From Asterochloris sp. CNOR1 (Eukaryota > Chlorophyta > Trebouxiophyceae > Trebouxiales > Trebouxiaceae), in assembly GCA_963969365.1 (NCBI GenBank), contig OZ017747.1, positions 3,720,001-3,784,000 of the forward strand: a stretch of DNA of 64,000 nucleotides, written 5' to 3'. The first letter of the stretch is position 1, and each line of letters begins with the position of its first letter. The translations under genes were made by a program, and so were the position numbers. This document shows, in pieces, positions 1-64,000 of the stretch. Below the pieces are notes generated by a model, which saw only the letters and a program-made list of their open reading frames with translations, did not search any database and was not told the DNA's origin.

Positions 1-195
1 GCGATGTCAGAGATGCATATCAGATGTGGGGGACAAGGCGCTGGTCAAAACTTGCAGCACTGACTGCAATCCCAAGATCACTGCTCGAAAAGGAATTCTG
101 CTCCTGCTTCTTGTCTCCATGAAAATCTTTAGCAGTCGCGCGGCACTATTTGCAGCTGGGGCTAAGCGTCCTTTCCCTGACGAGCTGAGATCCGC

Positions 196-3100
196 ATGGC
201 TGAGGAGTATTCGAGACATCTAGCTCGAGTGGTTGTCGCTCAGACTGCTGAGAGCACAGGCTTTGAGGCCGTGCAGACCTCTGCGTTGGAGGTGCTGGCA
301 GATCTGTTGTTATGCTACATTTCCCAGCTGGGCTCAGCCTCAAGCGGCTACGCCCAACAGGCTGGCAGAACAGACACCAATGTCAATGACCTGGTGCGCA
401 CAGAGCTTCAGTCGTTGCACCCTGCTGTAGATGCACTGCTCTGCAGCATGCCAGGATGCCAACTGCCAGTCCTCACGAGATGCCCTGTCTGCAGCTGCTG
501 GCCTGCGAGGACATGGGCATCTCCCTGGACGACCTGAAGCAGTATGCCAGCGCGGAGGTGCGTGCCATCTGTTGCTGGCTGCATCTGCGGAGCACAGCAC
601 AGGGCACGCTGCATTTGAAGGCATGCCTGGCCATGCGATCACCACCCTCCAGCAGGCCGCATGTCGGATCAATAATTTGGCTTTGTGCATCCCGCAGCTC
701 CCTGGGGATGCATGCTGGCCTCTTAGGGCCTGCAAACCCTGAAACAAGGCTGACATGGATGCCTGCAGGAGGAGGTGCCCTTTGCTCACCCCTTGTCTGT
801 CTACCCGGTGTCTAAGGCACCCCGCAAGGTGCCCACCTTTAGGGAGCGCAAGGAGGTGAGCAGCAGAGCATGCAGGCCCATTTGCTCTGCCCAGGTGTGC
901 ATGAAACCGATGGGTGCTCCACTTGTTGCCATGCTGTGCTTGCTACCCATGCCCCAAGAGGGGTGGCAGAAGTCTTGGCCCGCACAGTGGATGTGGGCAT
1001 TTGTGGGGTGCCAGCTCTTGCTGGGGAGCCAGGCAGGTGCCGTGGTGGCAGCCTGTGCATCTGACGGCCAGCTGTGGGCTGGTCCCATGTGTCAGATGAG
1101 CTGCAGCGCTTAGTCATAGCAGCCCAGCAGCAGCAGGCAGACTCTGAGCGACAGCAGGATACTTCTCACCTGTCTTGCCTTGGGGTTCTGGTGCGTTTCT
1201 TGTTGCATGACAACTCAAATTGTTACAAAGCACTGGTTGATGGTTGCTGCTGGCAGGCCATGCAGGACATGCAACTGCCCCATGTATGGTGGTGCAGGAA
1301 CCACCCCAGCACATCCCAGATTTCCTGCCCGCCTTCCCCGACAAGCACACGTGAGCGCTGCCCCACCCTTGACTTTGGCTGAGCAGTGACACGTCCCCGA
1401 AAGCTGCCTGACGCCCGGTTCCACAGCTGTGTTGGCTGATAGCTGTGTGCGGTGCAGCTGCTGGCTGCATGCCTGCAAGGTGCCTGTTGCTGTTTATTGG
1501 GGCCACCGGAGCTTGCACTGGTGGCATGGTCCAACCAGCCAGCAGGAAATGTAGTATACACCCTCATGTGCAGGTACATGCAGAGCGCAGCGTTCCCGGG
1601 CCACGAGAAGAATGCCAGGCAGCAGCGCCTAGCAGCAGCCAAGGCCAAGCGTCAGGTGTGGTGCTGTCGGCTCCTCCACACATGCTGGGGCAGGGACCGA
1701 GTGCAGCGTGCTTCTCAGGCTGTTCTGGAGGCTGTGCCTGCCATCCCTGCCTGCTCATCTCATGATTGCATGTGTAGCCATCTCAGCAAATGTGCTGTAC
1801 TTCGGCAGTGTAGCCTTCAGGCTGCGCACTTGGGATCTGAAGGGCCCTTCCTCAGGCAGCACCAGGCGGCAGCAGCGCAGTCGATGCGTTAATGGTCATG
1901 ATGGCACAGATCACCTTCTGATTTTCCTGCAGGCTGACAGGTCGCTGCTCAGGCAGGTCAACCGACCAATGTGCGGTTTGGTTCCTGCAGGCTAAGAATC
2001 TTCATCATTATCAACTGTGTTAAGGCTGGTCATGGTTCACCAGAGGCAGAGGCAGCATGCTGATCAACGTGCATTCTGATCCTGCAGGCTAACAAGACAC
2101 TCGTTAGGGTTCACCCGCAGGCAGAGGCCACACGCTGATCCAGTGTATTCTCAGTCCTGCAGGCTGAGAAGTCGCTGGTCAGGCTGCACCAGCAGGCGGA
2201 GGCAGCCACTGCAGCAGTGGCGCCCCGCCTGGCAGACAAGCTGCCTGCACAGTCAGGCTCCCCTCGAGCGCATGCCCTCGCAGGGGCCTCCCCCAGGCAC
2301 CAGATGCTGCCCCCCTCAGGTGGGGACGCCTGCCTGCCTCAGGTCCTCCCTGCTGTGTCTGGGTTACTTTGTACCTCTTGGAGTCCGTAGACAGGCAAGA
2401 GGTGGGTCCTGTGTCCTGTGCCCAGGCCTGTGTGAATTCATCACAGTCAGCTGCTGGCAGAGTCTGGCCAGCAACAGCTGGAGTAGTACCAGGGCCTGCA
2501 AGGCAGTGGCTTCTTGTGGGCGCCATCTGAGCACAGCATGCAATCGTCCTCGTGACCATCCAGCACTGCTTGATGCATGGCATAAGGGCCTTTCGAACAC
2601 CTGTGCGATCACCTGTTTCACTGCAGCCCTGGGCCCCCTCCATGCGGTGGCCACAGGCACACCGCATGGTGCAGGGCATGCGACACTCTGGATGTCTGTG
2701 CGATCACCTGACTGACTGGTGATGCCTGCAGCCCTGGGACCCCACCGTGCAGCCGCCACAGGCAACCCCTTCCTGGCGCGCCCCCTGTGGGAGGACTCTA
2801 GCATGCAGCCAGCAGCTGTGCCAGACGACGAGGCGCCTGACTTTGACCCTGCCGCTGCGTCCAGCCAGCATGACAGCATGGACATTGTCGAGGAGCAGCC
2901 AGATGGGGGTGCAGCAGGTGAGAGGGCGCCCTGCTCTCTGATGAACTCCACACTGGGGTGCAGCTGGTAGACTCTGAGGAGCAGTCACAGGCGTATCAGC
3001 CACCACTTGCATGAGTGTGAAGCCTTGCAGAGCTGCTTTAGCTGGAGCAGCCATGCAGGCAGCGGTTGGGAAGGCCAATTTGACTTGCAAATGCATACCT

Positions 3101-3807
3101 TGCATCAAGCAATGCATGCCCTTTTCCCTGGCTGGCAGGCTGTGCGTATCCCAGTAGAAGCACTGGCCCGCTGCCACAGCCAAGAATCATGCAGGCAGCA
3201 GAGTCAGTCATCTGGTTCCAGTGCAAAAATGAGACACCCTGTTCTAGGCAATTGGGGCGGGTGGAAGGCAGATGCTGACGCCTTTCTACGACAGTCTCAG
3301 TCACGGGGGCCCCAGGTGCCCTTCCGGCTGGATGTGGCCGCAGGCATTCACCGCAAGGCTCAGTTGGCAGTGCTCAAACGGTGCGTGGAGGTGGCATTCT
3401 TCATGCTGCAGCCTGCTCAGGTGTTGATCGAGCAGGTGACTGCATGTCAGGAGCAGCTCCGTCTGCGCAACATTGCCAAGGGAGCAGCGGCTGTGATGGC
3501 TCAGTCAGCTTGAGACACGCAAGCAAGGTTGCAACATACCACGTCATGATGCATTGGCCAGCTATGACCAGGGTCGGGCTGATAGCATTAGCCTCCACTG
3601 TCGTTGTGGTGCTGCAGTAATGTTGAGGATGCCTTTGCTGCCAGCACGGATGCGGAGGTGGCAGAGGACCCTGTGGCTGCTGCCAGGCGCAAGGCCTCCA
3701 GGGCGCAGAAGCAGGGAGGCTATCTGCGCCGCGACCCTGGCATAGAGAGGGCAGAACAGATCCTCAATGCAGGGGCAGACGCAGTTGCCATGGACCAGCA
3801 GCAGTGA
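196..3807 (+). CDS. TAF8: TFIID subunit 8 (TAF8), multi-exon
   Basis: TAF8 is a histone-fold subunit of general transcription factor TFIID and acts in the nucleus. Exon 1 begins MAEEYSRHLARVVVAQ and carries the Bromo_TP/histone-fold helices (VQTSALEVLADLLLCYISQL). Next comes a short stretch GISLDDLKQYA. The family's diagnostic TAF8 C-terminal domain follows: KAPRKVPTF near 815 and PQHIPDFLPAFPDKHT near 1305-1350, then FPGHEKNARQQRLAAAKAKRQ near 1590-1655. The plant-type tail is present too: NPFLARPLWEDS near 2765, a basic beta segment VPFRLDVAAGIHRKAQ near 3315, and the RRDPGIERAEQILNAG end. The stop is at 3805-3807, with a TGTAA motif 42 nt beyond. The start is the first ATG of the histone-fold exon. 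Exon boundaries between 1660 and 2720 are blurred by tandem junction copies. Identity is firm; exact splicing is inferred. Confidence 0.86.
1925..2205 (+). repeat. Decayed tandem copies of an exon start with its 3' splice site (TAF8)
   Basis: Four successive copies of a TCCTGCAGGCT-A/G-A junction begin near 1927, 1983, 2080 and 2155. The last one reads on as a good exon (AEKSLVRLHQQAEAA). The copy at about 2080-2154 matches the last over roughly 75 bp, including the gcaggcagaggcc segment. The earlier ones are more decayed. The exon start and its AG have been duplicated upstream into the intron. Confidence 0.75.
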
Positions 3808-4345
3808 TCTCTGCACTTGACGCCTTGACTGTGACCACTTGTGTATCTTGTAATGCATGCTTACTGTATATGATGGCAGTCAAGAGCGCTTTGCCTCTTC
3901 AGCAGCAACAAGACAACTGCATGCCACATCCATACAGCATGTCTAAAGCATAGCGAAAACGGGGGCCAACAGAAATGCTGCTGTGATGGCAAACTTGCTG
4001 GTTAAGCTGCACGGTACTGGTATTGGTCTGACAGTCATTGAAGTGCACGGATCTCAGACATAGGCCGATGGCCAAAAGGGCCATCTATCTCAAAGGCATC
4101 CAGCGGATGCTGGAAGAGGGCAGCCACTCTATGGAAGGTGGGGTTTGCAGGACCCAGAACTGGCCACCTGCAGCAAGCATATTGCAAAGCATTGCCGCAG
4201 GTTCTGCAGTGCGCAGGAAAAAGATGCGGGGAGCAGGGACTGGCTGGCGAGCAGGGCCTTACAAGAATGCAGTGGCCAGGGCTGCCGAAGGAGTGTGAGT
4301 GAGCCCATGAAAGTGCTTTTGGGGCACCCCCAAACAGGCGATGCG
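3808..4345. other. Convergent 3' intergenic region, TAF8 / CHI-like
   Basis: This segment holds the 3' ends of two convergent genes. TTACA (TGTAA on the minus strand) at 4259-4263 lies 83 nt beyond the CHI-like stop and may be its poly(A) signal. An 86-codon plus-strand ORF starting at 4038 has no recognisable domain or splice context and is not called. Confidence 0.5.
3849..3853 (+). terminator. TGTAA polyadenylation signal of TAF8
   Basis: TGTAA, the usual chlorophyte poly(A) signal, lies 42 nt after the TAF8 stop codon. The position is as expected, but the motif is short, so this is suggestive only. Confidence 0.5.
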
Positions 4346-6480
4346 TCAAGTCAAGCCTGACCTTCGGCCATTTACAGTGTACAGAAGGTTCTGCCCTGAA
4401 GTGGACTTGAGGTCCAAATCCACAGGGAAGTCACCAATGGCAGCGTCAAACAGGGCCCGCGTCAGACTGGGGGACTTGTAGTGACCCAGCCAGACAGTTT
4501 TTCTGTCCTTGATGTGCGGCTCAGGGGTGATCGCTGCACATGGGCAAAACGGGGCTGGGCCGCAGATGTGATGAGGCTTGCTAGCTGTTGCATGCGATGC
4601 ACAGCCAGGCCAAGCTGGATTGCAGGCCGGGCGGCTGTGAGCAGGCATCCACACACAGGCAGGCTTGTGCTTGCGGTGCACCTGGATCCTGCAGTCTCAT
4701 CACACGACAGCGTGCCTGTGCATGTCCCAGGGACAAAGGCAGTCGCAGGGTGATGCACTGTGATGAAGGCGCCCCGGCAGCAGCAGTGGAGGCCCACCTT
4801 CCACGTTCAGCTGCATCTTGGGGCCGCAGGAGAAGATAAAGTGCGAGCCTGGCATCAGGCTTCCCTGACTTATCAGGCCTGTGTTCTTCAGGTGGGCCCC
4901 TGCAGGCAGGCAGGCACCGCTGTCATGCTCATCACATTGACAGCACTGCTCCTGGCCTTCTGGGTGGTGCCAGCTGCTGGGGCACACGAACCGGCGGCCT
5001 GCCAGCTTGTAGCCAGGGAGCTGAGACGCCGTCACCGCTGTCTGTCCAAAGCCTGCCCAGCCCTGCAGGATGCCAGGCCCTTGAGGTGCACAGATGAGCT
5101 GTTGCCCCAGCGGCTCAAGCCACCTCCTCAAACTTAGACAGAGACTGCAATCTGCCGCACCCCCTGGCGCCTCTCATGTCTAGCGGACAGGACTGCCTGC
5201 TCGCACTCCACAAGCTGCACACCAGCAGCCCCGCTGCAAGGCCTGCAGCCTACAGCGCTCTGGAGCCCACCTGAGCTGCACACAGTCCACTGACTGACTG
5301 ATTGCAGATCTCCCCTCACACAGATTTCGGACACTTGCAGCGGGCCTGCAGCCCAACTGAACTGAGACACTGGCCACAAGGCTGCCTTCTGCATTTGAGC
5401 CCTCAGGGTTGTGTGTGGCCCCCATGCACAGCCTGCAGACAGCCTGCAGCCCTGCTGACCTGTGAACCTGTTCACCAGGGCTCTCATCGCCTTTTTATCG
5501 CTGTCAGGGATCCGGCGCTTAGACTTCCACTGCTCCCTCAGGCTGGCCTGTAGGCGAGCCCCCAGCTGGTCCCGCACAGACTTCAGCGGCACAGGGGAAG
5601 TGGGCATGGCCATCAGCGTGAGCTCAATCTGCAGCACCAGTGGATGTCTTTGTGCAGCCTGCAGGCTGATGCCCCAACCACAGCATGCTGCTGCCTCAGG
5701 TTAAGGGGATTGCAGCTGGGAGAGGGCATCTCCATACCACTTGCATGCTGGGGGCTGGCTGGTGGTGTGCACCTGACTGCTCAGAGGAGTCAACCTGAGC
5801 CCGATGCTGACTGACATGTCTCTTGCAGGCTTCAGTGTGTACAGCACGTAAAGATGCAGGCTGCAGACGACCCTCAACAATCCAACTTCAGGCAGGCCCA
5901 CCTTGTTCCCCTTGTTGATGACGTCCCGGTAGAAGCGTCTGTCCAGCAGCACCTTTGCAGGGTCCAACCCTGCACAATGGGGGTGCTGTCTTTCACTTGC
6001 ACATTTGACGCACTCAATCCAGCAAGTTTGCCCTGCAGCAGGCCAAGCAAAAGTGGCAGGCAGGCACGCATTCTGATGTCAAACAGTGCACCTGGCTGGA
6101 GCCCTGCCAAGCAATTGTGCCAAGATGATGCCAGAACAAACAACAAACGACACAGCCCCTCAGGTTCAAAGAAGGAACAGCACGCACTCTGCATGGTACT
6201 CCCAGATACACAGTACCACTCCTCCATAGACATTACAATAGGGAGATCATCCGCTGGTGGAGCGGATGCTCTGCATGGCACCTGGTAATACATCAAAGCT
6301 GTACCCAAAGACAGACAGGAAACACCTTGATTCCAAGCAAAGCAGACCTTGCCAGTTGGACAGTGCCTGCTCAGTGTACTCCGGCTGGCTGTACACCCCC
6401 AGAGCCATCTGCTTCTGCCCCAGCAGGAATCTGCCGATCAGCGGGATCCTGCTGGCCTGCCACAGTGATCCCAGGCCCAT
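4346..6480 (-). CDS. Chalcone-isomerase-fold / fatty-acid-binding-like protein
   Basis: Minus-strand exons join in phase. Exon 1 (6480-6348) starts MGLGSLWQASRIPLIGRFLL and contains KQMALGVYSQPEY, like the kVyalGvY strand of CHI-like proteins. The second (5969-5902) gives GLDPAKVLLDRRFYRDVINK. Later exons give LHLYVLYTLKPARD, IELTLMAMPTSPVPLKSV with DQLGARLQASL (near 5630-5470), LISQGSLMPGSHFIFSCG (near 4900-4840) and a C-terminal SLTRALFDAAIGDFPVDLD (near 4470-4400). That last piece is very like the family's ending (s-La-alfd-ylgd-pv). Some members bind fatty acids in plastids; true flavonoid isomerase activity is not implied. One acceptor near 4533 was chosen by phase. The ATG lies only 70 nt downstream of the previous gene's stop on the same strand. 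The family call is moderate. Confidence 0.6.
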
Positions 6481-6549
6481 CTTAGCCTGCAGGGGCCGTC
6501 GTACACATCACAGGTGGTTTGGTACACGCTGCATCTAGGTGAGTTCTAT

Positions 6550-8163
6550 TTAGCTCTGAGGGATGGACCCCTGCATCAGCTGGGTCTGCACAGAGGCTGA
6601 GGGCAAGCTCAACAGCCCTTCAATGTCCTCTTCCGGTCCCAATCGCTGCCTGGGCCGGCGCCATGGCATGCATGCATGGGACGGCAGCTCGACTCACTCG
6701 GCCTAGCCACCTGTTGCTCCTGCCGCACGCTGGTTCAGCAGATGTGTACCATACAGGGAGCAACTGCACTGGCAAGCACCAGAGCAGCTCAACAGGAGCA
6801 ACGCACCAGGCCCAGCCATGCCTCCTCCTCTGGCCTCAACTGCTGCTTGAAGGCGTGCGGGCGAAGCTCAACCCCAGGGATCTCCTCGTTCTGGAGCCAC
6901 CGTGGGAGGGAGCGTATGGTGTGGGTGTCCCCACCCTTGTTGCGGAGAAGCTTGTCATGCTTCAGTTGTGCTGCCACCTCGTGCAGCGTGGTCTGCACAC
7001 GAATGAGGCGCACATGTGGGGATCAGGATGCACGACGATACCAACACAGATGCTGCCTGGATCAGCGTGTCAACACTGTGCAGGCTGTGACAGCCTGACC
7101 AGACTGTGCCAAAGTGTGCAGTGTGGAAAGAGGCACAGCAGAATGGCGGCAGACATCTTAAAGGGGCATGCGAATGGAGGAACACCTCTGAGCATCATGT
7201 CTTGCTGCACCCGCTTGGGCTTGCGCAGCATACACAGTGTGCGGCAGCAACCTGCCAGTCTGGCGCCCCAGCGTGCTGCAAGCAGCCCCAGCGCTGTTGC
7301 AACACTTTGCATGGCAAGGTGGCAGGCACGCGGCCCTTGAGCTAGCGCACTGCATGGGATACCAAGCAGCAGTTCATCTGATGTAGCGCCCTTGTCAAGG
7401 GGACACCCACCTTTTCTCCCTCATGCGTGTAGAACGGCCTATGAGCCAGCTCAGCGATACGATCCTCCTCAGCCTCGTCTGCCGCATCCCCCGCGAGCCT
7501 TTCGATTGCCTTCAGCTGCGCCTTGGGCAGCACTGAGGGGGCCCCCCTCGCTCGCTTGGGTACGATGACCTCATATCTGGCCTTGCTGGGCTGGGGATCC
7601 TTTGCCTTGGCGCGCTTTGGAGCCTTACTGGGAGGCTTCTTGGGCGTCTTCCGCGGCTTGCTGGGCTGCTGCTGCTGGTGCTTGGCAGGTTGCTGTTTCT
7701 TTCCATCGGTGGCCCCCTCCAGCTGCTGGCCCTCCCTGGGCCGCTTCTTCGGCTTAGTTGCTGGCCGCGCCTTGGGCAGCCTCTGCACCCTTTTCTTCTT
7801 CTTGGCTGGCTTGTTCTCCTTCTCCTCTTCCTGCCTGTCGCCATCCTTTGGCTCCTCATCATCATACACGGGCTGCCTGGATGCCTTGCCAGAGGCACCA
7901 ATGGCAGCAAAGAGTCCCCTGCTTGCATGCCTGCACGGTTTGACAGCATCTTGCACAGCCTGGGTGGGTCTTGCGGGCTGTGTGCGGAACTAAACAGGCA
8001 TGCAGTGTGTTTACCTCCTCCGGCATTGGCCAGGCAGATGAGAGGGCCCCACAACCTGCTCAGAAGCCTGCACCTGCTCTGCAGGTTTCAGCCAGCCCTG
8101 CAGGTGCCTGGACATCTGCTGCAGAGGCCACCAGGCTCCCACATCGTCCAGGTCTCCCGGCAT
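6550..8163 (-). CDS. Unidentified lysine-rich, probably nuclear protein
   Basis: I do not recognise this gene. Exon 1 begins at 8163 with MPGDLDDVGAWWPLQQMSRH and runs about 115 nt to a GT donor. A large exon (about 7940-7413) encodes an acidic patch (DDEEPKDGDRQEEEKEN) followed by a long Lys/Pro/Arg/Gln-rich tract. It then turns into a more ordered end, PKAQLKAIERLAGDAADEAE and RIAELAHRPFYTHEGEK. An exon at about 7000-6800 carries TLHEVAAQLKHDKLLRNKGG, SLPRWLQNEEIPGVEL and PEEEAWLGL. The last exon ends RLGPEEDIEGLLSLPSASVQ...GSIPQS with the stop at 6550. Composition suggests a chromatin or nucleic-acid-associated protein, which is inference. It shares a 107-bp divergent promoter with the eL41 gene. 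Confidence 0.5.
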
Positions 8164-8270
8164 GGCTAAGATCGGTCACAATGTGGCCCAGAAGAAAAGC
8201 AATAGGTCACCTGAAGACGGCGGTCACTCTTCTGTGAGACAGTCTTCCTCGGTGATCCAGAGCAGCCAGG
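8164..8270. promoter_or_regulatory. Divergent promoter, lysine-rich gene / eL41
   Basis: Only 107 bp separate the two opposing start codons, so both promoters and 5' UTRs must overlap. No TATA box is obvious. Confidence 0.5.
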
Positions 8271-8553
8271 ATGCGCGCAAAGGTGAGGCAGTGTCGCACT
8301 GAAGCTGACGTCTGTGATTTCAACCTTGGTGCTGCACTGTTACCTTGCCTGCCCACCTTGTTTTGCCTTGCATGGCCGGCTCAGCCCTGAGCCAGATCGG
8401 ATGCATGTCATGGCAGGAGCTCAGCTGCATGACCATGCGCACTTTGTCAAGCTGGTGTTGCATGCTGTCCTCACCATTGTCTGGTTCCTTCAGTGGCGCA
8501 AGAAGAGAATGAGGCGCCTGAAGCGTAAGCGCAGGAGGCAGAGGAGCAAGTAG
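8271..8553 (+). CDS. RPL41: 60S ribosomal protein eL41, two exons
   Basis: eL41 is the smallest eukaryotic ribosomal protein, a single arginine/lysine helix bridging the two subunits. Exon 1 is 8271-8282 (MRAK), followed by a GTGAGG donor; exon 2 is 8494-8553 after TTCAG. The product is 23 residues (MRAKWRKKRMRRLKRK then RRRQRSK), compared with 25 in most plants and animals: two residues of the usual KRRKMRQRSK end are missing. A four-codon first exon followed by a 211-nt intron fits ribosomal protein genes. The gene is too short for length-based gene finders, but its sequence is unmistakable. Confidence 0.93.
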
Positions 8554-9144
8554 ACAGACACAGACCTGGGGCAGCGCGCGCATACGAGAGCAGTCAGCCC
8601 TGACCGCTTTGAGGCTGCACAACTGCAAGCAAGCAACATGGCAGCACTGAGACCTCATGCTGGCAAAGCATATGCTGAACGTCGCGAGCTCAGATGCGCG
8701 GCCACAAGCCATCCAGATCTGCTGCGTCTTTGTTGCTGCGCCTCCCGCAGATCAACACTACTGTTTGCACACACACTGCCAGTCCTTGAAAGGCGTAGCC
8801 GACCCTGAAGACATGCAGCGTGCTCTGAAGATCTGGTGATGGTCTTCATGAGACCAAGCTCAAGCAGCACAATTTCATCAATGGCTGGGTTTGGCAGGGA
8901 CATGCACATACACGGCAGGCAAAGGAAGCATACTTGATGCGTGAATTGGAAAAATCAGTGCACCTACAGTCTCGGCATGAAGCTGGGCGAGCATGCGAGC
9001 AGTTGCATACCGAATATCGACCATCCTGACATGGCTGTGCATGCTATTTCTCTGCAAAGTGAGGTCCACATGGGCAGCTGGGCAACAGCACAATGTGGCG
9101 CTTGAAGAGGACACCTGCCTGCAGCCTGCTCATGATAGCCCTCA
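8554..9144. other. Spacer between eL41 and the TTLL gene
   Basis: No confident exon. A plus-strand ORF from 8993 (MRAVAYRISTILTWLCMLFL) has a hydrophobic start and runs into the first plausible TTLL exon, so the true TTLL start may lie here. A second ORF at 8657-8839 has no recognisable similarity. Confidence 0.35.
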
Positions 9145-12100
9145 GCGCTTCTGGATAGAGGAGTTTGCCTTTACTGGCGGGGAAACTGCTCTGCTGAGGG
9201 CAGAGATCAAGGCGAGGCGCCAACATCAACATGCGTGTGCACATCATGCGCCTTTGAATGCCACTCATGCATGGTTTTTAGGCTGCTGGGACAGCGCCTG
9301 GGTGGCCATTGCTCTGGCTTCAACACCGCAGGAAGCATGGGCTGGCCAGCCTGCTCTGCAGCATTTGGTCAGGCAACTGGCCGCACAGCAGGGCACACAA
9401 GCTGGCCTCTGCTCTGCAGTCGGCTGGTTCCCAGGCTGCAGTGCTGTCAGGCGATGTGCGGCGGGCACGCTTTGCTGTCCGGGGCCATGCTGCCATGTCT
9501 TCCTGGGACGTTTACTGGACCAGCCGCAGGGTGAGCACTGCTCTGTGAGCTGATGCTGACAATTTCTGGCGGCAGTCACTGCTCTGTGAGCAGTGCGTCT
9601 GTGGCATGGCTGCAATGCTGGTACAAGTTGCTGCTGCCGCAGCCTGTGGTGCCTCTCAAGTGCCCACGGGCACTGACTCCACTGCTGATGTGCTGCTTTC
9701 TCCCCTCCCCCCATCATATTCTCAGGGGCATGGCTGCGGTACTGCTACAAGTTGCTGCTGCGGTCATCCCTTGGTGCCTGCCAAGTTGTTCCTTCCTCCC
9801 CAGCAGTGTCCTGACCTTCCTGGCTGTTGCTGATCCTTTGAAGCATGCACACCTGGGCAGCAGGAGTCAGTCTGGCTCCTTGCCGGTGTATGGCACTTTG
9901 GCACTCTGGAGGTAGATTCTTCCTTCCTCCCCAGCATATTCCCTGGCCTTCCTGGCCATTGCTGATCCTTTGAAACATGCACACCTGGCAGCAGGAGCCA
10001 GTCTGGCCCCGTGCAGGTGCTTGGCTGTCCGGCACCCTGGAGGCAGCTCCAGGAGAGTAGCGGTCAACATTGCCATTCTTGCGCCTAGGACTGGTCCTGT
10101 GCAGGTCTGTGAGCCCCATCAGAGGCCAGCTCAGCCCTGCTCTCCCAGGCCAGGTGTAGTGCTGCTGCCCCTGGGGCAGCCCTGCAAAGGCCCAAACCTG
10201 TGACTGCCCCACCTTGCCCAGGACACCTGCTATCGGGCCCTGCAGGCCTGCGAGCTGGCGCTGGCCCAGCACCTGGCCCCCGGACAGAAGGTCAGCTGTG
10301 TGCCAGGGTCACTGGCTATCACCTCCAAGCGCGGCTTGGCAGAGTCCATGGTGCGGTCCTACGGGCGCACAGCCTTCGCCACCACCCCCCCTTCGTGGGT
10401 TCTGCCCGAGGAGTACTGGGATTGGCGAGCCTATGTGCAGGCACAGGTGGGTGGCAGCTCGAATCAGGCCCAGTGCAGCTGGCCTTGCTGTCTGGCTGGT
10501 ACAGTGCCTGATGAGTATTGTCTCATCTTGCTCTCCGCCGTGCAGATGTGTGAGGCGGGCAGCCTGTGGGTGCTGAAGAGGGATGTACACCGCGCCCAAG
10601 GCGTCCATGTTCTGCCCTTCTGGCAGGCTTCCAAGGAGGTGCGGCTGCTGGCCCACATTTCTTGGCGTGTCTTGTCTGCGTTGGCACAACAGTCCATGCC
10701 ATTGCCCGCTGCTCAGGGAGGCAGGGATGCTAACTGTCCTGAGCAAGTGATGTCTGTGATTGCCGATACCCATTTCCTGGCAGCCATCCAGCATTATTTG
10801 CAGGCAGGTGCAAACACAGTGAGAACCTGACATCTGTGCATCTGCCCATCCATGGCAAGGGGCTGCTAGCAGCATGAGGAGCAGCACACCACACTGTCAC
10901 TGCTTGAACAGCACAACCAGCCCTGACAACCACATCCGCAGGTTACACTGCACAGCTTTGAGGAGGGACAGGCAACCCAAACTAGTTGGCTGACAGCCAG
11001 CCCTGGTGCACCATGCCAGAAACCTGGAGCCAAGACAACTTGGCCACTGCATGATCTGCTTCAGCAGGCCAACTTGCGCATTCTGCATGCTGGACGGATA
11101 GAGCCTGAGGGCAAGCACCTCACAGTCCAGTCTGTCCAGGTGCAGGGCCTGGAGGTCGGTCTGGTGCAGGCCAAGCCCATGGAGTCTCTTGCAAGCCCTC
11201 CTCTGAGCCAGAACACCTTCTGAGAGTCCAAGCTGCCAATGCTGTGCAGCCCAAAACTGATGGGCTCTGACAGCAAGCCCCTGCCTGACCAGATCTGGAG
11301 CCCTGCATGATACAGTCCTGCTGCCCCTGTGCAGGCTCAGCTGAGGGAGCTTGCCAGCAGACCTTGCTGACACCAAATCTAGGCGTGGTCCTGAGGCGCC
11401 CACCGTGCTGCCGCTGTGCAGGCCAAGCGGATGGACCCTGATGGGGAGCCCCGGCACGACCTGATTCAGCAGTACATGGGGCGCCAGCTGCACCTGGGGG
11501 GCCGCCCCTTCTACCTGCGCCTGTGGGTCCTGCTGACTGGGCTGCTGCCTCTGCGCCTGTACCTCTTCCGCGGGGGTGTCCTCATCTTCGGGGATGCAGA
11601 CGAAGCCGCAGCGCGCGATGCAGAGGTGAGGGGTCAGAGGCTGAAAGGACAGGCTGGTTAGTCTGCTAGGGGTGCCCGTCCTCACAAGCAGACATAGCTG
11701 CAGTGCGCCAGGCTCAGGTCCACCCTAAGTGTGTACTGAAAACACCAGGACGATGAAATGCAGAATTCCTCGGGTCTACTGGTGTCATGTAGCCCTCCAG
11801 GTGGTGTCAGCTGAGCTGTGGGCTGTTTGGCCAGGCTCTGCAGCGATCCCACCTGTCTTCAGCGGCACATACACTGCAAGGCCCTCCTTGGACCCAGAAA
11901 AAGTCTCCTCTGCTGCTTCTGGTTGCCCCTTGTTGCAGTCCGCGCCATCAGCAATGCATGACGCCTTCAGTGAACCACAGAACCTGTCTCCCTTGCTGAT
12001 GCAGCACTTTCAAGTGGTCAACCTGTGGACCCAGGACCGTGCCAAGTCAGACATCTGGAGTGTCCCCGAGTTTGAGCAGTACCTCGCTGCTGAGACTGGG

Positions 12101-13640
12101 GGGCCTGCTTCCTTTAATGACTTCTGGGACCAGGTGCAGAGAGTCACAAGTGAGGCCTTGCATGCCGCCTGGGCTTTTGCAGCGGAGGGCTTGGCCAGCA
12201 ACTGCACCCAACGGCCACTATGAGAAGACGGCAGCAATTTCGTGTGCTGGTCGCCCCCTACTGCTGCGCCTGCTGTCGCCTGCAGCACTGCCGAGGCGTC
12301 CTGGCATGACTGCCCTGCATGGCGCCTACGCCAGCTGACAGCAGCAAGGGCCTGCGGCAGTACCCTACTGGGCCTGGACTATTCCTCGTCCAACCTGACC
12401 CGGACTCTTCCTGGACTACTACCAGGGCCTGCCTGTCTGCTGCGTCCTGCTCTCCCTGTACCCACAACAAACCCCCGCTTTGTTCACCTACCTGCTGCGA
12501 CTGCAGCGCTGGCCTTTGGGAGCGGCCTGGGGGCAATGCGCCATGCAATGGACGCAGTGGGCTACCAGGACGGCGCGGCTTTCGAACTGTTTGGCTTGGA
12601 CATGGTGGTAGATGAAGACCTGAAGCCCACCTTGCTGGAAGTCAATGCCATGCCCTCCATGGCAGTCAAGGTGATGCACGGTGCCCCTTTCAGCACCTGC
12701 AGCATGTGCAGCAATGGTCCTGTTGCACTCTTTCGCCATCTTGAGGCCCTCAGCTGCGGCTCAGCCCAGCGCAGCCCAGTGCTGCAGCCTGTTGAAGCTT
12801 TTGGTCCAGCCTCTATTCACTGCAGGCGGTGAGCACCACTGCTCAGGGTTGATGTGCCTGCTGCTATGCAGCAGCTGCCAGCAGAAGCTTGCCTGCCTGC
12901 AGGGCTTGACACTGCAGGACGTGCACAGCGACGGCTTTGGTGGTGCCAACGCCACCAACCCTTTCGATGAAGAGAAGATCACGCTAATGCACTCCATCTT
13001 TCAGATCCTGCAGCTACGCTCAGGTGAGATGAAGTCAATCCCTGAAAATGCCAGAGTGTCTAAACAGCTGTGAGCTGAGCGCTGTTCTCATGTGTCTTCA
13101 CCAGTGAAGAGCTATTGGCTCTGACGCTGCCTGTCACATGGAGCATGGACACTTGCTCGCCATGCTGCAGATGCCAGCGGCGCCTCTGATGCAGTCAGCA
13201 CTAAGCTCCAGCAGTGTTCCCAGGAGATCCAGTCAGCTGAGGAGCATTACTTGGCGCCCTTGTTCCTGGCTGCCCTTAGTCCAGAGGCCTCTGACCTGGA
13301 TGTCAGGTCCTGCACCAGCAGCACCCCTCCACTCAGCCTGCCCCTGTCACTCCCTCAGGGAGAGGCAGAGGACTGCCTGGATGGTCAATGCACTTTGGAG
13401 AGCATGTCCATTCTGCGGCACCCTGCCATGATATTCCTGCGCCTGGCGTATGGCGTCTGGCAGTGGGTTCCCATGCGGAGGCAGATTGTGTTTGCTCTAT
13501 CTGACTTCATACCCTTACTGGATACTCTTTTCACAGACCTGCATGCCCTCCTTCACATTCAAACTAGAAAGCCAAGCATGCTGTCGCTGCACTGCCTTGA
13601 CATCAGTCTCTGGCAGCACTGGCTGCAGGATACTCAGTGA
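9145..13640 (+). CDS. Tubulin-tyrosine-ligase-like (TTLL) protein
   Basis: TTLL enzymes are ATP-grasp ligases that add amino acids (Tyr, Glu or Gly) to tubulin tails. Recognisable exons in order: RFWIEEFAFTGGETALLRAE (about 9147); LSGDVRRARFAVRGHAAM and SWDVYWTSR (to about 9530); CYRALQACELALA through SLAITSKRGLAESM and VLPEEYWDWRAYVQAQ (10216-10446); AGSLWVLKRDVHRAQGV (10546-10639), the TTL-type LWVLK-d-HRG--V motif; DLIQQYMGRQLHLGGRPFYL (11422-11624); HFQVVNLWTQDRAKSDIWSV (to 12132); and FELFGLDMVVDEDLKPTLLE then VNAMPS (to 12670), which holds the ATP/Mg-binding E-x-N. The C-terminal exon runs 13169-13640. The N-terminus is uncertain. Substrate (tyrosine, glutamate or glycine) cannot be told. 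The stop lies only 31 nt from the convergent SCAPER stop, so the 3' UTRs must overlap. Confidence 0.8.
9604..9785 (+). repeat. Two diverged copies of a 58-bp segment in the TTLL gene
   Basis: gcatggctgc followed by ctacaagttgctgctgc-like sequence occurs at 9604-9660 and again at 9728-9785. The second copy is preceded by TTCTCAG, which would make it an exon start with a decayed upstream copy. Whether either copy is exonic is not settled. Confidence 0.65.
9789..10050 (+). repeat. 131-bp tandem duplication in a TTLL intron
   Basis: Unit 1 (9789-9919) and unit 2 (9920-10050) are exactly 131 bp each and mostly identical. Both open with ttccttcctccccagc (a polypyrimidine tract plus AG) and both contain gctgatcctttgaa-catgcacacctgg. 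The unit therefore carries an acceptor-like site, and the intron has grown by duplicating it. Confidence 0.85.
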
Positions 13641-13671
13641 TGCATTCAAGAATTGATGAAATGCTCACGTG

Positions 13672-16600
13672 TCATGTCTGGCTGTCAACAGACTCGTTAC
13701 TCTCTGACAGATGAGACGCACACTTGCTCTGATAGAATTGCATGGCTCCCTGGAAAGTGGTAGCAGGGAAGCGCTGCCAAAGCTGGTACCTGCTGTCAAC
13801 AAGCTTCAGGTTGGACATGGGATCGGGGCCTATAATGCTGTTAATTGCTAATTGCTGGGTCGACTTTGCCCCTGTAGAATGTCCTGAGACCCCTTGGAGG
13901 TATTGTAGAATTGTGTCCACCCCAACCAGGCCTTCAAGAACCTGCAGTGTTTTGGCAACTGGTTGGACGAAAGCATCAGTGCTGCTGAGCATGCAGCTCT
14001 GGCATCCAGCAATGACAATGGCGCTGCTGTAGCAAAGCAGCAGGGCTCTCTGACCGGTGCAGACGCAAAGCACGGCACACGCCTGCTTCCATGCTTTGCC
14101 AGGCAGTGAATGCAGGAATTGCAAAGTGTCCCCCATACACAGACAGGCTCCCTAGCTGCGCACAATGGCAGTATCACAGGGGACAGCAAGTCACCACCGA
14201 AAGAAGTTGCGAGGAGCACAACTTGCAGACATAATTGCTATTCGGGGAAACAGGAATGCAGAACGTGACTTGCACCCACAGGACATGGTGATAGTGAGCC
14301 CACCTCGCAGACGTGGTCGCTGTGCAGGGTGACAGCCAGCAGCGTGGGAAGAAGCACATGCGCCAGCTTGGGGTCGCAGAAGAATGCAAAGGGCAGGCTG
14401 CCCAGCTTGTGGATCACTGTGGGCTCCCGACCCCACAGCAGCACCTGCTGGTTGCGCGGCTCCAGCAGGGCAAAGAAGCCAATCAGCAGCAGCAGCTCCT
14501 TCAGCAGGCTCTGCACCTGCAGGGGCCAAGAGGGTGCAGCAGTCAAGCCAGAAGAGCAGCAGCAGCCCCTTCAGCAGGTTCTGCGCATGTGCACAAGCAG
14601 CAGCAGTGTTCTCAGCAGGTTCTGCATCTGCAGGGCCATGAGGAGCAGCCAGGCAAAGTGAGCAGCAGCACCTCCTGGAGATGGCTCTGCCTCTGCAGGC
14701 TGTCATGGCTTGCCCCGCTGGCGCGTGAGTGCTCTCATGTGCCTGCTTTCAAGCCTGACATCAGCTTGAAACACGTGCAGCCCCAGCTTGCCTATTGTGG
14801 GTGCTTGGTGTGCAGGATATCATGCCAAAAGAAGAGTAGTGCACACCTGGAGCCCCGGCTTGCCCCACTGGCGCGTGCACAACGTGAGGAGGTAGGACAT
14901 GACATGGAAGATCTCTACGCGCAGGTCGCTGCCCCCCAGCATGCGCTGCAGGGTGCCCAGGTCCAGCAGGGCCACATTGTTCAGCGCCCTGCAGGTGCCG
15001 CCCATCTCATCAGCGGAACTGCAAATGCAGCTACCCTGCACTAAACATCTTACATCACAGTCAACCGGCAAAGAGCTGTGTGACGCCAGGACAGCAGTTG
15101 CAGAACGGCAAACCTGGCCAGACCTATTGTAGCCACAGGGCTGAGTCCTTGCAGCACCATAAGGCAAGATGTGTCAGCCAAGCGATGGCAAGTTAGTCAG
15201 GTCAGGCTCATTGGTTAGTGCCATCACACGGGCTGGCTGCATGCGGCGCACCTGAGCACCCCCAGGGCCACGGCCACAAAGTTGGACGGCAGGGCTGTGA
15301 AGCTGGCCTCCCCTGGCGTGGCGGCCGGCGCTGTCTGAAGCAGAACAGCGGTCAACAGCGACAACATGCCAGCCAGCGACACCTCCTACACAGGGGCCAC
15401 ACAAAGCATGTGAGGGATGAGGAGCTTGAGGACGACAGCAGCTGTGCGAGAGGCTTCTACCTGCCGACTCAGAGCAAGTGCACTGCTGAGAAGTCGGGCA
15501 CCTTGTACTGTACTCACATAGCCCCTGGCTGATTTGAGGCTTGACGCAGCCGGCAGAACTTGATGCAAGAGCGCACAGCACAGCAGTGTGGTAGCAGCGC
15601 GCAATGGGTGACCTCGGTGCTGTCAGCAGCCAAATGCAGACAGGATGCCCTCAACAGGTTACAAAACACGTGCAGCGCACCCTGAACATGAGCACCATGG
15701 CTGGCGCGATGGCTGGCAGGCCCGCGCGCTGTTTGTTGGCCAGCAGGGGTAGCGCTGTTGGCAGGGCAGTCATTGCTTCCAGCAGGTGTAGGGCCTGCTC
15801 CACACAGCTGGGAAAGGGTGCGCCCTCTGTACCCTGCATGAGGACCGTTGCACCAGAGACTGACGGACATGGTCTTGAATATGCAGGCTGCCAGCCAAGG
15901 GCGTCTGGTAGGCGCGATGCCTGCTCAAATCAGCTGGGCAAGTCCCCTGCAATCCCTGCAGTGGAGTGGCGACACGATTCGGGATCCTTGGTGACCGTGC
16001 AACCAGTCAATGTCCTTGGTCAGGCGCTCACAGCATGACTTGCACCACGACCCGTGCCCCCTGCATGGTTGCTTTTATGTCCATACAGCCCTCCTCTGCC
16101 TGAGCTCAGATGAAACGGGCCAGCGCTTCAAACCTGCGAAATGCTGACAAGGTCCATCCTCTGCAGCCGGACTGCATGTGAGACTCAGCCGGTGCTCCAA
16201 CAGCTCAGTCACCTGCGGCCGGTCAAAGAGAGAGAACAGCTCGTCCACCCTGTGCACGACGCCGGCAGCCATGATGTAGCCCACGAGATCCTCTCGCATG
16301 GCCAGGAGCACGGCATCTGATACCCTGTGTTGCAGCATGCGCACCAGCACCTGCAGGCAGCAAGCCGCCTCTGCTTTTGGGCATGCAGCTTGCAAAGTCA
16401 CTGACTTTACGTCCCATGGAAACCAGAGGGGCATCTGCTACCCCTGTGCTGCGGTGGCCGCACCAGCACCTGCAGAGCAGCATGTTGCAGTGCTCTCAGG
16501 CAGGCAATCTGCAGTCCCACAACTTCCCTGGCGGGGCTAGCAGTGACACCTGTATGCAGCACCGGAACCAAGATCTGCACGACAGCAGTGGCAGGCAGCA

Positions 16601-19600
16601 TGAAGCTGCCAGGCACTCCTATGTTGCTAGGTGTGTGATGTGCCACAGGTCTTGCAGCATTGACTCGGCCACTGATCTTCAAGAGATGCTTGGCAGTGGT
16701 GTTTGACAGCATGAGCACGCATGCAACGATGGCCAGCGCAACTGTCAGGCAGCGGCTGCTGACATGCATTGCTCTGGGCGGCGACTTCATACCTTTGCCA
16801 GCCGCATGCTGCCACCTGAGCTTGTGACATGGTATAGAGCTCCTTGCAGAGTGCCCAATCACCTTGAGCAGCGCACTCAGCAGCTCTGCATCTGTACTCA
16901 GCAGCTCGCTGCCCTCCCGGCCATTGCAGCGGTCCAGGGCTGTGACTGCTTGCTGGACCAGAGGGGGCACCAAGTTCCCCGCCAGCAGGCTGCTGCAGGC
17001 AGGGGCCCACTGCAGCAGGCGTAGAAGGGTAGCACACAGGTGCAGCTCCAGCCTGCAGCCAGGGCAGGGCAGGCATGTTGCACAGCGGTCACCACCAGGC
17101 AGTCGCAAGATCTGCGGCAGGGCATGCAGGCCCAGCAGTCGCCAATTGGTAATCAAGAGCATGACCTGGGGCACGGCAGGTGCAGCTCTGAGTCTGCAGG
17201 CGGGGCAGTGCACAAGATTCCCACAGCTGCCATGCAGCAATGAAGACCATCAGTGGTTGGAGGGCAGGTGCAGCTCTAATCTGCAGCCTGGGCAGTGCAC
17301 AAGACTGCAATGAGTGAAGCTGAAAAGGGTTGGATGTGGCGGTGCAGCTCGTTAGTCACTTCTTGCCCCTCAGGAGCATGCAAGCTGAGTCAGACTGCAA
17401 CTGCCAACACTACAGATGAAATGCCGATGAAGAACAGCAACCGATGGTAGGACAGTAACTCATGACAGAAGCAGGTGCCTCACCTGTGTGGCCAGCTTGG
17501 CACAGGCTTTGCTGCCCATCCCGCTAGCAGGCCAGGAAGCCTGGCGCTGTTGGCAGCCTCCAATCCTGCCACTCCAGCAGCATCTAGGGCTCGCCCAGCG
17601 TCCAGCAGTGCTGCCACCAGCCCTGCAAGCAGCGGGTCGCGATGCCCAGTCCCACAGTGTGAGGTACAGGACCAACAGTGCTGCCTCCAGCCCTGAGGGC
17701 AAGCGCCTCCACCCTCATCCCCTGCCCTGTCACACTTGCAACAGGCTGAAGACTGGAAGATGACAAAAATGAGCGCGGGCGGTGTGTTGGTGAACTGCTG
17801 CAGACTGGAAGCGTGCGGAACACCTCCTTCTGAGCAAAACCCCTGTCGGTCAGGAAGGCAGCAAGCGACTTCAAACAAGGCACAGCTGCAGGAGGGGCTG
17901 ACCTGCGACATTGTTGCAGGCCTGGAGCTTCTCCAGGGTGCGCCGAATCCTCATGAGCTTGCTCAGAACAGCAGCCGCCTCCACTGACAGGGCCACAGGT
18001 GCTGCAGCTGCCGACACAGGCAGGGAGCCGCCCACTGCATCTGTGCCCGCAACAGCGGCAGGGGAGCTGGCCGCCAGGCTTCCCTTCCTGTCCCTGGCAG
18101 CAGGCAGGGGGGTCCTCTGGCCAGATTCCCCACCCCAGGTGCCTGCACCCTGCTGACCACCTGACCCGGCTGCCAGCTCCTCTGCCCGACGTGCCATGCG
18201 GGCCAGCAGCTTGGCGCAGCGGCGGCGCATGCCTTTCAGGCGGTTGCGCCGTGTGGCAGCCAGGGTAATGGAGCGGTCCACGGACTGCAGGGGGGACAGG
18301 GTCTCCACGCAGGGTCGCAGCTCTGGCACGCCTGCAGTGTCAGGGATGCATGTATGCTCATGCAACAGGACACAGCACACTAGTATCGCTGGGGGCACCT
18401 TTGGCTTGCTGCAGCTTGCAGACATCTGGTCGCTCTGCTGTAGGCAGCAGCAGAATGTGGCATTGGGGAGGCACCCTTGGGCTCAGTGAGGAGCACAGTT
18501 TTGTGCAGACTGCAAGAGGCCAACAGTGGTCAGGGGACTTGGAATCATCAAGGCCATGCAGCCCAAGTGCTTGAATTTTGAGAAGCACATGGTGGTATGC
18601 TACAATACTGTGAGCTGATTGTGACAAAGGGCTGCACCCGCCTGCACCCAGCATCTTATGACATGGTCGCAGCATGCACCTACATGAGCCTCCATGGCCA
18701 CATGGTGATGTCAGTGCGCTTGAAACCGCACTGCAAGAAGCATGCCATGTACACACGCTGAAGCAGTCAGGACCAGGTTTGCACGAAACAGCACACACCT
18801 TTGAGCAGGGGCGGCTTGCGGGGGGACAGCGGGGGGCAGGCCTCCCGCTCCTCCTTGCTGATGGCTGCCCGGTCGCGAATCTGCTCCAGGTGGCTGACTC
18901 TCCTCAGAGCCGCGTCCCTTAGGCGCAGGGCTAGGCGCGCTTGGCGTGCCTCCACATCCTGAAGGGAGCACACGTGGCTGGAACAGATGCCTGAATGCCT
19001 GATGTGGACCCCGATCTGAGATGCTGTAGTCTGCAAACCTGCGCTGCCATGTGCAGATGCATTGCCAGCTGGTGCATCACAGCATTCTTTAGATGACAGG
19101 CATGCTTGAGGGGCCAGAAGCAATGCTTGCCGTGGCTGGGGTGCCATGGCTGCCTTCTGCAGGCGCAGGACCAACCTCTGCCCTGTCTTTGACTGTACAG
19201 TTGAGGGATAAAGGCCAGGTCTGCATCGTGAAGAATGGCAGGAGAGCAGATGCCTCCACAAACAGATGAACAACAGCAACGCCGCAGCAACACAGGAGCC
19301 ATGCCCCTCAGTGCATGAGCGTCATATGCGCCTGGCGTCCAGTGTCGCGACATGTTCTTTTGGTATCAGCCCTCCCAACAGCACAGGGCAGGTCCTTGCC
19401 TCCTGCACTCCCTGCGTTGCAGGCCCTGTGTGCGCCTCTGGCTGGCACAGCATCATTAGGGGCGATGTCACAAAGCAGGGTGCCCGCGCCCCTGCACTGC
19501 AGGTCCTGCCTACGACTGTGGCAGGTACAACTGTCACCAGGGATGCCAGAACAAGACAGGGTGCCACTCACCTCCTCGGCTGCCCTGCGCTGCATCTCCA

Positions 19601-22600
19601 GGGTGCGCTGCTGCTGCTCTGCACGCTGCAGGCGGGCAGCCTCCGCAGCACGTCGGTCCTCCTCGAGCTTAGCAGCAGCGGCAGCCGCACGCTTCTCCTT
19701 CTCTGCAGCAGATGACTCTGTCAAGGGTCTTGTCCAAGGTCTCAAGGCATGCAGCTACTTCACTGCGCCCCGACAGTGGTCCACCAGCAGCAGCTGCAGC
19801 TGGTCCTTTTCTGCAGCAGTAGTGGACTCGGCGAAGTTCACACACTCAGGCAAGCTGCTGCCATGTGCATACTCGTAGCTTTCCAGGCAGCTGTTGCTGC
19901 AGCTGCATGCCCCTCAAATGCCTCTCAGCAGGTCCTGTGATGAGGAGCACTCTGAAACAGAGCTGCTGCTGTCTGGCAGAGCATGACTGACTCAGCAGGC
20001 CCTGATCGGCGTCGGCATCTGTCTTGATGATTATGGTCAGCTGTGCTGCTTCGGCATGCCCAGAGCACCACTGGCATTGATTTCCTTCCTGTTAGCGGAT
20101 GCAGACACTACAGCAGCCGTATGTTTGCGTGCAGATTATGCCAAAGCCTAAGGGAAGGCGGATTGTGCTAGCCGGCTGCACCTGCCAGGCGCTTCATCTT
20201 CTGAGTCTCCAGCTGCGTTCGCCGCTCAAGAGCCTCATGCTGTGCAGCCTCGCTGTCACGCTGCCGCTGCTGGATGCGAGCCAGTTGCTCCCGCCGGCGA
20301 GCTTCCGTCTCCTGCCAGGCAGCAGGCAACACCCTGTCACAAAACAGTGGTGTACAGTCCTCTGCAAACTTGGCTTCCCCTGTGCAGACAGGCCATCGCA
20401 TCAACAGGACCTGTTTGGCCAGGGGGTTTTGTTGCTGGACAGGTGGCAGGCGGCCTCGTCCAGGGGTCCTGCCGCACTCATGCCAACCATACCATGGCTG
20501 GAGGGAGTAGAGCAGGCATACATCTACACAGAAAATTGGCTCACTTTCATGGCAAAGTTCCAGCCTGGTGCCAGAAATCACGAGTCACGGGAGCTGGTGC
20601 CTTGGTGACCCATGCAGAAGGCTAGGCGAAACGATGTGCATGTGTCATTCAGAGGGTGCCCCACCCCAGCTGAACAGCAGTCCAGCCCACCTCCAGGCGT
20701 CGTTGCAGGCTGAGCTTGCGGTCCTGGTTCTGGAGCTCATTGATGAACAACACCTCATGCACCTGCAGGCACAGGGGTTGGCCTGGAGAACTGAGCCTGC
20801 GATGTGAGGCGTCTGGGGAGGCTTGCATACTTGGCCTTGGGCAGTTTGCCTGAGCAACCTGGGGAACATCTGTTAGGACGGTACAGCCCACCTTCTTGCT
20901 CTCATGGTTAGTCAGGCTGAGCTGGCATCGCAGGTGTGCTCATGCATGCACGCTGGTACCCATGCACACAACATGCATGCCTGCAGCAGCACAGGCACAG
21001 CAGCCAACCTTCATGCTCTCATCACCAGCCTTCAGCCGGATCTCACGCAGATGTGCCCGCCGCAGGTCTGCACTTCGCTGCTGGCGCTGGTTCAGCTGCT
21101 GCTGGGCTGCTGACCTGCGCTGCTGTTCCCCTGTCTGCACCGCCTGCATGCAGACAGAGCCTGCAGGCTTCAGCTCAGTCTATATGCTGGTAGGTAGAGG
21201 CCAGCCCCTGCCATGAGTTGGGAAGCAGAGCTGCTGATGCTCATCTTTCGCAGAGCCTGCATGCACAAGTGGCTTTAGAGCAGTAGCGTAGAGGCCTGCT
21301 GCTGGCCTGGCAGCGCAACTGGGCGGAGTTGCCACTCTCTGGTGAGAGCCTGACTGCATGCCCAAACCAAAGCTGAAAGTTATAGAGTGGGCTGCCTCCT
21401 GGCTGACGCATCCGGTGCATGGAAAGGGAGTCCCTGCTGCCAACGGCGCATCTGGGGGCCACTGACTCCAAAGCTGACTTCCACCCCTCAACACAACAGA
21501 GCAGGCATGCAGCAGCACAGCAGGCGCCCATCCTTCGGCCGATGTATCCCAGAGCCTGTCTCCTCTTGCCAGGGCTGATGCACCCCTTTAAAGAAGCGCA
21601 GCAGTTGGCTGCCATGTACCAGCGTTGTGCTGCAGAGCACACAGAGGTGCCTTTGCCGAGTCTGTGTGAGCCCAACTTCCTCTCAAGACAACAAACCCAG
21701 GCACCCACCTGGCGCCCCGCCTCTGCCTGCGCCATGCGCCGCCGCATCTTTGAGCCCATCTCCTCGCGGCGGTGCTGCGCCCTGGCTAGCTTGGCCTCCA
21801 TGCCCCTCTGGATCTCCAGGGGTGTGCGTCGCCGGTGCCTGTCGGGTGACATCAGCTTGCGGTGCAGCTGCGCAGCCCTGTTGTCCTGCTGGGCCTGCCA
21901 GGCCTCCTCGTCTCCTGCAGGGCAGCACAGGTCCGTGATTTTGAAAGCATCCAAGTGTAGCATGCATGCAGGATGCAACTCCTCTTCTGTAGAGCAGCAG
22001 CACCAGTGAACTTGAAGCGCATGTGCTTGCAGAGTGCACCTGGGTGGCCACATGTCCTGCTTGCGCTTTCCTTCATCTGTTCAACAGCTGGTGGGATTTG
22101 AAGTTCTGGGACATGCCAGCGATAGCTGCCCTCAGAGGTGCAGGACAATGCAGTGAACTTCAGCGGTTCTGGTGAGACTCCAGTACAGCAGTATGCATGC
22201 ATCTACAAGAGCTTGTTCGAGGTGTTTTGCAGGACGTCTGCAGTGTGACCAGTTTGTATAGTGTGACTGCTAACTGGTGCAGAAGCTCATCAAGCTCTCT
22301 GGTGCTTGGGGTCAGCATGCGTCAACTTGATTGGGCAGGCCTACAAGTCCATGTCTGAGTTTGGCAGACCTTTAGTGAGGTCCTGATATGCAGGCAGAGC
22401 TTCACCCAATATGTTTATGAAGGCAAAGGCCCACCCAGTATGTCTCTCCAGTCCCGCGGCTCAGTCCACGCTGAAGGGGCAGGGCTGCTCAGCTCTGAGG
22501 CATCCTCCTGACCTGAAGCAGCACTGCTCTGGACTAGCTCTGCAGGCTGGTGCGGACTGCAAGACACCGCATTGCTGCTGGCAGCAGGCACTGTGGGACT

Positions 22601-24251
22601 CCCAGGGCTGTGCTGCTGGTCTTGCTGCAGAGCCTGACCCTCCAGAGTCCGCAGGCTGCTGGCAGGCAGACCCTGCCGCTGTGCTGTAGATGCTGCAGAA
22701 GCGCTTCCCTCAGCCAGGCTGCTGCCTTCTGATTGCTCTGCCCCACCAGGTTGGCAGCTGTCTGTCACAGCCTCAGGCCTGGGCCGCTCCAGCCATGCAA
22801 CTGCCTGTGGCTCTGGAAAGCTGCCTGCGTTCCCGCTTTGCTGAGCATGTGTCCCTTGCCGAGTGAGGGTGCTGCACCTGCCCAGTTGGCTGAGGGGCAG
22901 GCCTGAGGGGCTGGCCCTGGCCCCAGCCGACCCCCTGAGGGGGCTGCTGTTGGCAGTTCTGGGACGGGGGTGTCGGAGGCTGTGGGCTGCAAGAGGTGCC
23001 TGCTGTGCAGGGTCTGGGGAGGTGCATGCTGACCGGAAAGCCCTGGATGGGAGGGTGGTTGAGTGGCTGCGGAGGCTGTGGAACATGTCTGTTTGCCTGC
23101 ATGCCAGGAAGTGGGTTGAAGCTGGCGGTCACAGGTTTGGGGGAGCTAAGAGTCTGAGGTGCAATTCAGCCAGCAGCAGATGGCAGGGGAATCTTTGCTC
23201 AGGCGCTGGCTGGACAGCAGTCTGGGTGTGCGCCAGCGCACACAAGTTCATGGGGGACAAAGCTCCTTCATTGGGGGGAAGCCCTGGACATGTGTGCATC
23301 TCACGCGGGGGAGGCCTGGGTCTGGCGCACGTCCCAGGCAATGCTGGTCTGCATGCCGCCCTGCATGTCCTCCTGGAACTGCTCCTGCATCCTCAGCCGG
23401 GCCTGCAGCTGCACCAGGCAAGGGGGGGCTGCCATGTGAAATGCGATGCTGGTCTGGAGGCACACCCAAGCCTGCTGAGGTCGGGGCTACTAGCATTGCT
23501 GGGCTCTGCAATTGCGCCCAGCAGCACCAGGGCACTACGAAGGGGAACTCAACTGCGTCAATGTCCAGGGCTGCAGCAACATCAGACACTGCACCAAGAA
23601 GTTGGACCATTGATGCTGACTGTACCGAGGAGGCACAGCTGAGCTTGACCAGCGGTCGTAGCCAGCGCCATGGAGACACTACAGATATGTGAATGTGCCA
23701 AGGTGGCCAGCAAAAATCCAGCCAGTGCCATGCCAGGTGTCCTGCAGTTCAAGGCACAGACCTTTCTGAAGTCCACCGTCGCTTCATCCAGCTGCTGTAT
23801 CACATACCGAGTCTGATGCATGCTGCCTTCCAGCTCGCACAGGACATAGACGTCGTCGATGGCCCTGTGGCAGCAGACAGGGTGGCAGCTGCTGAAAAGC
23901 AGGGATGCTCTTGACAAAAGCGCAGCATGTTGGGCACGTGTGCTTACTGGTTGAGGGCAGCCAAGCGTTTGACCCACAGGCGCCTCCGCTTGATCTCGAA
24001 GTCAGTGCTTTCAGACCCTGATCTTGAGCTGGTCTACACGGCATCTCAAGCTCATGTACAGGGTTCTGGTGCAATCATGCATGGCAATGCTGAAGCTCCA
24101 TTACCTCTACTGAGGGAGTCTCTTCTGCAAACCCTGGCTCCTGCTCTTTAAGAGATTGCATGACATGCTTGAGAGCAGCCTCGTTGCCCCTCTGAATCCT
24201 GTGTGCCGCAATACTAAAGCCCATGTCAGAGGAGTTGCCATCCCCCGGCAT
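13672..24251 (-). CDS. SCAPER: SCAPER homologue (S-phase cyclin A-associated protein in the ER)
   Basis: SCAPER is a large coiled-coil protein known in animals to bind cyclin A/CDK2 at the ER and to influence cilia. The N-terminal SCAPER domain is seen near 24010-23750 (KRRRLWVKRLAALNQ, AIDDVYVLCELEGSMHQTRY, VIQQLDEATVDFRK). A Ser/Pro/Gln-rich disordered exon spans 23087-22430. A long Arg/Glu/Gln/Ala coiled coil is spread over many short exons (HRRRTPLEIQRGMEAKLA near 21800; QRQRDSEAAQHEALERR near 20270; KLEEDRRAAEAARLQRAEQQ near 19650; VSHLEQIRDRAA near 18880). The helical C-terminal region includes LARMARRAEEL (18200), REDLVGYIMAAGVVHRVDEL (16290) and LLLLIGFFALLEPRNQQVLL with ALPF/SLPFAFFCDPKLAHVL (14500-14360). 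The tail is RYQLWQRFPATTFQGAMQFY. The stop is at 13672. The start was taken at MPGDGNSSDMGFS; an upstream in-frame Met at 24359 is possible. Many exon edges are unresolved. Confidence 0.8.
14470..14640 (-). repeat. Three copies of a SCAPER exon start
   Basis: The true exon start (minus strand from 14516) reads GTGCAGAGCCTGCTGAAGGA. Decayed copies lie upstream in the preceding intron at about 14588 (CGCAGAACCTGCTGAAGGGG) and 14627 (ATGCAGAACCTGCTGAGAAC), each continuing with CTGCTGCTGCT. Confidence 0.8.
14706..14860 (-). repeat. Copies of a SCAPER exon end with donor, downstream of the true donor
   Basis: The true exon ends near 14843 as CGCCAGTGGGGCAAGCCGGG then GCTCCAG|GTGTGC. Downstream in the intron, GGCAAGCTGGGGCTGCACGT (about 14773-14800) and GCGCCAGCGGGGCAAGCC (about 14710-14730) repeat parts of this junction. 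Confidence 0.65.
17030..17310 (-). repeat. Three copies of another SCAPER exon start
   Basis: On the minus strand the true exon junction is CTGCAG|GCTGGAGCTGCACC near 17057 (protein LELHLCATLLRLLQW). The preceding intron carries CTGCAGACTCAGAGCTGCAC near 17203 and CTGCAGATTAGAGCTGCACC near 17283, each after a cc-gcc-gg tract like the true polypyrimidine-poor acceptor. Confidence 0.78.
20885..21010 (-). repeat. Copied SCAPER exon end plus donor
   Basis: The true exon end near 21009 reads GATGAGAGCATGAAG|GTTGGC. A similar CATGAGAGCAAGAAG|GTGGGC lies 117 nt downstream at about 20892. The second could itself be used as a donor. Confidence 0.55.
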
Positions 24252-24589
24252 TTTGTAACTGAGTGAAAACGTCATGAGCAGCTGGATCTCATGGAAGAAG
24301 AAGTAGTGCTCTAACCCCAGAACAGTTTGGCCTTCCGATGCCACTGCACGAATGTCCACAACTCTCTGGCCAAACTCCCAGCATCAGCTTGAGGTGTTCA
24401 AGCATTCTGAGACATGACAAGGCAGTCAGACAACGTACCTCTGGGAGCACACTGGGCAAAGCTGGGGCTGCAAGCAAGTACAAGCTGAGCTGGAAGCATG
24501 GTTGTCAACCTGCCCTCCCTGACGGTGCTATGATCTGCAGGCAGGCATGGCAGGCGGATACATCAGTGTCCTGCAGAGCCCTGCAAGGG

Positions 24590-26800
24590 CGATGCCCTGC
24601 CCCTGTGCGCTGCATCCCAGGTGGCCACAGCTGCTGGGCAGCAGCTGGCATACTTGGCTGACCCCAGCCACGGTCGCCAGCATGTGTTCGAGTCCGCATG
24701 GCAGGATGCAGTCACTGCTCTAGCAGAGCAGCAGCAGCAGCAGCAGCAGGGCACTTCTCAGCCAGGTCAGAGGCTTGGGTGGCTGCTTCATGTCCAGGGC
24801 TCTTCTGCTGCTCGACTGTGCGTTGCATTCAGGCTGAATCAAGCCATCCCTGATGTGCAGCTGAAGGCGCTGTACAGTCTCTGGAGCAGATGCTGCAGCA
24901 GCAGCTCGCGCACACGCGCGCCCGCGAGCAGCATCGAGCCATGGAGGAGCTGCTGTATGTGGCAGCGGTGGCTGATGTCACGGCTGCAAGCCTGAGCTTC
25001 ATCTCCTCAGTGGAGGACCTGGATGCCAGGCTGCAGCAGGCAAGCCCAGGCTCATCGTGTTAGTGGCCACTCAGGACAACATGCCTCCTGTGCCTTGCTG
25101 CTGCTGAGTACAGACACTTCTACGGCAAGCAGCCGGTTGGAAATGCTGCTGTCCTGGCTGTGCAGGGTGACATGAGGATACAGCAGGACAAGCTGACAGC
25201 CTTCATGTCCCCAGCAGCAGCAGATGCTGTTGAGGCCGAGCTGCAGAGCGCCCTGGGCAGCCATTTTGCTGGGCAAGATGAGAGTGAGTTGCTGCCTAGT
25301 CATGCTGCCTCTCCCTCCTTGTGCACTCAGATGCCTGAGGCATGCATGCTCTGCCAGTGCTGACCTAACCAATTCCTCTGCAGCTATTCTGGTCGGCCTC
25401 TGCGATCGCACTGAGGCCGCACAGCTGCTGCTTGGCGACTTTGAATATGGGTGCGTCAGCCTGCCTGATGCAGATGGAGCAAACAGATGCGCCATTCATA
25501 CTCACCAAACTGCTTTCAAGGACATGCTAACACCCTTCATCTCAAAGCAGCTACTTTTTGGCGGCGCTTGAGAACATGTGCAAGGAGGCAGACATGCCCC
25601 TCCAGGGCAACTCAGATGCACTCTTGGAGATGGCCAGCAAGCTGCCAAAGAGTGTTGTCAAGTGAGTCCCGCACTGGGAGCGAGCTGCACTTCCTGTGCA
25701 TGTCATGGCCCCCTGGCACATCTTTGGCCAGTCATGGCCCTGGCAGCCAGCTGCATTCTGTCCCTCAGCCAGCTGCACCCCTTTTGGCTGAAGAAGCTGA
25801 AGGTCTAACATGACCCATGACTGCGCAGGAAATTAGGCATGATCAGGTCTACAGAGTGCAGGCATGCGGCAGTGCGGCATTGTGGCAACCTGCTGAAGCT
25901 CGAGCCTGGCCAGGCCGGCAGGCTCACGCCCTTTAATCCTTTCTCAGAGCAGGACCTCCCTTTTCCCAGCCTGGCACACAGTCGCACATCCACTGCTGTG
26001 GCCCCTGCCACGACCTTGCCTGAACATTACAGCCCGCCTGGAGGTACGTTTTGCTGCTGCCCTTGTCTGCTGCTGAGTGTACTTCCCTATACAGCCTCCT
26101 GACAATACAGTGTGGCCATACAGCCTTGGAGCAAGCTGTGCAAAAGGCGACTGCAAAACAAAGCAGAGGGTGGAGTGCTCAAGTGCCAGACAAAGACTCC
26201 ATGCTGCCTGAGGCTGACCTCCTGACATTCACCAGTGAGTCGTTGACACAACTCTTGCTTGAATCTGCTTTGTTGGGCTGGATGCTCTGGAACAGAGAGA
26301 ACAAAGTCATTACAAGACTGCCTTACAAGCTGACTGTAAAGTGAACAAGCAGGAGGTGCTGCAGCAGAACATGGCAGGAAGTCCTCTGAGTGGATTGAAG
26401 CTGTGAGGCTTAGCCTGGAGTGTGGCCCACCACGCGTCCCAGGCTGGCACCAGGCAAGTGTTGCAGTATACAGAGCAGCGGGACATTTGTAGAGGTGAAG
26501 CAGGAGCTCGGTGTGCTTCAGGCCTGTCATGGCAGTCGATGCTCTGCTGTGTCCTCCTAGCCTTGTGTGCATCACTTGCGAATGATGTATGCTTTGCAAT
26601 GCAGGGCATTGGCAAGCCAGCAATCTCCGGCAAGGCAGTGAAGCAGGCAGTTCAGCAGGTCTCTTGGAGCACAAACCACACCACACATCTGCTACACCTC
26701 CAAAAAGCATTGCAGACCTGCGCAGCAGCACTCTGCATCATCCCTCAACCTTCCTCTTGTGCGCAGGACTCCTGACGACAGACCTTCAAAGGAGCGTGGT
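24590..26800 (+). CDS. Unidentified coiled-coil protein gene (ends uncertain)
   Basis: I do not recognise this gene. Plus-strand exons with good splice context encode, in order: QQLAYLADPSHGRQHVFESA followed by a short poly-Gln run (24627-24766); EQMLQQQLAHTRAREQHRAM and VAAVADVTAASLSFISSVED (about 24883-25040); YRHFYGKQPVGNAAVLAVQG and DKLTAFMSPAAADAVEAELQ (25109-25283); AILVGLCDRTEAAQLLLGDF (25382-25446); LAALENMCKEADMPLQGNSD (25550-25661); and LGMIRSTECRHAAVRHCGNL with PFNPFSEQDLPFPSL (25833-25980). It is helical and rich in Gln, Ala and Glu. The donor after VED...LQQ is GCAAGC. A TGTAA at 26335-26339 may mark an early 3' end. Weaker exon-like pieces follow to about 26.8 kb (SKERGGMGMSKG). 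A cytoskeletal or structural role is only a guess from the helix content. Confidence 0.4.
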
Positions 26801-26977
26801 GGCATGGGTATGAGCAAGGGCTTCACTGCACAGTGCTGTCAGGACATGCTGTGCTGCTGCAGTCGGGCAAAGACTCTGAAGACAGAGGCAGGCCGACACC
26901 CGTCCTCAGAAGTGTCAACTCTGCCTGCCTACCACAGCAACTTTGTTTTCCTCCATTGCTACACCACCATCTGCACT

Positions 26978-29900
26978 TCACACTCCTGAAAGTCCATGTT
27001 GGGAAAGCTTTTGCTTCCAGCTGCAGTGGACCTCCTCTGTCGTGGGTAGTGAAGAGCCACCAGGTGCAGGCTTGCGCCTGCGGCTGATCACCACTGATGC
27101 CCCTTTATTGACTTGATTTAATCTCATTGGTGGCAACACAAGCCCCTCTGGCAGTAGCTTTAGTCGCTGGTGCAAGCTTTATCGCAACCTGAACTCTCTG
27201 CTTGCTTAGGTGCCTTCAGACTGCCATGCTGAATCTCACAAAGATTGCTGATTCACTGAGTACTCGAGTTTCAATGGTCAACAATACATGAAGCTCGCCC
27301 TGACCACGGCTCATTCTCCAACAGCTGGAATGTTTGCCAACACAGCCCCTGGATTGGTTGGGCTGATCCTGCCCTCAATCTGGCAATCTGACAACCAATC
27401 CAAAACGGCTGGCTGCAATCTGGGTTGGTTGCCCTCACTATGCCTGCCTCTGCCTGTGATAATTTCCAGCTGCCATGTGCCTGCACAGAGGATGCCCACA
27501 GCACTGCCTCAGGCCCAAAGGCAATGGCAGGGCAGCATGTGAATGGGAACGGTGGCAGGCAAGACATCTTGGGGGCAAGGCAGCTCACATTTCATGCGGC
27601 GCAGGCTGACAATGGTCTCCTCCAGGCGAGCCAGCGCTTCAGCCACATACAGGGCATGCAGATCGACCTTGAAGGGGTTGATCAGCTCTCCATTCCTGCA
27701 GGGCAGACTCAGCATATGACTCTGCCACTATGCGTCTGCGGCCACTGCACAGGCAAACTGATCCCACTGCGCATTCAGACTGGGCATCCCTTGCTGCCTC
27801 TTGCCGGTCAGCCACAACTTGGCGTTCAGCCACACCAGCAGCATTCAGGCTGACATTGCACAACTGCAGAGCAGGGCTGGGTGCTGTATAAACCGGCTGT
27901 AGCTGCGTTCAGTGCAACAGACAGAAGCACTGATGACGCTCACTTCTTGGCAAAAATCCGCTTGCCGGCGTGCTGCCGCTCCTGCATCTCGCGGGCTCGC
28001 CAGGAGTGCCCCTCAGCAGCCAGCTTGTCCCTCTGCTTCCAGTTCCCCTCAACGTGCGCACGCCCAGACTCCCTGAAGCAGCGCCTCATCTCCTCCTCAG
28101 CATGCCGCATGGCGGCCCTGGCTTCCTGCAGGGCGGAGTACCTCTGAGACAAACATAGCTCAGTATGGTGGCAGGGGGCGGCACAGGTTGATTGATCCAG
28201 TCTGTGACCACCTTGCTGCCCCAGGTGGACTGCTGGCACAGCCAGTTGTGCAAGCTGCAACAGATGTGTTGGCTGGCAATGCAGAGCAGGTGCCAAGTGA
28301 CAGCTGTAGCAGGCTGAGCAGTGCAGGCAGAACAAACAGGAATGCAGGGGGGCTGGCGCTTGTCAGGCACAGCAGCTGTACCAGCACATGTGCATAAACA
28401 GGTCGGCCCTGCAGGGGGCTCACATTGTAGAGAGCCTGGTTCTGCTGTCTATCCCTGGCCTGCTCATAGCTTGCATACTGAACAACTCTGCCAGCAGGCG
28501 GGGTCCTGCCGGCAGGCATCACTCTTGATGGGGCAGGGTCACTGCCGTTGCGCGGCACAGTGCCAGCAGGGGACTGTCCCCGACCAGGTCTCCCCTTGCC
28601 GCCGGTCCTGCGCTGCCTGCCCAACCCAGCAGGGTGCTCGGCTGAGGCGTGCAGAGCCTGCAGCGGCACACCAGCAACCCTGTCAGCAAGACCGTCTGCA
28701 CAAACATCACGCTGCAGCCCTGGCGAGCTGGACTGCACCATGCATGGCTGTGACCAGCGGCACGTAGCAGCCCACCTGCTTGACAATGGGGATGTTGCCC
28801 TGGTTGGCCTGGAGTAGGGTCTTCAGCAACTCAGGCCGGACCTGGGGGAAGCTCTTGCGGAGGCGCTGCACCTTGGCCTTGACAACAAAGTCATCAGCCT
28901 GCACCCACTCCTCAGCAGAGTCCTGCATGCAGCAGCCGCGCCAGTGAGTTTCTGCTTTGCGCAGGCTGCCGTGAACAAGCTTCCAGCCTTTGCATGCAAT
29001 GTTTGGTTCACGACCTCAAGCCAAGACCGAGTGTCGAGAATCACGAGCAGGGAGGGAACCCACCGTCTTCTCAACGGCTTCTGATCGCTGAGGCTCGACA
29101 CCCTGCGGCGCCAGGTGCTTGGCCTGCTGCTCATCTTGGGCAGCCTGCCCATTCTCCAGGCGCATGGCCAGCTCCATGTCAGCCCTCTCCTGAGCCAGCC
29201 TCTTCTCCTCCTGCAGCGCAGGCAGGACTGGTCACACACCTGTGCACGGTGGGCTGCAGTTGCTGACGGGAAACCCATTCGGGGTCCCATTGCAGCGCAG
29301 ACAGGGTTGTGCATGCAGCTGCAACGGGGGGTTTGCAACATATGTGCTCCTCCTTCAGCACAGGCAAGGCTGGTCCCACACTGTCACGCAGCAGTGTGGT
29401 GCAAGCACAACGTGAATGTACATTTCTGCAGCACACGCAGGGCTGGTGACACACCACACAGCATCCAATGCGGAGCAGGATCGCATAGAAACCTCTGCCA
29501 TCGCTGCAACGTGGCAGCAGCGACTCAAGTGTGCCCATGTGGTGCAGGACTGGCTGGCAGGCAGTGTGGGCTGTCCAAGCAGCTCTTTGAGCATGAAAGC
29601 CACCCCACCCCCCAAGAAGGCCCTTTCCCCACCTGCAGCTCAGCCTCCTCATGAGTCTCCAGCAGCATGGAGGCACACAGGTCATAGTCTCCCCTGGCAG
29701 CATCCAAGGCATGGTGGATCTCGTCATCAGAGAACTGGGGGAAGCTGTGCTGTAGCTTGCGCTCCTTGTCCTCAAAGTCCATCTCCTGCAGCAAACACCA
29801 TTGTGACAACTGATCGCTTGCAGGTCACGTGCAGCTCCGAGAACAGCAAGGGGCCAGGACTTGGGAGACACAGCATTAAGCACCTCAGGAGGAGACAGAA

Positions 29901-32502
29901 CCGCAAAAGAGACTTGGGTGTGTCCTGGATCCGTCTTCATTGGCAACCCAAAGGGTTGGCTGCCGCCCACGTGCTTTGCAGGTAGCAGCATTTGTGCAGC
30001 AGTGGGCAGGAGTTGCAAAAGGCATCAAGGTGGACAAGGAGTGACCCAGGAGCCATGCACTTAGCAATGCACCCTATAGACCTCACCTTGAGCTTCTCAG
30101 AATCATCCAGCGGCCACAACTCTGGGCCAGTTTGGGCCCACCCTGTGGTGCCCTGGCTGGCAGCGCTCACAGACAAGTAGTCGCCTGCAGCTGAACTGGA
30201 GTCTGCCTCTGATGAGGCTTCACCCGCCCATGCACCTGCGTCTGTGTCCTGCAAGTTGCTGAAGTGCAGGCACCTGTCCACCGCCTGCAGCAAGCAGCAT
30301 CTGGGCATAGAGCCTACAGCACAGGGGAGGCTTGAGCAGCAGAGGCATGGCACGTTCCCATGGCCTGCAGCAGCATTTGGTGTGAGGCTCAAGCAGCCAA
30401 AAACAGGGGGCAGCATGCTTAGGTGCAGGCGCCTCTGCACCGCTGGCAGGAGAGCAGCAGGTAGGAATTTGGCAACCCAAGCTCTCAACAAATGCTTAGC
30501 AGCAAACCTAAGGCACCGCTGCTGCTGATGCATGCCCAGCCCGACAGGCAGGCCAAGGCCACAAAAGCGAGCGCACACCGCTGCTGGAGCATCAGCAAGC
30601 GTGCCATTGCCAAGCCGAACGCACACCATAGGTACAGCTTCAAGACGCAGCCCGTGCAAGGGCCTGCAAGCCATGGCCAGAATATCACAAAATCTTTTGG
30701 TGTGCTCCCACGAGGCCAACGTCACACCATCTGAAAGGATGGCTTGGCCCAAGGCAAAAGCAATGTTGCTTGCCTCTTCCATGTCGTAGTTGCACGCCTG
30801 CAGGGTCTGCGTCACCACATTAGCGTCCAGGCCCGGGAACATGCCCAGCAGGCCGTCCAGCCCATGCTGGGCGTCTGAGGGGGCATCAGCGAAGGCGCCA
30901 ATGGGAGTTGATCCTGTGGCTCAGTGAAAAAAGATGTATTGCTGGCAAGGGATCATGTACAAACTGGTGGCAGTCAAGCTGGCCTGCCCTTCTGCAGCAT
31001 AACAAGGGGGCATGGGCATGGCAGGCACCTAGGCATCTTGAGGAGTATCAGGCACTTACACATACACAACAAGGCCCCTGCTACGCTGTGCTGCCGAGCC
31101 CACAACCTATATGCAGCTGTGTCAGGCCTGATGCTGTGCAGTGTAAAAGTCATTGCACCTTCAGCAAGCAGCTCACCTGAAAGCACAGAGGTCCTGCCCG
31201 ACCCTGTCTCCCAGGTGGAAGTGTCATTTTGCAGGTAGACTGTGGAGTCGGCAGATGTCGGTGAGGCGCCATCAGCATCCACTGCTGGGCTCGGCATGAT
31301 CAATGTGTGTAGACCCACACTCTCGGCGTCAGACGTATGGCAGGCTGTCAACCCCTGGCGGTCAGTGGTGTAATCTGCAGGGCAGACAGCAGAGCGCTGT
31401 GAATAGAAAGCAAGTTGGCAGCTGGACTGCTATTGCAGCACATGTTGAGGTACGAGTACACTGCAGCAGACAAGGCTGGCTTGAAGGTGCTCACACGACT
31501 GCAGCAGCTGGACAGCACAGCACAGCCACGAGGCAAAAAGGGTCAACTGAGGTGCATGGTTGCAGGCAGGGCAACAACAAGGCTGGGCACCACAGGAATG
31601 GGCCAAACATACACCCACATCAAAGAGGTACCTGGGGCCCCATGGGAGCTGTTGTAGGTGCTGTTGGTTGTCAAGGGCGCCGCAGGTGTTGCCTCCCGGG
31701 CTCTGCTTGCTGCCGGTGCTGGCCGGGGCTCAGTTGTGCAGGCCCCTACGATCTGCTCCCAGCAGTCTGCCGATGGAGCCTGCTCCTTGGCCCGCTTGCT
31801 GGGGCCGCCATACCCCTGGCTGGGCTTGCGTCCAACTCTGAAGGGTTCAGAGTGCAGGTTCGATTGCGGGGCGCAGGGTTGCACCGGGGTGGGCATGGCG
31901 CCATGGGATAGCGCACAATTGGCCTGCGGGGCAGCCTGCTGGAAGCTGGGCGGCGGCAAAGGGCCAGCCTCGCCCCACCGGGTCCACCACTGCCGACACT
32001 TGGGCCCTGCAGCAGGTGGGTTGCAGGCCCAGCCTGCAGTGGTGGGATGGCTGCTGCTGTGCTGCCACTCCCCCGCGTGTGGCCGTGTAGCGCACCCTGT
32101 CCAGGGCCCATCTCCTGGGGACAACAAGGCAGCGCCACCCCTGCTGCCCTGGCTAAGCCCCCCCGCATCCCCAGTCTCATGCGGCAGCAGCAGGCTCATC
32201 ATGCTGTCAAGGCTGCTGCCTCCTGCCGCTGACTGCACCCCTGGGCTGGGGTGGAGGGCTGCCGGAGGGACTGAGGCTGGCAGGGCATCTGCCCAGTGGG
32301 GGGAGATGTCAGGCGCCGGAGGAGCCTTGTTGGAGGGACCCGCAATGTCCAGCAGAACCTCCAGTGCTTGTTCTGAGGTCCCCCATTCATCCACAACCGC
32401 CATCACTGTGCTCAGCGGGAGCTGGGGCACCATCTCTTGAAGGGCCTCCAGGGTCAGGCCCGCTATGGTGCAAGGCTGCTCTGGCTGGGGAGCCACCAAC
32501 AT
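26978..32502 (-). CDS. CUE / DUF1771 / Smr-domain protein (plant CID7-like, N4BP2-like)
   Basis: The domain order is clear. A UBA/CUE-like segment TLEALQEMVPQLPLSTVMAV (32450-32400) is followed by a long Pro/Ser/Gly-rich linker exon to about 31620. Three CUE-like helices come next: MFPGLDANVVTQTLQACNYD (about 30842), LQHSFPQFSDDEIHHALDAA (29765) and LRKSFPQVRPELLKTLLQAN (28860). A coiled stretch KRLAQERADMELAMRLE lies near 29200. DUF1771 is at 28140-27940 (REMQERQHAGKRIFAKK at its end). The Smr domain has VDLHALYVAEALARLEETIV (27680-27610), the signature ITGRGRHSEGNQPRLQPAVL (27460-27400) and a basic end ASVVISRRRKP. Smr domains nick or bind nucleic acid; CUE domains bind ubiquitin. Plant relatives have one CUE and a PAM2 motif; no PAM2 was seen here. 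The first exon may lie upstream, because the chosen ATG follows a TGCAG acceptor. Confidence 0.8.
29205..29450 (-). repeat. Repeated acceptor regions in an intron of the Smr gene
   Basis: The minus-strand junction CTGCGCTGCAG|GAGGAGAAG (near 29213) is preceded in its intron by similar segments near 29296, 29357 and 29431. Each has the form ACCAG-CCTGC-TGTGCTG-AG. The 29357 copy even keeps the exon start as AAGGAGGAGCAC. Confidence 0.7.
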
Positions 32503-33292
32503 GACCTGCAGGGGAGCAGAGAGACAAAGTGACGCTGATGGGCAGGGCTGATGAGACATGAGACAACCGGGAGCTGCCTGCAGCAATGAAGCATCGGATC
32601 TGGATCGGATGATTGGCCAGGGCAGGCAGCTGGCATCTGATCACTGCAGCCCAGTGGGAGAAATGCTCATGCCAGCATCTGCAAAGGTCTCGTCAGCGCT
32701 AAAAAGTCAGCAATGGTGGGCTCCCCTTCACAATGCCCTATGCCCGGCACAATCCCAAGGCAAGGCCTCACTCTTTGCTTGGGTCACCAGGGCACCTCAG
32801 CCTGCGGTACTATCAGCAAAGGTGCACAGCGGTAAACAGTCGAGCAACACCCATTGAGCCTTGAGCGCAGCAGGCCATCACAACACGCACAGTGCCGGTC
32901 TGCTCGAGACATGCACGGCAAGGAGCAAGGGCGGGCAGTGTAACCTCAGCGCACCTTCGGCAGCTGGAATGCACTTCCTGCAGGTCTTCACTTCGGTCTG
33001 CAGGCTTGGGGGCTGCCGCAAAGACAGGCAGCTGTTTTAAAAAAGCAAGCAATCTCATTCGCGTTCTTGCTAAGAAGTAAACGGAAACACTGGCCTCCGC
33101 CTTTGCGCACTAACTGTGATTCCCTGCATTGATCTGGGGTCATTAGGTGAACAGGAGGCCTGGTAGCCAGTGACTCAGGTGCGTTCATTCGCAGAGGTGC
33201 TGCCCATGCATGGAGAGGATGTAGCTACGGTTCAGGCATGACTACCTGCTGCATCAAGATCTCCCTCTTTCCAGGCAGGAGCGGCTGGCAGA
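32503..33292. other. Divergent interval between Smr gene and SEC61A
   Basis: This interval must hold both promoters and 5' UTRs, and perhaps a first non-coding or short coding exon of each. The SEC61A ATG is preceded by CTCTTTCCAG at 33265-33274, which suggests a 5' UTR intron. Minus-strand ORFs of 66-85 codons here show no similarity I recognise. Confidence 0.4.
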
Positions 33293-36200
33293 ATGAGGCC
33301 CCTGGAGCTGGTGCGCCCCTTCCTGGCCCTGCTGCCCGACGTGGTGCAGGCAGACAGGCGGGTGCCATTCAGAGAGAAGGCGCTTTACACAGCAGTGGCC
33401 CTCTTTGTGTTCCTGGTCTGCTCCCAGCTGCCGCTGTACGGCATCAAGACCAACGCAGGCTCCGACCCGTTCTACTGGGCGCGCGTCATCATGGCCAGCA
33501 ATCGCGGCACCTGCATGGAGCTGGGGATCAGCCCCATTGTGACGTCTGGGCTGGTTATGCAGCTCCTGGCAGGCTCCAAGATCATTGAGGTCGATAACAA
33601 CGTCAAGGCTGACCGGGAGCTCTTGTGAGTCACTCTGCTGCCAGAAGTCACCTGCAGCTGCTGTGCACAGAAGGTGTGCTGGCAGCACGGCGTCTGTGGG
33701 CAGGTCCCAGGGCGGAAGGTTGATGATACACTTCATCTTCGCTGCGCAAGCATCTGGGGCCACGTGCCTTGTTTCATGGGCCCTATGAGGGGCCCTTATG
33801 AGGGTTCCGCCGCAGCGCGGCCTGCAGATTGCACTTCTGGACATGTGGTCTATACCAAATGATGCAGTGCACATCATCCTGCACACCTGCTGCTCCCGCC
33901 TGCACCTTGCCAATGCCAGGCTTGGCTCAACTGGTGGTGCGCACCAATTGCCTGGCACAGTCCAAATACTACACGTTGACTGCAGGAATGGCGCTCAGAA
34001 GCTCTTGGGCGTGCTGATTACCATTGGGGAAGCTGTCGCCTATGTGGTCTCTGGCATGTATGGCGACGTTCGCGAGCTGGGTACGCTGCCTGCAGTCTTG
34101 ATCATTCTTCAGGTGCGATTTGCTGCTGTGGCCTCAGGTAATGAAGACACTGCTGAGCTCAGGTCGTGCTGTGTGCGTGCAACATGGCAGGTCCACAGAT
34201 GGGCAGGGTTATGCTGCGTGTGCATGCCAGCCTAGCAGCTGCCCTTGATGAATGCTTGGGCGGCCAGGTGGCTGTCATGCTGCTCTGTTGTTGTCGGGTG
34301 TACGCTGCAGACATAACTGCCAGTTGCCATCATTTCCGTCACAAAATGTTGCCCCAGCTTACTCTGGGCCCCCTTGTGCTGTGCAGCTGTTCATGGCCGG
34401 CATCATCGTGATCTGTCTCGATGAGATGCTCCAGAAGGGGTATGGCCTGGGCTCAGGCATCTCCCTCTTCATCGCCACCAACATCTGTGAAAACATCATC
34501 TGGAAGGCCTTCAGCCCCTACACCATCTCAGGTCAGTGCCAACTGTCTGGCAGGCCATCTACATCGCAATTTCAGTTTGTACCCCTTGACCATTGCAAGC
34601 TGTCAGGCTGAAGCATGGCACGGCTGATGAGTCACATCTGTTGCCATTTGCTGCTGCCCTGCAGGGCCACATGCAGGCCACCTGCATGGCTGTCTGCTCC
34701 AACTGGCTGCGCAGTCTGACTGCTCATTGCCAATCTGCCATGGCGCTGGCCGTCTCCCGTTTGAGAGGGATGCACTCAAAGTGCCACCTCTGCTGAACCT
34801 GCCTGCCTCTTCCTGCAGGCCCACAGGGTCCCGAGTTTGAGGGTGCGCTCATCGCCCTGTTCCAGATGCTGATCACGCGCAGCGACAAGGTCAAGGCCCT
34901 CAAGACGGCCTTCTACCGCACCAACCTCCCCAACGTCACCAATCTGCTGGCCACAGTGGTCATCTTCCTGGTCGTCATCTACTTCCAGGTGGGTTGATGT
35001 GCCAATGGCGCGCTGATGGAAGGCTGCTGTCAGATCAAGAGTAGTACCGGTGGGCCTGGCCTGCATCAGTGCTGTGACTGGGCTGAGGGCACACAAGGAC
35101 AGGCAGTCTACTGTGGGTGGTGTACGTGGGGATCAGTGCAAACACCACACCGTATCAGCATTGACCCTGCCTGACACCTGCAGCCCGCCCAGGCTGCCAC
35201 CCTGACACCAGCTGCACCATGTGATGTGCTGCATCACCCGACCCCACTGCCATCTGCTGCCGACCTCGCCTTCTTTCTGTTCAGCAGTACTCCACTGCAA
35301 GCCCTCAATGCTGACCACTGCCAGCAGGGCTTCCGCATGGACCCGGCTCCTCAGCACCTTGTGTTGGGTCACCGTCATGTCTTCCAGGCAACATGCTCAC
35401 CAGCGTCAATCACTGGAGAAGCCTGCCACATCTGCCCCCTCTGTGCATCCAGGGCTTCCGCGTGGACCTGCCCGTGCGCAGCAAGCAGCGGCGCGGCCTG
35501 CAGCAGCAGTACCCCATCAAGCTGTTCTACACCAGCAACATGCCTATCATCCTTCAGAGCGCACTGGTCTCCAACCTCTACTTCATCAGCCAGCTGCTGT
35601 TCAAGCGCTATGGGGGAAACATCTTGGTGCAGCTGTTGGGGCGGTGGCGGGTAAGAGCTGCTTGCTGACATGCCTGGGCTGGGGTGTTTGAGGGCGCAGG
35701 CCTTGCAGGCGGCTGTCAGGCTCAGTGTCAAGAAGCAGAGGGCTGGCAGTGAGTGCTGACCTGCAGCTGACATGTCATTCAAGCCCAAGGGAGCGCAGGT
35801 CAAGGCAGGCAGACCCTCGTTACGTCTGCAGTCCATCTCCAGTCCTTCTCATCTGAAGCTCCATCACAAGCCCCCCACACCTACCTGGCTGCGCTGCCAT
35901 GACATCTGCACCCCAGCAAAGCACGCGGCCTGCGCTTGCATGTGCGAGAGCCTATGTGCTGCCCTCTCCTGCAGACAGTCTCCACACTCCATGTCTGCTC
36001 AAGGCAGCCTTACTGCAGACTGTCAGCCATTCGAAACGTCACGCCTGACCTTGTCCCCTGGGGCATGAGTACAGCAATTCATGACAGGCTTCACAGCACC
36101 CCCATCTGTGGCTTGCATGCAGCAACTGACCCGGCCCTCTGCCTGCAGGAGCATCATGACAGCGGGTTGATGCACCCTGAGGGCGGGTCAGCCAGATGCA

Positions 36201-37552
36201 TGAGGTACCTGCCGCACTTCAGCTCACGACTGTGCCTGTACGGGCCTGCCTGCAGGAGCATGAGTACAGCGGGCAGATGCACCCTGTGGGCGGCCTGGTC
36301 TACTACATCTCCCCGCCCACCAGCCTGACCGAGGTGGCCGCCAACCCCCTGCACGCCCTTTTCTACGTGGCCTTCATGCTGTCCGCCTGCGCCCTGTTCT
36401 CCAAGACCTGGATCGAGGTGTCTGGCAGCAGCGCCAACGACGTCGCCAAGCAGCTGCGAGAGCAGCAGATGTTCCTACAGGCAAGCCCCTTGACTTTCGA
36501 AGGGGTCTGCTGCAGCACCACTGCTGTGCGCACATCACGGGTGCAGACCAGAGCTGCAAGTCCTTGGCCTTGACTGCTGGAGCCTGCCACCTGCACTGCT
36601 GCAAGTGCACGCACGGTGGGAGTCTGCTGCATGGAGTCACCAACGAACAGGGTTCATCACTTCATCCTGCTTGAGTACCATCTGAGGGGCCATGCATGCC
36701 CTTGTGGCTTGGTGTTGACTGCCCCTGTGGCCTGCTGCCCATCATCTGAAGAGAAGCCCTTCTTCCTGCCTGGAGCAGCAAAGTGCATTTCCTGCACACG
36801 CAAATGCTCCTGTCTGCAGCATGAAGTGAAGTTCTTGCAAGCCACCCTTGCTGGGAGATGCAAGTCCAGAAGCAAAGCCATCTGGCTGCAGGGGCACCGC
36901 GACACTGTGCAGTCTCTGAAGAAGGAGCTCAACCGCTACATCCCCACAGCCGCCGCCTTTGGCGGCATGTGCATTGGCGCCCTGACCATCGTTGCAGACT
37001 TCATGGGAGCGATAGGCTCAGGGACTGGGATCCTGCTCGCGGTCACCATCATCTACCAGTACTTCGAGACGTAAGGCAGCCTGCATGCGTTTGAGGCCTG
37101 AAGGTGCTCAGACGTCAAGTACGCATGCACAGCCGCCCTCCGACGCTGAACATACACTTGGCCCCGTGACAGTGCTCGCCCTGAGACACCATGAGACTGC
37201 TTGGCCTGAGACAAGGTGCTGCGTGCAGAGGGCCTAAGGCGCTGTGCATGTATGTTTGATGTGTGGGGGTTGCTCGCACCACAGCAGTGTCTCGTGTGCT
37301 TTGTGCACTGCAAAAGGCATGGCAGCCACATGCTGCGCTCCATCTGTGCTGCTATGGAGGGTTACTGCCTTGCACGCACAGCGGCAATGGGCTGTGCCCC
37401 TTGCAGATGCCTGGGAGATGCACAGCTCCTGCACAGAATGCAGCCCTGGCAGGGGCATAACTGCAAAAGTCTTGATGCCTGGAAGTGCTGCTGAGCATTC
37501 TCACTTACTCTGCAGGTATGAGAAGGAGAAGGCGCAAGGAGGCATCTTTTGA
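33293..37552 (+). CDS. SEC61A: Protein transport protein Sec61 subunit alpha
   Basis: This is the pore subunit of the ER translocon, with ten membrane helices. Eight exons join exactly in phase to 470 residues (family about 475): 33293-33624, 33986-34112, 34387-34531, 34819-34988, 35453-35650, 36256-36480, 36892-37070 and 37516-37552. Landmarks are [40 protein letters not shown], the plug-side [39 protein letters not shown], the cytosolic loop [32 protein letters not shown] and [20 protein letters not shown]. The protein starts MRPLEL, a few residues shorter than the usual MGxxFRVL. Intron 6 is GC-AG. The introns before exons 5 and 6 each contain a decayed copy of the next exon's start. Confidence 0.96.
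35325..35485 (+). repeat. Decoy copy of SEC61A exon 5 start
   Basis: CAGGGCTTCCGCATGGACCC at 35325 repeats the true junction AGGGCTTCCGCGTGGACCTG at 35451, 125 nt upstream in the intron. Similarity fades after about 25 bases. Confidence 0.82.
36141..36300 (+). repeat. Decoy copy of SEC61A exon 6 start
   Basis: GCCTGCAGGAGCATCATGAC, continuing with agcgggttgatgcaccctga, at 36141 mirrors the true acceptor and exon 6 start (GCCTGCAGGAGCATGAGTAC, with agcgggcagatgcaccctgt) 107 nt further on. About 45 bases match, including the AG. Confidence 0.88.
36481..36891 (+). other. GC-AG intron in SEC61A
   Basis: Exon 6 ends CTACAG and the intron begins GCAAGC. The acceptor TGCAG precedes GGG CAC CGC. 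Joining at these points gives [15 protein letters not shown], matching the conserved QxxxxxGHR region, whereas no GT donor keeps the frame there. Confidence 0.85.
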
Positions 37553-37892
37553 GCTCAGTGTTAGCCTTAGGCACCCGCTGTGCAAGGCATTCCAGCTTCA
37601 CTGCCTCAGTGCAGTGCTCTGTGGCGCTGGACCCCCCCAGTTGCTTTGACAGGACACACCCCTCAGTTTATGTCCCGGATTCGGGAATTTGACTGACTGG
37701 CACCTGACCGCGCTGAGCGCCTTAATGCATGCTGCTCAGCAGTGGAATGTCATGCACAAGTCAAGTGGGCAGATGTTCAGACGTCTACAATCATACGCAT
37801 CTGTTGGGCAAAATTTGAGCAGTCACCGTGACTGGGTCTTGAAAGCGAAATCAAAGCAGTGCTGGAAAGCAGGAGCGAGGGAAAGACCGCCG
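37553..37892. other. Convergent 3' interval, SEC61A / LCAT-like
   Basis: This interval holds the 3' UTRs of both genes. I see no TGTAA on either strand near the expected distance, and nothing else. Confidence 0.4.
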
Positions 37893-40800
37893 TCACGAGG
37901 TGGCTGAGCAGTTTGGTGGAGTGGTGTACAGTGTATTGACGGTGTCTCGCATCACAGAAGGCTGGCTTGGCAGCTGCATGCCATTTGAGCCTGTAATATT
38001 GCTCAGCTGGAAGCTGTAGCAGCTGGACTGGAGGTCTGCCAGGTGGCTGGCATCCAAGCTGGCTGCACTCTGCAGCCACAGTGAGAACTGGGTGAGGAGG
38101 CTGTAAGAAGGCATTTTGCCAATCAGCAGCTCCTGCTGACATCACTGTGGCGACTTGGCAATTGCATCAATGGAGCACTTGCCTGCACTCCATCGCCCTG
38201 GGTATAGAAGCTGCTGCCATTCACAGGTAGAGACTCATTCAGCTGGGGCAGCGTGATCCCTGCCTCAGTGGGCACCCCTACAGCAAGGAAGCCACTCCAT
38301 TTCAGCGCCCAAAGGATGCAGGACAACCACTGTAAGAGCATGCTCACCTGTGCCCATTGAGCCAAAGAAGTTGGTGTTTGGGGCAGCTGTGACGTTGCCC
38401 ACAAAAGATGGAGCAAACTGCTGAGCCAGCTGCAGCTGTGCAGCCTGCAGCAGCTGCTTGTAGTCCTCTGGGTAGTACTCCTGCGCTGAGGAGTTGCCTG
38501 CACCCAGCCAAGATACAGGAGAGTGAGCCACCTACAGGGACCTCTGCAGGAGGACTCAGCCAACCACCAGTGCCAGGACCTTCCTCGGATTGAGTCGTTC
38601 CCTGCAGGGGAAGGAGGTACAGCAGACTAGGCCGCTTTTGTTGTCTTCTGGCAATCAGACTGGGACGCAGGATGCGACAGCAAGCTTAGAGGCCATGCCA
38701 TGGAGGCAAATGCATAGATCTCCAGCATCAGAACATGCAGCCAGGGGTTGCGCAGACATTGACAGCCTGTGTCTCAGCTGCTCAACCAAGCCCTCCAGCT
38801 GGCCTGTGTGCTGGGAGAGAGACTCACCGGAGCCAGAGGTGGCGATGACTGGGGTGCCATCCCCAGCGTCTGGCGCTGCCGCCCCCAAGAAAGTCCCAGG
38901 GAAGGAGGCCCAGGCAGAGGCGCTGCTTGGGTCATAGCTCCCGTCTGCTAGGTTCAGCCCTGAGAATAGGTTGGCATAGTTGGCGCCTCGCCCACCAAAG
39001 CTGCCGCTCCAGGAGATGAACCCTGCCACATACTGTTCCCGCCATGTTGCATTCTGCAGCCACACATCTGTCAGAGCAGTCAAGTGCCTTGCATCTGAGT
39101 GGATGCATCGTATCAGCAACAGGCTAACATGTTGCAAATTTGGTCAGCCCGGAGAGCTTCCCTCAGAACCAGCAGTTGCATGGCCACGGTTCTGTGCTAC
39201 AGGCCCGACTTGACTTGCCGGCCCACCTGTGAATTCAGCAGGGACAGTGCGTACAGCACGCCATTGCCGTGGGCCGCCAGGTAGACCTTGGTGTTGCTGT
39301 CTGAGGCATATGCCTCCTCGACCAGCCCCTTGGAGGCCTGGATGGCAGTTGACAGATTGCCCACGCTCATGTTAGGTGCCAACCGCCAATCGTAGCAGGC
39401 CACCCTCATGTCCTGCCCTGAAGTACATGGGAGGCCACCACAGACTGAGTCGTGCTGTAAGAAACAGGCTACCGTTTATGACCTGGCCTGCAGCTGGTGG
39501 GAAGCCATCCCGTGATCAAGCTTGCAGCTGAGAGCAAGGCACCCTGAATGGTTGAAATCTGGCCTGCAGCCAGGATCTGTGGAAAGCCAAGCAGCAGGGG
39601 CTGCCAGTGAGGGTGTGGCCCTCGGGCAGAAGACAATCATGGCATGTCAGGCCGCCCTCATGTCCTGTCCTGGCCTAGACAGCAAATGAGGCTCTTCAGG
39701 TGACCAGCAGAAGCAGAAAGCTGGTTGTGGCCTCCGCAGGCAAGACAAGGCATGGAGCTTGCCATCCGGACATTGTGGTCTGCAGCAGTGGGGGGCGGTG
39801 TTCTGTAGCCCCATCAGTGCGGCAGTGTGCCAGCCTCAGAGGTTGCTCAAGCGGCTCTGCCTTTGCAATGCTCACAGAAAACCAAGCCTGCCACCCTGAA
39901 GTCCTGGTCTGCACCACTTGCAGCCACAGTCCTCTGGACCCTGTCCGGTGATGTCTAGCAGGGCCCGTCAGTGCATTCACCAACCGGCAGCTCAAATTCA
40001 GCCTGCTCATTGCTGGCCTGAAGTATTGCCGCCAGTAGACATGATTGGGATGTGACCTGTAGCCTGCTCTATGAGCTGCTTCAGTCTGTGCTTCATGCAG
40101 CAGGAGGCAGCAGGGTACAGTACATAGGGCCTGTGGCAGCACACATCTGCACTGCGTGTGGAGGACAAAGGGTGTTTATTGGCCTTTTCTTGCTGTGCTG
40201 CCTCCTCACCTGCTGTGTACCCTATGGTTGAGAGAAGGCTGTAGATTGGGTAGTAGAATGGTGCACACTTTGGCGAGCCAAAGTCTGGCAATGAGGTGTT
40301 GACCCCCAGCTGGTTGGCAAAGCTGGCAGCCATCTCAGGGTTGGACTCATTGTAGGTCAGCGTCATGTAGGGTAGCACACAGGTCTGTGGCACACTATAG
40401 TTCCTGCAGGCACCGACCAAGGGACGACTTGACTTGCCTGCCCGTGCCGATGCCAGCAATAGCACCAGAGCATTCAGAGGAAATGTCAAGCACACACTCT
40501 GCCTCAGGTTAGCATGCCATGCAGCTCTGCCCTGCGTCACACCGTGCCCTGATGGACAAGAGCAGGACTGCGACTGCATGACTTTCAAAGCAGCAGGTGC
40601 AAGCAGGAGCTTGTGGGCTCTTGGCGGTGCATGCGTCACGCTGCGTTTGCGTTGGGATAGAGCACGACTGCCACTGCAGGATGGAAAGCAGGACAGGTGC
40701 AAGCAGAGATTCTGTGCAAGGCTTGGAGTGCAGGCTTACTGTGAGGGCTCCCCCAGAGTGGTCAAGAAGCTGACATTGCCTGGACAGCTCACGCTGGCCC

Positions 40801-41734
40801 CACTGGAGCCATTGAAGCCAGTGCTGACATTGACTTGCAGCCGCGACAAGGGGGTGTCTGGAAACAGCACAATGGGATGCTTCTGCCTGCAGCCAGACAG
40901 ACCATGCAAGGTGTCAAGCCTGTCTCAAGGCTGCTGTTTGTTGTGTGATCGGGCTCGTGGCTGGGATGCCTCTGCAGCACATGAGGCTGGACTCCTACGG
41001 GCTGGTGCTGCACAGCTACTGAACACTGATGGAGACAGGTTGAAAGCACAGGCTGCTGAGCACTGTGAAAAAACATCATAAAAGCACAGGCAGCTGAGTG
41101 CTCTGCGAGAGAGGTGATGAAAGCATAGGCTGCTTCGCCAGCACCATGGTGCTCACCCCTGCTTGATGATATTGAGCACCTCATCTGCCAGATCTGGGTT
41201 TCCAGAGAGGGCCGCCAGCAGCTGTGTGGCGTTGACAGCAACGTTAAGCCCGCCATTGATAGCTGCTGAGGCAGCCTGGTTCAACCCCTCCACTGCTGGG
41301 TTCAGCACATCCTGCTCTAGGTCAGCAATGAAGCCAGGGACCACAGCAGCCACAAGGGCTCCAGGGTTGTTGGCCACTGCTGTGACCAGAGGGGTGACCT
41401 GCTGAACCTCAGAGACCCCTGTCTGGATGTCAGCCACTGCCTTCTGAGCCTGCAAAGTGCAGGTTGAACTTCGACGGGTTGAAGCGTCAGGGTGGGAATC
41501 CAGGAGGCATGTTGATAACGGCTGGCATTGTTTGGAATTGTCCTTGCATATACTCACAGTGTCAGATACTCCCTCTGTGGCAGCTTCGACTGCTTGTTCT
41601 GTGGAGTTTGCTGCAGTTCCTACTCCTGAGGTGATAGCATTGAGAATGCCAGACAAGCTGAGTGCCTGAGTTTGGCGGCAGGCAAGCAGCCCCAGAAGGA
41701 CAACGACGATGGCCCATCCCGATGGCCTGGGCAT
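37893..41734 (-). CDS. LCAT-family secreted protein, catalytic Ser apparently replaced
   Basis: Lecithin:cholesterol acyltransferase relatives are alpha/beta hydrolases acting on phospholipids. The start MPRPSGWAIVVVLLGLLACR looks like a signal peptide. About 130 residues of Ala/Val/Asn-rich sequence follow (41660-41155, e.g. GVSEVQQVTPLVTAVANNPG), which the family does not normally have. The LCAT core then begins: PIVLFPDTPLSRLQVNVSTG (near 40870); a Cys-containing lid-like region PLVGACRNYSVPQTCVLPYM (40410); and MRVACYDWRLAPNMSVGNLS (from 39412), matching the YDWRL motif. The nucleophile elbow reads KVYLAAHGNGVLYALSLLN (near 39290-39240) where relatives have GHSLG or AHSMG: Gly replaces the Ser. 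FISWSGSFGG follows near 39010, and a Gly-Asp-Gly region FYTQGDGVQA near 38200 may hold the Asp. The C-terminus is at 37893. An upstream in-frame Met at 41785 is possible. Confidence 0.75.
39391..39676 (-). repeat. Decoy copy of an exon start in the LCAT-like gene
   Basis: The true junction CAG|GACATGAGGGTGGCCTGC (39391-39420 on plus) has a near copy CAGGACATGAGGGCGGCCTG at 39647-39676, 258 nt upstream in the minus-strand intron. Confidence 0.75.
40555..40715. repeat. 100-bp tandem repeat in an LCAT-like intron
   Basis: gagcaggactgcgactgc near 40560 recurs as gagcacgactgccactgc near 40660. Both are followed by an aaagcag-aggtgcaagcag segment. Confidence 0.6.
41042..41140. repeat. 38-39-bp tandem repeat in the first LCAT-like intron
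   Basis: aaagcacaggctgctgagc, aaagcacaggcagctgagt and aaagcataggctgcttcgc begin at 41043, 41081 and 41120. Confidence 0.65.
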
Positions 41735-42062
41735 CTCGACGAGAAGCCAGTGCAAGTGACACTTGACTCTTGGGACCAAGCCCACAGCACTCAGAGGAAT
41801 TGCAGGGGTCTGCGAATGGCTAGATCAGGTGTCGCTGCACCTGTCTGAGGCCTATCTCTGCCGAGAGGAATCTAAACCTATTGTAGTCATGGCATGAGGA
41901 AAGCTGCCATGAGTGATTCAACATGTTGTGCAGCTTTCACAAGACTGAGGCATCACTTGTCCATCAGGCAGCAATCAAGAGGCAGAGTGAGGCGGTGTTC
42001 TGAGAACAGTGCACAAGGCATTTATACGGCTGCAGAAAGGAAAAGGTGCTAGAGGGAATGGG
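41735..42062. other. Interval between UBE2C 3' end and LCAT-like start
   Basis: Both flanking genes are on the minus strand. This stretch must contain the LCAT-like promoter and the UBE2C 3' UTR. No motif stands out. Confidence 0.35.
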
Positions 42063-43622
42063 TCACTGTGGCTTCTGCTGCTGCGACTGGGCATACTTTC
42101 GCTGGGCTGCTTTCTTGAACTCCGGCTGGTTGCTCCACATCTTGGCTGCATCCACGTTCAGGGGGCTATCGTTGTTGGGCTCCTCCAGCAGCGACTGGAT
42201 AGACAGCAGCACCGTCCTGACGCTGTATGCTGCGCTCCAGGTCTCCTACAGGTAGGACTGCAGCTCTCAGTCAAGCAGGCTGCGCTTGTGCACATGTGGC
42301 AGTAGCACAATGTCAAGGGAGTACTTTGGGCAGCTTGCCCATCCTGGTGAAGCTGCTAGGTCACGCTCAGGGTCTCCTGCAGGTGGGGAGCAGCTCACAG
42401 TGACAGCAGATTGCTCTCTGCCTGAGCAATCTCAGGGGGTCGGCGTGACTCCACTCAAGGTGCTCCTCCTGCTGCAAACTGACAGGTTCTGCTGCCACTA
42501 TGCGTAGCAGCTCATCATGATGCACTTGGCCTTTCTGGCTCAAGCAAGTTTGTGGATGGTGGTCGCCCATACCCATGGGCATGCTCTGCCTGAAGCATCA
42601 GGCAAATTTACCTGGCATGGCCCCGCAGCATGCCTCGCAGCTGCTCAGTTCAAGCATCACTTGCACCTGTGCAGTCCAGCCAAGCTACAAGAGTCTGTGC
42701 ATCTGCATAGCACTTTATGATTTGGGCGCTGAAGCTGCCGCCTCTTGTCAAGCCAGGGAGGTTGCATCAAGAGCAAAGCCCAACAGCTGCGATCTGTCTT
42801 GCCTTAAGGATGTCCAGGCAGATAGTCCCTGTCCCATCCTCCACGTTTGGGTGCCAGCACAGGGTCTCAAACTTCACAGTGGGCGCCTTGAAGGGGTAGT
42901 CATGGGGGAATTTAAGGCTGAGCTTGTAGGTGTGCCCCTCGTACGCTGTACCGGCAGGACCCTGCAGGCAATGACCCAATCTCTGAATGTCCAGCAAGCT
43001 CCATGTCTCGCTGTATATGGTATAGGTTCAACGACCCATTGGGTGAAACGACCCATATGCTCAAAGGACTGAGTGCTGCACCAGCAGTAGGATGCAGTCA
43101 GACCATGAGTCATTTGCATGCAGCAGGTGCATCTCTCAGGCAGCACAATGCATAGAGTTGACGGCACAGGTTCATGCAGTGACATGCTGAGTCGGCCGCA
43201 TGAAGCAATCGCAGATAACATGCAGCAAGAGCAGCACGGAGCAGGATGCTGAGGGATTGGTTGCGTGCAGCAAGTGACCACATGTTGAAGCCCACCTTGA
43301 CAGTCCCAAGCCAAGAGAACAGCGAGTCCCCCGCTGGGAAGGCTGACACGCCAGGATCTGCGTTGGACATCAGCGACATGAGCTCTGACTGCAGGCGCTG
43401 CGTGACTGCATGGGTGTCGGCAACAGAGGTCTGGCGAGCTGTGCCATGCTTGGCAGGGCTGCCTGCTGCATGTGTAGCGTTCTGTGAGGCCATGCCTGGG
43501 ACTGAGGTAATGTGGGCTGGTGAGTCTGCTGCTGCTGCAGCTGCTGCACAGACTGACTGCTGGCAGGCAATGGCACAGGGGCTGGCTGGGCTGGCAAGGC
43601 CTGCAGGCACACTCCAGCTCAT
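42063..43622 (-). CDS. UBE2C: Ubiquitin-conjugating enzyme E2 C (UBE2C/UbcH10 type)
   Basis: This E2 works with the anaphase-promoting complex to start ubiquitin chains on mitotic regulators. Three exons join exactly: 43622-43296, 42961-42803 and 42245-42063, giving 222 residues. The UBC core starts [40 protein letters not shown] and [20 protein letters not shown] follow, then ICLDIL with the active-site Cys. The C-terminal part has [20 protein letters not shown], diagnostic of UBE2C. Compared with about 180 residues in animals it has a longer Ala/Ser/Thr-rich N-terminal extension of about 60 residues, and HPNVEDGTG is one residue longer than HPNVDTQG. Intron 2 is GC-AG (AAG|GCAAGA). It is divergent from the eL44 gene. 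Confidence 0.94.
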
Positions 43623-43947
43623 GGTGACTGCCAATCCCTTCGGTTAAGCGAGTCTGGGGACATCTTGTCACGGTTGCAGGCGCTGGCCAGCATGGCAAAA
43701 GCTGTACTAGCCGTTTGGCCACATGCAGAGTTGACCTCACCTGTGGCTTCAGCTGCTTTGCAAAGTGGGTCCTTAGAGCAAGCTCGGCCTATTTCTTGCC
43801 TGATGAGGAGCTCTGCAGGTGCGAGCTTTGACCATGCAGGCCCACAGCTGCGGGCTTGGGTCGATCGTCTGCAGCCGCAAGCACGCAGTTGGCACTAGGA
43901 CTGGCTGGTGCATAGGGAGCAGCTGGGGCTCGCTGAGATCCAGCGCA
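43623..43947. promoter_or_regulatory. Divergent promoter, UBE2C / eL44
   Basis: 325 bp lie between opposing start codons. The segment serves a cell-cycle E2 and a ribosomal protein gene. No TATA box or clear element was recognised. Confidence 0.45.
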
Positions 43948-45410
43948 ATGGTGAGCCTGGCTGTGCCCAGCTGGGTTGGGTGAAAGGTCTGGTGTCCATA
44001 GTAGTGAGGAGCTGCCCTGGTGCCATGCCAGTGGCAGCTGGGGATCACTTGCAGCCAGTGTCTCCCTACAGAAGCCTCTTTCCTTCAAGGGTACCATGGA
44101 AGCAGCAAAGGTTGCCTGCGCCAGGCTTCAGGCTGAGTCCAGCTGATCAGCAAAGTGGCGGGGAGGCCGTGTGGCTATCAGCAAAGCAGCTGGGAGCGGC
44201 GCACAAGATTGCTGCTTGCTGGCATGCTGTTGGCAAGGCGCTCTGCCTGGCCTGCAGAAGAGGCAGGCACCTGGCCTTGACTCAGACATGCTGTCTTTGC
44301 CCCTGCAGGTGAACGTGCCCAAGACCAAGAAGGCGTTCTGCAAGGACAAGAATTGCAGAAAGCACACCCTGCACAAAGTCACACAGTACAAGACCGGGAA
44401 GGCCAGCCTCTACGCACAGGGTGAGGTTTCAGGCAGTACTGTCACCTCTGGCTGGCAGCTGGAACAGCGCAACACAGCACCACATGACAGCGGCACCTCC
44501 GCTGTCGAGAGCCGCACAGGACAGCATTCAGGGACAGCAGCCCCTCTGATGCTGATGTCTTGCTGCACGCAAGGGGCTGCTGCAGTCACACGCCTGCAGC
44601 TGCAGCTGTGCTGCCAGCAGAGCAGGCTGCTGCCTGCATGGTGCTGCCTGCATGCCCATGACTCGCTGGCTGGTGCTGCTGTGACAGGCGATGAAAGGTG
44701 TCCTTGCCTGCTGCAGGGCATGCTTTCAGACAAGCTAGCACAGTATTGTGGCGGTATGACAGGCATGATTGCTGCGGTCTGCAGGGAAGAGGCGATATGA
44801 CAGGAAGCAGTCAGGCTATGGAGGCCAGACAAAGCCTGTCTTCCACAAGAAGGTGGGCACCAGAAGGCAGGCCTGGGCTGCTGCTGTGCTTGGCTATTGT
44901 CCTGATATTAGCATGACGTCCCCTGCTTCATCTTTGTACCATGCTCAGTGGTTGCTGCCTTCTGCACAGGTCCACAGAAGAGGTTCACAGCCTCCTCCTC
45001 CTCCTGCTGCAGGCAAAGACCACCAAGAAAATCGTGCTGAGACTGCAATGCCAGACTTGCAAGGCTGTGCACATGCACCCCATTAAGGTAAGACTTCATC
45101 ATTTGCCAGCAGCTGTCTTGCTCGGCTGGCTGTTGCCTGCTGAGAAAGTGCCTGTTGCATGTGATCAAACCTGCTGTGCTGTTCCTTGACCATGATCTTG
45201 CCATCTGCAGAGGTGCAAGCACTTTGAGATTGGTGGCGACACCAAGAAGAAGAACCAGGTGGGTGTTGATGTGTGCTGTGGTGGCCGTAGACATGTGATT
45301 GAGATGCTGCTGAGCCTGTCCTGCTGCTGTGTGCATTGGCCACTTTCCCTGTGCAACATCAGCTGTGCTCATATGCCGAAGCCTGGCTGCTGTGACTGCA
45401 GGCATACTAG
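43948..45410 (+). CDS. RPL44: 60S ribosomal protein eL44 (L36a/L44)
   Basis: eL44 is a zinc-ribbon protein of the large ribosomal subunit near the tRNA exit site. The first coding exon is the ATG alone (43948-43950), followed directly by GTGAGC. The other exons are 44309-44420 ([20 protein letters not shown]), 44785-44852 ([20 protein letters not shown]), 45013-45087 ([20 protein letters not shown]), 45211-45258 ([16 protein letters not shown]) and a 9-nt last exon 45402-45410 (Ala-Tyr-stop). All phases agree and the product is 104 residues (family 105-106). The four zinc Cys (CKDKNC, CQTC) are present, as is a final Cys in RCKHF. The last exon is inferred from phase and from yeast-type endings (GQALQF). 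A TGTAA signal follows 67 nt later. Confidence 0.93.
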
Positions 45411-45476
45411 GCGAAAGGCTTATTTCAGGCGCAGGACTGTGCTTCACATCTTATGCCCTGCTGTATCTTTAGCTGC

Positions 45477-45481
45477 TGTAA
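45477..45481 (+). terminator. TGTAA polyadenylation signal of eL44
   Basis: The motif lies 67 nt after the proposed eL44 stop, which supports that stop. It sits 97 nt from the convergent CRIPT stop. Confidence 0.5.
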
Positions 45482-45577
45482 CATGGTTCATGCATCAGGG
45501 CTGTTCAAGAAGGAAACAAAGGGGGCCGAGGAACATGCCAAGGTGGCGACATTGCTGTGGTACATGGTCAAAATTGT

Positions 45578-46530
45578 TCATGCTGCACTTTGCTTGTATT
45601 TGCTGACGTCAAGGATCTGCAGAGCACACAGACCCTGTGTCAAGATCAGCATCAACAGAAGGCTGAGAGAAGCAGGAAGGCAGGGTTGGCAAGATGGAGA
45701 TGGGGTCAATGTCGAGCCACGCTATACTAAGCAGCAGGCTGGTGTTGAATAATATTGAATTATGTTGGTGTCAAACAGGACGGCGTCCCCAGATGCTCTT
45801 GCCTGCTTGCCACACATAGCACAGATACCCTTCGAATAGGCACATCCCTGCAGAGCAAACCGATACCCTCAGCAAAGGACAGGGAGGCACCACTCAACAA
45901 GAGCATCGTGAGCATGTGGGACCAGGCTGTGATGACCACGCCTCTTTGACCCACCTGGCAGTACATTGCTTCCTGCAACCACATGGAACTGGGCTGAGCA
46001 GTGCAGGAACACGCTTTGCAGGCCAGGGCTGTACGCAGCAGCACGTAGAGCGCCTCTTGTGCACTCAGACGACAGGCATGAGCATAGATCAGAGGGGCTT
46101 GGATGCGCACTCCAGAACGACACGGGCACATCAATGCAATGATGGTGCTCACCTGATGCAATGTGGACTTGCACGACTGGCACTTTGCTGCTGTTGTTGG
46201 TTTCCACCTGCAGCCAGTGGGACAGCTTGAGACTGAGAGCAGCATGTGGGAGCCGAGCTGACTATTCACGGTGTCAGGTAAAAGCCAAAGAGCTGCGCAG
46301 AGCAGCTCACTTGTTCTTAGAACTCAGTAGTTTGTTTTCGTTCAGCTTGCGGCCACCGCCCTCTGTATTGTTGTTGCTCCCAGCCTTGTAGGGGTCAGGG
46401 CAGATGACTGCAAAGTACAATGAGCATTCGCCTTGAACTGCCACTGTTTGCAAGACAAGCAGCCTCTTGTGCAGATAGACTGTGGTGCCACACCTTTGCT
46501 GAGCTTTTTCTCGCACTTGCTGCAGACCAT
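45578..46530 (-). CDS. CRIPT: CRIPT, cysteine-rich PDZ-binding protein homologue
   Basis: CRIPT is a small CxxC zinc protein conserved in eukaryotes; it binds PDZ proteins in animals and is associated with the minor spliceosome. Six exons assemble exactly to 96 residues (human 101): 46530-46494 (MVCSKCEKKLSK), 46407-46311 (VICPDPYKAG, GGRKLNENKLLSSKNK), 46207-46153 (WKPTTAAKCQSCKSTLHQ), 45972-45955 (EAMYCQ, an 18-nt microexon), 45847-45803 (GCAYSKGICAMCGKQ) and 45616-45578 (ILDVSKYKQSAA). All four CxxC pairs are present. The intron after GKQ has a GC donor (CAG|GCAAGA). The match to HYCQGCAYKKGICAMCGKK fixes the microexon. It converges with eL44 and is divergent from the USP5 gene. Confidence 0.95.
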
Positions 46531-46951
46531 GTTGCTTGCAGAGGGAGTTGCACCTTGGCTGAGCCTGTTCTCGTTTAAGGCACCGTGTGTCTATCTGAGC
46601 CACGTACAGTGAGCACGAGAGCTAGACACCGCCTAGCTGTGCTGTGTTGGAAATGTCATTTCTCGATTTTCTGAGCAAGCAGGCCCGGCTTAAGTGTGCT
46701 CATGCACAGATCTGAGACCAGACGTCGTATGTTTACCACGTTGGGCTGAGATCACAGTGAGGGCAGCAGTCCCAGCATATCATTTGCCGCTTGGCGACAC
46801 CTTGAACTGCAGCAGCTGATGCACTGCTAGCCTTGTTTTCGACTGCATAGCATGCAGCATTGAGCTGCAGATCTGGCTGCAAGATCCAGGAATGCTGTAG
46901 TCCACACCAGCTGTTCACCTCTGCCCGCCTGCATGTAGGCAGGCAGCGGCG
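46531..46951. promoter_or_regulatory. Divergent promoter, CRIPT / USP5
   Basis: 421 bp between opposing start codons, presumably with both promoters and 5' UTRs. The USP5 ATG follows an AG-rich cag-cggcg context. Nothing else was recognised. Confidence 0.4.
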
Positions 46952-49900
46952 ATGGTGAGCGAGGCTGAACTCACAGCAGTGCGCCAGCACATGCGCACTG
47001 TCAAGCCGCCCAGCCACTATGACAAGGTGAACCACTTGAGCGCATGCAGCCTCCCGTTGCCCAGCCTGCAATGTGAAAGGCGACTCCTAGCATTGCCTCG
47101 TGCTTCCCAGCACCTGCTCTGTGGTACAGCAGCGAGTGCTGAGGCGAGCGCCGCCTTGCAGGTGTACAAGGAGGAGTGCATGTTCAGCTACGACACCCCG
47201 CTGTCCCCCGGCGGGCTGTATGTCAACCTCAATTCGTGGCAGGCATTTGGGGAGGAGTTTGTTCAGCTAGACGCCCAGCGCTCTGGGCAGGCACTGTACC
47301 TGCTGCAGCAGTTCCAGAAGGTGCGTGCCCCAGCATGATTCTGCATCATCAACAGGGGCCTCCGCCTGCAGCCTGGCATGCACTGTGCACAGGTAGCACC
47401 TCCCCGAGGCTTGAGGCCTCGCTTCAGCACAGCTGTCCCATCTGCTGGCCAGGTCAGGCAGTGCATTGGCAATGGCAGGTCAGCAGCAGCCATTGCCCTT
47501 CCTGCCATTTGCCAGCCTCCTTCCGATTGCGCTGAAGCGCTGCAGAACCCCCAATCTGTAGATCCTTCCTGTCGTCAGCAGCCTGCTGGACCCTGCAGGT
47601 CCCCTTGAGCTCAGAGGAGCTGGAGGGGCAGGCCAAGGTGGATAAGCTTGCGCTGGGCGTGGCAGGTGGATTCAATCCTGACGCCGCCAAGTACAGGTTG
47701 GAGGAGAGATACTTCCTGGCAGTGGTGCCACAACAGCTGAGGATCCCGCTGCCCTGCCCGGACCTGCCTGAGCTGGTGCTCAGCGCGGTAGAGGCTGTTC
47801 AGGTATGCTCAATCCACTGCAGCAAAGGGCTGCAGGCCGGCAATGCAGCCTGCTCATCTTGGATTGAAGCTGGAATTATTGAGGCTGCCAGTGTGTGTCT
47901 GGGGTCATGTCGTGAGTGAAAAGTTGGGATCTTTAAGTACCTGTCAGCTTTTTTGAAGCGGTCTTATGGCTTGACTGTTGAGCAGTGACAGCAAGAAGCC
48001 ACAGCTGTGCCGTAAATGCTGCCACACAGCAGATATCAAAATGCTGGCGCCCTGCCTGCAGAAGCATGACAGCGCCAGCAAGCAGGAGGCGGTGGCCACC
48101 TGGGAGCCTGAGGCTGCGGTCAGCAAGTACGCTGACAGCCTGCACCAGCTGCCCACCAATGGCAAGACCATCCCCAGCGACCCCTCTCAGTGGCACTGTG
48201 ACGAGTCAGGCGTCACGGAGAACCTCTGGCTGAACTTGTCCACTGGGTTCATTGGCTCAGGCAGACCTGTGAGTGCCAGGGCATAGGCTGTCCAGAGCTG
48301 ACGCAACAAATCTCTGCCTATCGCAGGTGGTTTGCATTAGTGTGAGCCACCTGGGCTGTGCACGAGGCGGAGACAGCTACAGCAAGCTACAGGACAAAGT
48401 TACACTGATGAATCAGTGTGCAAGGCCTTACAGAGCGCAAGGTGCTGAGCAATGCTGCAGTGATATCTGCCTACCCCCAACCTTTGCTGCTCGTCCTGCA
48501 GCAACCAGGAGCGCCCCCTGGGCTGAGCGGAAATGGTGCGGCTCTGCGACACTTCCAGGCAACGGGCAACAAGTACCCCCTGGCAGTCAAACTGGGGACC
48601 ATAACGCCTCATGGGGCAGATGTGTACTCATATGCCCCTGATGAGGACGACATGGTCCTGGACCCCAAGCTGGTGAGCAATTCTGCTCTCAATGCTACCA
48701 AAAGTGACATGCAATGCGGAGGAGCAAGCAGTGCCGGGCAAGTGGCGCCTGCAGAGCACCCCGTGACTCAGCAGTTAGCAGTGTTGGCCGGCAACACACG
48801 GGCACTGCGCGGGGTAGCAGCGTCAGGGCTGCAATGGGTTGTGGGGAGCTCAGCTGGCCAGCTTTGATGGTGACAGTCCACACCTGCACTGGCGCAATTT
48901 GGCGTGCCCTTCTTGTTGACCGTGTCTCTGTGAAGATGGCCAGGGCAGGCTCAAGGCCTTTAAGGGCCGCACAACATCGAAGGGCTGTCAGTCCCGACAG
49001 GTGCATGTGTGCATCTCTTCCCGGCCAAGCCCTTCTGCAATGTGTCGCTGCAGGCCATCTGCACCAGAGAGGCCGCAGATTTGCAGCTTGAGAGCATCAT
49101 CGCACCTGATGTGGGTTCACGCTGAGTTGCACTGTCCCTTCAGGCTGAGCACCTGGCGCACTGGGGCATCAACATGATGCAGCTGGAGAAGACAGAGAAG
49201 TCGCTGGCTGAGCATGAGCTGCTGCACAACCAGAATGCCTTTGATGGACGTGTGACTGAGGCAGGGAGCCAGCTGGAGCGGCTGTCAGGGCCCGGGTGAG
49301 GTGGTGCCTGTTCTTCACTTGGTGCGACAAAGCAGATGGTCCCGGCTATCCATCAGGCATGGGTTCACAGCATGTGGGCTGCAAGGGAGCCTGCAAAGAC
49401 TTGACTGGGCAGTGCCTGTCAGCCAGAGCGGCATGCTGTGGTGCTGTTGTGGCACAATGCACCAGGCTCTCCTGGTTCGTGCCTGCCATCCTCAACTCAG
49501 GCCACTCCAGCCTGACAAGGACAAGCAGACCTCCTATGCCAGCAAGACAGCACTTTGCTGTGCAGGTACGTGGGTCTGAAGAACCTGGGGAATAGCTGCT
49601 ACATGAACAGCGTCATGCAGGTTCTGTGGGCAGTGCCCCAGCTGCGGCAGCGCTATGTGGAGCCGGCAGCAGGCATCTTCCAAAGCTCCCAGGACCCTGC
49701 AAGCGACTTTGTGGCACAGGCAAGTTCCCCTGGGGAGCTGGCAGGAGCCTGGCCGTGGGCTTGCCCTGATTGGGCAATGTCGGAAGCTCAGGGCAGTTGC
49801 AGTTAGGGAGCGACCTGTCATCAGAGCATAGTTGGCAGCCTGTCAAGCCGCACAGAGGGGACACTCGTGACAACGCCATTGCCCAGGCCTTCTCCACAGC

Positions 49901-52900
49901 TAGCCTGACCTGCCAGCACTTCTGTGCCTGGCTGCAGATGGCCAAGCTGGGCGTGGCTCTCACCACCGGCAGAACAGGGCAGCCAGCTAGCCCAAGCTCA
50001 ATGGCAGTGGATGGCCCTGCTGCTGCAGCAGCAGCTGTCAATGGCACAGATGCAGCAGGGCTGATATCAGGGGCAGGCACGGAGGTGCAGGACGGCGATG
50101 AGGGCACCTGGGTCGAACCCCAGAGGTTCAAGTCGCTGGTGGGGAGGGGGCACGTCGAGTTCTCCACCAACAGGCAGCAGGCGAGTGACATTGGCAGCAA
50201 GCCCTGGACTTGCCTGCATAATCTACTTTGACAGCAGTCAAGGGCTGCTCTGTCTTGCTCCTGCGGTTCCCTGGCTCCCTGTGTCAGCCCGAGTGGGGCT
50301 GATCCTCTGCAGGCAGCCCTGCTGTACATTTCGAAGCTTCCCATCTGGTTTGAGCTGCTGCGTCCTGCTCGGTCTGTGGGGCCCCCCCGCCCTCCCCCCC
50401 CAATTGGAACTGAGGGTTGCTGCAAGCATGGGGCAGGCACTTGCAGTGCCTGTGCCCGGTCTCATTGCCCAGACGCGTGCCTGCTCTATATGTCCATGCA
50501 GGACTCTGTGGAGTTCTATCAGCACCTGCTGGAGCTGATGGCGAGGGCGGAGCGCACGGGGGCGCAGCGCATGGGAGTGTCTGGCAGTGCCTCCACAGCG
50601 GACCTCTTCAAGTGGGGCTGCATGCACAACCCGACCGGCTTTCGACCTCTGAAACCAGGCTGCACTGCATGCACAAACCCCTCCTGCTTCTGATGTTGCT
50701 TTGCCTGTCACAATAGGATGCTGCAGCAGGCTTGGATGCTGAGCTCCATTCACTTCATGGCTCCCACGGCATGTGGGCAAACAGCCACCCCAGAGAGAAA
50801 GGCAAATGCCTTGCATACTTTGTGCTTCTGCATCTGCTCAGCATGTGGTTGGCTCCTTTCAGCTTTGAAGGTGCATGCATGCGTCATATGGCCTCATGCG
50901 CTCCACCAAGTTTTGCATCCAATTGAAATTGTGCAGATTCCAGACGGAGGACCGCGTGCAGTGCCTGGAGTCCCAGAGAGTCAGCTACAAAAGGGCTGTG
51001 ACCAATGTGCTGCCCCTGGACATCCCCCTGGAGGCGGCCACTAACAAGGCAGAGCTGGCTGACTACCAGGTGGGCCTATCTGAGGTGCAGTCGCACTGGA
51101 GTCATGCACGCAGTCGGCCGTAGGGTGCTCACAGGCCGGATTGAGCCTCATGCCCCATCTGTGCCCCCTCTGGTGGCTGCATTGCCTCTCTTGCCACCTG
51201 GCATTGTGGATCTGGGGCTGTAAGGTTGACCTGCAGACTCCTGCCTTGCGATGAGCTGTGCAGATACCACGGCAGCTGCAGAGTGTCAGGCAGGCTGAGG
51301 CGTGGATCTGCAGGTTGATCAACAGGCTTGCCAGGGTCTCTTGTCCAGATGAATTTGTACGCTGTGCAGGAGCGGGAGAAGAAACGAGCTAAACTGCAGC
51401 AGGAGCATGCCACGGCGTACATTGGGGCCACAGCGGGCAGTAATGGCTTTGGTGCAGCTGTGACCAAGGTGGGGGCACCAGTATCTGCCAGACATTCTGC
51501 AGGCTCCCGGCCGCAGTGCCAGTCGACAGTGGCAGTCTTGCTGCGCAGCAAGTTCCACTGTGTTAGTGATGTAAACCCACCAACTCTGCCCGTGTTTGAT
51601 GACTCTGCTGCGTCCTTGGTGCCTGCTGCAAGCTTCTGTACCAACTACAAGGCATCCCTGACTGCCTGCATAGCAGGGCCCTGCAAGGTGGCAGCAGGTG
51701 CCACTCCATGCAGCAACGAGCAGCAGCCCTGCAAGAAGGAACTCTGTTTCTTACAGGACGATGGGGAGGAGCCTGTGCTGCCCAAGGTCCCCTTTGTGGC
51801 CTGCCTGGACAGGTTTGCAGCAGATGGCGGCATCCCAGACTACTACAGCGCCGCACTGGGCAGGAAGGGGCCTGCGAGGACGCGCACCCGCTTGGCCACC
51901 TTCCCACCCTACCTGATGCTCCAGATGAAGCGGTAAGAGCTGCTCAGATGTCTGCGCTATGTACAAGGAACCTGCATGCAGACGCCCTCCTCTTGAGACT
52001 TGGCTTTGAGAGATCTAGCTGACGTGGGGTGGGGCCTTGCTGCCATAGGAAAGAATGCCTGGCTGCTCTTGGCTACTGGGTGTTGCCAAGCAGTGCACAC
52101 AATGCTTCTGTATGCATCTGGCACACAGAGGTCTGCCTGCTTGGACCTCAGCAGGCCAAGTTGGTGCTGCAGGTTTTACCAGGCGGAGGACTGGACCGCA
52201 AAGAAGCTGGAGTGCCTGGTGGACCCACCTGACACGCTGCATTTGGAGGGGCTGCGCAGCAGTGGGCCCCAGCCCGGGGAGCAGATGCAGCCCCAGGAGG
52301 ATGAGCCATCACAGCCTGCAGGTAGGCAGCTTCTGGGATGTTGGGACCAGGAGGACGAGCGGTCACAGCCTGCAGGTGGGCTGCTTCTGGAAAGTTGGGA
52401 CCAGGAGGACGAGCAATTACAGCCTGCAGGTGGGCTGCTTCTGGAAAGCTGGGACCACCACCTGGTGCAAAGGGAGATGGGTACCTCTCATGGGGCGGCA
52501 CAGCCTGCAGGCAGGCAACTGAAGCACTCCCTGTAATGATGCTCAGGACTCACTGGGAAACAAGCATGTGCAGCTGCGCTGTCTCAAGTGCATGAGCAGG
52601 CCCATCCCCTTGTGCTAGTGGCCAGAATAGATATAGGCACACTCTTGGAGAATGGTGGGCAGGGGGCCAGATAAAGTGCAGGCAGGCACGCCTGACATTG
52701 CAGAAATCAGGAAGTGCAGCCTCCAGGTGGCTGAATGTGAAGTTGGCATCGCTCACTTGCAGCTTGAGCACGCACTCTTCAAGGATTGCACCTGCACATG
52801 ATGCTAATCATGTGTTGATCGCTGGATTGCTTTTGCAGCATTGCCTTGGGAGCATCCAGCTTGAGGCTGCTGGCTGGGTGCCACCTGCTGATTCAACATG

Positions 52901-54779
52901 CACTGCTGTGCAGCCTCTGCTGCCAGCAGCAATGTTTAGCTCTCTTGTGATGCTGCAGGTGCCCCAGCTGCCGCCCCCCCACCACAACCCAATCCTGAGA
53001 TAGTGACGCAGCTCACAGCCATGGGCTTCTCTGAGAACGGCAGCAAGAGGGCTGCAGTGGCCACACAGGTGACCAGCCAACCAGAGAGTGAGACTGCAGC
53101 AGCCTGTGGGACAAATGACCTTGTTGGCACCTGCACCTAGCCCGCTTCAGATAGATTGGAAATGTAAGGCTCCCTGAGAAACCACACCGTCGCTGCAGCA
53201 CACGCACAGGCCTAGTTTGGCTGTGGCGGGTGCATGAGGAGCTCGTGTTAGTGTTAAAGGGTGCTGTAGTTCGCAATTCCGATTGCTAAGTCTGCCCCAG
53301 AGGCGGCGCAGTTGCAGAAGCACCCTGAGGGTCTTGCAGGCTCTAGAGTGCTGCTGTGGCACGCCCAGGGAGTCTTGGGTCGTTGACCAGTTGCTCCTCT
53401 CTGAGTGCAGAGCACAAGGGTGGACGTGGACGTGCAATAGGTCTTGACTTGTGCTGGCGTAGCCCGCAGGAGGTCCCATGCTGCCTGCCAGGGGTTTGAA
53501 GGGCACTGCACAGATGTTGTATGGGACCCCGCGCTTGTTCTGGTCTGTCTTGCTGATGCGGGAGGTGTCATGCTGCTGCAGCCCACTCAGTGGAGCTTGG
53601 GTCTCTTTGGGACTTTGCAAAGGCATGAAGGCGGTCCACTCTTGCTCTCGTCTGGCTGCAGAACGCAGGGGTGGAGCCAGCCATGCAGTGGGTTTTGTCC
53701 CACATGGATGACGACAACTTCAATGAGCCCCTGGAAGCCCCTGCAGCCGCTGCTGCCCCCGAAGGCCCAGCCCCTGACAAGGATTCCCTTGTGATGCTGG
53801 TCAGTATGGGCTTCACAGAATCACAGGCCGCAGCAGCCCTGAAGGTGGGCAACTGAGCGCAGTGCTGGTGGTCTGCATTGTACTCGAGGTGTTGTTGGCG
53901 CCATCAGGGGGGTCCAGCAGCCCTGAATGAAAGGGAGAGCCGTGCTGGCGCCGCCTGGGTAGCTTGCCGGGCTGCAGGCGCAGCAACCAAGTTGAACAAG
54001 CAGCAGGAGTCACCAGGCATGCCCAGGCGGGGTGTTTCAGCAGGCATGCCAATGGGGCTGTCTGCTTGGGGCACTGCCACAGTCGCCTCTCAGTGTGTAC
54101 GCCATTGGCATGCCATGAGTGAGGCATGATTCCTCTGGAAGAAGCCTGCAGGACAGGCTTAGGCTGCTGCCTGGATGCACCCTGAGTCACGTCCATAGAC
54201 AGGGTGTGCACTGCTCCTGCAAAATGCCTCACGTGACCCCATTTGCTGCCGTGACCCTCTGCAGGCCTGCCATGGGAGCCTCGAGCGAGCAGCAGACTGG
54301 CTGTTCAGCCATGCAGACGACCTAGACGCTGCAGTGGCATCAGTAAACAAGCCGGCAGGAGTCGCGCCAGCTGCAGCCGCAGAGCCATTGACAGGTAGCA
54401 CCCTTGCTCTGAAGGGTGTCGGCCAGGCATTGCTGCTCACGGACTTCTTCAGGATGGCGCTGTCGTCCCCCAGGCATTGCATGGTGGCACAATCCTATTC
54501 CTGCCAAGCCCCAGCAGCGCATGTATGCTACGCGTCACCACCATGGTGTTGCTGCAAGAGCTTGCTGTCGTGCAGGACCTGATCTGGACGATGGGCCAGC
54601 GCAGTACTCGCTAGTCGGCTTCATCAGCCACCAGGGCCGCAACACAGGCTGCGGGCATTATGTCTGCCACATCAAAAAGGATGGCCGTTGGGTCATCTTC
54701 AATGACGAGAAGGTGGCAGTGTCCCAGAAGCCACCCAGGGAGCTAGCTTACATGTACCTGTATCGGCGTGACACTTGAC
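46952..54779 (+). CDS. UBP14: Ubiquitin carboxyl-terminal hydrolase 5/14 (USP5/UBP14)
   Basis: USP5 disassembles free polyubiquitin chains. Order of parts: start [21 protein letters not shown]-terminal UBP-like domain [20 protein letters not shown] (47160-47320) and [20 protein letters not shown] (47640-47800); zf-UBP region [16 protein letters not shown] and [18 protein letters not shown] (48060-48675); catalytic Cys box [20 protein letters not shown] (49568); [11 protein letters not shown] (50150); [19 protein letters not shown] (51790-51860); UBA1 [20 protein letters not shown] (53000); UBA2 [18 protein letters not shown] (53790); [19 protein letters not shown]; and the His box [20 protein letters not shown]. 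It ends [11 protein letters not shown]. The catalytic Cys, His and Asn/Asp positions are intact. The zf-UBP keeps only one of the usual zinc ligands. A 54-bp tandem repeat with donors lies before UBA1. Confidence 0.94.
52297..52458 (+). repeat. 54-bp tandem repeat carrying exon end plus donor (USP5)
   Basis: Three copies at 52297, 52351 and 52405 each read GAGGA-GAGC...ACAGCCTGCAG|GT, so donors occur at 52322, 52376 and 52430. The unit is 18 codons and stays open, giving QEDE-xxQPAG repeats if downstream donors are used. Joining any of them to the acceptor before 52960 keeps the frame into UBA1. Confidence 0.88.
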
Positions 54780-54914
54780 CCATTTGATGTGAGGGTGCTT
54801 GCTCCTGTTCTACTGAGGAAGGCAGGCATTCAGGGCCAGCAACAACTGGAGCATAGCAGGAGCATGAAGAAATGAATCATGGCAGCGCTTGACCAAGATC
54901 GGGGTTCATTTGAG

Positions 54915-57256
54915 TTAGACTGATGTTGGGGTTGTCAGTGGTGACTGCCTCAGGGGGAGGCGAGCCTGGCCATCTGAGGTTTGCAGCATTGCACCATGCT
55001 GCAAAGCAACAAACTCCTCTGCATGTAGGCCAGCCAGCTTGCCCTCCTCCCTCAAAAGCAGGGGAGGCTCGTCCATGGCCTCCTCAGTAAGGGCCCATGT
55101 TCCCCAGTGGATTCCGAAGCTCTGTTTGGATCTCACGTCCTGCAGCGCAGGACAGGCAGGGTGGCGCTGAAGAGAATGTTGCGGAGACTCAGACGCTCAC
55201 TTCAAGGCACACACCTGGTGCACCTTGACAGCGTCTGCGGGGTCACAGTGCTGCAGGTCCATGAACCCTGCAGAAGGCACCAGATGAGTCTAGTATAGGA
55301 CAGCCAGGGCCCTGGGAAGAATCACCATCGCAGTGGCACAGGTGCTGCACTTGCTCAAAGGTAGACGCAAGCAGATGCAGCAGCTTGCAAGGTAAGGCCA
55401 CTACTCCCTCGGTCGAGCAAATTCTCTTGGCAGGGTGAAGTAGGCTGTGCCGACAGTGCTCAGGCAGGTCATGGCTGGCAGGCAGGCAGCTGCCACAGGG
55501 CCTCACAGCGAGGGGCATATGCGCCGATGGGTATGGCGGCGCAGTCAAAGGGCCCTAGGTGACGCCCGATGTCCTTGAACACGGGACAGTAGCCAGTGTC
55601 CCCTGCAAACCAGAACTTGAGGCGAGGCCCGCCGACAGCCCACCCACACCAAAGGGTCCGCCGCTTGTCCCAGACAGGGAGGCCACGGTTGCTCCAGTGC
55701 TGAGCAGGCGTGCAGGTGAGCTCCACGCCGCTGCCTGAGGCAGATGGAAAGTGGTGGAGACTTTGCCACCACGTCAGCTCGTGCACATTGTTGACGCCAC
55801 TGGAGCGAAACCAGGCTGCCAAGCCCAGCGGCACATACCTGCAGGGCGCGTGCTGATGTCAGCAGCCACAGAAGGTGCGTGGCGAGGGCAAGCAGGCTTA
55901 GTGGCTCCTCTGCAGGTGGTCATCTTGTAGAGCAGGTGGCTATCTTGTATAGCAGTCCTGTAAGCTCTGACAATGGTGTGCATATGTTGTTGCTGCATCA
56001 CAAGGGTAGCAGGCGACTAAAAGCAGGGCTGTATGGCTGCGCAGCTTGCCATGCAGGAGGCACAAACTCCAGTACAGGGCGATGCAAGACGGCCCACACA
56101 TAAGTGAGATGATTTGGTTTCAGGGCCACAGGCACTTGCACACCCCTGGAGTGAGCTGCATGCCTGCCTAGTGTCTCCAAGCAGGGAAAGACAAGGTGTG
56201 GGCTGCCAGCACGCCTCACCAGGCCAGGGCGTTGCCGAAACGCTTGTGCAAACGCTTGACAGATCCAGTGTCTAAGTGGTCGTAGTGGTTGTGAGAGATA
56301 AGAACAAAGTCAATGTTGGGGAACTGTGGGTCCTCGGGGGTGATTGCAGGTGGTGTGACACGCCTGCAAAGCTGTCAAGGCCCAGTGAGAATGATTGCCT
56401 GCACTGGCAAAGCTGCATGGCGCTGGGTCACAAGCGCTCCACTTGGTCGGCATGTATGCCTCGGCAGAGCCAATGGGCTGCAGCGCTGTCATGCTGGGCA
56501 CCTGGGGCAATGCATGGCTGTGAGCAGTGCAGGTGCAGCGCACTGACTTAGGGCCTGCCCACTGCGTGGGGCTGCAGCGCTCGGAGAAGACAGGATCTGT
56601 GAGGAAGGCGACTCCCTCCATCTGAACCAAGCAGCTTGCATGACCAATCCACATGGTTTGTACGGCATCGCCTGAAGTGCATGACAAGATCTCATGGAAT
56701 GTGAACCAGGGTGGAGCAGCTGAGATCAGCTTCTGCTTCTGCTGCGCCTGTACCAGCTGCAGCAGCGCCATGCCCAGTGGCAGTCGGCAAGACTTGCACA
56801 CACCAGCTGCAATGCATGTGCGCACTTGTCACCTGGTGGATGCGCCAGGCTTTGATAGTCTGGGGACACCAGCGGGAATGCCTCGGCAAAGTCCGCCTGG
56901 GTGGGGTATTTTACATCGAGCAGCCACTCCCATGCATGTTCCTAAAGTCATCAGAGCCAGTTCATGATGCAGGACAGATGCCAACATTTCAGAAGCCTCA
57001 ACATGTACAAAGCGTGTCTGTACCTTCTTACTGGGCCTTTCCCTCTGCCACTTGAGCACCTCTCTCAGCGTTCGATCCTGTGGCAGGCATGGAGTCAGTA
57101 CATGAACTATGTCATCACACAAGACTGGTGTACGCATGCAGCCTCCACCTGCCAGGCAGGCCATGGATTCTGGTACATAGTCTTGGAGCCACTCTTGATC
57201 ACCAGCGGCTCAATCAGCCCTGTATTAGGCTGATGGTCACCATCTGTTGCAGACAT
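54915..57256 (-). CDS. N-acyl-phosphatidylethanolamine phospholipase D-like metallo-hydrolase
   Basis: The metallo-beta-lactamase fold enzyme NAPE-PLD releases N-acylethanolamines from membrane phospholipids. Exons in order: [20 protein letters not shown] and MYQNPWPAW (57256-57160); [17 protein letters not shown] (57077-57028); [20 protein letters not shown] (56900-56840); [20 protein letters not shown] with [15 protein letters not shown] (56650-56550); the metal site [20 protein letters not shown] (56310-56260), which is the HxHxDH motif; [18 protein letters not shown] and [19 protein letters not shown] (55720-55560); PIGAYAPR; and a C-terminal exon with [19 protein letters not shown] (55110-55050). 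These match the family in order and spacing. The ATG is the first in frame before the NPWPAW exon. Fungal and bacterial relatives share the fold, so lipid specificity is inferred. Confidence 0.85.
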
Positions 57257-57850
57257 GATGCTGCGCCTGATGCCAGCAGCTGGAGAGGGCACAGTCTCAG
57301 GAAGCAATGTGCATGTGCTCGAAAGCAGCCGAAGTCTTCTCATGCAGGGTTTGCGCAATTTGACCTTTTACTTTGTTCTGGCCAAGAAGGGCAGTCAGGC
57401 ATTCGAACTCATCAGAAGCATAAAGGCTTGGCTATACAGAGACCACTGCATGCGAGCCACACATTACAAAGCACTCTGTTCAGATCTTGAACAGTCTCCA
57501 TGTGTCTTGATCAGACCCCACACGCCAGCATCAAAGTAGCCAGCAGCAGGCCTGGCTGCTTGAAATCTCTCAGAGCATAGGCCACTGCTGCACAAGAGCT
57601 GGGATTGTTAAGTCCTGACCTCGAGGCAGGTGGAGAGCCATGTCTTTGTGACAGGTAATACAATACAAGGCCACACTGCGCAAGAGGCAAGGCACAGCGT
57701 GCGTCGCCCACTGTTGAGCAGCTGATCCTGGTGACGCTGCATTTCAGTGTGCCCTGAGTCTCCCAGTGCAGCACCACCATGTGTGGCTAGTGAATACGCC
57801 TCCCCACACATTTGTTTACAGGAGCACACACTGCCAGAGCTGCTCAGGGC
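57257..57850. other. Upstream region of the NAPE-PLD-like gene
   Basis: This lies between two minus-strand genes. Short ORFs on both strands show no recognisable similarity and no convincing exon was found. It probably holds the NAPE-PLD-like promoter. Confidence 0.35.
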
Positions 57851-58353
57851 TCAAGTATCGTGAGATGTAACCGCCAGCCGCTGCTTGACACTTGGTACAA
57901 AGTCCACTCTCTTGTCCTGTACAGCATCCTGCAGAGGGCACAGGCTGTCACACGTAAGGATGCAGGCCTGCAACTTATCATCTGCGCCTCGACCCAGCAG
58001 GTAGCTCTGGTGGCGCTGAGCTGTTCAGGTGCAGCTTTCCATGCAAGGAGCTCAGCTCCTCTGAGGCTGCAAGTGCTTGCTCAGATGCAACTGAGTCAGT
58101 GCCGCCTGCACAGCATGCACCCTACACTGCTCAGATGGCCACATAGTGGCTGCAGCTCCTCTTCAAAGACAAGGACGGGCTTGCAGGGTAGCAGAAGTTG
58201 ACCCGGCACCTGAACGCGTATTGCAGCCAGGACTGGGCATCCCTCAGGGAGCCATATCTCTGTCCTTTTGGTGGCTTGGAATGCCACTGAGTGAGACTCT
58301 GTTGAAGTGTTTGTGGCTTCCAGGTTGGTGTAATGATCTAGAATTCTGTCCAT
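57851..58353 (-). CDS. Possible small gene of unknown function
   Basis: I do not recognise it. A minus-strand ORF from 58353 reads MDRILDHYTNLEATNTSTES and EIWLPEGCPVLAAIRVQVPG. Separate exon-like pieces follow at about 58085-57985 (ASEELSSLHGKLHLNSSAPP) and 57927-57851 (DAVQDKRVDFVPSVKQRLAV ending SHDT and a stop), the last after CTCTGCAG. The frames can be joined in more than one way, and another frame of the first piece (YGSLRDAQSWLQYAFR) looks equally exon-like. Treat it as a candidate only. Confidence 0.25.
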
Positions 58354-58982
58354 TTGATGTCAGAGATTGAGCTCACCGGAACATCAATGTGCGGCTACCA
58401 ATCAGAATGTACTGGTGTTATCTGTTGCCTTATGCGTCCCTGTATCATGGCTGCTGTTATCAAAACTGGCCCCAAACAATATTTGCTTTGAGCATGTCCA
58501 AGCAAACAAGCGCAGGAAACATGGCGCCGGGTGGAGTTCCTTGTGTTTTCTGCTGAAAAAAAGGTTGAAGGAAATTGTTGCCCTGAGTCCACCACTCAGG
58601 GAGCCTTAGCCGCAAGACAAAGCTGCAGATGCTGCCTGAGGTGACGCAGGATAGGTGGAATGTCAAATTTGCAAGTGCACGCATGTGAGGCAGCTCACTT
58701 GAGAGTGTGGAATGGTAGAAACACTTTGTGCAGCTCGATGCATTGCACTGTCATGGCAGCAGCAGAACTCAGTCTGCAGAAATGTTGTGGGGAACAGCAG
58801 CTGCACAGTCCTAACCTAGCCACAGTGAGGCAATCTTGAGTCACTCAAGTGAGAGTACATCACAAAGACATTGGTCTTGCTGTGGAACCCAATGAGTCCT
58901 TCTCAGGCAAAAGAATGTGTCACTCAATGAAATGACATCAATTGGCACCTGCAAACAACAATGCACAACAGCAGAACCAACA
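58354..58982. other. Interval downstream of the ICT1-like gene
   Basis: It contains the ICT1-like 3' UTR and perhaps the promoter of the doubtful small gene. The local AT content is higher than elsewhere. Nothing else was recognised. Confidence 0.35.
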
Positions 58983-60554
58983 TCACCACTCAATCTTGCC
59001 ACGCCGTTGTTGCTTTTTTTCCTGAGTCTTCTTCTTGTTCTGTATCCGATTTTCATTGGCAATCTTTTTCCTGCGCAAGCACGTGAATCCAGCTTTGACT
59101 GTTGCAAGCACAGTGAAGCACACTGAAGCACTTACTGTTTCTCCAGCTGCTTTTTCTTTTCAGGGTCCTCCTCAATGGGCTGCACAGACTCCACAGCTGT
59201 ATCAATGGCCATCTGCATCTTTTCCAGTGCATCTTCCACATTGTCCCTGCATGGCCAATGGGGAAGCTTGGGCTGGACTGACAAGATTGTGTGGAGTCAG
59301 ATGGAAGATAGACTCAAAAGTCAGCAATCAGATGGGGAGTGTACCGCTGCAACGCTGGCAATATCTGCAACAGAGGGAGCCATGTCATGCACGGAGGAAA
59401 CAAACTCATGCAGAGGATACACAATGGCAACCTACATGATTATGCGGGAGCCAATGCTTGGTGCCAGCTGGCAACATCTCATGCCGTAAGCAGCCCTACC
59501 TAATAGTCCCACAAGAGAGGGCACTTCCCCTGATATCAAATGGTCATCTAGGACAAAGGGCTTACGCTTGTGATCGGGACCTTGTGGAGGTGATGACCAG
59601 CTCCCCATCTCTATTTATGCGGTTCTTCTCCTGTGCAGGGCAGCATCTGCAGTTGACATGCGCAGTCTGGGAAGTGCTTGGTGATGCAAACAGCTGCATC
59701 TCGATGGCCTCAGCACAAGCATGTCCTGAGCGGCTGCGGCAGCAGTGCGTCCAGTTGCCAGGTGCTGTGCAGGCTGCTGTGTCGCCTTGCTCCACCTTGC
59801 AGTTGGCTGACAGCTGGTACCAAGGTGCTGACAACTTGCTGCTAGGAGCAAGCAAAGTGCATGAGCACCTGCTAGAGCGCGAGGCTTTGGGCTGGCAGCT
59901 AGGAGCTCTGATTCAGGGGCACAAATCCAGGGGCAGGCATCACCAACTGCCCGTGGGTCATAAACCTGGCGTCCATCCCTTGCTGAGGCTTGACAGCTGA
60001 GGCAGCCTGTTGCTGGCCACGCAAGCGCAAGGCCTCAGGCCCAGCACTCCTCACTGCTGGCTTGGCTGCTCAGCCAAACAGCTCGCTCACTCGTCTCTTG
60101 ATGGCATCCTTAGCATCTTGTTCGAGGAAGCCAATGTCATCCACCACCATGCGCATGTCCACTTTGGTGTTGACTTTGTTTACATTTTGGCCACCAGCGC
60201 CGCCGCTGCGCGCAAAGCTGATCTGGACATCGTCTGCACACAGCAGCAAGGGTCGCAATCTGCCAGCCCGAGGGGGCAGGCAGCAAAGCAATAAGAATGC
60301 TGCTGCAATGCTCAAGCACCTCTTGTGATGCGTGGCACACCAACCTCCTGTGCGCTCTTCTTTGCTGCTGCCACAACACAGATGGACCGCTTGGATGCTG
60401 CTGCCTGTGGCCAGGGCTCACAGAGGAATTTCTGGTTGTATAATCTGGGCAGCAAGCAATGGAGGGACTGCCAGGCGCCTCTCCCGAGGGGCAGTCTGTT
60501 GCATGCCGTATACATGCAGGCCCCAGATCTCTGCCACATCCCGGGCAGTGCCAT
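58983..60554 (-). CDS. Organellar ICT1/ArfB-type peptidyl-tRNA hydrolase
   Basis: Release-factor-like hydrolases of this family free peptides from stalled organellar ribosomes. Exon 1 (60554 to about 60331) encodes a basic, Ala/Leu/Arg-rich leader (MALPGMWQRSGACMYTACNR and onward), like a plastid or mitochondrial transit peptide, ending VPRITR. Exon 2 (about 60223-60071) gives DDVQISFARSGGAGGQNVNK and VNTKVDMRMVVDDIGFLEQD with the catalytic GGQ. Then come NRINRDGELVITSTRSRSQ (near 59635-59575), DNVEDALEKMQMAIDTAVES (near 59247-59145) and a basic tail IANENRIQNKKKTQEKKQQR (59065-58983), as in ICT1/YaeJ. Phases agree at each junction. The start could be at 60515 or 60620 instead. Plastid or mitochondrion cannot be decided. 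Confidence 0.85.
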
Positions 60555-61828
60555 GCTGCGGTCTTGACCTAGAGCTGACCTATGTCCCAGAGGAATAGAT
60601 CGCTGCTGCTCCATGAGCAAAGAAGGCAGAGCAGCAAATAGAGCCTCTCACGGTCATGTCTGATGAACCCTGCACCTACAGCTGGCAATTGCTCTGAGCA
60701 GACCTGACTGACAACATAAGTGAGCACCAGCAGGAGAGCTCTCTGCCAGGCACCATGCAAGGACGGCGCTGGAGTGTTGGAAATGCACTTCAGTTGTCCG
60801 CCTCAAACCTCCATGGGCAGATCAGCCATGTGCTGTGCAAGCATTGCGCAGGGGTGGCAGCTGCCTTCTGCTAATTTCGGGCAGCATAGTTTCAGAAGTC
60901 TGCAGTGTGTACTGCTCCAGTCCACGTCGGCCAAGCTCGCAACAGGTTTGCAGGCTGTTTGCGCCCGGGGCCTTGCTGCTCATAACTGGCCAGCACCTCT
61001 TAAGACTCTTCAGCAATGAGCTCCAGCCGGTCTGGAATATGAGAATGCCTGTGCCTTGATCTTATGACTTACCTGAGAGGAATGGGTGCTGGCTCCTGGT
61101 GGGTCAACCTGCTGCATCGCTGCACATTGCCACATGTGTCTCTCAGGCACTGAGCAACGAGCGCAGGGCTACCCATCTGGCAAAAGGCAGAGACTTACCC
61201 TGGATGCAGCAAGTGTGCCCAGGTGGCACAGCACTGGTCATACCCAGAAAGCAAGTGCGTCCAAGCATGCCGTGGAGTTGGAGCTCGCTAAAGCCTTGCC
61301 ATGAAAGCAGCCCCTGTTGACCCGGCACAGCAGAAGCCACAAACTAGTGCTCAATTCTGTAAAGCCCCATCTGCCTCCTGCAAACAGCCTGGGTCTGACC
61401 CGCAGTGATCCCAGCCCAAAGCAGATCAGTGCAGAGAGCCAGTTGCATTCCACCATCTGGGCGCAATCACTGCTGGGGTGGACTGGCCAGCCCACAGCAG
61501 GCTGAAGCCTGACTGGCTGCCTGCAGCAGCCTGCAGGCTGCAGGCGGCCAGTCTGCATCTAGTCAGCAAGCAGTGTAGCTGATGGGATGCCCACAGGTAC
61601 AGCCGTTTTGCAGTTTGCGTTGAGATGTCCAGCATGTCCTTGAAATTTGTCGGCAGCCTGCAAGCTTGGTGTGCTTTGCTCTGTGTCACAGAACAACAGT
61701 AAGGAGCAAAAAGGACCTCTGCCGGCGCCTCAGATAGTCTGCGACTGCTGTCAGTGCATACCAGAACCTGCAACTGAGGGGATGTGAGACCCCACCTTCA
61801 GCTGCCTAAGTCTGCTGTGCCTCCACAG
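60555..61828. other. Interval between ICT1-like and PP2C genes
   Basis: The two genes are divergent. The interval should contain both promoters and probably the N-terminal coding exon of the PP2C protein, since relatives have about 90 residues before the first exon I can place. No exon here could be chosen with confidence. Confidence 0.35.
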
Positions 61829-64000
61829 AGCAAGCCCAAGGCCAAGGGTGACCCTCACGAGGAGCCCGCCGTGGCCAAGGCAGCAGCCCTCCGCCAGACC
61901 TCGCTGCCCGTGGGCTTGTCCTACCACCTGCCCACAAGCGGGCCCCTCACCCCCAAGCAGTACAGGGAACGCCTGACCTGCAGTGACGGCACCCAGCACG
62001 TCTTCCTGCCCCAGTCCAAGTGGGTGCCAGCTTGCGCATCACCGTGCACTCACCCTGCTTCACCGCACTCACCAGTCCAACTGGGTGCAAGCTTGCGCAT
62101 CACTGTGCACACACCCCGCTCCAGCGCCCCAGCCCAAGGAGTGCAAGACTGTATATCACTGTGGGCACGTCCCACTTCACTGTCTGTGCCAAGTTTTGCC
62201 CTGGTCTGCCTGAGACCCTCAGCTGTCACAAGCTCCTTGCGCCAAGGGGCATGCATCCACAGCAGTTCCGCGGCCTGGCAGGCAGCAGCCCAGGGCAGTG
62301 CTTGACTGCGCAAGCTCTGCCTCACTGCACTGGAGCCATACAGGTGCTGGCCTGCTGCACAGGGAAGGGCAGTGTTGCTCGCTCGCATGGTGGCTGAGAC
62401 ATAGCCCTGGACCTGCAGCAAGAGGTGAATGTACCACATGTTATGCAATGTGCCGGTGCAGGTTCCAGGTGCGCTGGGCCTCCGTCAGCCAGCGTGGGTA
62501 CTACCCTGATGCACTGTACAAAGCCAATCAGGACTCGGTGACAACCTGCAGCAGCTTTGGGAACGACCCGGAGCAGCTGTTCTTTGGCATCTTCGATGGC
62601 CATGGCAGCAATGGGGCACAGTGCTCCCAGTTCGCTCGAGAGCATGTGAGCTGAGCTGGCGGGATGCTCTGCTCCCTGGCGGAAGGCCTGTCTTGAGCTC
62701 AGCTCATCGCAGCCTGTGTGCAGAGCAATGTGGCGCAGGATCGTCCTGTTGTGTACAAGATCGAGTGAGCCCGTGTTGGCACTCCAGTGAGCCAGCATGG
62801 GGTTTCATGCGAGCCCTTTTCATTGGTCTCCAAAATGCCTATACATGGCTGGAGGTCAGCAGCTGCAGGAGTGCTCTCTTGCAGCCTCTGTCATGGTGGG
62901 AATGGAGCAGGCGATATTGAGGCCCCTCAAGTGCGAGCAGGATGTTGCATCACTGAGCTGAGCAGCGCAGCTTTGGACATCTGTGGCTGCATTTAAGGAT
63001 GCAAACAGAGTCACAAGCGCCAAGATGTTGACGGGCTTACCTGACAGTCACACATCCAGAGCATCCTCTGTATTGTGGGAGTTTACATTAGCCTCGGGCT
63101 ACATCATCTCAGGCTGCCTTGGCACCTGTACTATGCATGGCTTGCTCGGGGCACCCAGGTCCAAGACACAGGTCATGCAACTCAATGTAAGCTGAAGGAG
63201 TCCTAGCGCCTGTCTGCAGTGGCTTCACACCATGCTGGAGCACTGCACATGTCATCAACTCAGGGTCAGCGCCTCATCGACTCAGGCTCACTGCTCCCCT
63301 GCTTGTGTCTGCAGGTTCCCCAAGCCACGTTGCATGTCATGGTGTTCAAGCTATACATGAGCCTGACCTGTCCTGTCACATGAGAAATGGACATGCCCAG
63401 GGGTCACAACTGCTCGGCCCATGCCTGCAGGTCCCCCAGGCCATGTTGCGCGATACGCTCTTCAAGCACCAGCCCGAGCAGTCCTTCCACAACGCAATGG
63501 TCCTGGCCAACCATCTGCTGCATGAGGCAGACCTGGACGATACCATGAGCGGCACCACAGCCATCAATGTCCTCCTTCGGGGGAACATGCTGTATGTGGC
63601 CAATGTTGGGGACTCTCGTGCGGTGCTGGCTGAGCGACAGGGGGACGGCCATGTGGCCGTGCCCCTGTCGATGGACCAGACGCCCTTCAGGTGGGCTGAC
63701 TGGGCATTCAGCTGCTGCCTGGCAGGAGGCACCTGTTACTCTGAGAGTGGCGCTCACCACCTGGGCACCAGTCAAGCAGCAAGCTTGCACTGGTGTCTGC
63801 ACTGGCTGAGCATCATGGGGAACCCCCTGTGGCTGTACCCCTGTCAAGCCCCTTTTCAGGGTCTGCGTGGCTGATGACACAGCCTGTCCCGTTCCCTACA
63901 TTGGAAGATTCTTCAGGTGGGCTTGCCTGCTGCTGCTGGGGATGAGAGCACAGCCAGTCTGACAGCCATGGGCCTGCTCTACCCTGCCTCTGAACTAGTT
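61829..64000 (+). CDS. PP2C phosphatase with cyclic-nucleotide-binding and kinase domains, 5' part
   Basis: The visible exons match the start of the plant family that fuses a PP2C phosphatase to cyclic-nucleotide-binding and protein kinase domains. SKPKAKGDPHEEPAVAKAAA is followed by PLTPKQYRERLTCSDGTQHV (61829-62018). The next exon (62460-62646) has SQRGYYPDALYKANQDSVTT and LFFGIFDGHGSNGAQCSQFA, with the metal-binding DGHG. An exon from 63431 gives LANHLLHEADLDDTMSGTTA and NMLYVANVGDSRAVLAERQG, ending SMDQTPF at about 63690. These are PP2C motifs with conserved Asp. The kinase and CNB parts would lie beyond 64000, so that fusion is inferred from family similarity (SQRGYYPxALxKANQDS is its hallmark). 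The start is not determined. Confidence 0.8.
62011..62140 (+). repeat. Decayed copies of a PP2C exon end and donor
   Basis: CCAGTCCAAGTGGGTGCCAG at 62011 holds the true exon end and donor. CCAGTCCAACTGGGTGCAAG at 62072 and a weaker ccagcccaaggagtgcaag at 62129 follow. The second has lost the GT. Confidence 0.82.
63308..63475 (+). repeat. Decoy copy of a PP2C exon start
   Basis: TCTGCAGGTTCCCCAAGCCA at 63308 repeats the true junction CCTGCAGGTCCCCCAGGCCA at 63424, 116 nt upstream. Matching continues to TTCAAGC in both. Confidence 0.88.
63640..63925 (+). repeat. Copies of a PP2C exon end in the following intron
   Basis: The true exon end (GTGGCCGTGCCCCTGTC to CCCTTCAGGTGGGCTG, 63651-63698) is echoed at about 63827-63873 (GTGGCTGTACCCCTGTC then TTTTCAGGGTCTG, with TGGCTG) and, for the last 20 bases, at about 63908-63930 (ATTCTTCAGGTGGGCTTGCC). 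Confidence 0.7.

Follow-up and report, generated by a model that had tools for sequence, protein, structure and literature searches.

Decayed copies of exon-intron junctions in the introns of an Asterochloris genome window, probable scars of short local duplications

Introns in the window (the whole 64,000-nt stretch of Asterochloris sp. CNOR1 DNA analysed here) contain decayed copies of the edge of the neighboring exon, with its splice site. These direct-repeat pairs at splice junctions were confirmed to be real, and the bias of near repeats toward junctions is likewise real within the window. The copies are probably the scars of ordinary short tandem or near-tandem duplications that were kept where they were harmless.

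The copies were direct, short, mostly 70-95% identical, and near their own source junction. Near direct repeats (offset 10-600 nt) with an ungapped score of at least 16 numbered 42, compared to 0 at 591 far offsets. In tests against control introns from other genes (exons of at least 20 nt and introns of at least 80 nt), the own intron beat every control for 16 of 153 modelled junctions, 0 of 120 exon interiors, and 6 of 112 intron interiors; 2 of those 6 interior windows, beside 14699 and 39337, were junctions by hand curation. At a fixed score of 16.5, direct copies were found for 11 of the 153 junctions (9 of 77 acceptors compared to 2 of 76 donors) and inverted copies for 0 of the 153. The surplus of acceptors over donors counts against ordinary duplication. 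The same score in 20 dinucleotide-shuffled sets yielded a mean of 0.2 and a maximum of 1, a check that had been proposed in a preliminary description of this DNA and that its claim survived. Inverted or dispersed copying was rejected, as there were neither inverted copies nor far-offset matches. Introns that held copies were mostly about 460-790 nt long in the gene-finder models. A tRNA scan of the window found none.

Gene models were produced with a finder seeded with peptides from the window and then given stricter costs. An earlier finder, trained on long open frames, was dropped because it merged genes and missed those on the minus strand, and several of the models required mending by hand curation. 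The identity and exons of SEC61A and USP5 were determined from matches to solved structures. Pfam matches were obtained for TAF8 (TAF8_C), PP2C, CUE, and TTL; the ubiquitin-conjugating-enzyme gene (UBC) matched UQ_con (E 8.5e-29), and the LCAT-like gene scored 20.9 bits in Pfam, below the cutoff of 21. The SCAPER-like gene had coding score as its sole support, and a Pfam search of it returned no match; the name SCAPER for this minus-strand gene is presumed, following the preliminary description. The sites were as follows.

1925-2203, plus strand: TAF8, exon start 2163 with acceptor; copies 2080-2128 and 1925-1954 (pairs 2155/2080/1925); the 75-nt array covers 1.39 units
2601-2764, plus strand: TAF8, exon start 2732; copy 2621-2659 (pair 2732/2627), remainder of the repeat unit similar too; newly found
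11164-11440, plus strand: TTL-family gene, exon start 11422; copies 11319-11353 and 11164-11183 (11422/11335/11170); newly found
14485-14699, minus strand: SCAPER-like, start of exon 14304-14516 (coding score 13.9); three upstream copies, 14555, 14596, and 14661
14707-14877, minus strand: SCAPER-like, end of exon 14847-14988; copy 14707-14727 (pair 14857/14707); ungapped match stops within the exon, about 10 nt from its edge
16323-16475, minus strand: SCAPER-like, start of exon ending 16350; copy 16442-16475 (pair 16350/16469); newly found
17037-17304, minus strand: SCAPER-like, exon start 17052 (coding score 4.0, moderate); copies near 17193 and 17280 (pair 17037/17265)
17602-17695, minus strand: possible exon start 17622, uncertain (coding score -4.3); copy 17672-17695
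20884-21022, minus strand: SCAPER-like, exon end 21009 with donor (coding score 1.6, no stops); copy 20884-20905 (pair 21001/20884)
29205-29455, minus strand: CUE/Smr gene, start of exon 29064-29210; copies 29347 and 29426 (29205/29347, 29211/29426)
30257-30449, minus strand: CUE/Smr gene, start of exon 30236-30284 (coding score 2.1); copy 30416-30449 (pair 30284/30443), its AG lost; newly found
35325-35468, plus strand: SEC61A, start of exon 35453-35650; copy 35325-35343 (pair 35450/35325)
36064-36293, plus strand: SEC61A, exon start 36256; copy 36139-36186 (36246/36139); 12-nt exact trace at 36064
39396-39672, minus strand: LCAT-like gene, exon start 39417 (coding score 16.6); copy 39648-39672 (39396/39648)
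42218-42417, minus strand: UBC, exon start 42245; copy near 42364-42387 (pair 42245/~42376, score just 15.0); newly found
52293-52520, plus strand: USP5, exon end/donor 52321/52322; 54-nt copies (52293/52347/52401) with donors 52375 and 52429; weaker additional copy at 52499
53391-53697, plus strand: USP5, start of exon 53662-53844; copy 53391-53446 (pair 53662/53411); newly found
62011-62179, plus strand: PP2C, exon end 62019; 61-nt copies (62011/62072); decoy GT lost
63285-63467, plus strand: PP2C, start of exon 63431-63690; copy 63285-63351 (pair 63401/63285)
63626-63845, plus strand: PP2C, last part of exon 63431-63690; copy 63802-63845 (pair 63626/63802); ungapped match stops within the exon, about 20 nt from its edge

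All 13 sites named in the preliminary description, which had reported decayed exon edges and splice sites in introns, proved to be near direct-repeat pairs with a score of at least 14, and the offset from exon copy to intron copy at these sites was 54-252 nt. Six further sites were found, one each in TAF8, TTL, SCAPER, CUE, UBC, and USP5. The count of at least nine genes given previously was reached only with TTL and UBC, since seven had been named.

With introns of up to 2500 nt included, windows with a fixed-score match amounted to 21 of 270 at junctions, 16 of 564 in intron interiors, and 0 of 204 in exon interiors (exon windows centred 50-75 nt inside). The earlier statement that copies never lie in exons thus held at the fixed score, but not by the looser measure of beating all controls, for which exon interiors gave 5 of 205 compared to 16 of 136 for junctions. 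Among 26 repeat clusters with offsets of up to 350 nt, 11 spanned a gene-finder junction and the other 15 lay away from modelled junctions. With hand-curated exons, approximately 17-19 of the 26 were junction-spanning and 7-9 were elsewhere, the last two junction clusters being doubtful (63690, where the match lies within the exon very close to its edge, and 17622, with its negative coding score). Random placement of match footprints predicted 3.4 junction cases compared to the 11 observed. Coverage of bases by near repeats, a cruder measure, showed a weaker bias, with 8.1% at exon/intron edges and 4.1-6.8% more than 60 nt deep in introns. Intron interiors and stretches without a modelled gene hold the same kind of repeat, so the undescribed junction-specific system envisaged in the preliminary description is unneeded, though it keeps some probability. 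Its own suggestion of local tandem duplication with a selection filter is the best reading, and its interpretation overall is partly supported.

Duplications of tens of nucleotides could arise during the filling and rejoining of a break or of paired nicks, and they would strike noncoding DNA as well as sequence that straddles an exon-intron junction. A duplication within an exon would wreck the protein and be lost. Across a junction, the gene would keep using one splice site and the spare copy would pass to the intron, lengthening it. Selection would hold the exonic member nearly fixed while the intronic member drifts; junction pairs should therefore be recognisable longer than intron-only pairs, in which both members drift. 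Exon-part mismatches by codon position were 14 of 101, 20 of 96, and 26 of 95; being spread over the positions, they give no sign of protein-level constraint on the intronic copies, which are presumably neutral. Median pair identity was 0.86, and identity of at least 0.95 was seen in 4 of the 57 pairs listed, every one 15-21 nt long. These values fit old events, and we infer a distribution of mostly old ages.

The junction bias itself could instead come from a mutational process that targets exon-intron junctions, such as nicking, pausing, or template switching at words like CTGCAG, which we consider unlikely. In 11 of 41 pairs the similarity extended over 85% or more of a repeat unit, as in complete tandem duplications, with clear arrays in USP5 (54 nt) and PP2C (61 nt). 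Of the incomplete junction pairs, 13 were compared for the sequence separating the two copies, which resembled its flank (P<0.05) in 3 and did not in 10; further unit similarity in 3 of 13 is a poor fit to simple tandem duplication, unless later insertions separated the copies, and the missing remainder favors a targeted process. Loose gapped alignments ran on into unrelated sequence at identities near 60%; lengths were therefore taken from stricter alignments instead. The bias also exceeded that of uniform-age duplication simulations, which reached the observed junction-to-interior ratio of 2.7 in 5 of 120 and 7 of 160 replicates in two runs; a first decay model gave P 0.000-0.004 for it. However, simulations of old, short duplications, at four settings picked after the uniform-age ones failed, gave mean ratios of 1.4, 2.0, 5.2, and 2.5, the last three with match scores resembling those observed. 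Only 3 of 160 old-age replicates (2 of 40 at the best setting) reproduced the ratio together with a lack of matches in exon interiors. The exon part of the real copies was shorter than in most simulations, which is a further point for targeting.

CTGCAG occurred in introns at 3.9 per kb, approximately 12 times the base-composition expectation. The word TGCAG was strand-symmetric (7.65 compared to 8.34 per kb), which indicates that junction copies in the sense orientation do not make up the bulk of introns, and by eye most interior pairs were without the motif. Copying anchored at CTGCAG was thus unsupported by either observation, and both count against junction targeting.

That introns were lengthened and contain decoy splice sites, as previously described, follows from the sequence. 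Whether the intronic copies might have been kept because their splice sites serve as alternative acceptors or donors was weighed from the decoys themselves, in a tally that omits five rows with misplaced (off-by-one) junctions; we judge this somewhat less likely again than junction targeting. Of 12 decoy acceptors that were correctly placed, 11 retained AG and 8 scored no lower than the median for real acceptors; 2 of 3 decoy donors retained GT, and the 54-nt copies of USP5 are in frame and open. Decoy splice motif positions were kept at 84 of 88, compared to 87-90% expected under neutral decay (P 0.007-0.06) and 79-84% identity beyond the motif. These data would suit functional decoys. However, mismatches in the exon-derived parts occur at the first and second codon positions too, the AG or GT was lost at the CUE 30284 and PP2C 62019 decoys, and CTGCAG is common across introns anyway. 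The two ideas joined, with junctions as hot spots of local duplication and spare splice sites kept by use, would give a reserve of alternative junctions (about 1 in 10 junctions here), and this appears a shade less likely still.

It is very improbable that the copies were left behind when introns were born through tandem duplication of exon segments containing AGGT. Such a route is known (PMC3443670), and the TTL copy at 11170, which sits 15 nt from its intron's donor, is one possible exception. That model wants the start of the downstream exon to be copied at the donor end, but the copies here are 54-252 nt from their own junction; being direct, short, decayed, and near that junction, they do not indicate intron birth. 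Chance similarity from repetitive words or misplaced exons deserves almost no credence, despite the abundance of CTGCAG and the mending of gene models, as control introns sharing the same words were beaten, shuffled sets averaged 0.2, and the exons of SEC61A and USP5 are fixed by homology.

If the copies are scars of generic short duplication, they form a datable record of intron growth: with the exon member fixed by selection, each junction copy comes with its own clock and with an ancestral sequence that is known. They also show the origin and persistence of decoy splice sites. A junction bias that was kept genome-wide among young events would indicate a splice-linked mutation source.

Tandem exon duplication and the birth of alternative splice sites by duplication are known kinds of event. 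As in tandem exon duplication, a second splice-site copy with exon sequence arises here, but the exon edge alone is copied, not the whole exon. A literature search of partial coverage found no publication on copies of splice junctions within the introns of algae. Insertions formed by short duplications, tandem or near-tandem, have been described as a class (PMC8355091, PMC7407515), and those of rice (Vaughn and Bennetzen 2014, as cited in PMC7407515) were tandem in full or in part, or had a source no more than 200 bp away. The algal copies resemble these rice insertions and the CST-Pol alpha tandem duplications (PMC7407515, PMC8355091) in being direct, short, and nearby. Break-repair duplications and the algal introns also share complete tandem arrays beside non-tandem copies taken from within about 200 bp. 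In contrast to those break-repair duplications (PMC7407515, PMC8355091), the algal copies are known here from old scars alone and are concentrated at splice junctions. Intron gain by tandem genomic duplication (PMC3443670, PMC2891723) likewise duplicates splice-site-like sequence in genes; unlike intron gain as presented there, the duplications in this window lengthened existing introns, and each copy lies beside its source junction instead of at the opposite end of the intron.

Ungapped direct matches scoring at least 16 numbered 42 at offsets of 10-600, vs 0 at 591 random far offsets. The preliminary description listed 13 sites, in TAF8, SCAPER, Smr/CUE, SEC61A, LCAT-like, USP5 and PP2C, where an intron carries a decayed copy of the adjoining exon's edge together with its splice site. 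All 13 were among the near direct-repeat pairs found, as were six more sites. With introns of other genes as controls, which have the same word usage as the tested introns, 16/153 junctions, 0/120 exon interiors and 6/112 intron interiors beat every control. In the comparison with shuffled introns proposed earlier, 11/153 junctions had direct copies at a fixed score of 16.5 vs a shuffled mean of 0.2; inverted junction copies at that score were 0/153. The observation is confirmed, and its extent is somewhat greater than was reported. The word CTGCAG occurred at 3.9 per kb in intron interiors, about 12 times the base-composition expectation (7 times in exons), and TGCAG was equally frequent on both strands.

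Training a hidden Markov gene finder on the window itself (58% G+C over 64,000 bases) gave 11 models and 96 exons, from which junctions were placed. The genes and introns of the window are suggestive of a green alga. SEC61A and USP5 matched solved proteins over nearly their full length (E 3e-199 and 3e-176, respectively), and Pfam matches were obtained for TAF8, TTL, CUE, SecY, PP2C and a metallo-beta-lactamase-type protein, with that for the LCAT-like gene slightly below the cutoff. One gene without a tool match is tentatively called SCAPER. The models fused eL42 with USP5 and contained a spurious exon at 14699; in SCAPER, LCAT and UBC, several exons required curation by hand. One further gene was clearly matched:

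42067-42963, minus strand, ubiquitin-conjugating-enzyme gene (UQ_con, E 8.5e-29), flanked by the LCAT-like gene and eL42

Within the window, the repeats are tied to junctions. The fixed score was exceeded by 13/134 windows at the junction, 8/136 centred 25 nt into the exon and 0/204 farther into the exon; from 75 to 200 nt into the intron the counts were 7/128, 1/126, 3/116, 4/108 and 1/86. By a looser measure, 16/136 windows at the junction and 5/205 in exons qualified; at intron depths beyond 60 nt, 5-9 windows out of 88-130 did. Base coverage by near repeats showed a weaker junction bias: 8.1% of bases were covered on either side of junctions, compared with 4.1-6.8% farther into introns, 3.9% where no gene was modelled and 1.8% deep in exons. 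When footprints were placed randomly with a selection filter, 3.4 junction cases were expected (sd 1.7); 11/21 were seen. Acceptor copies (9/77) outnumbered donor copies (2/76) among junctions in the window, a surplus perhaps due to detection.

The likeliest cause is ordinary short duplication combined with selection and one-sided decay. Duplications internal to exons would be removed, and in a junction pair one member alone would drift; these are two candidate reasons that need no special machinery. Simulations with uniform ages did not reproduce well the ratio of junction to intron-interior match frequency, reaching the observed value in 5/120 replicates of one run and 7/160 of another. Old events (introns having diverged by about 0.12-0.3 after the duplication) with short units gave mean ratios of 2.0, 5.2 and 2.5 (observed, 2.7), in settings picked only after the uniform-age settings had failed; with ages extending down to 0.05 the mean was 1.4 vs 2.7 observed. 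The old-age settings are supported because pair identities centre on 0.86 and few pairs (4/57, each no longer than 21 nt) reach at least 0.95. The ratio and the absence of exon-interior matches were obtained jointly in 3/160 replicates of the old-age run, still an uncommon outcome. A process directed at junctions is a possible source of the copies.

Selection on the copies themselves is also possible, as spare splice sites retained through use. The copied splice motif was retained at 84/88 positions, compared with 79% for exon parts and 84% for intron parts, and AG was kept in 11/12 correctly placed acceptor copies. Neutral simulations sharing the detection bias predicted 87-90% motif retention (P 0.007, 0.011 and 0.061 by age setting). 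Site strength was modelled from the window's own real sites. Motif retention hints at use or at a mutation-resistant word, short of proof. Exon-derived mismatches at codon positions 1, 2 and 3 were 14/101, 20/96 and 26/95, a third-position rise that can be explained by synonymous drift of the exon. At the USP5 exon end (52293-52470), in-frame 54-nt repeats keep the frame open through 52470, so splicing at the candidate donors 52375 or 52429 would lengthen the product by 18 or 36 residues.

As to the kind of duplication, at least 85% of the repeat unit was filled in 11/41 pairs, among them the TTL array and those in TAF8, USP5 and PP2C at 62.0 kb; in other pairs, similarity was confined to the junction and its edge. 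The stretch between copies resembled the flank, as expected of a decayed tandem unit, at P<0.05 in 3/13 incomplete junction pairs. Pairs lacking this resemblance may be nearby-copied non-tandem patches, or tandem copies separated by later insertions. Two further arrays were seen: a 131-nt tandem array without a modelled exon at 9536-10046, upstream of the first clear exon of the TTL-family gene, and a small one (offsets 36-77 nt) at 41010-41134 in an LCAT-like intron, distant from any junction. Short insertions in the human genome are most commonly tandem duplications, according to the introduction of PMC8355091, and both tandem and nearby-copied patch classes are described among rice insertions in section 4.3 of the review PMC7407515.
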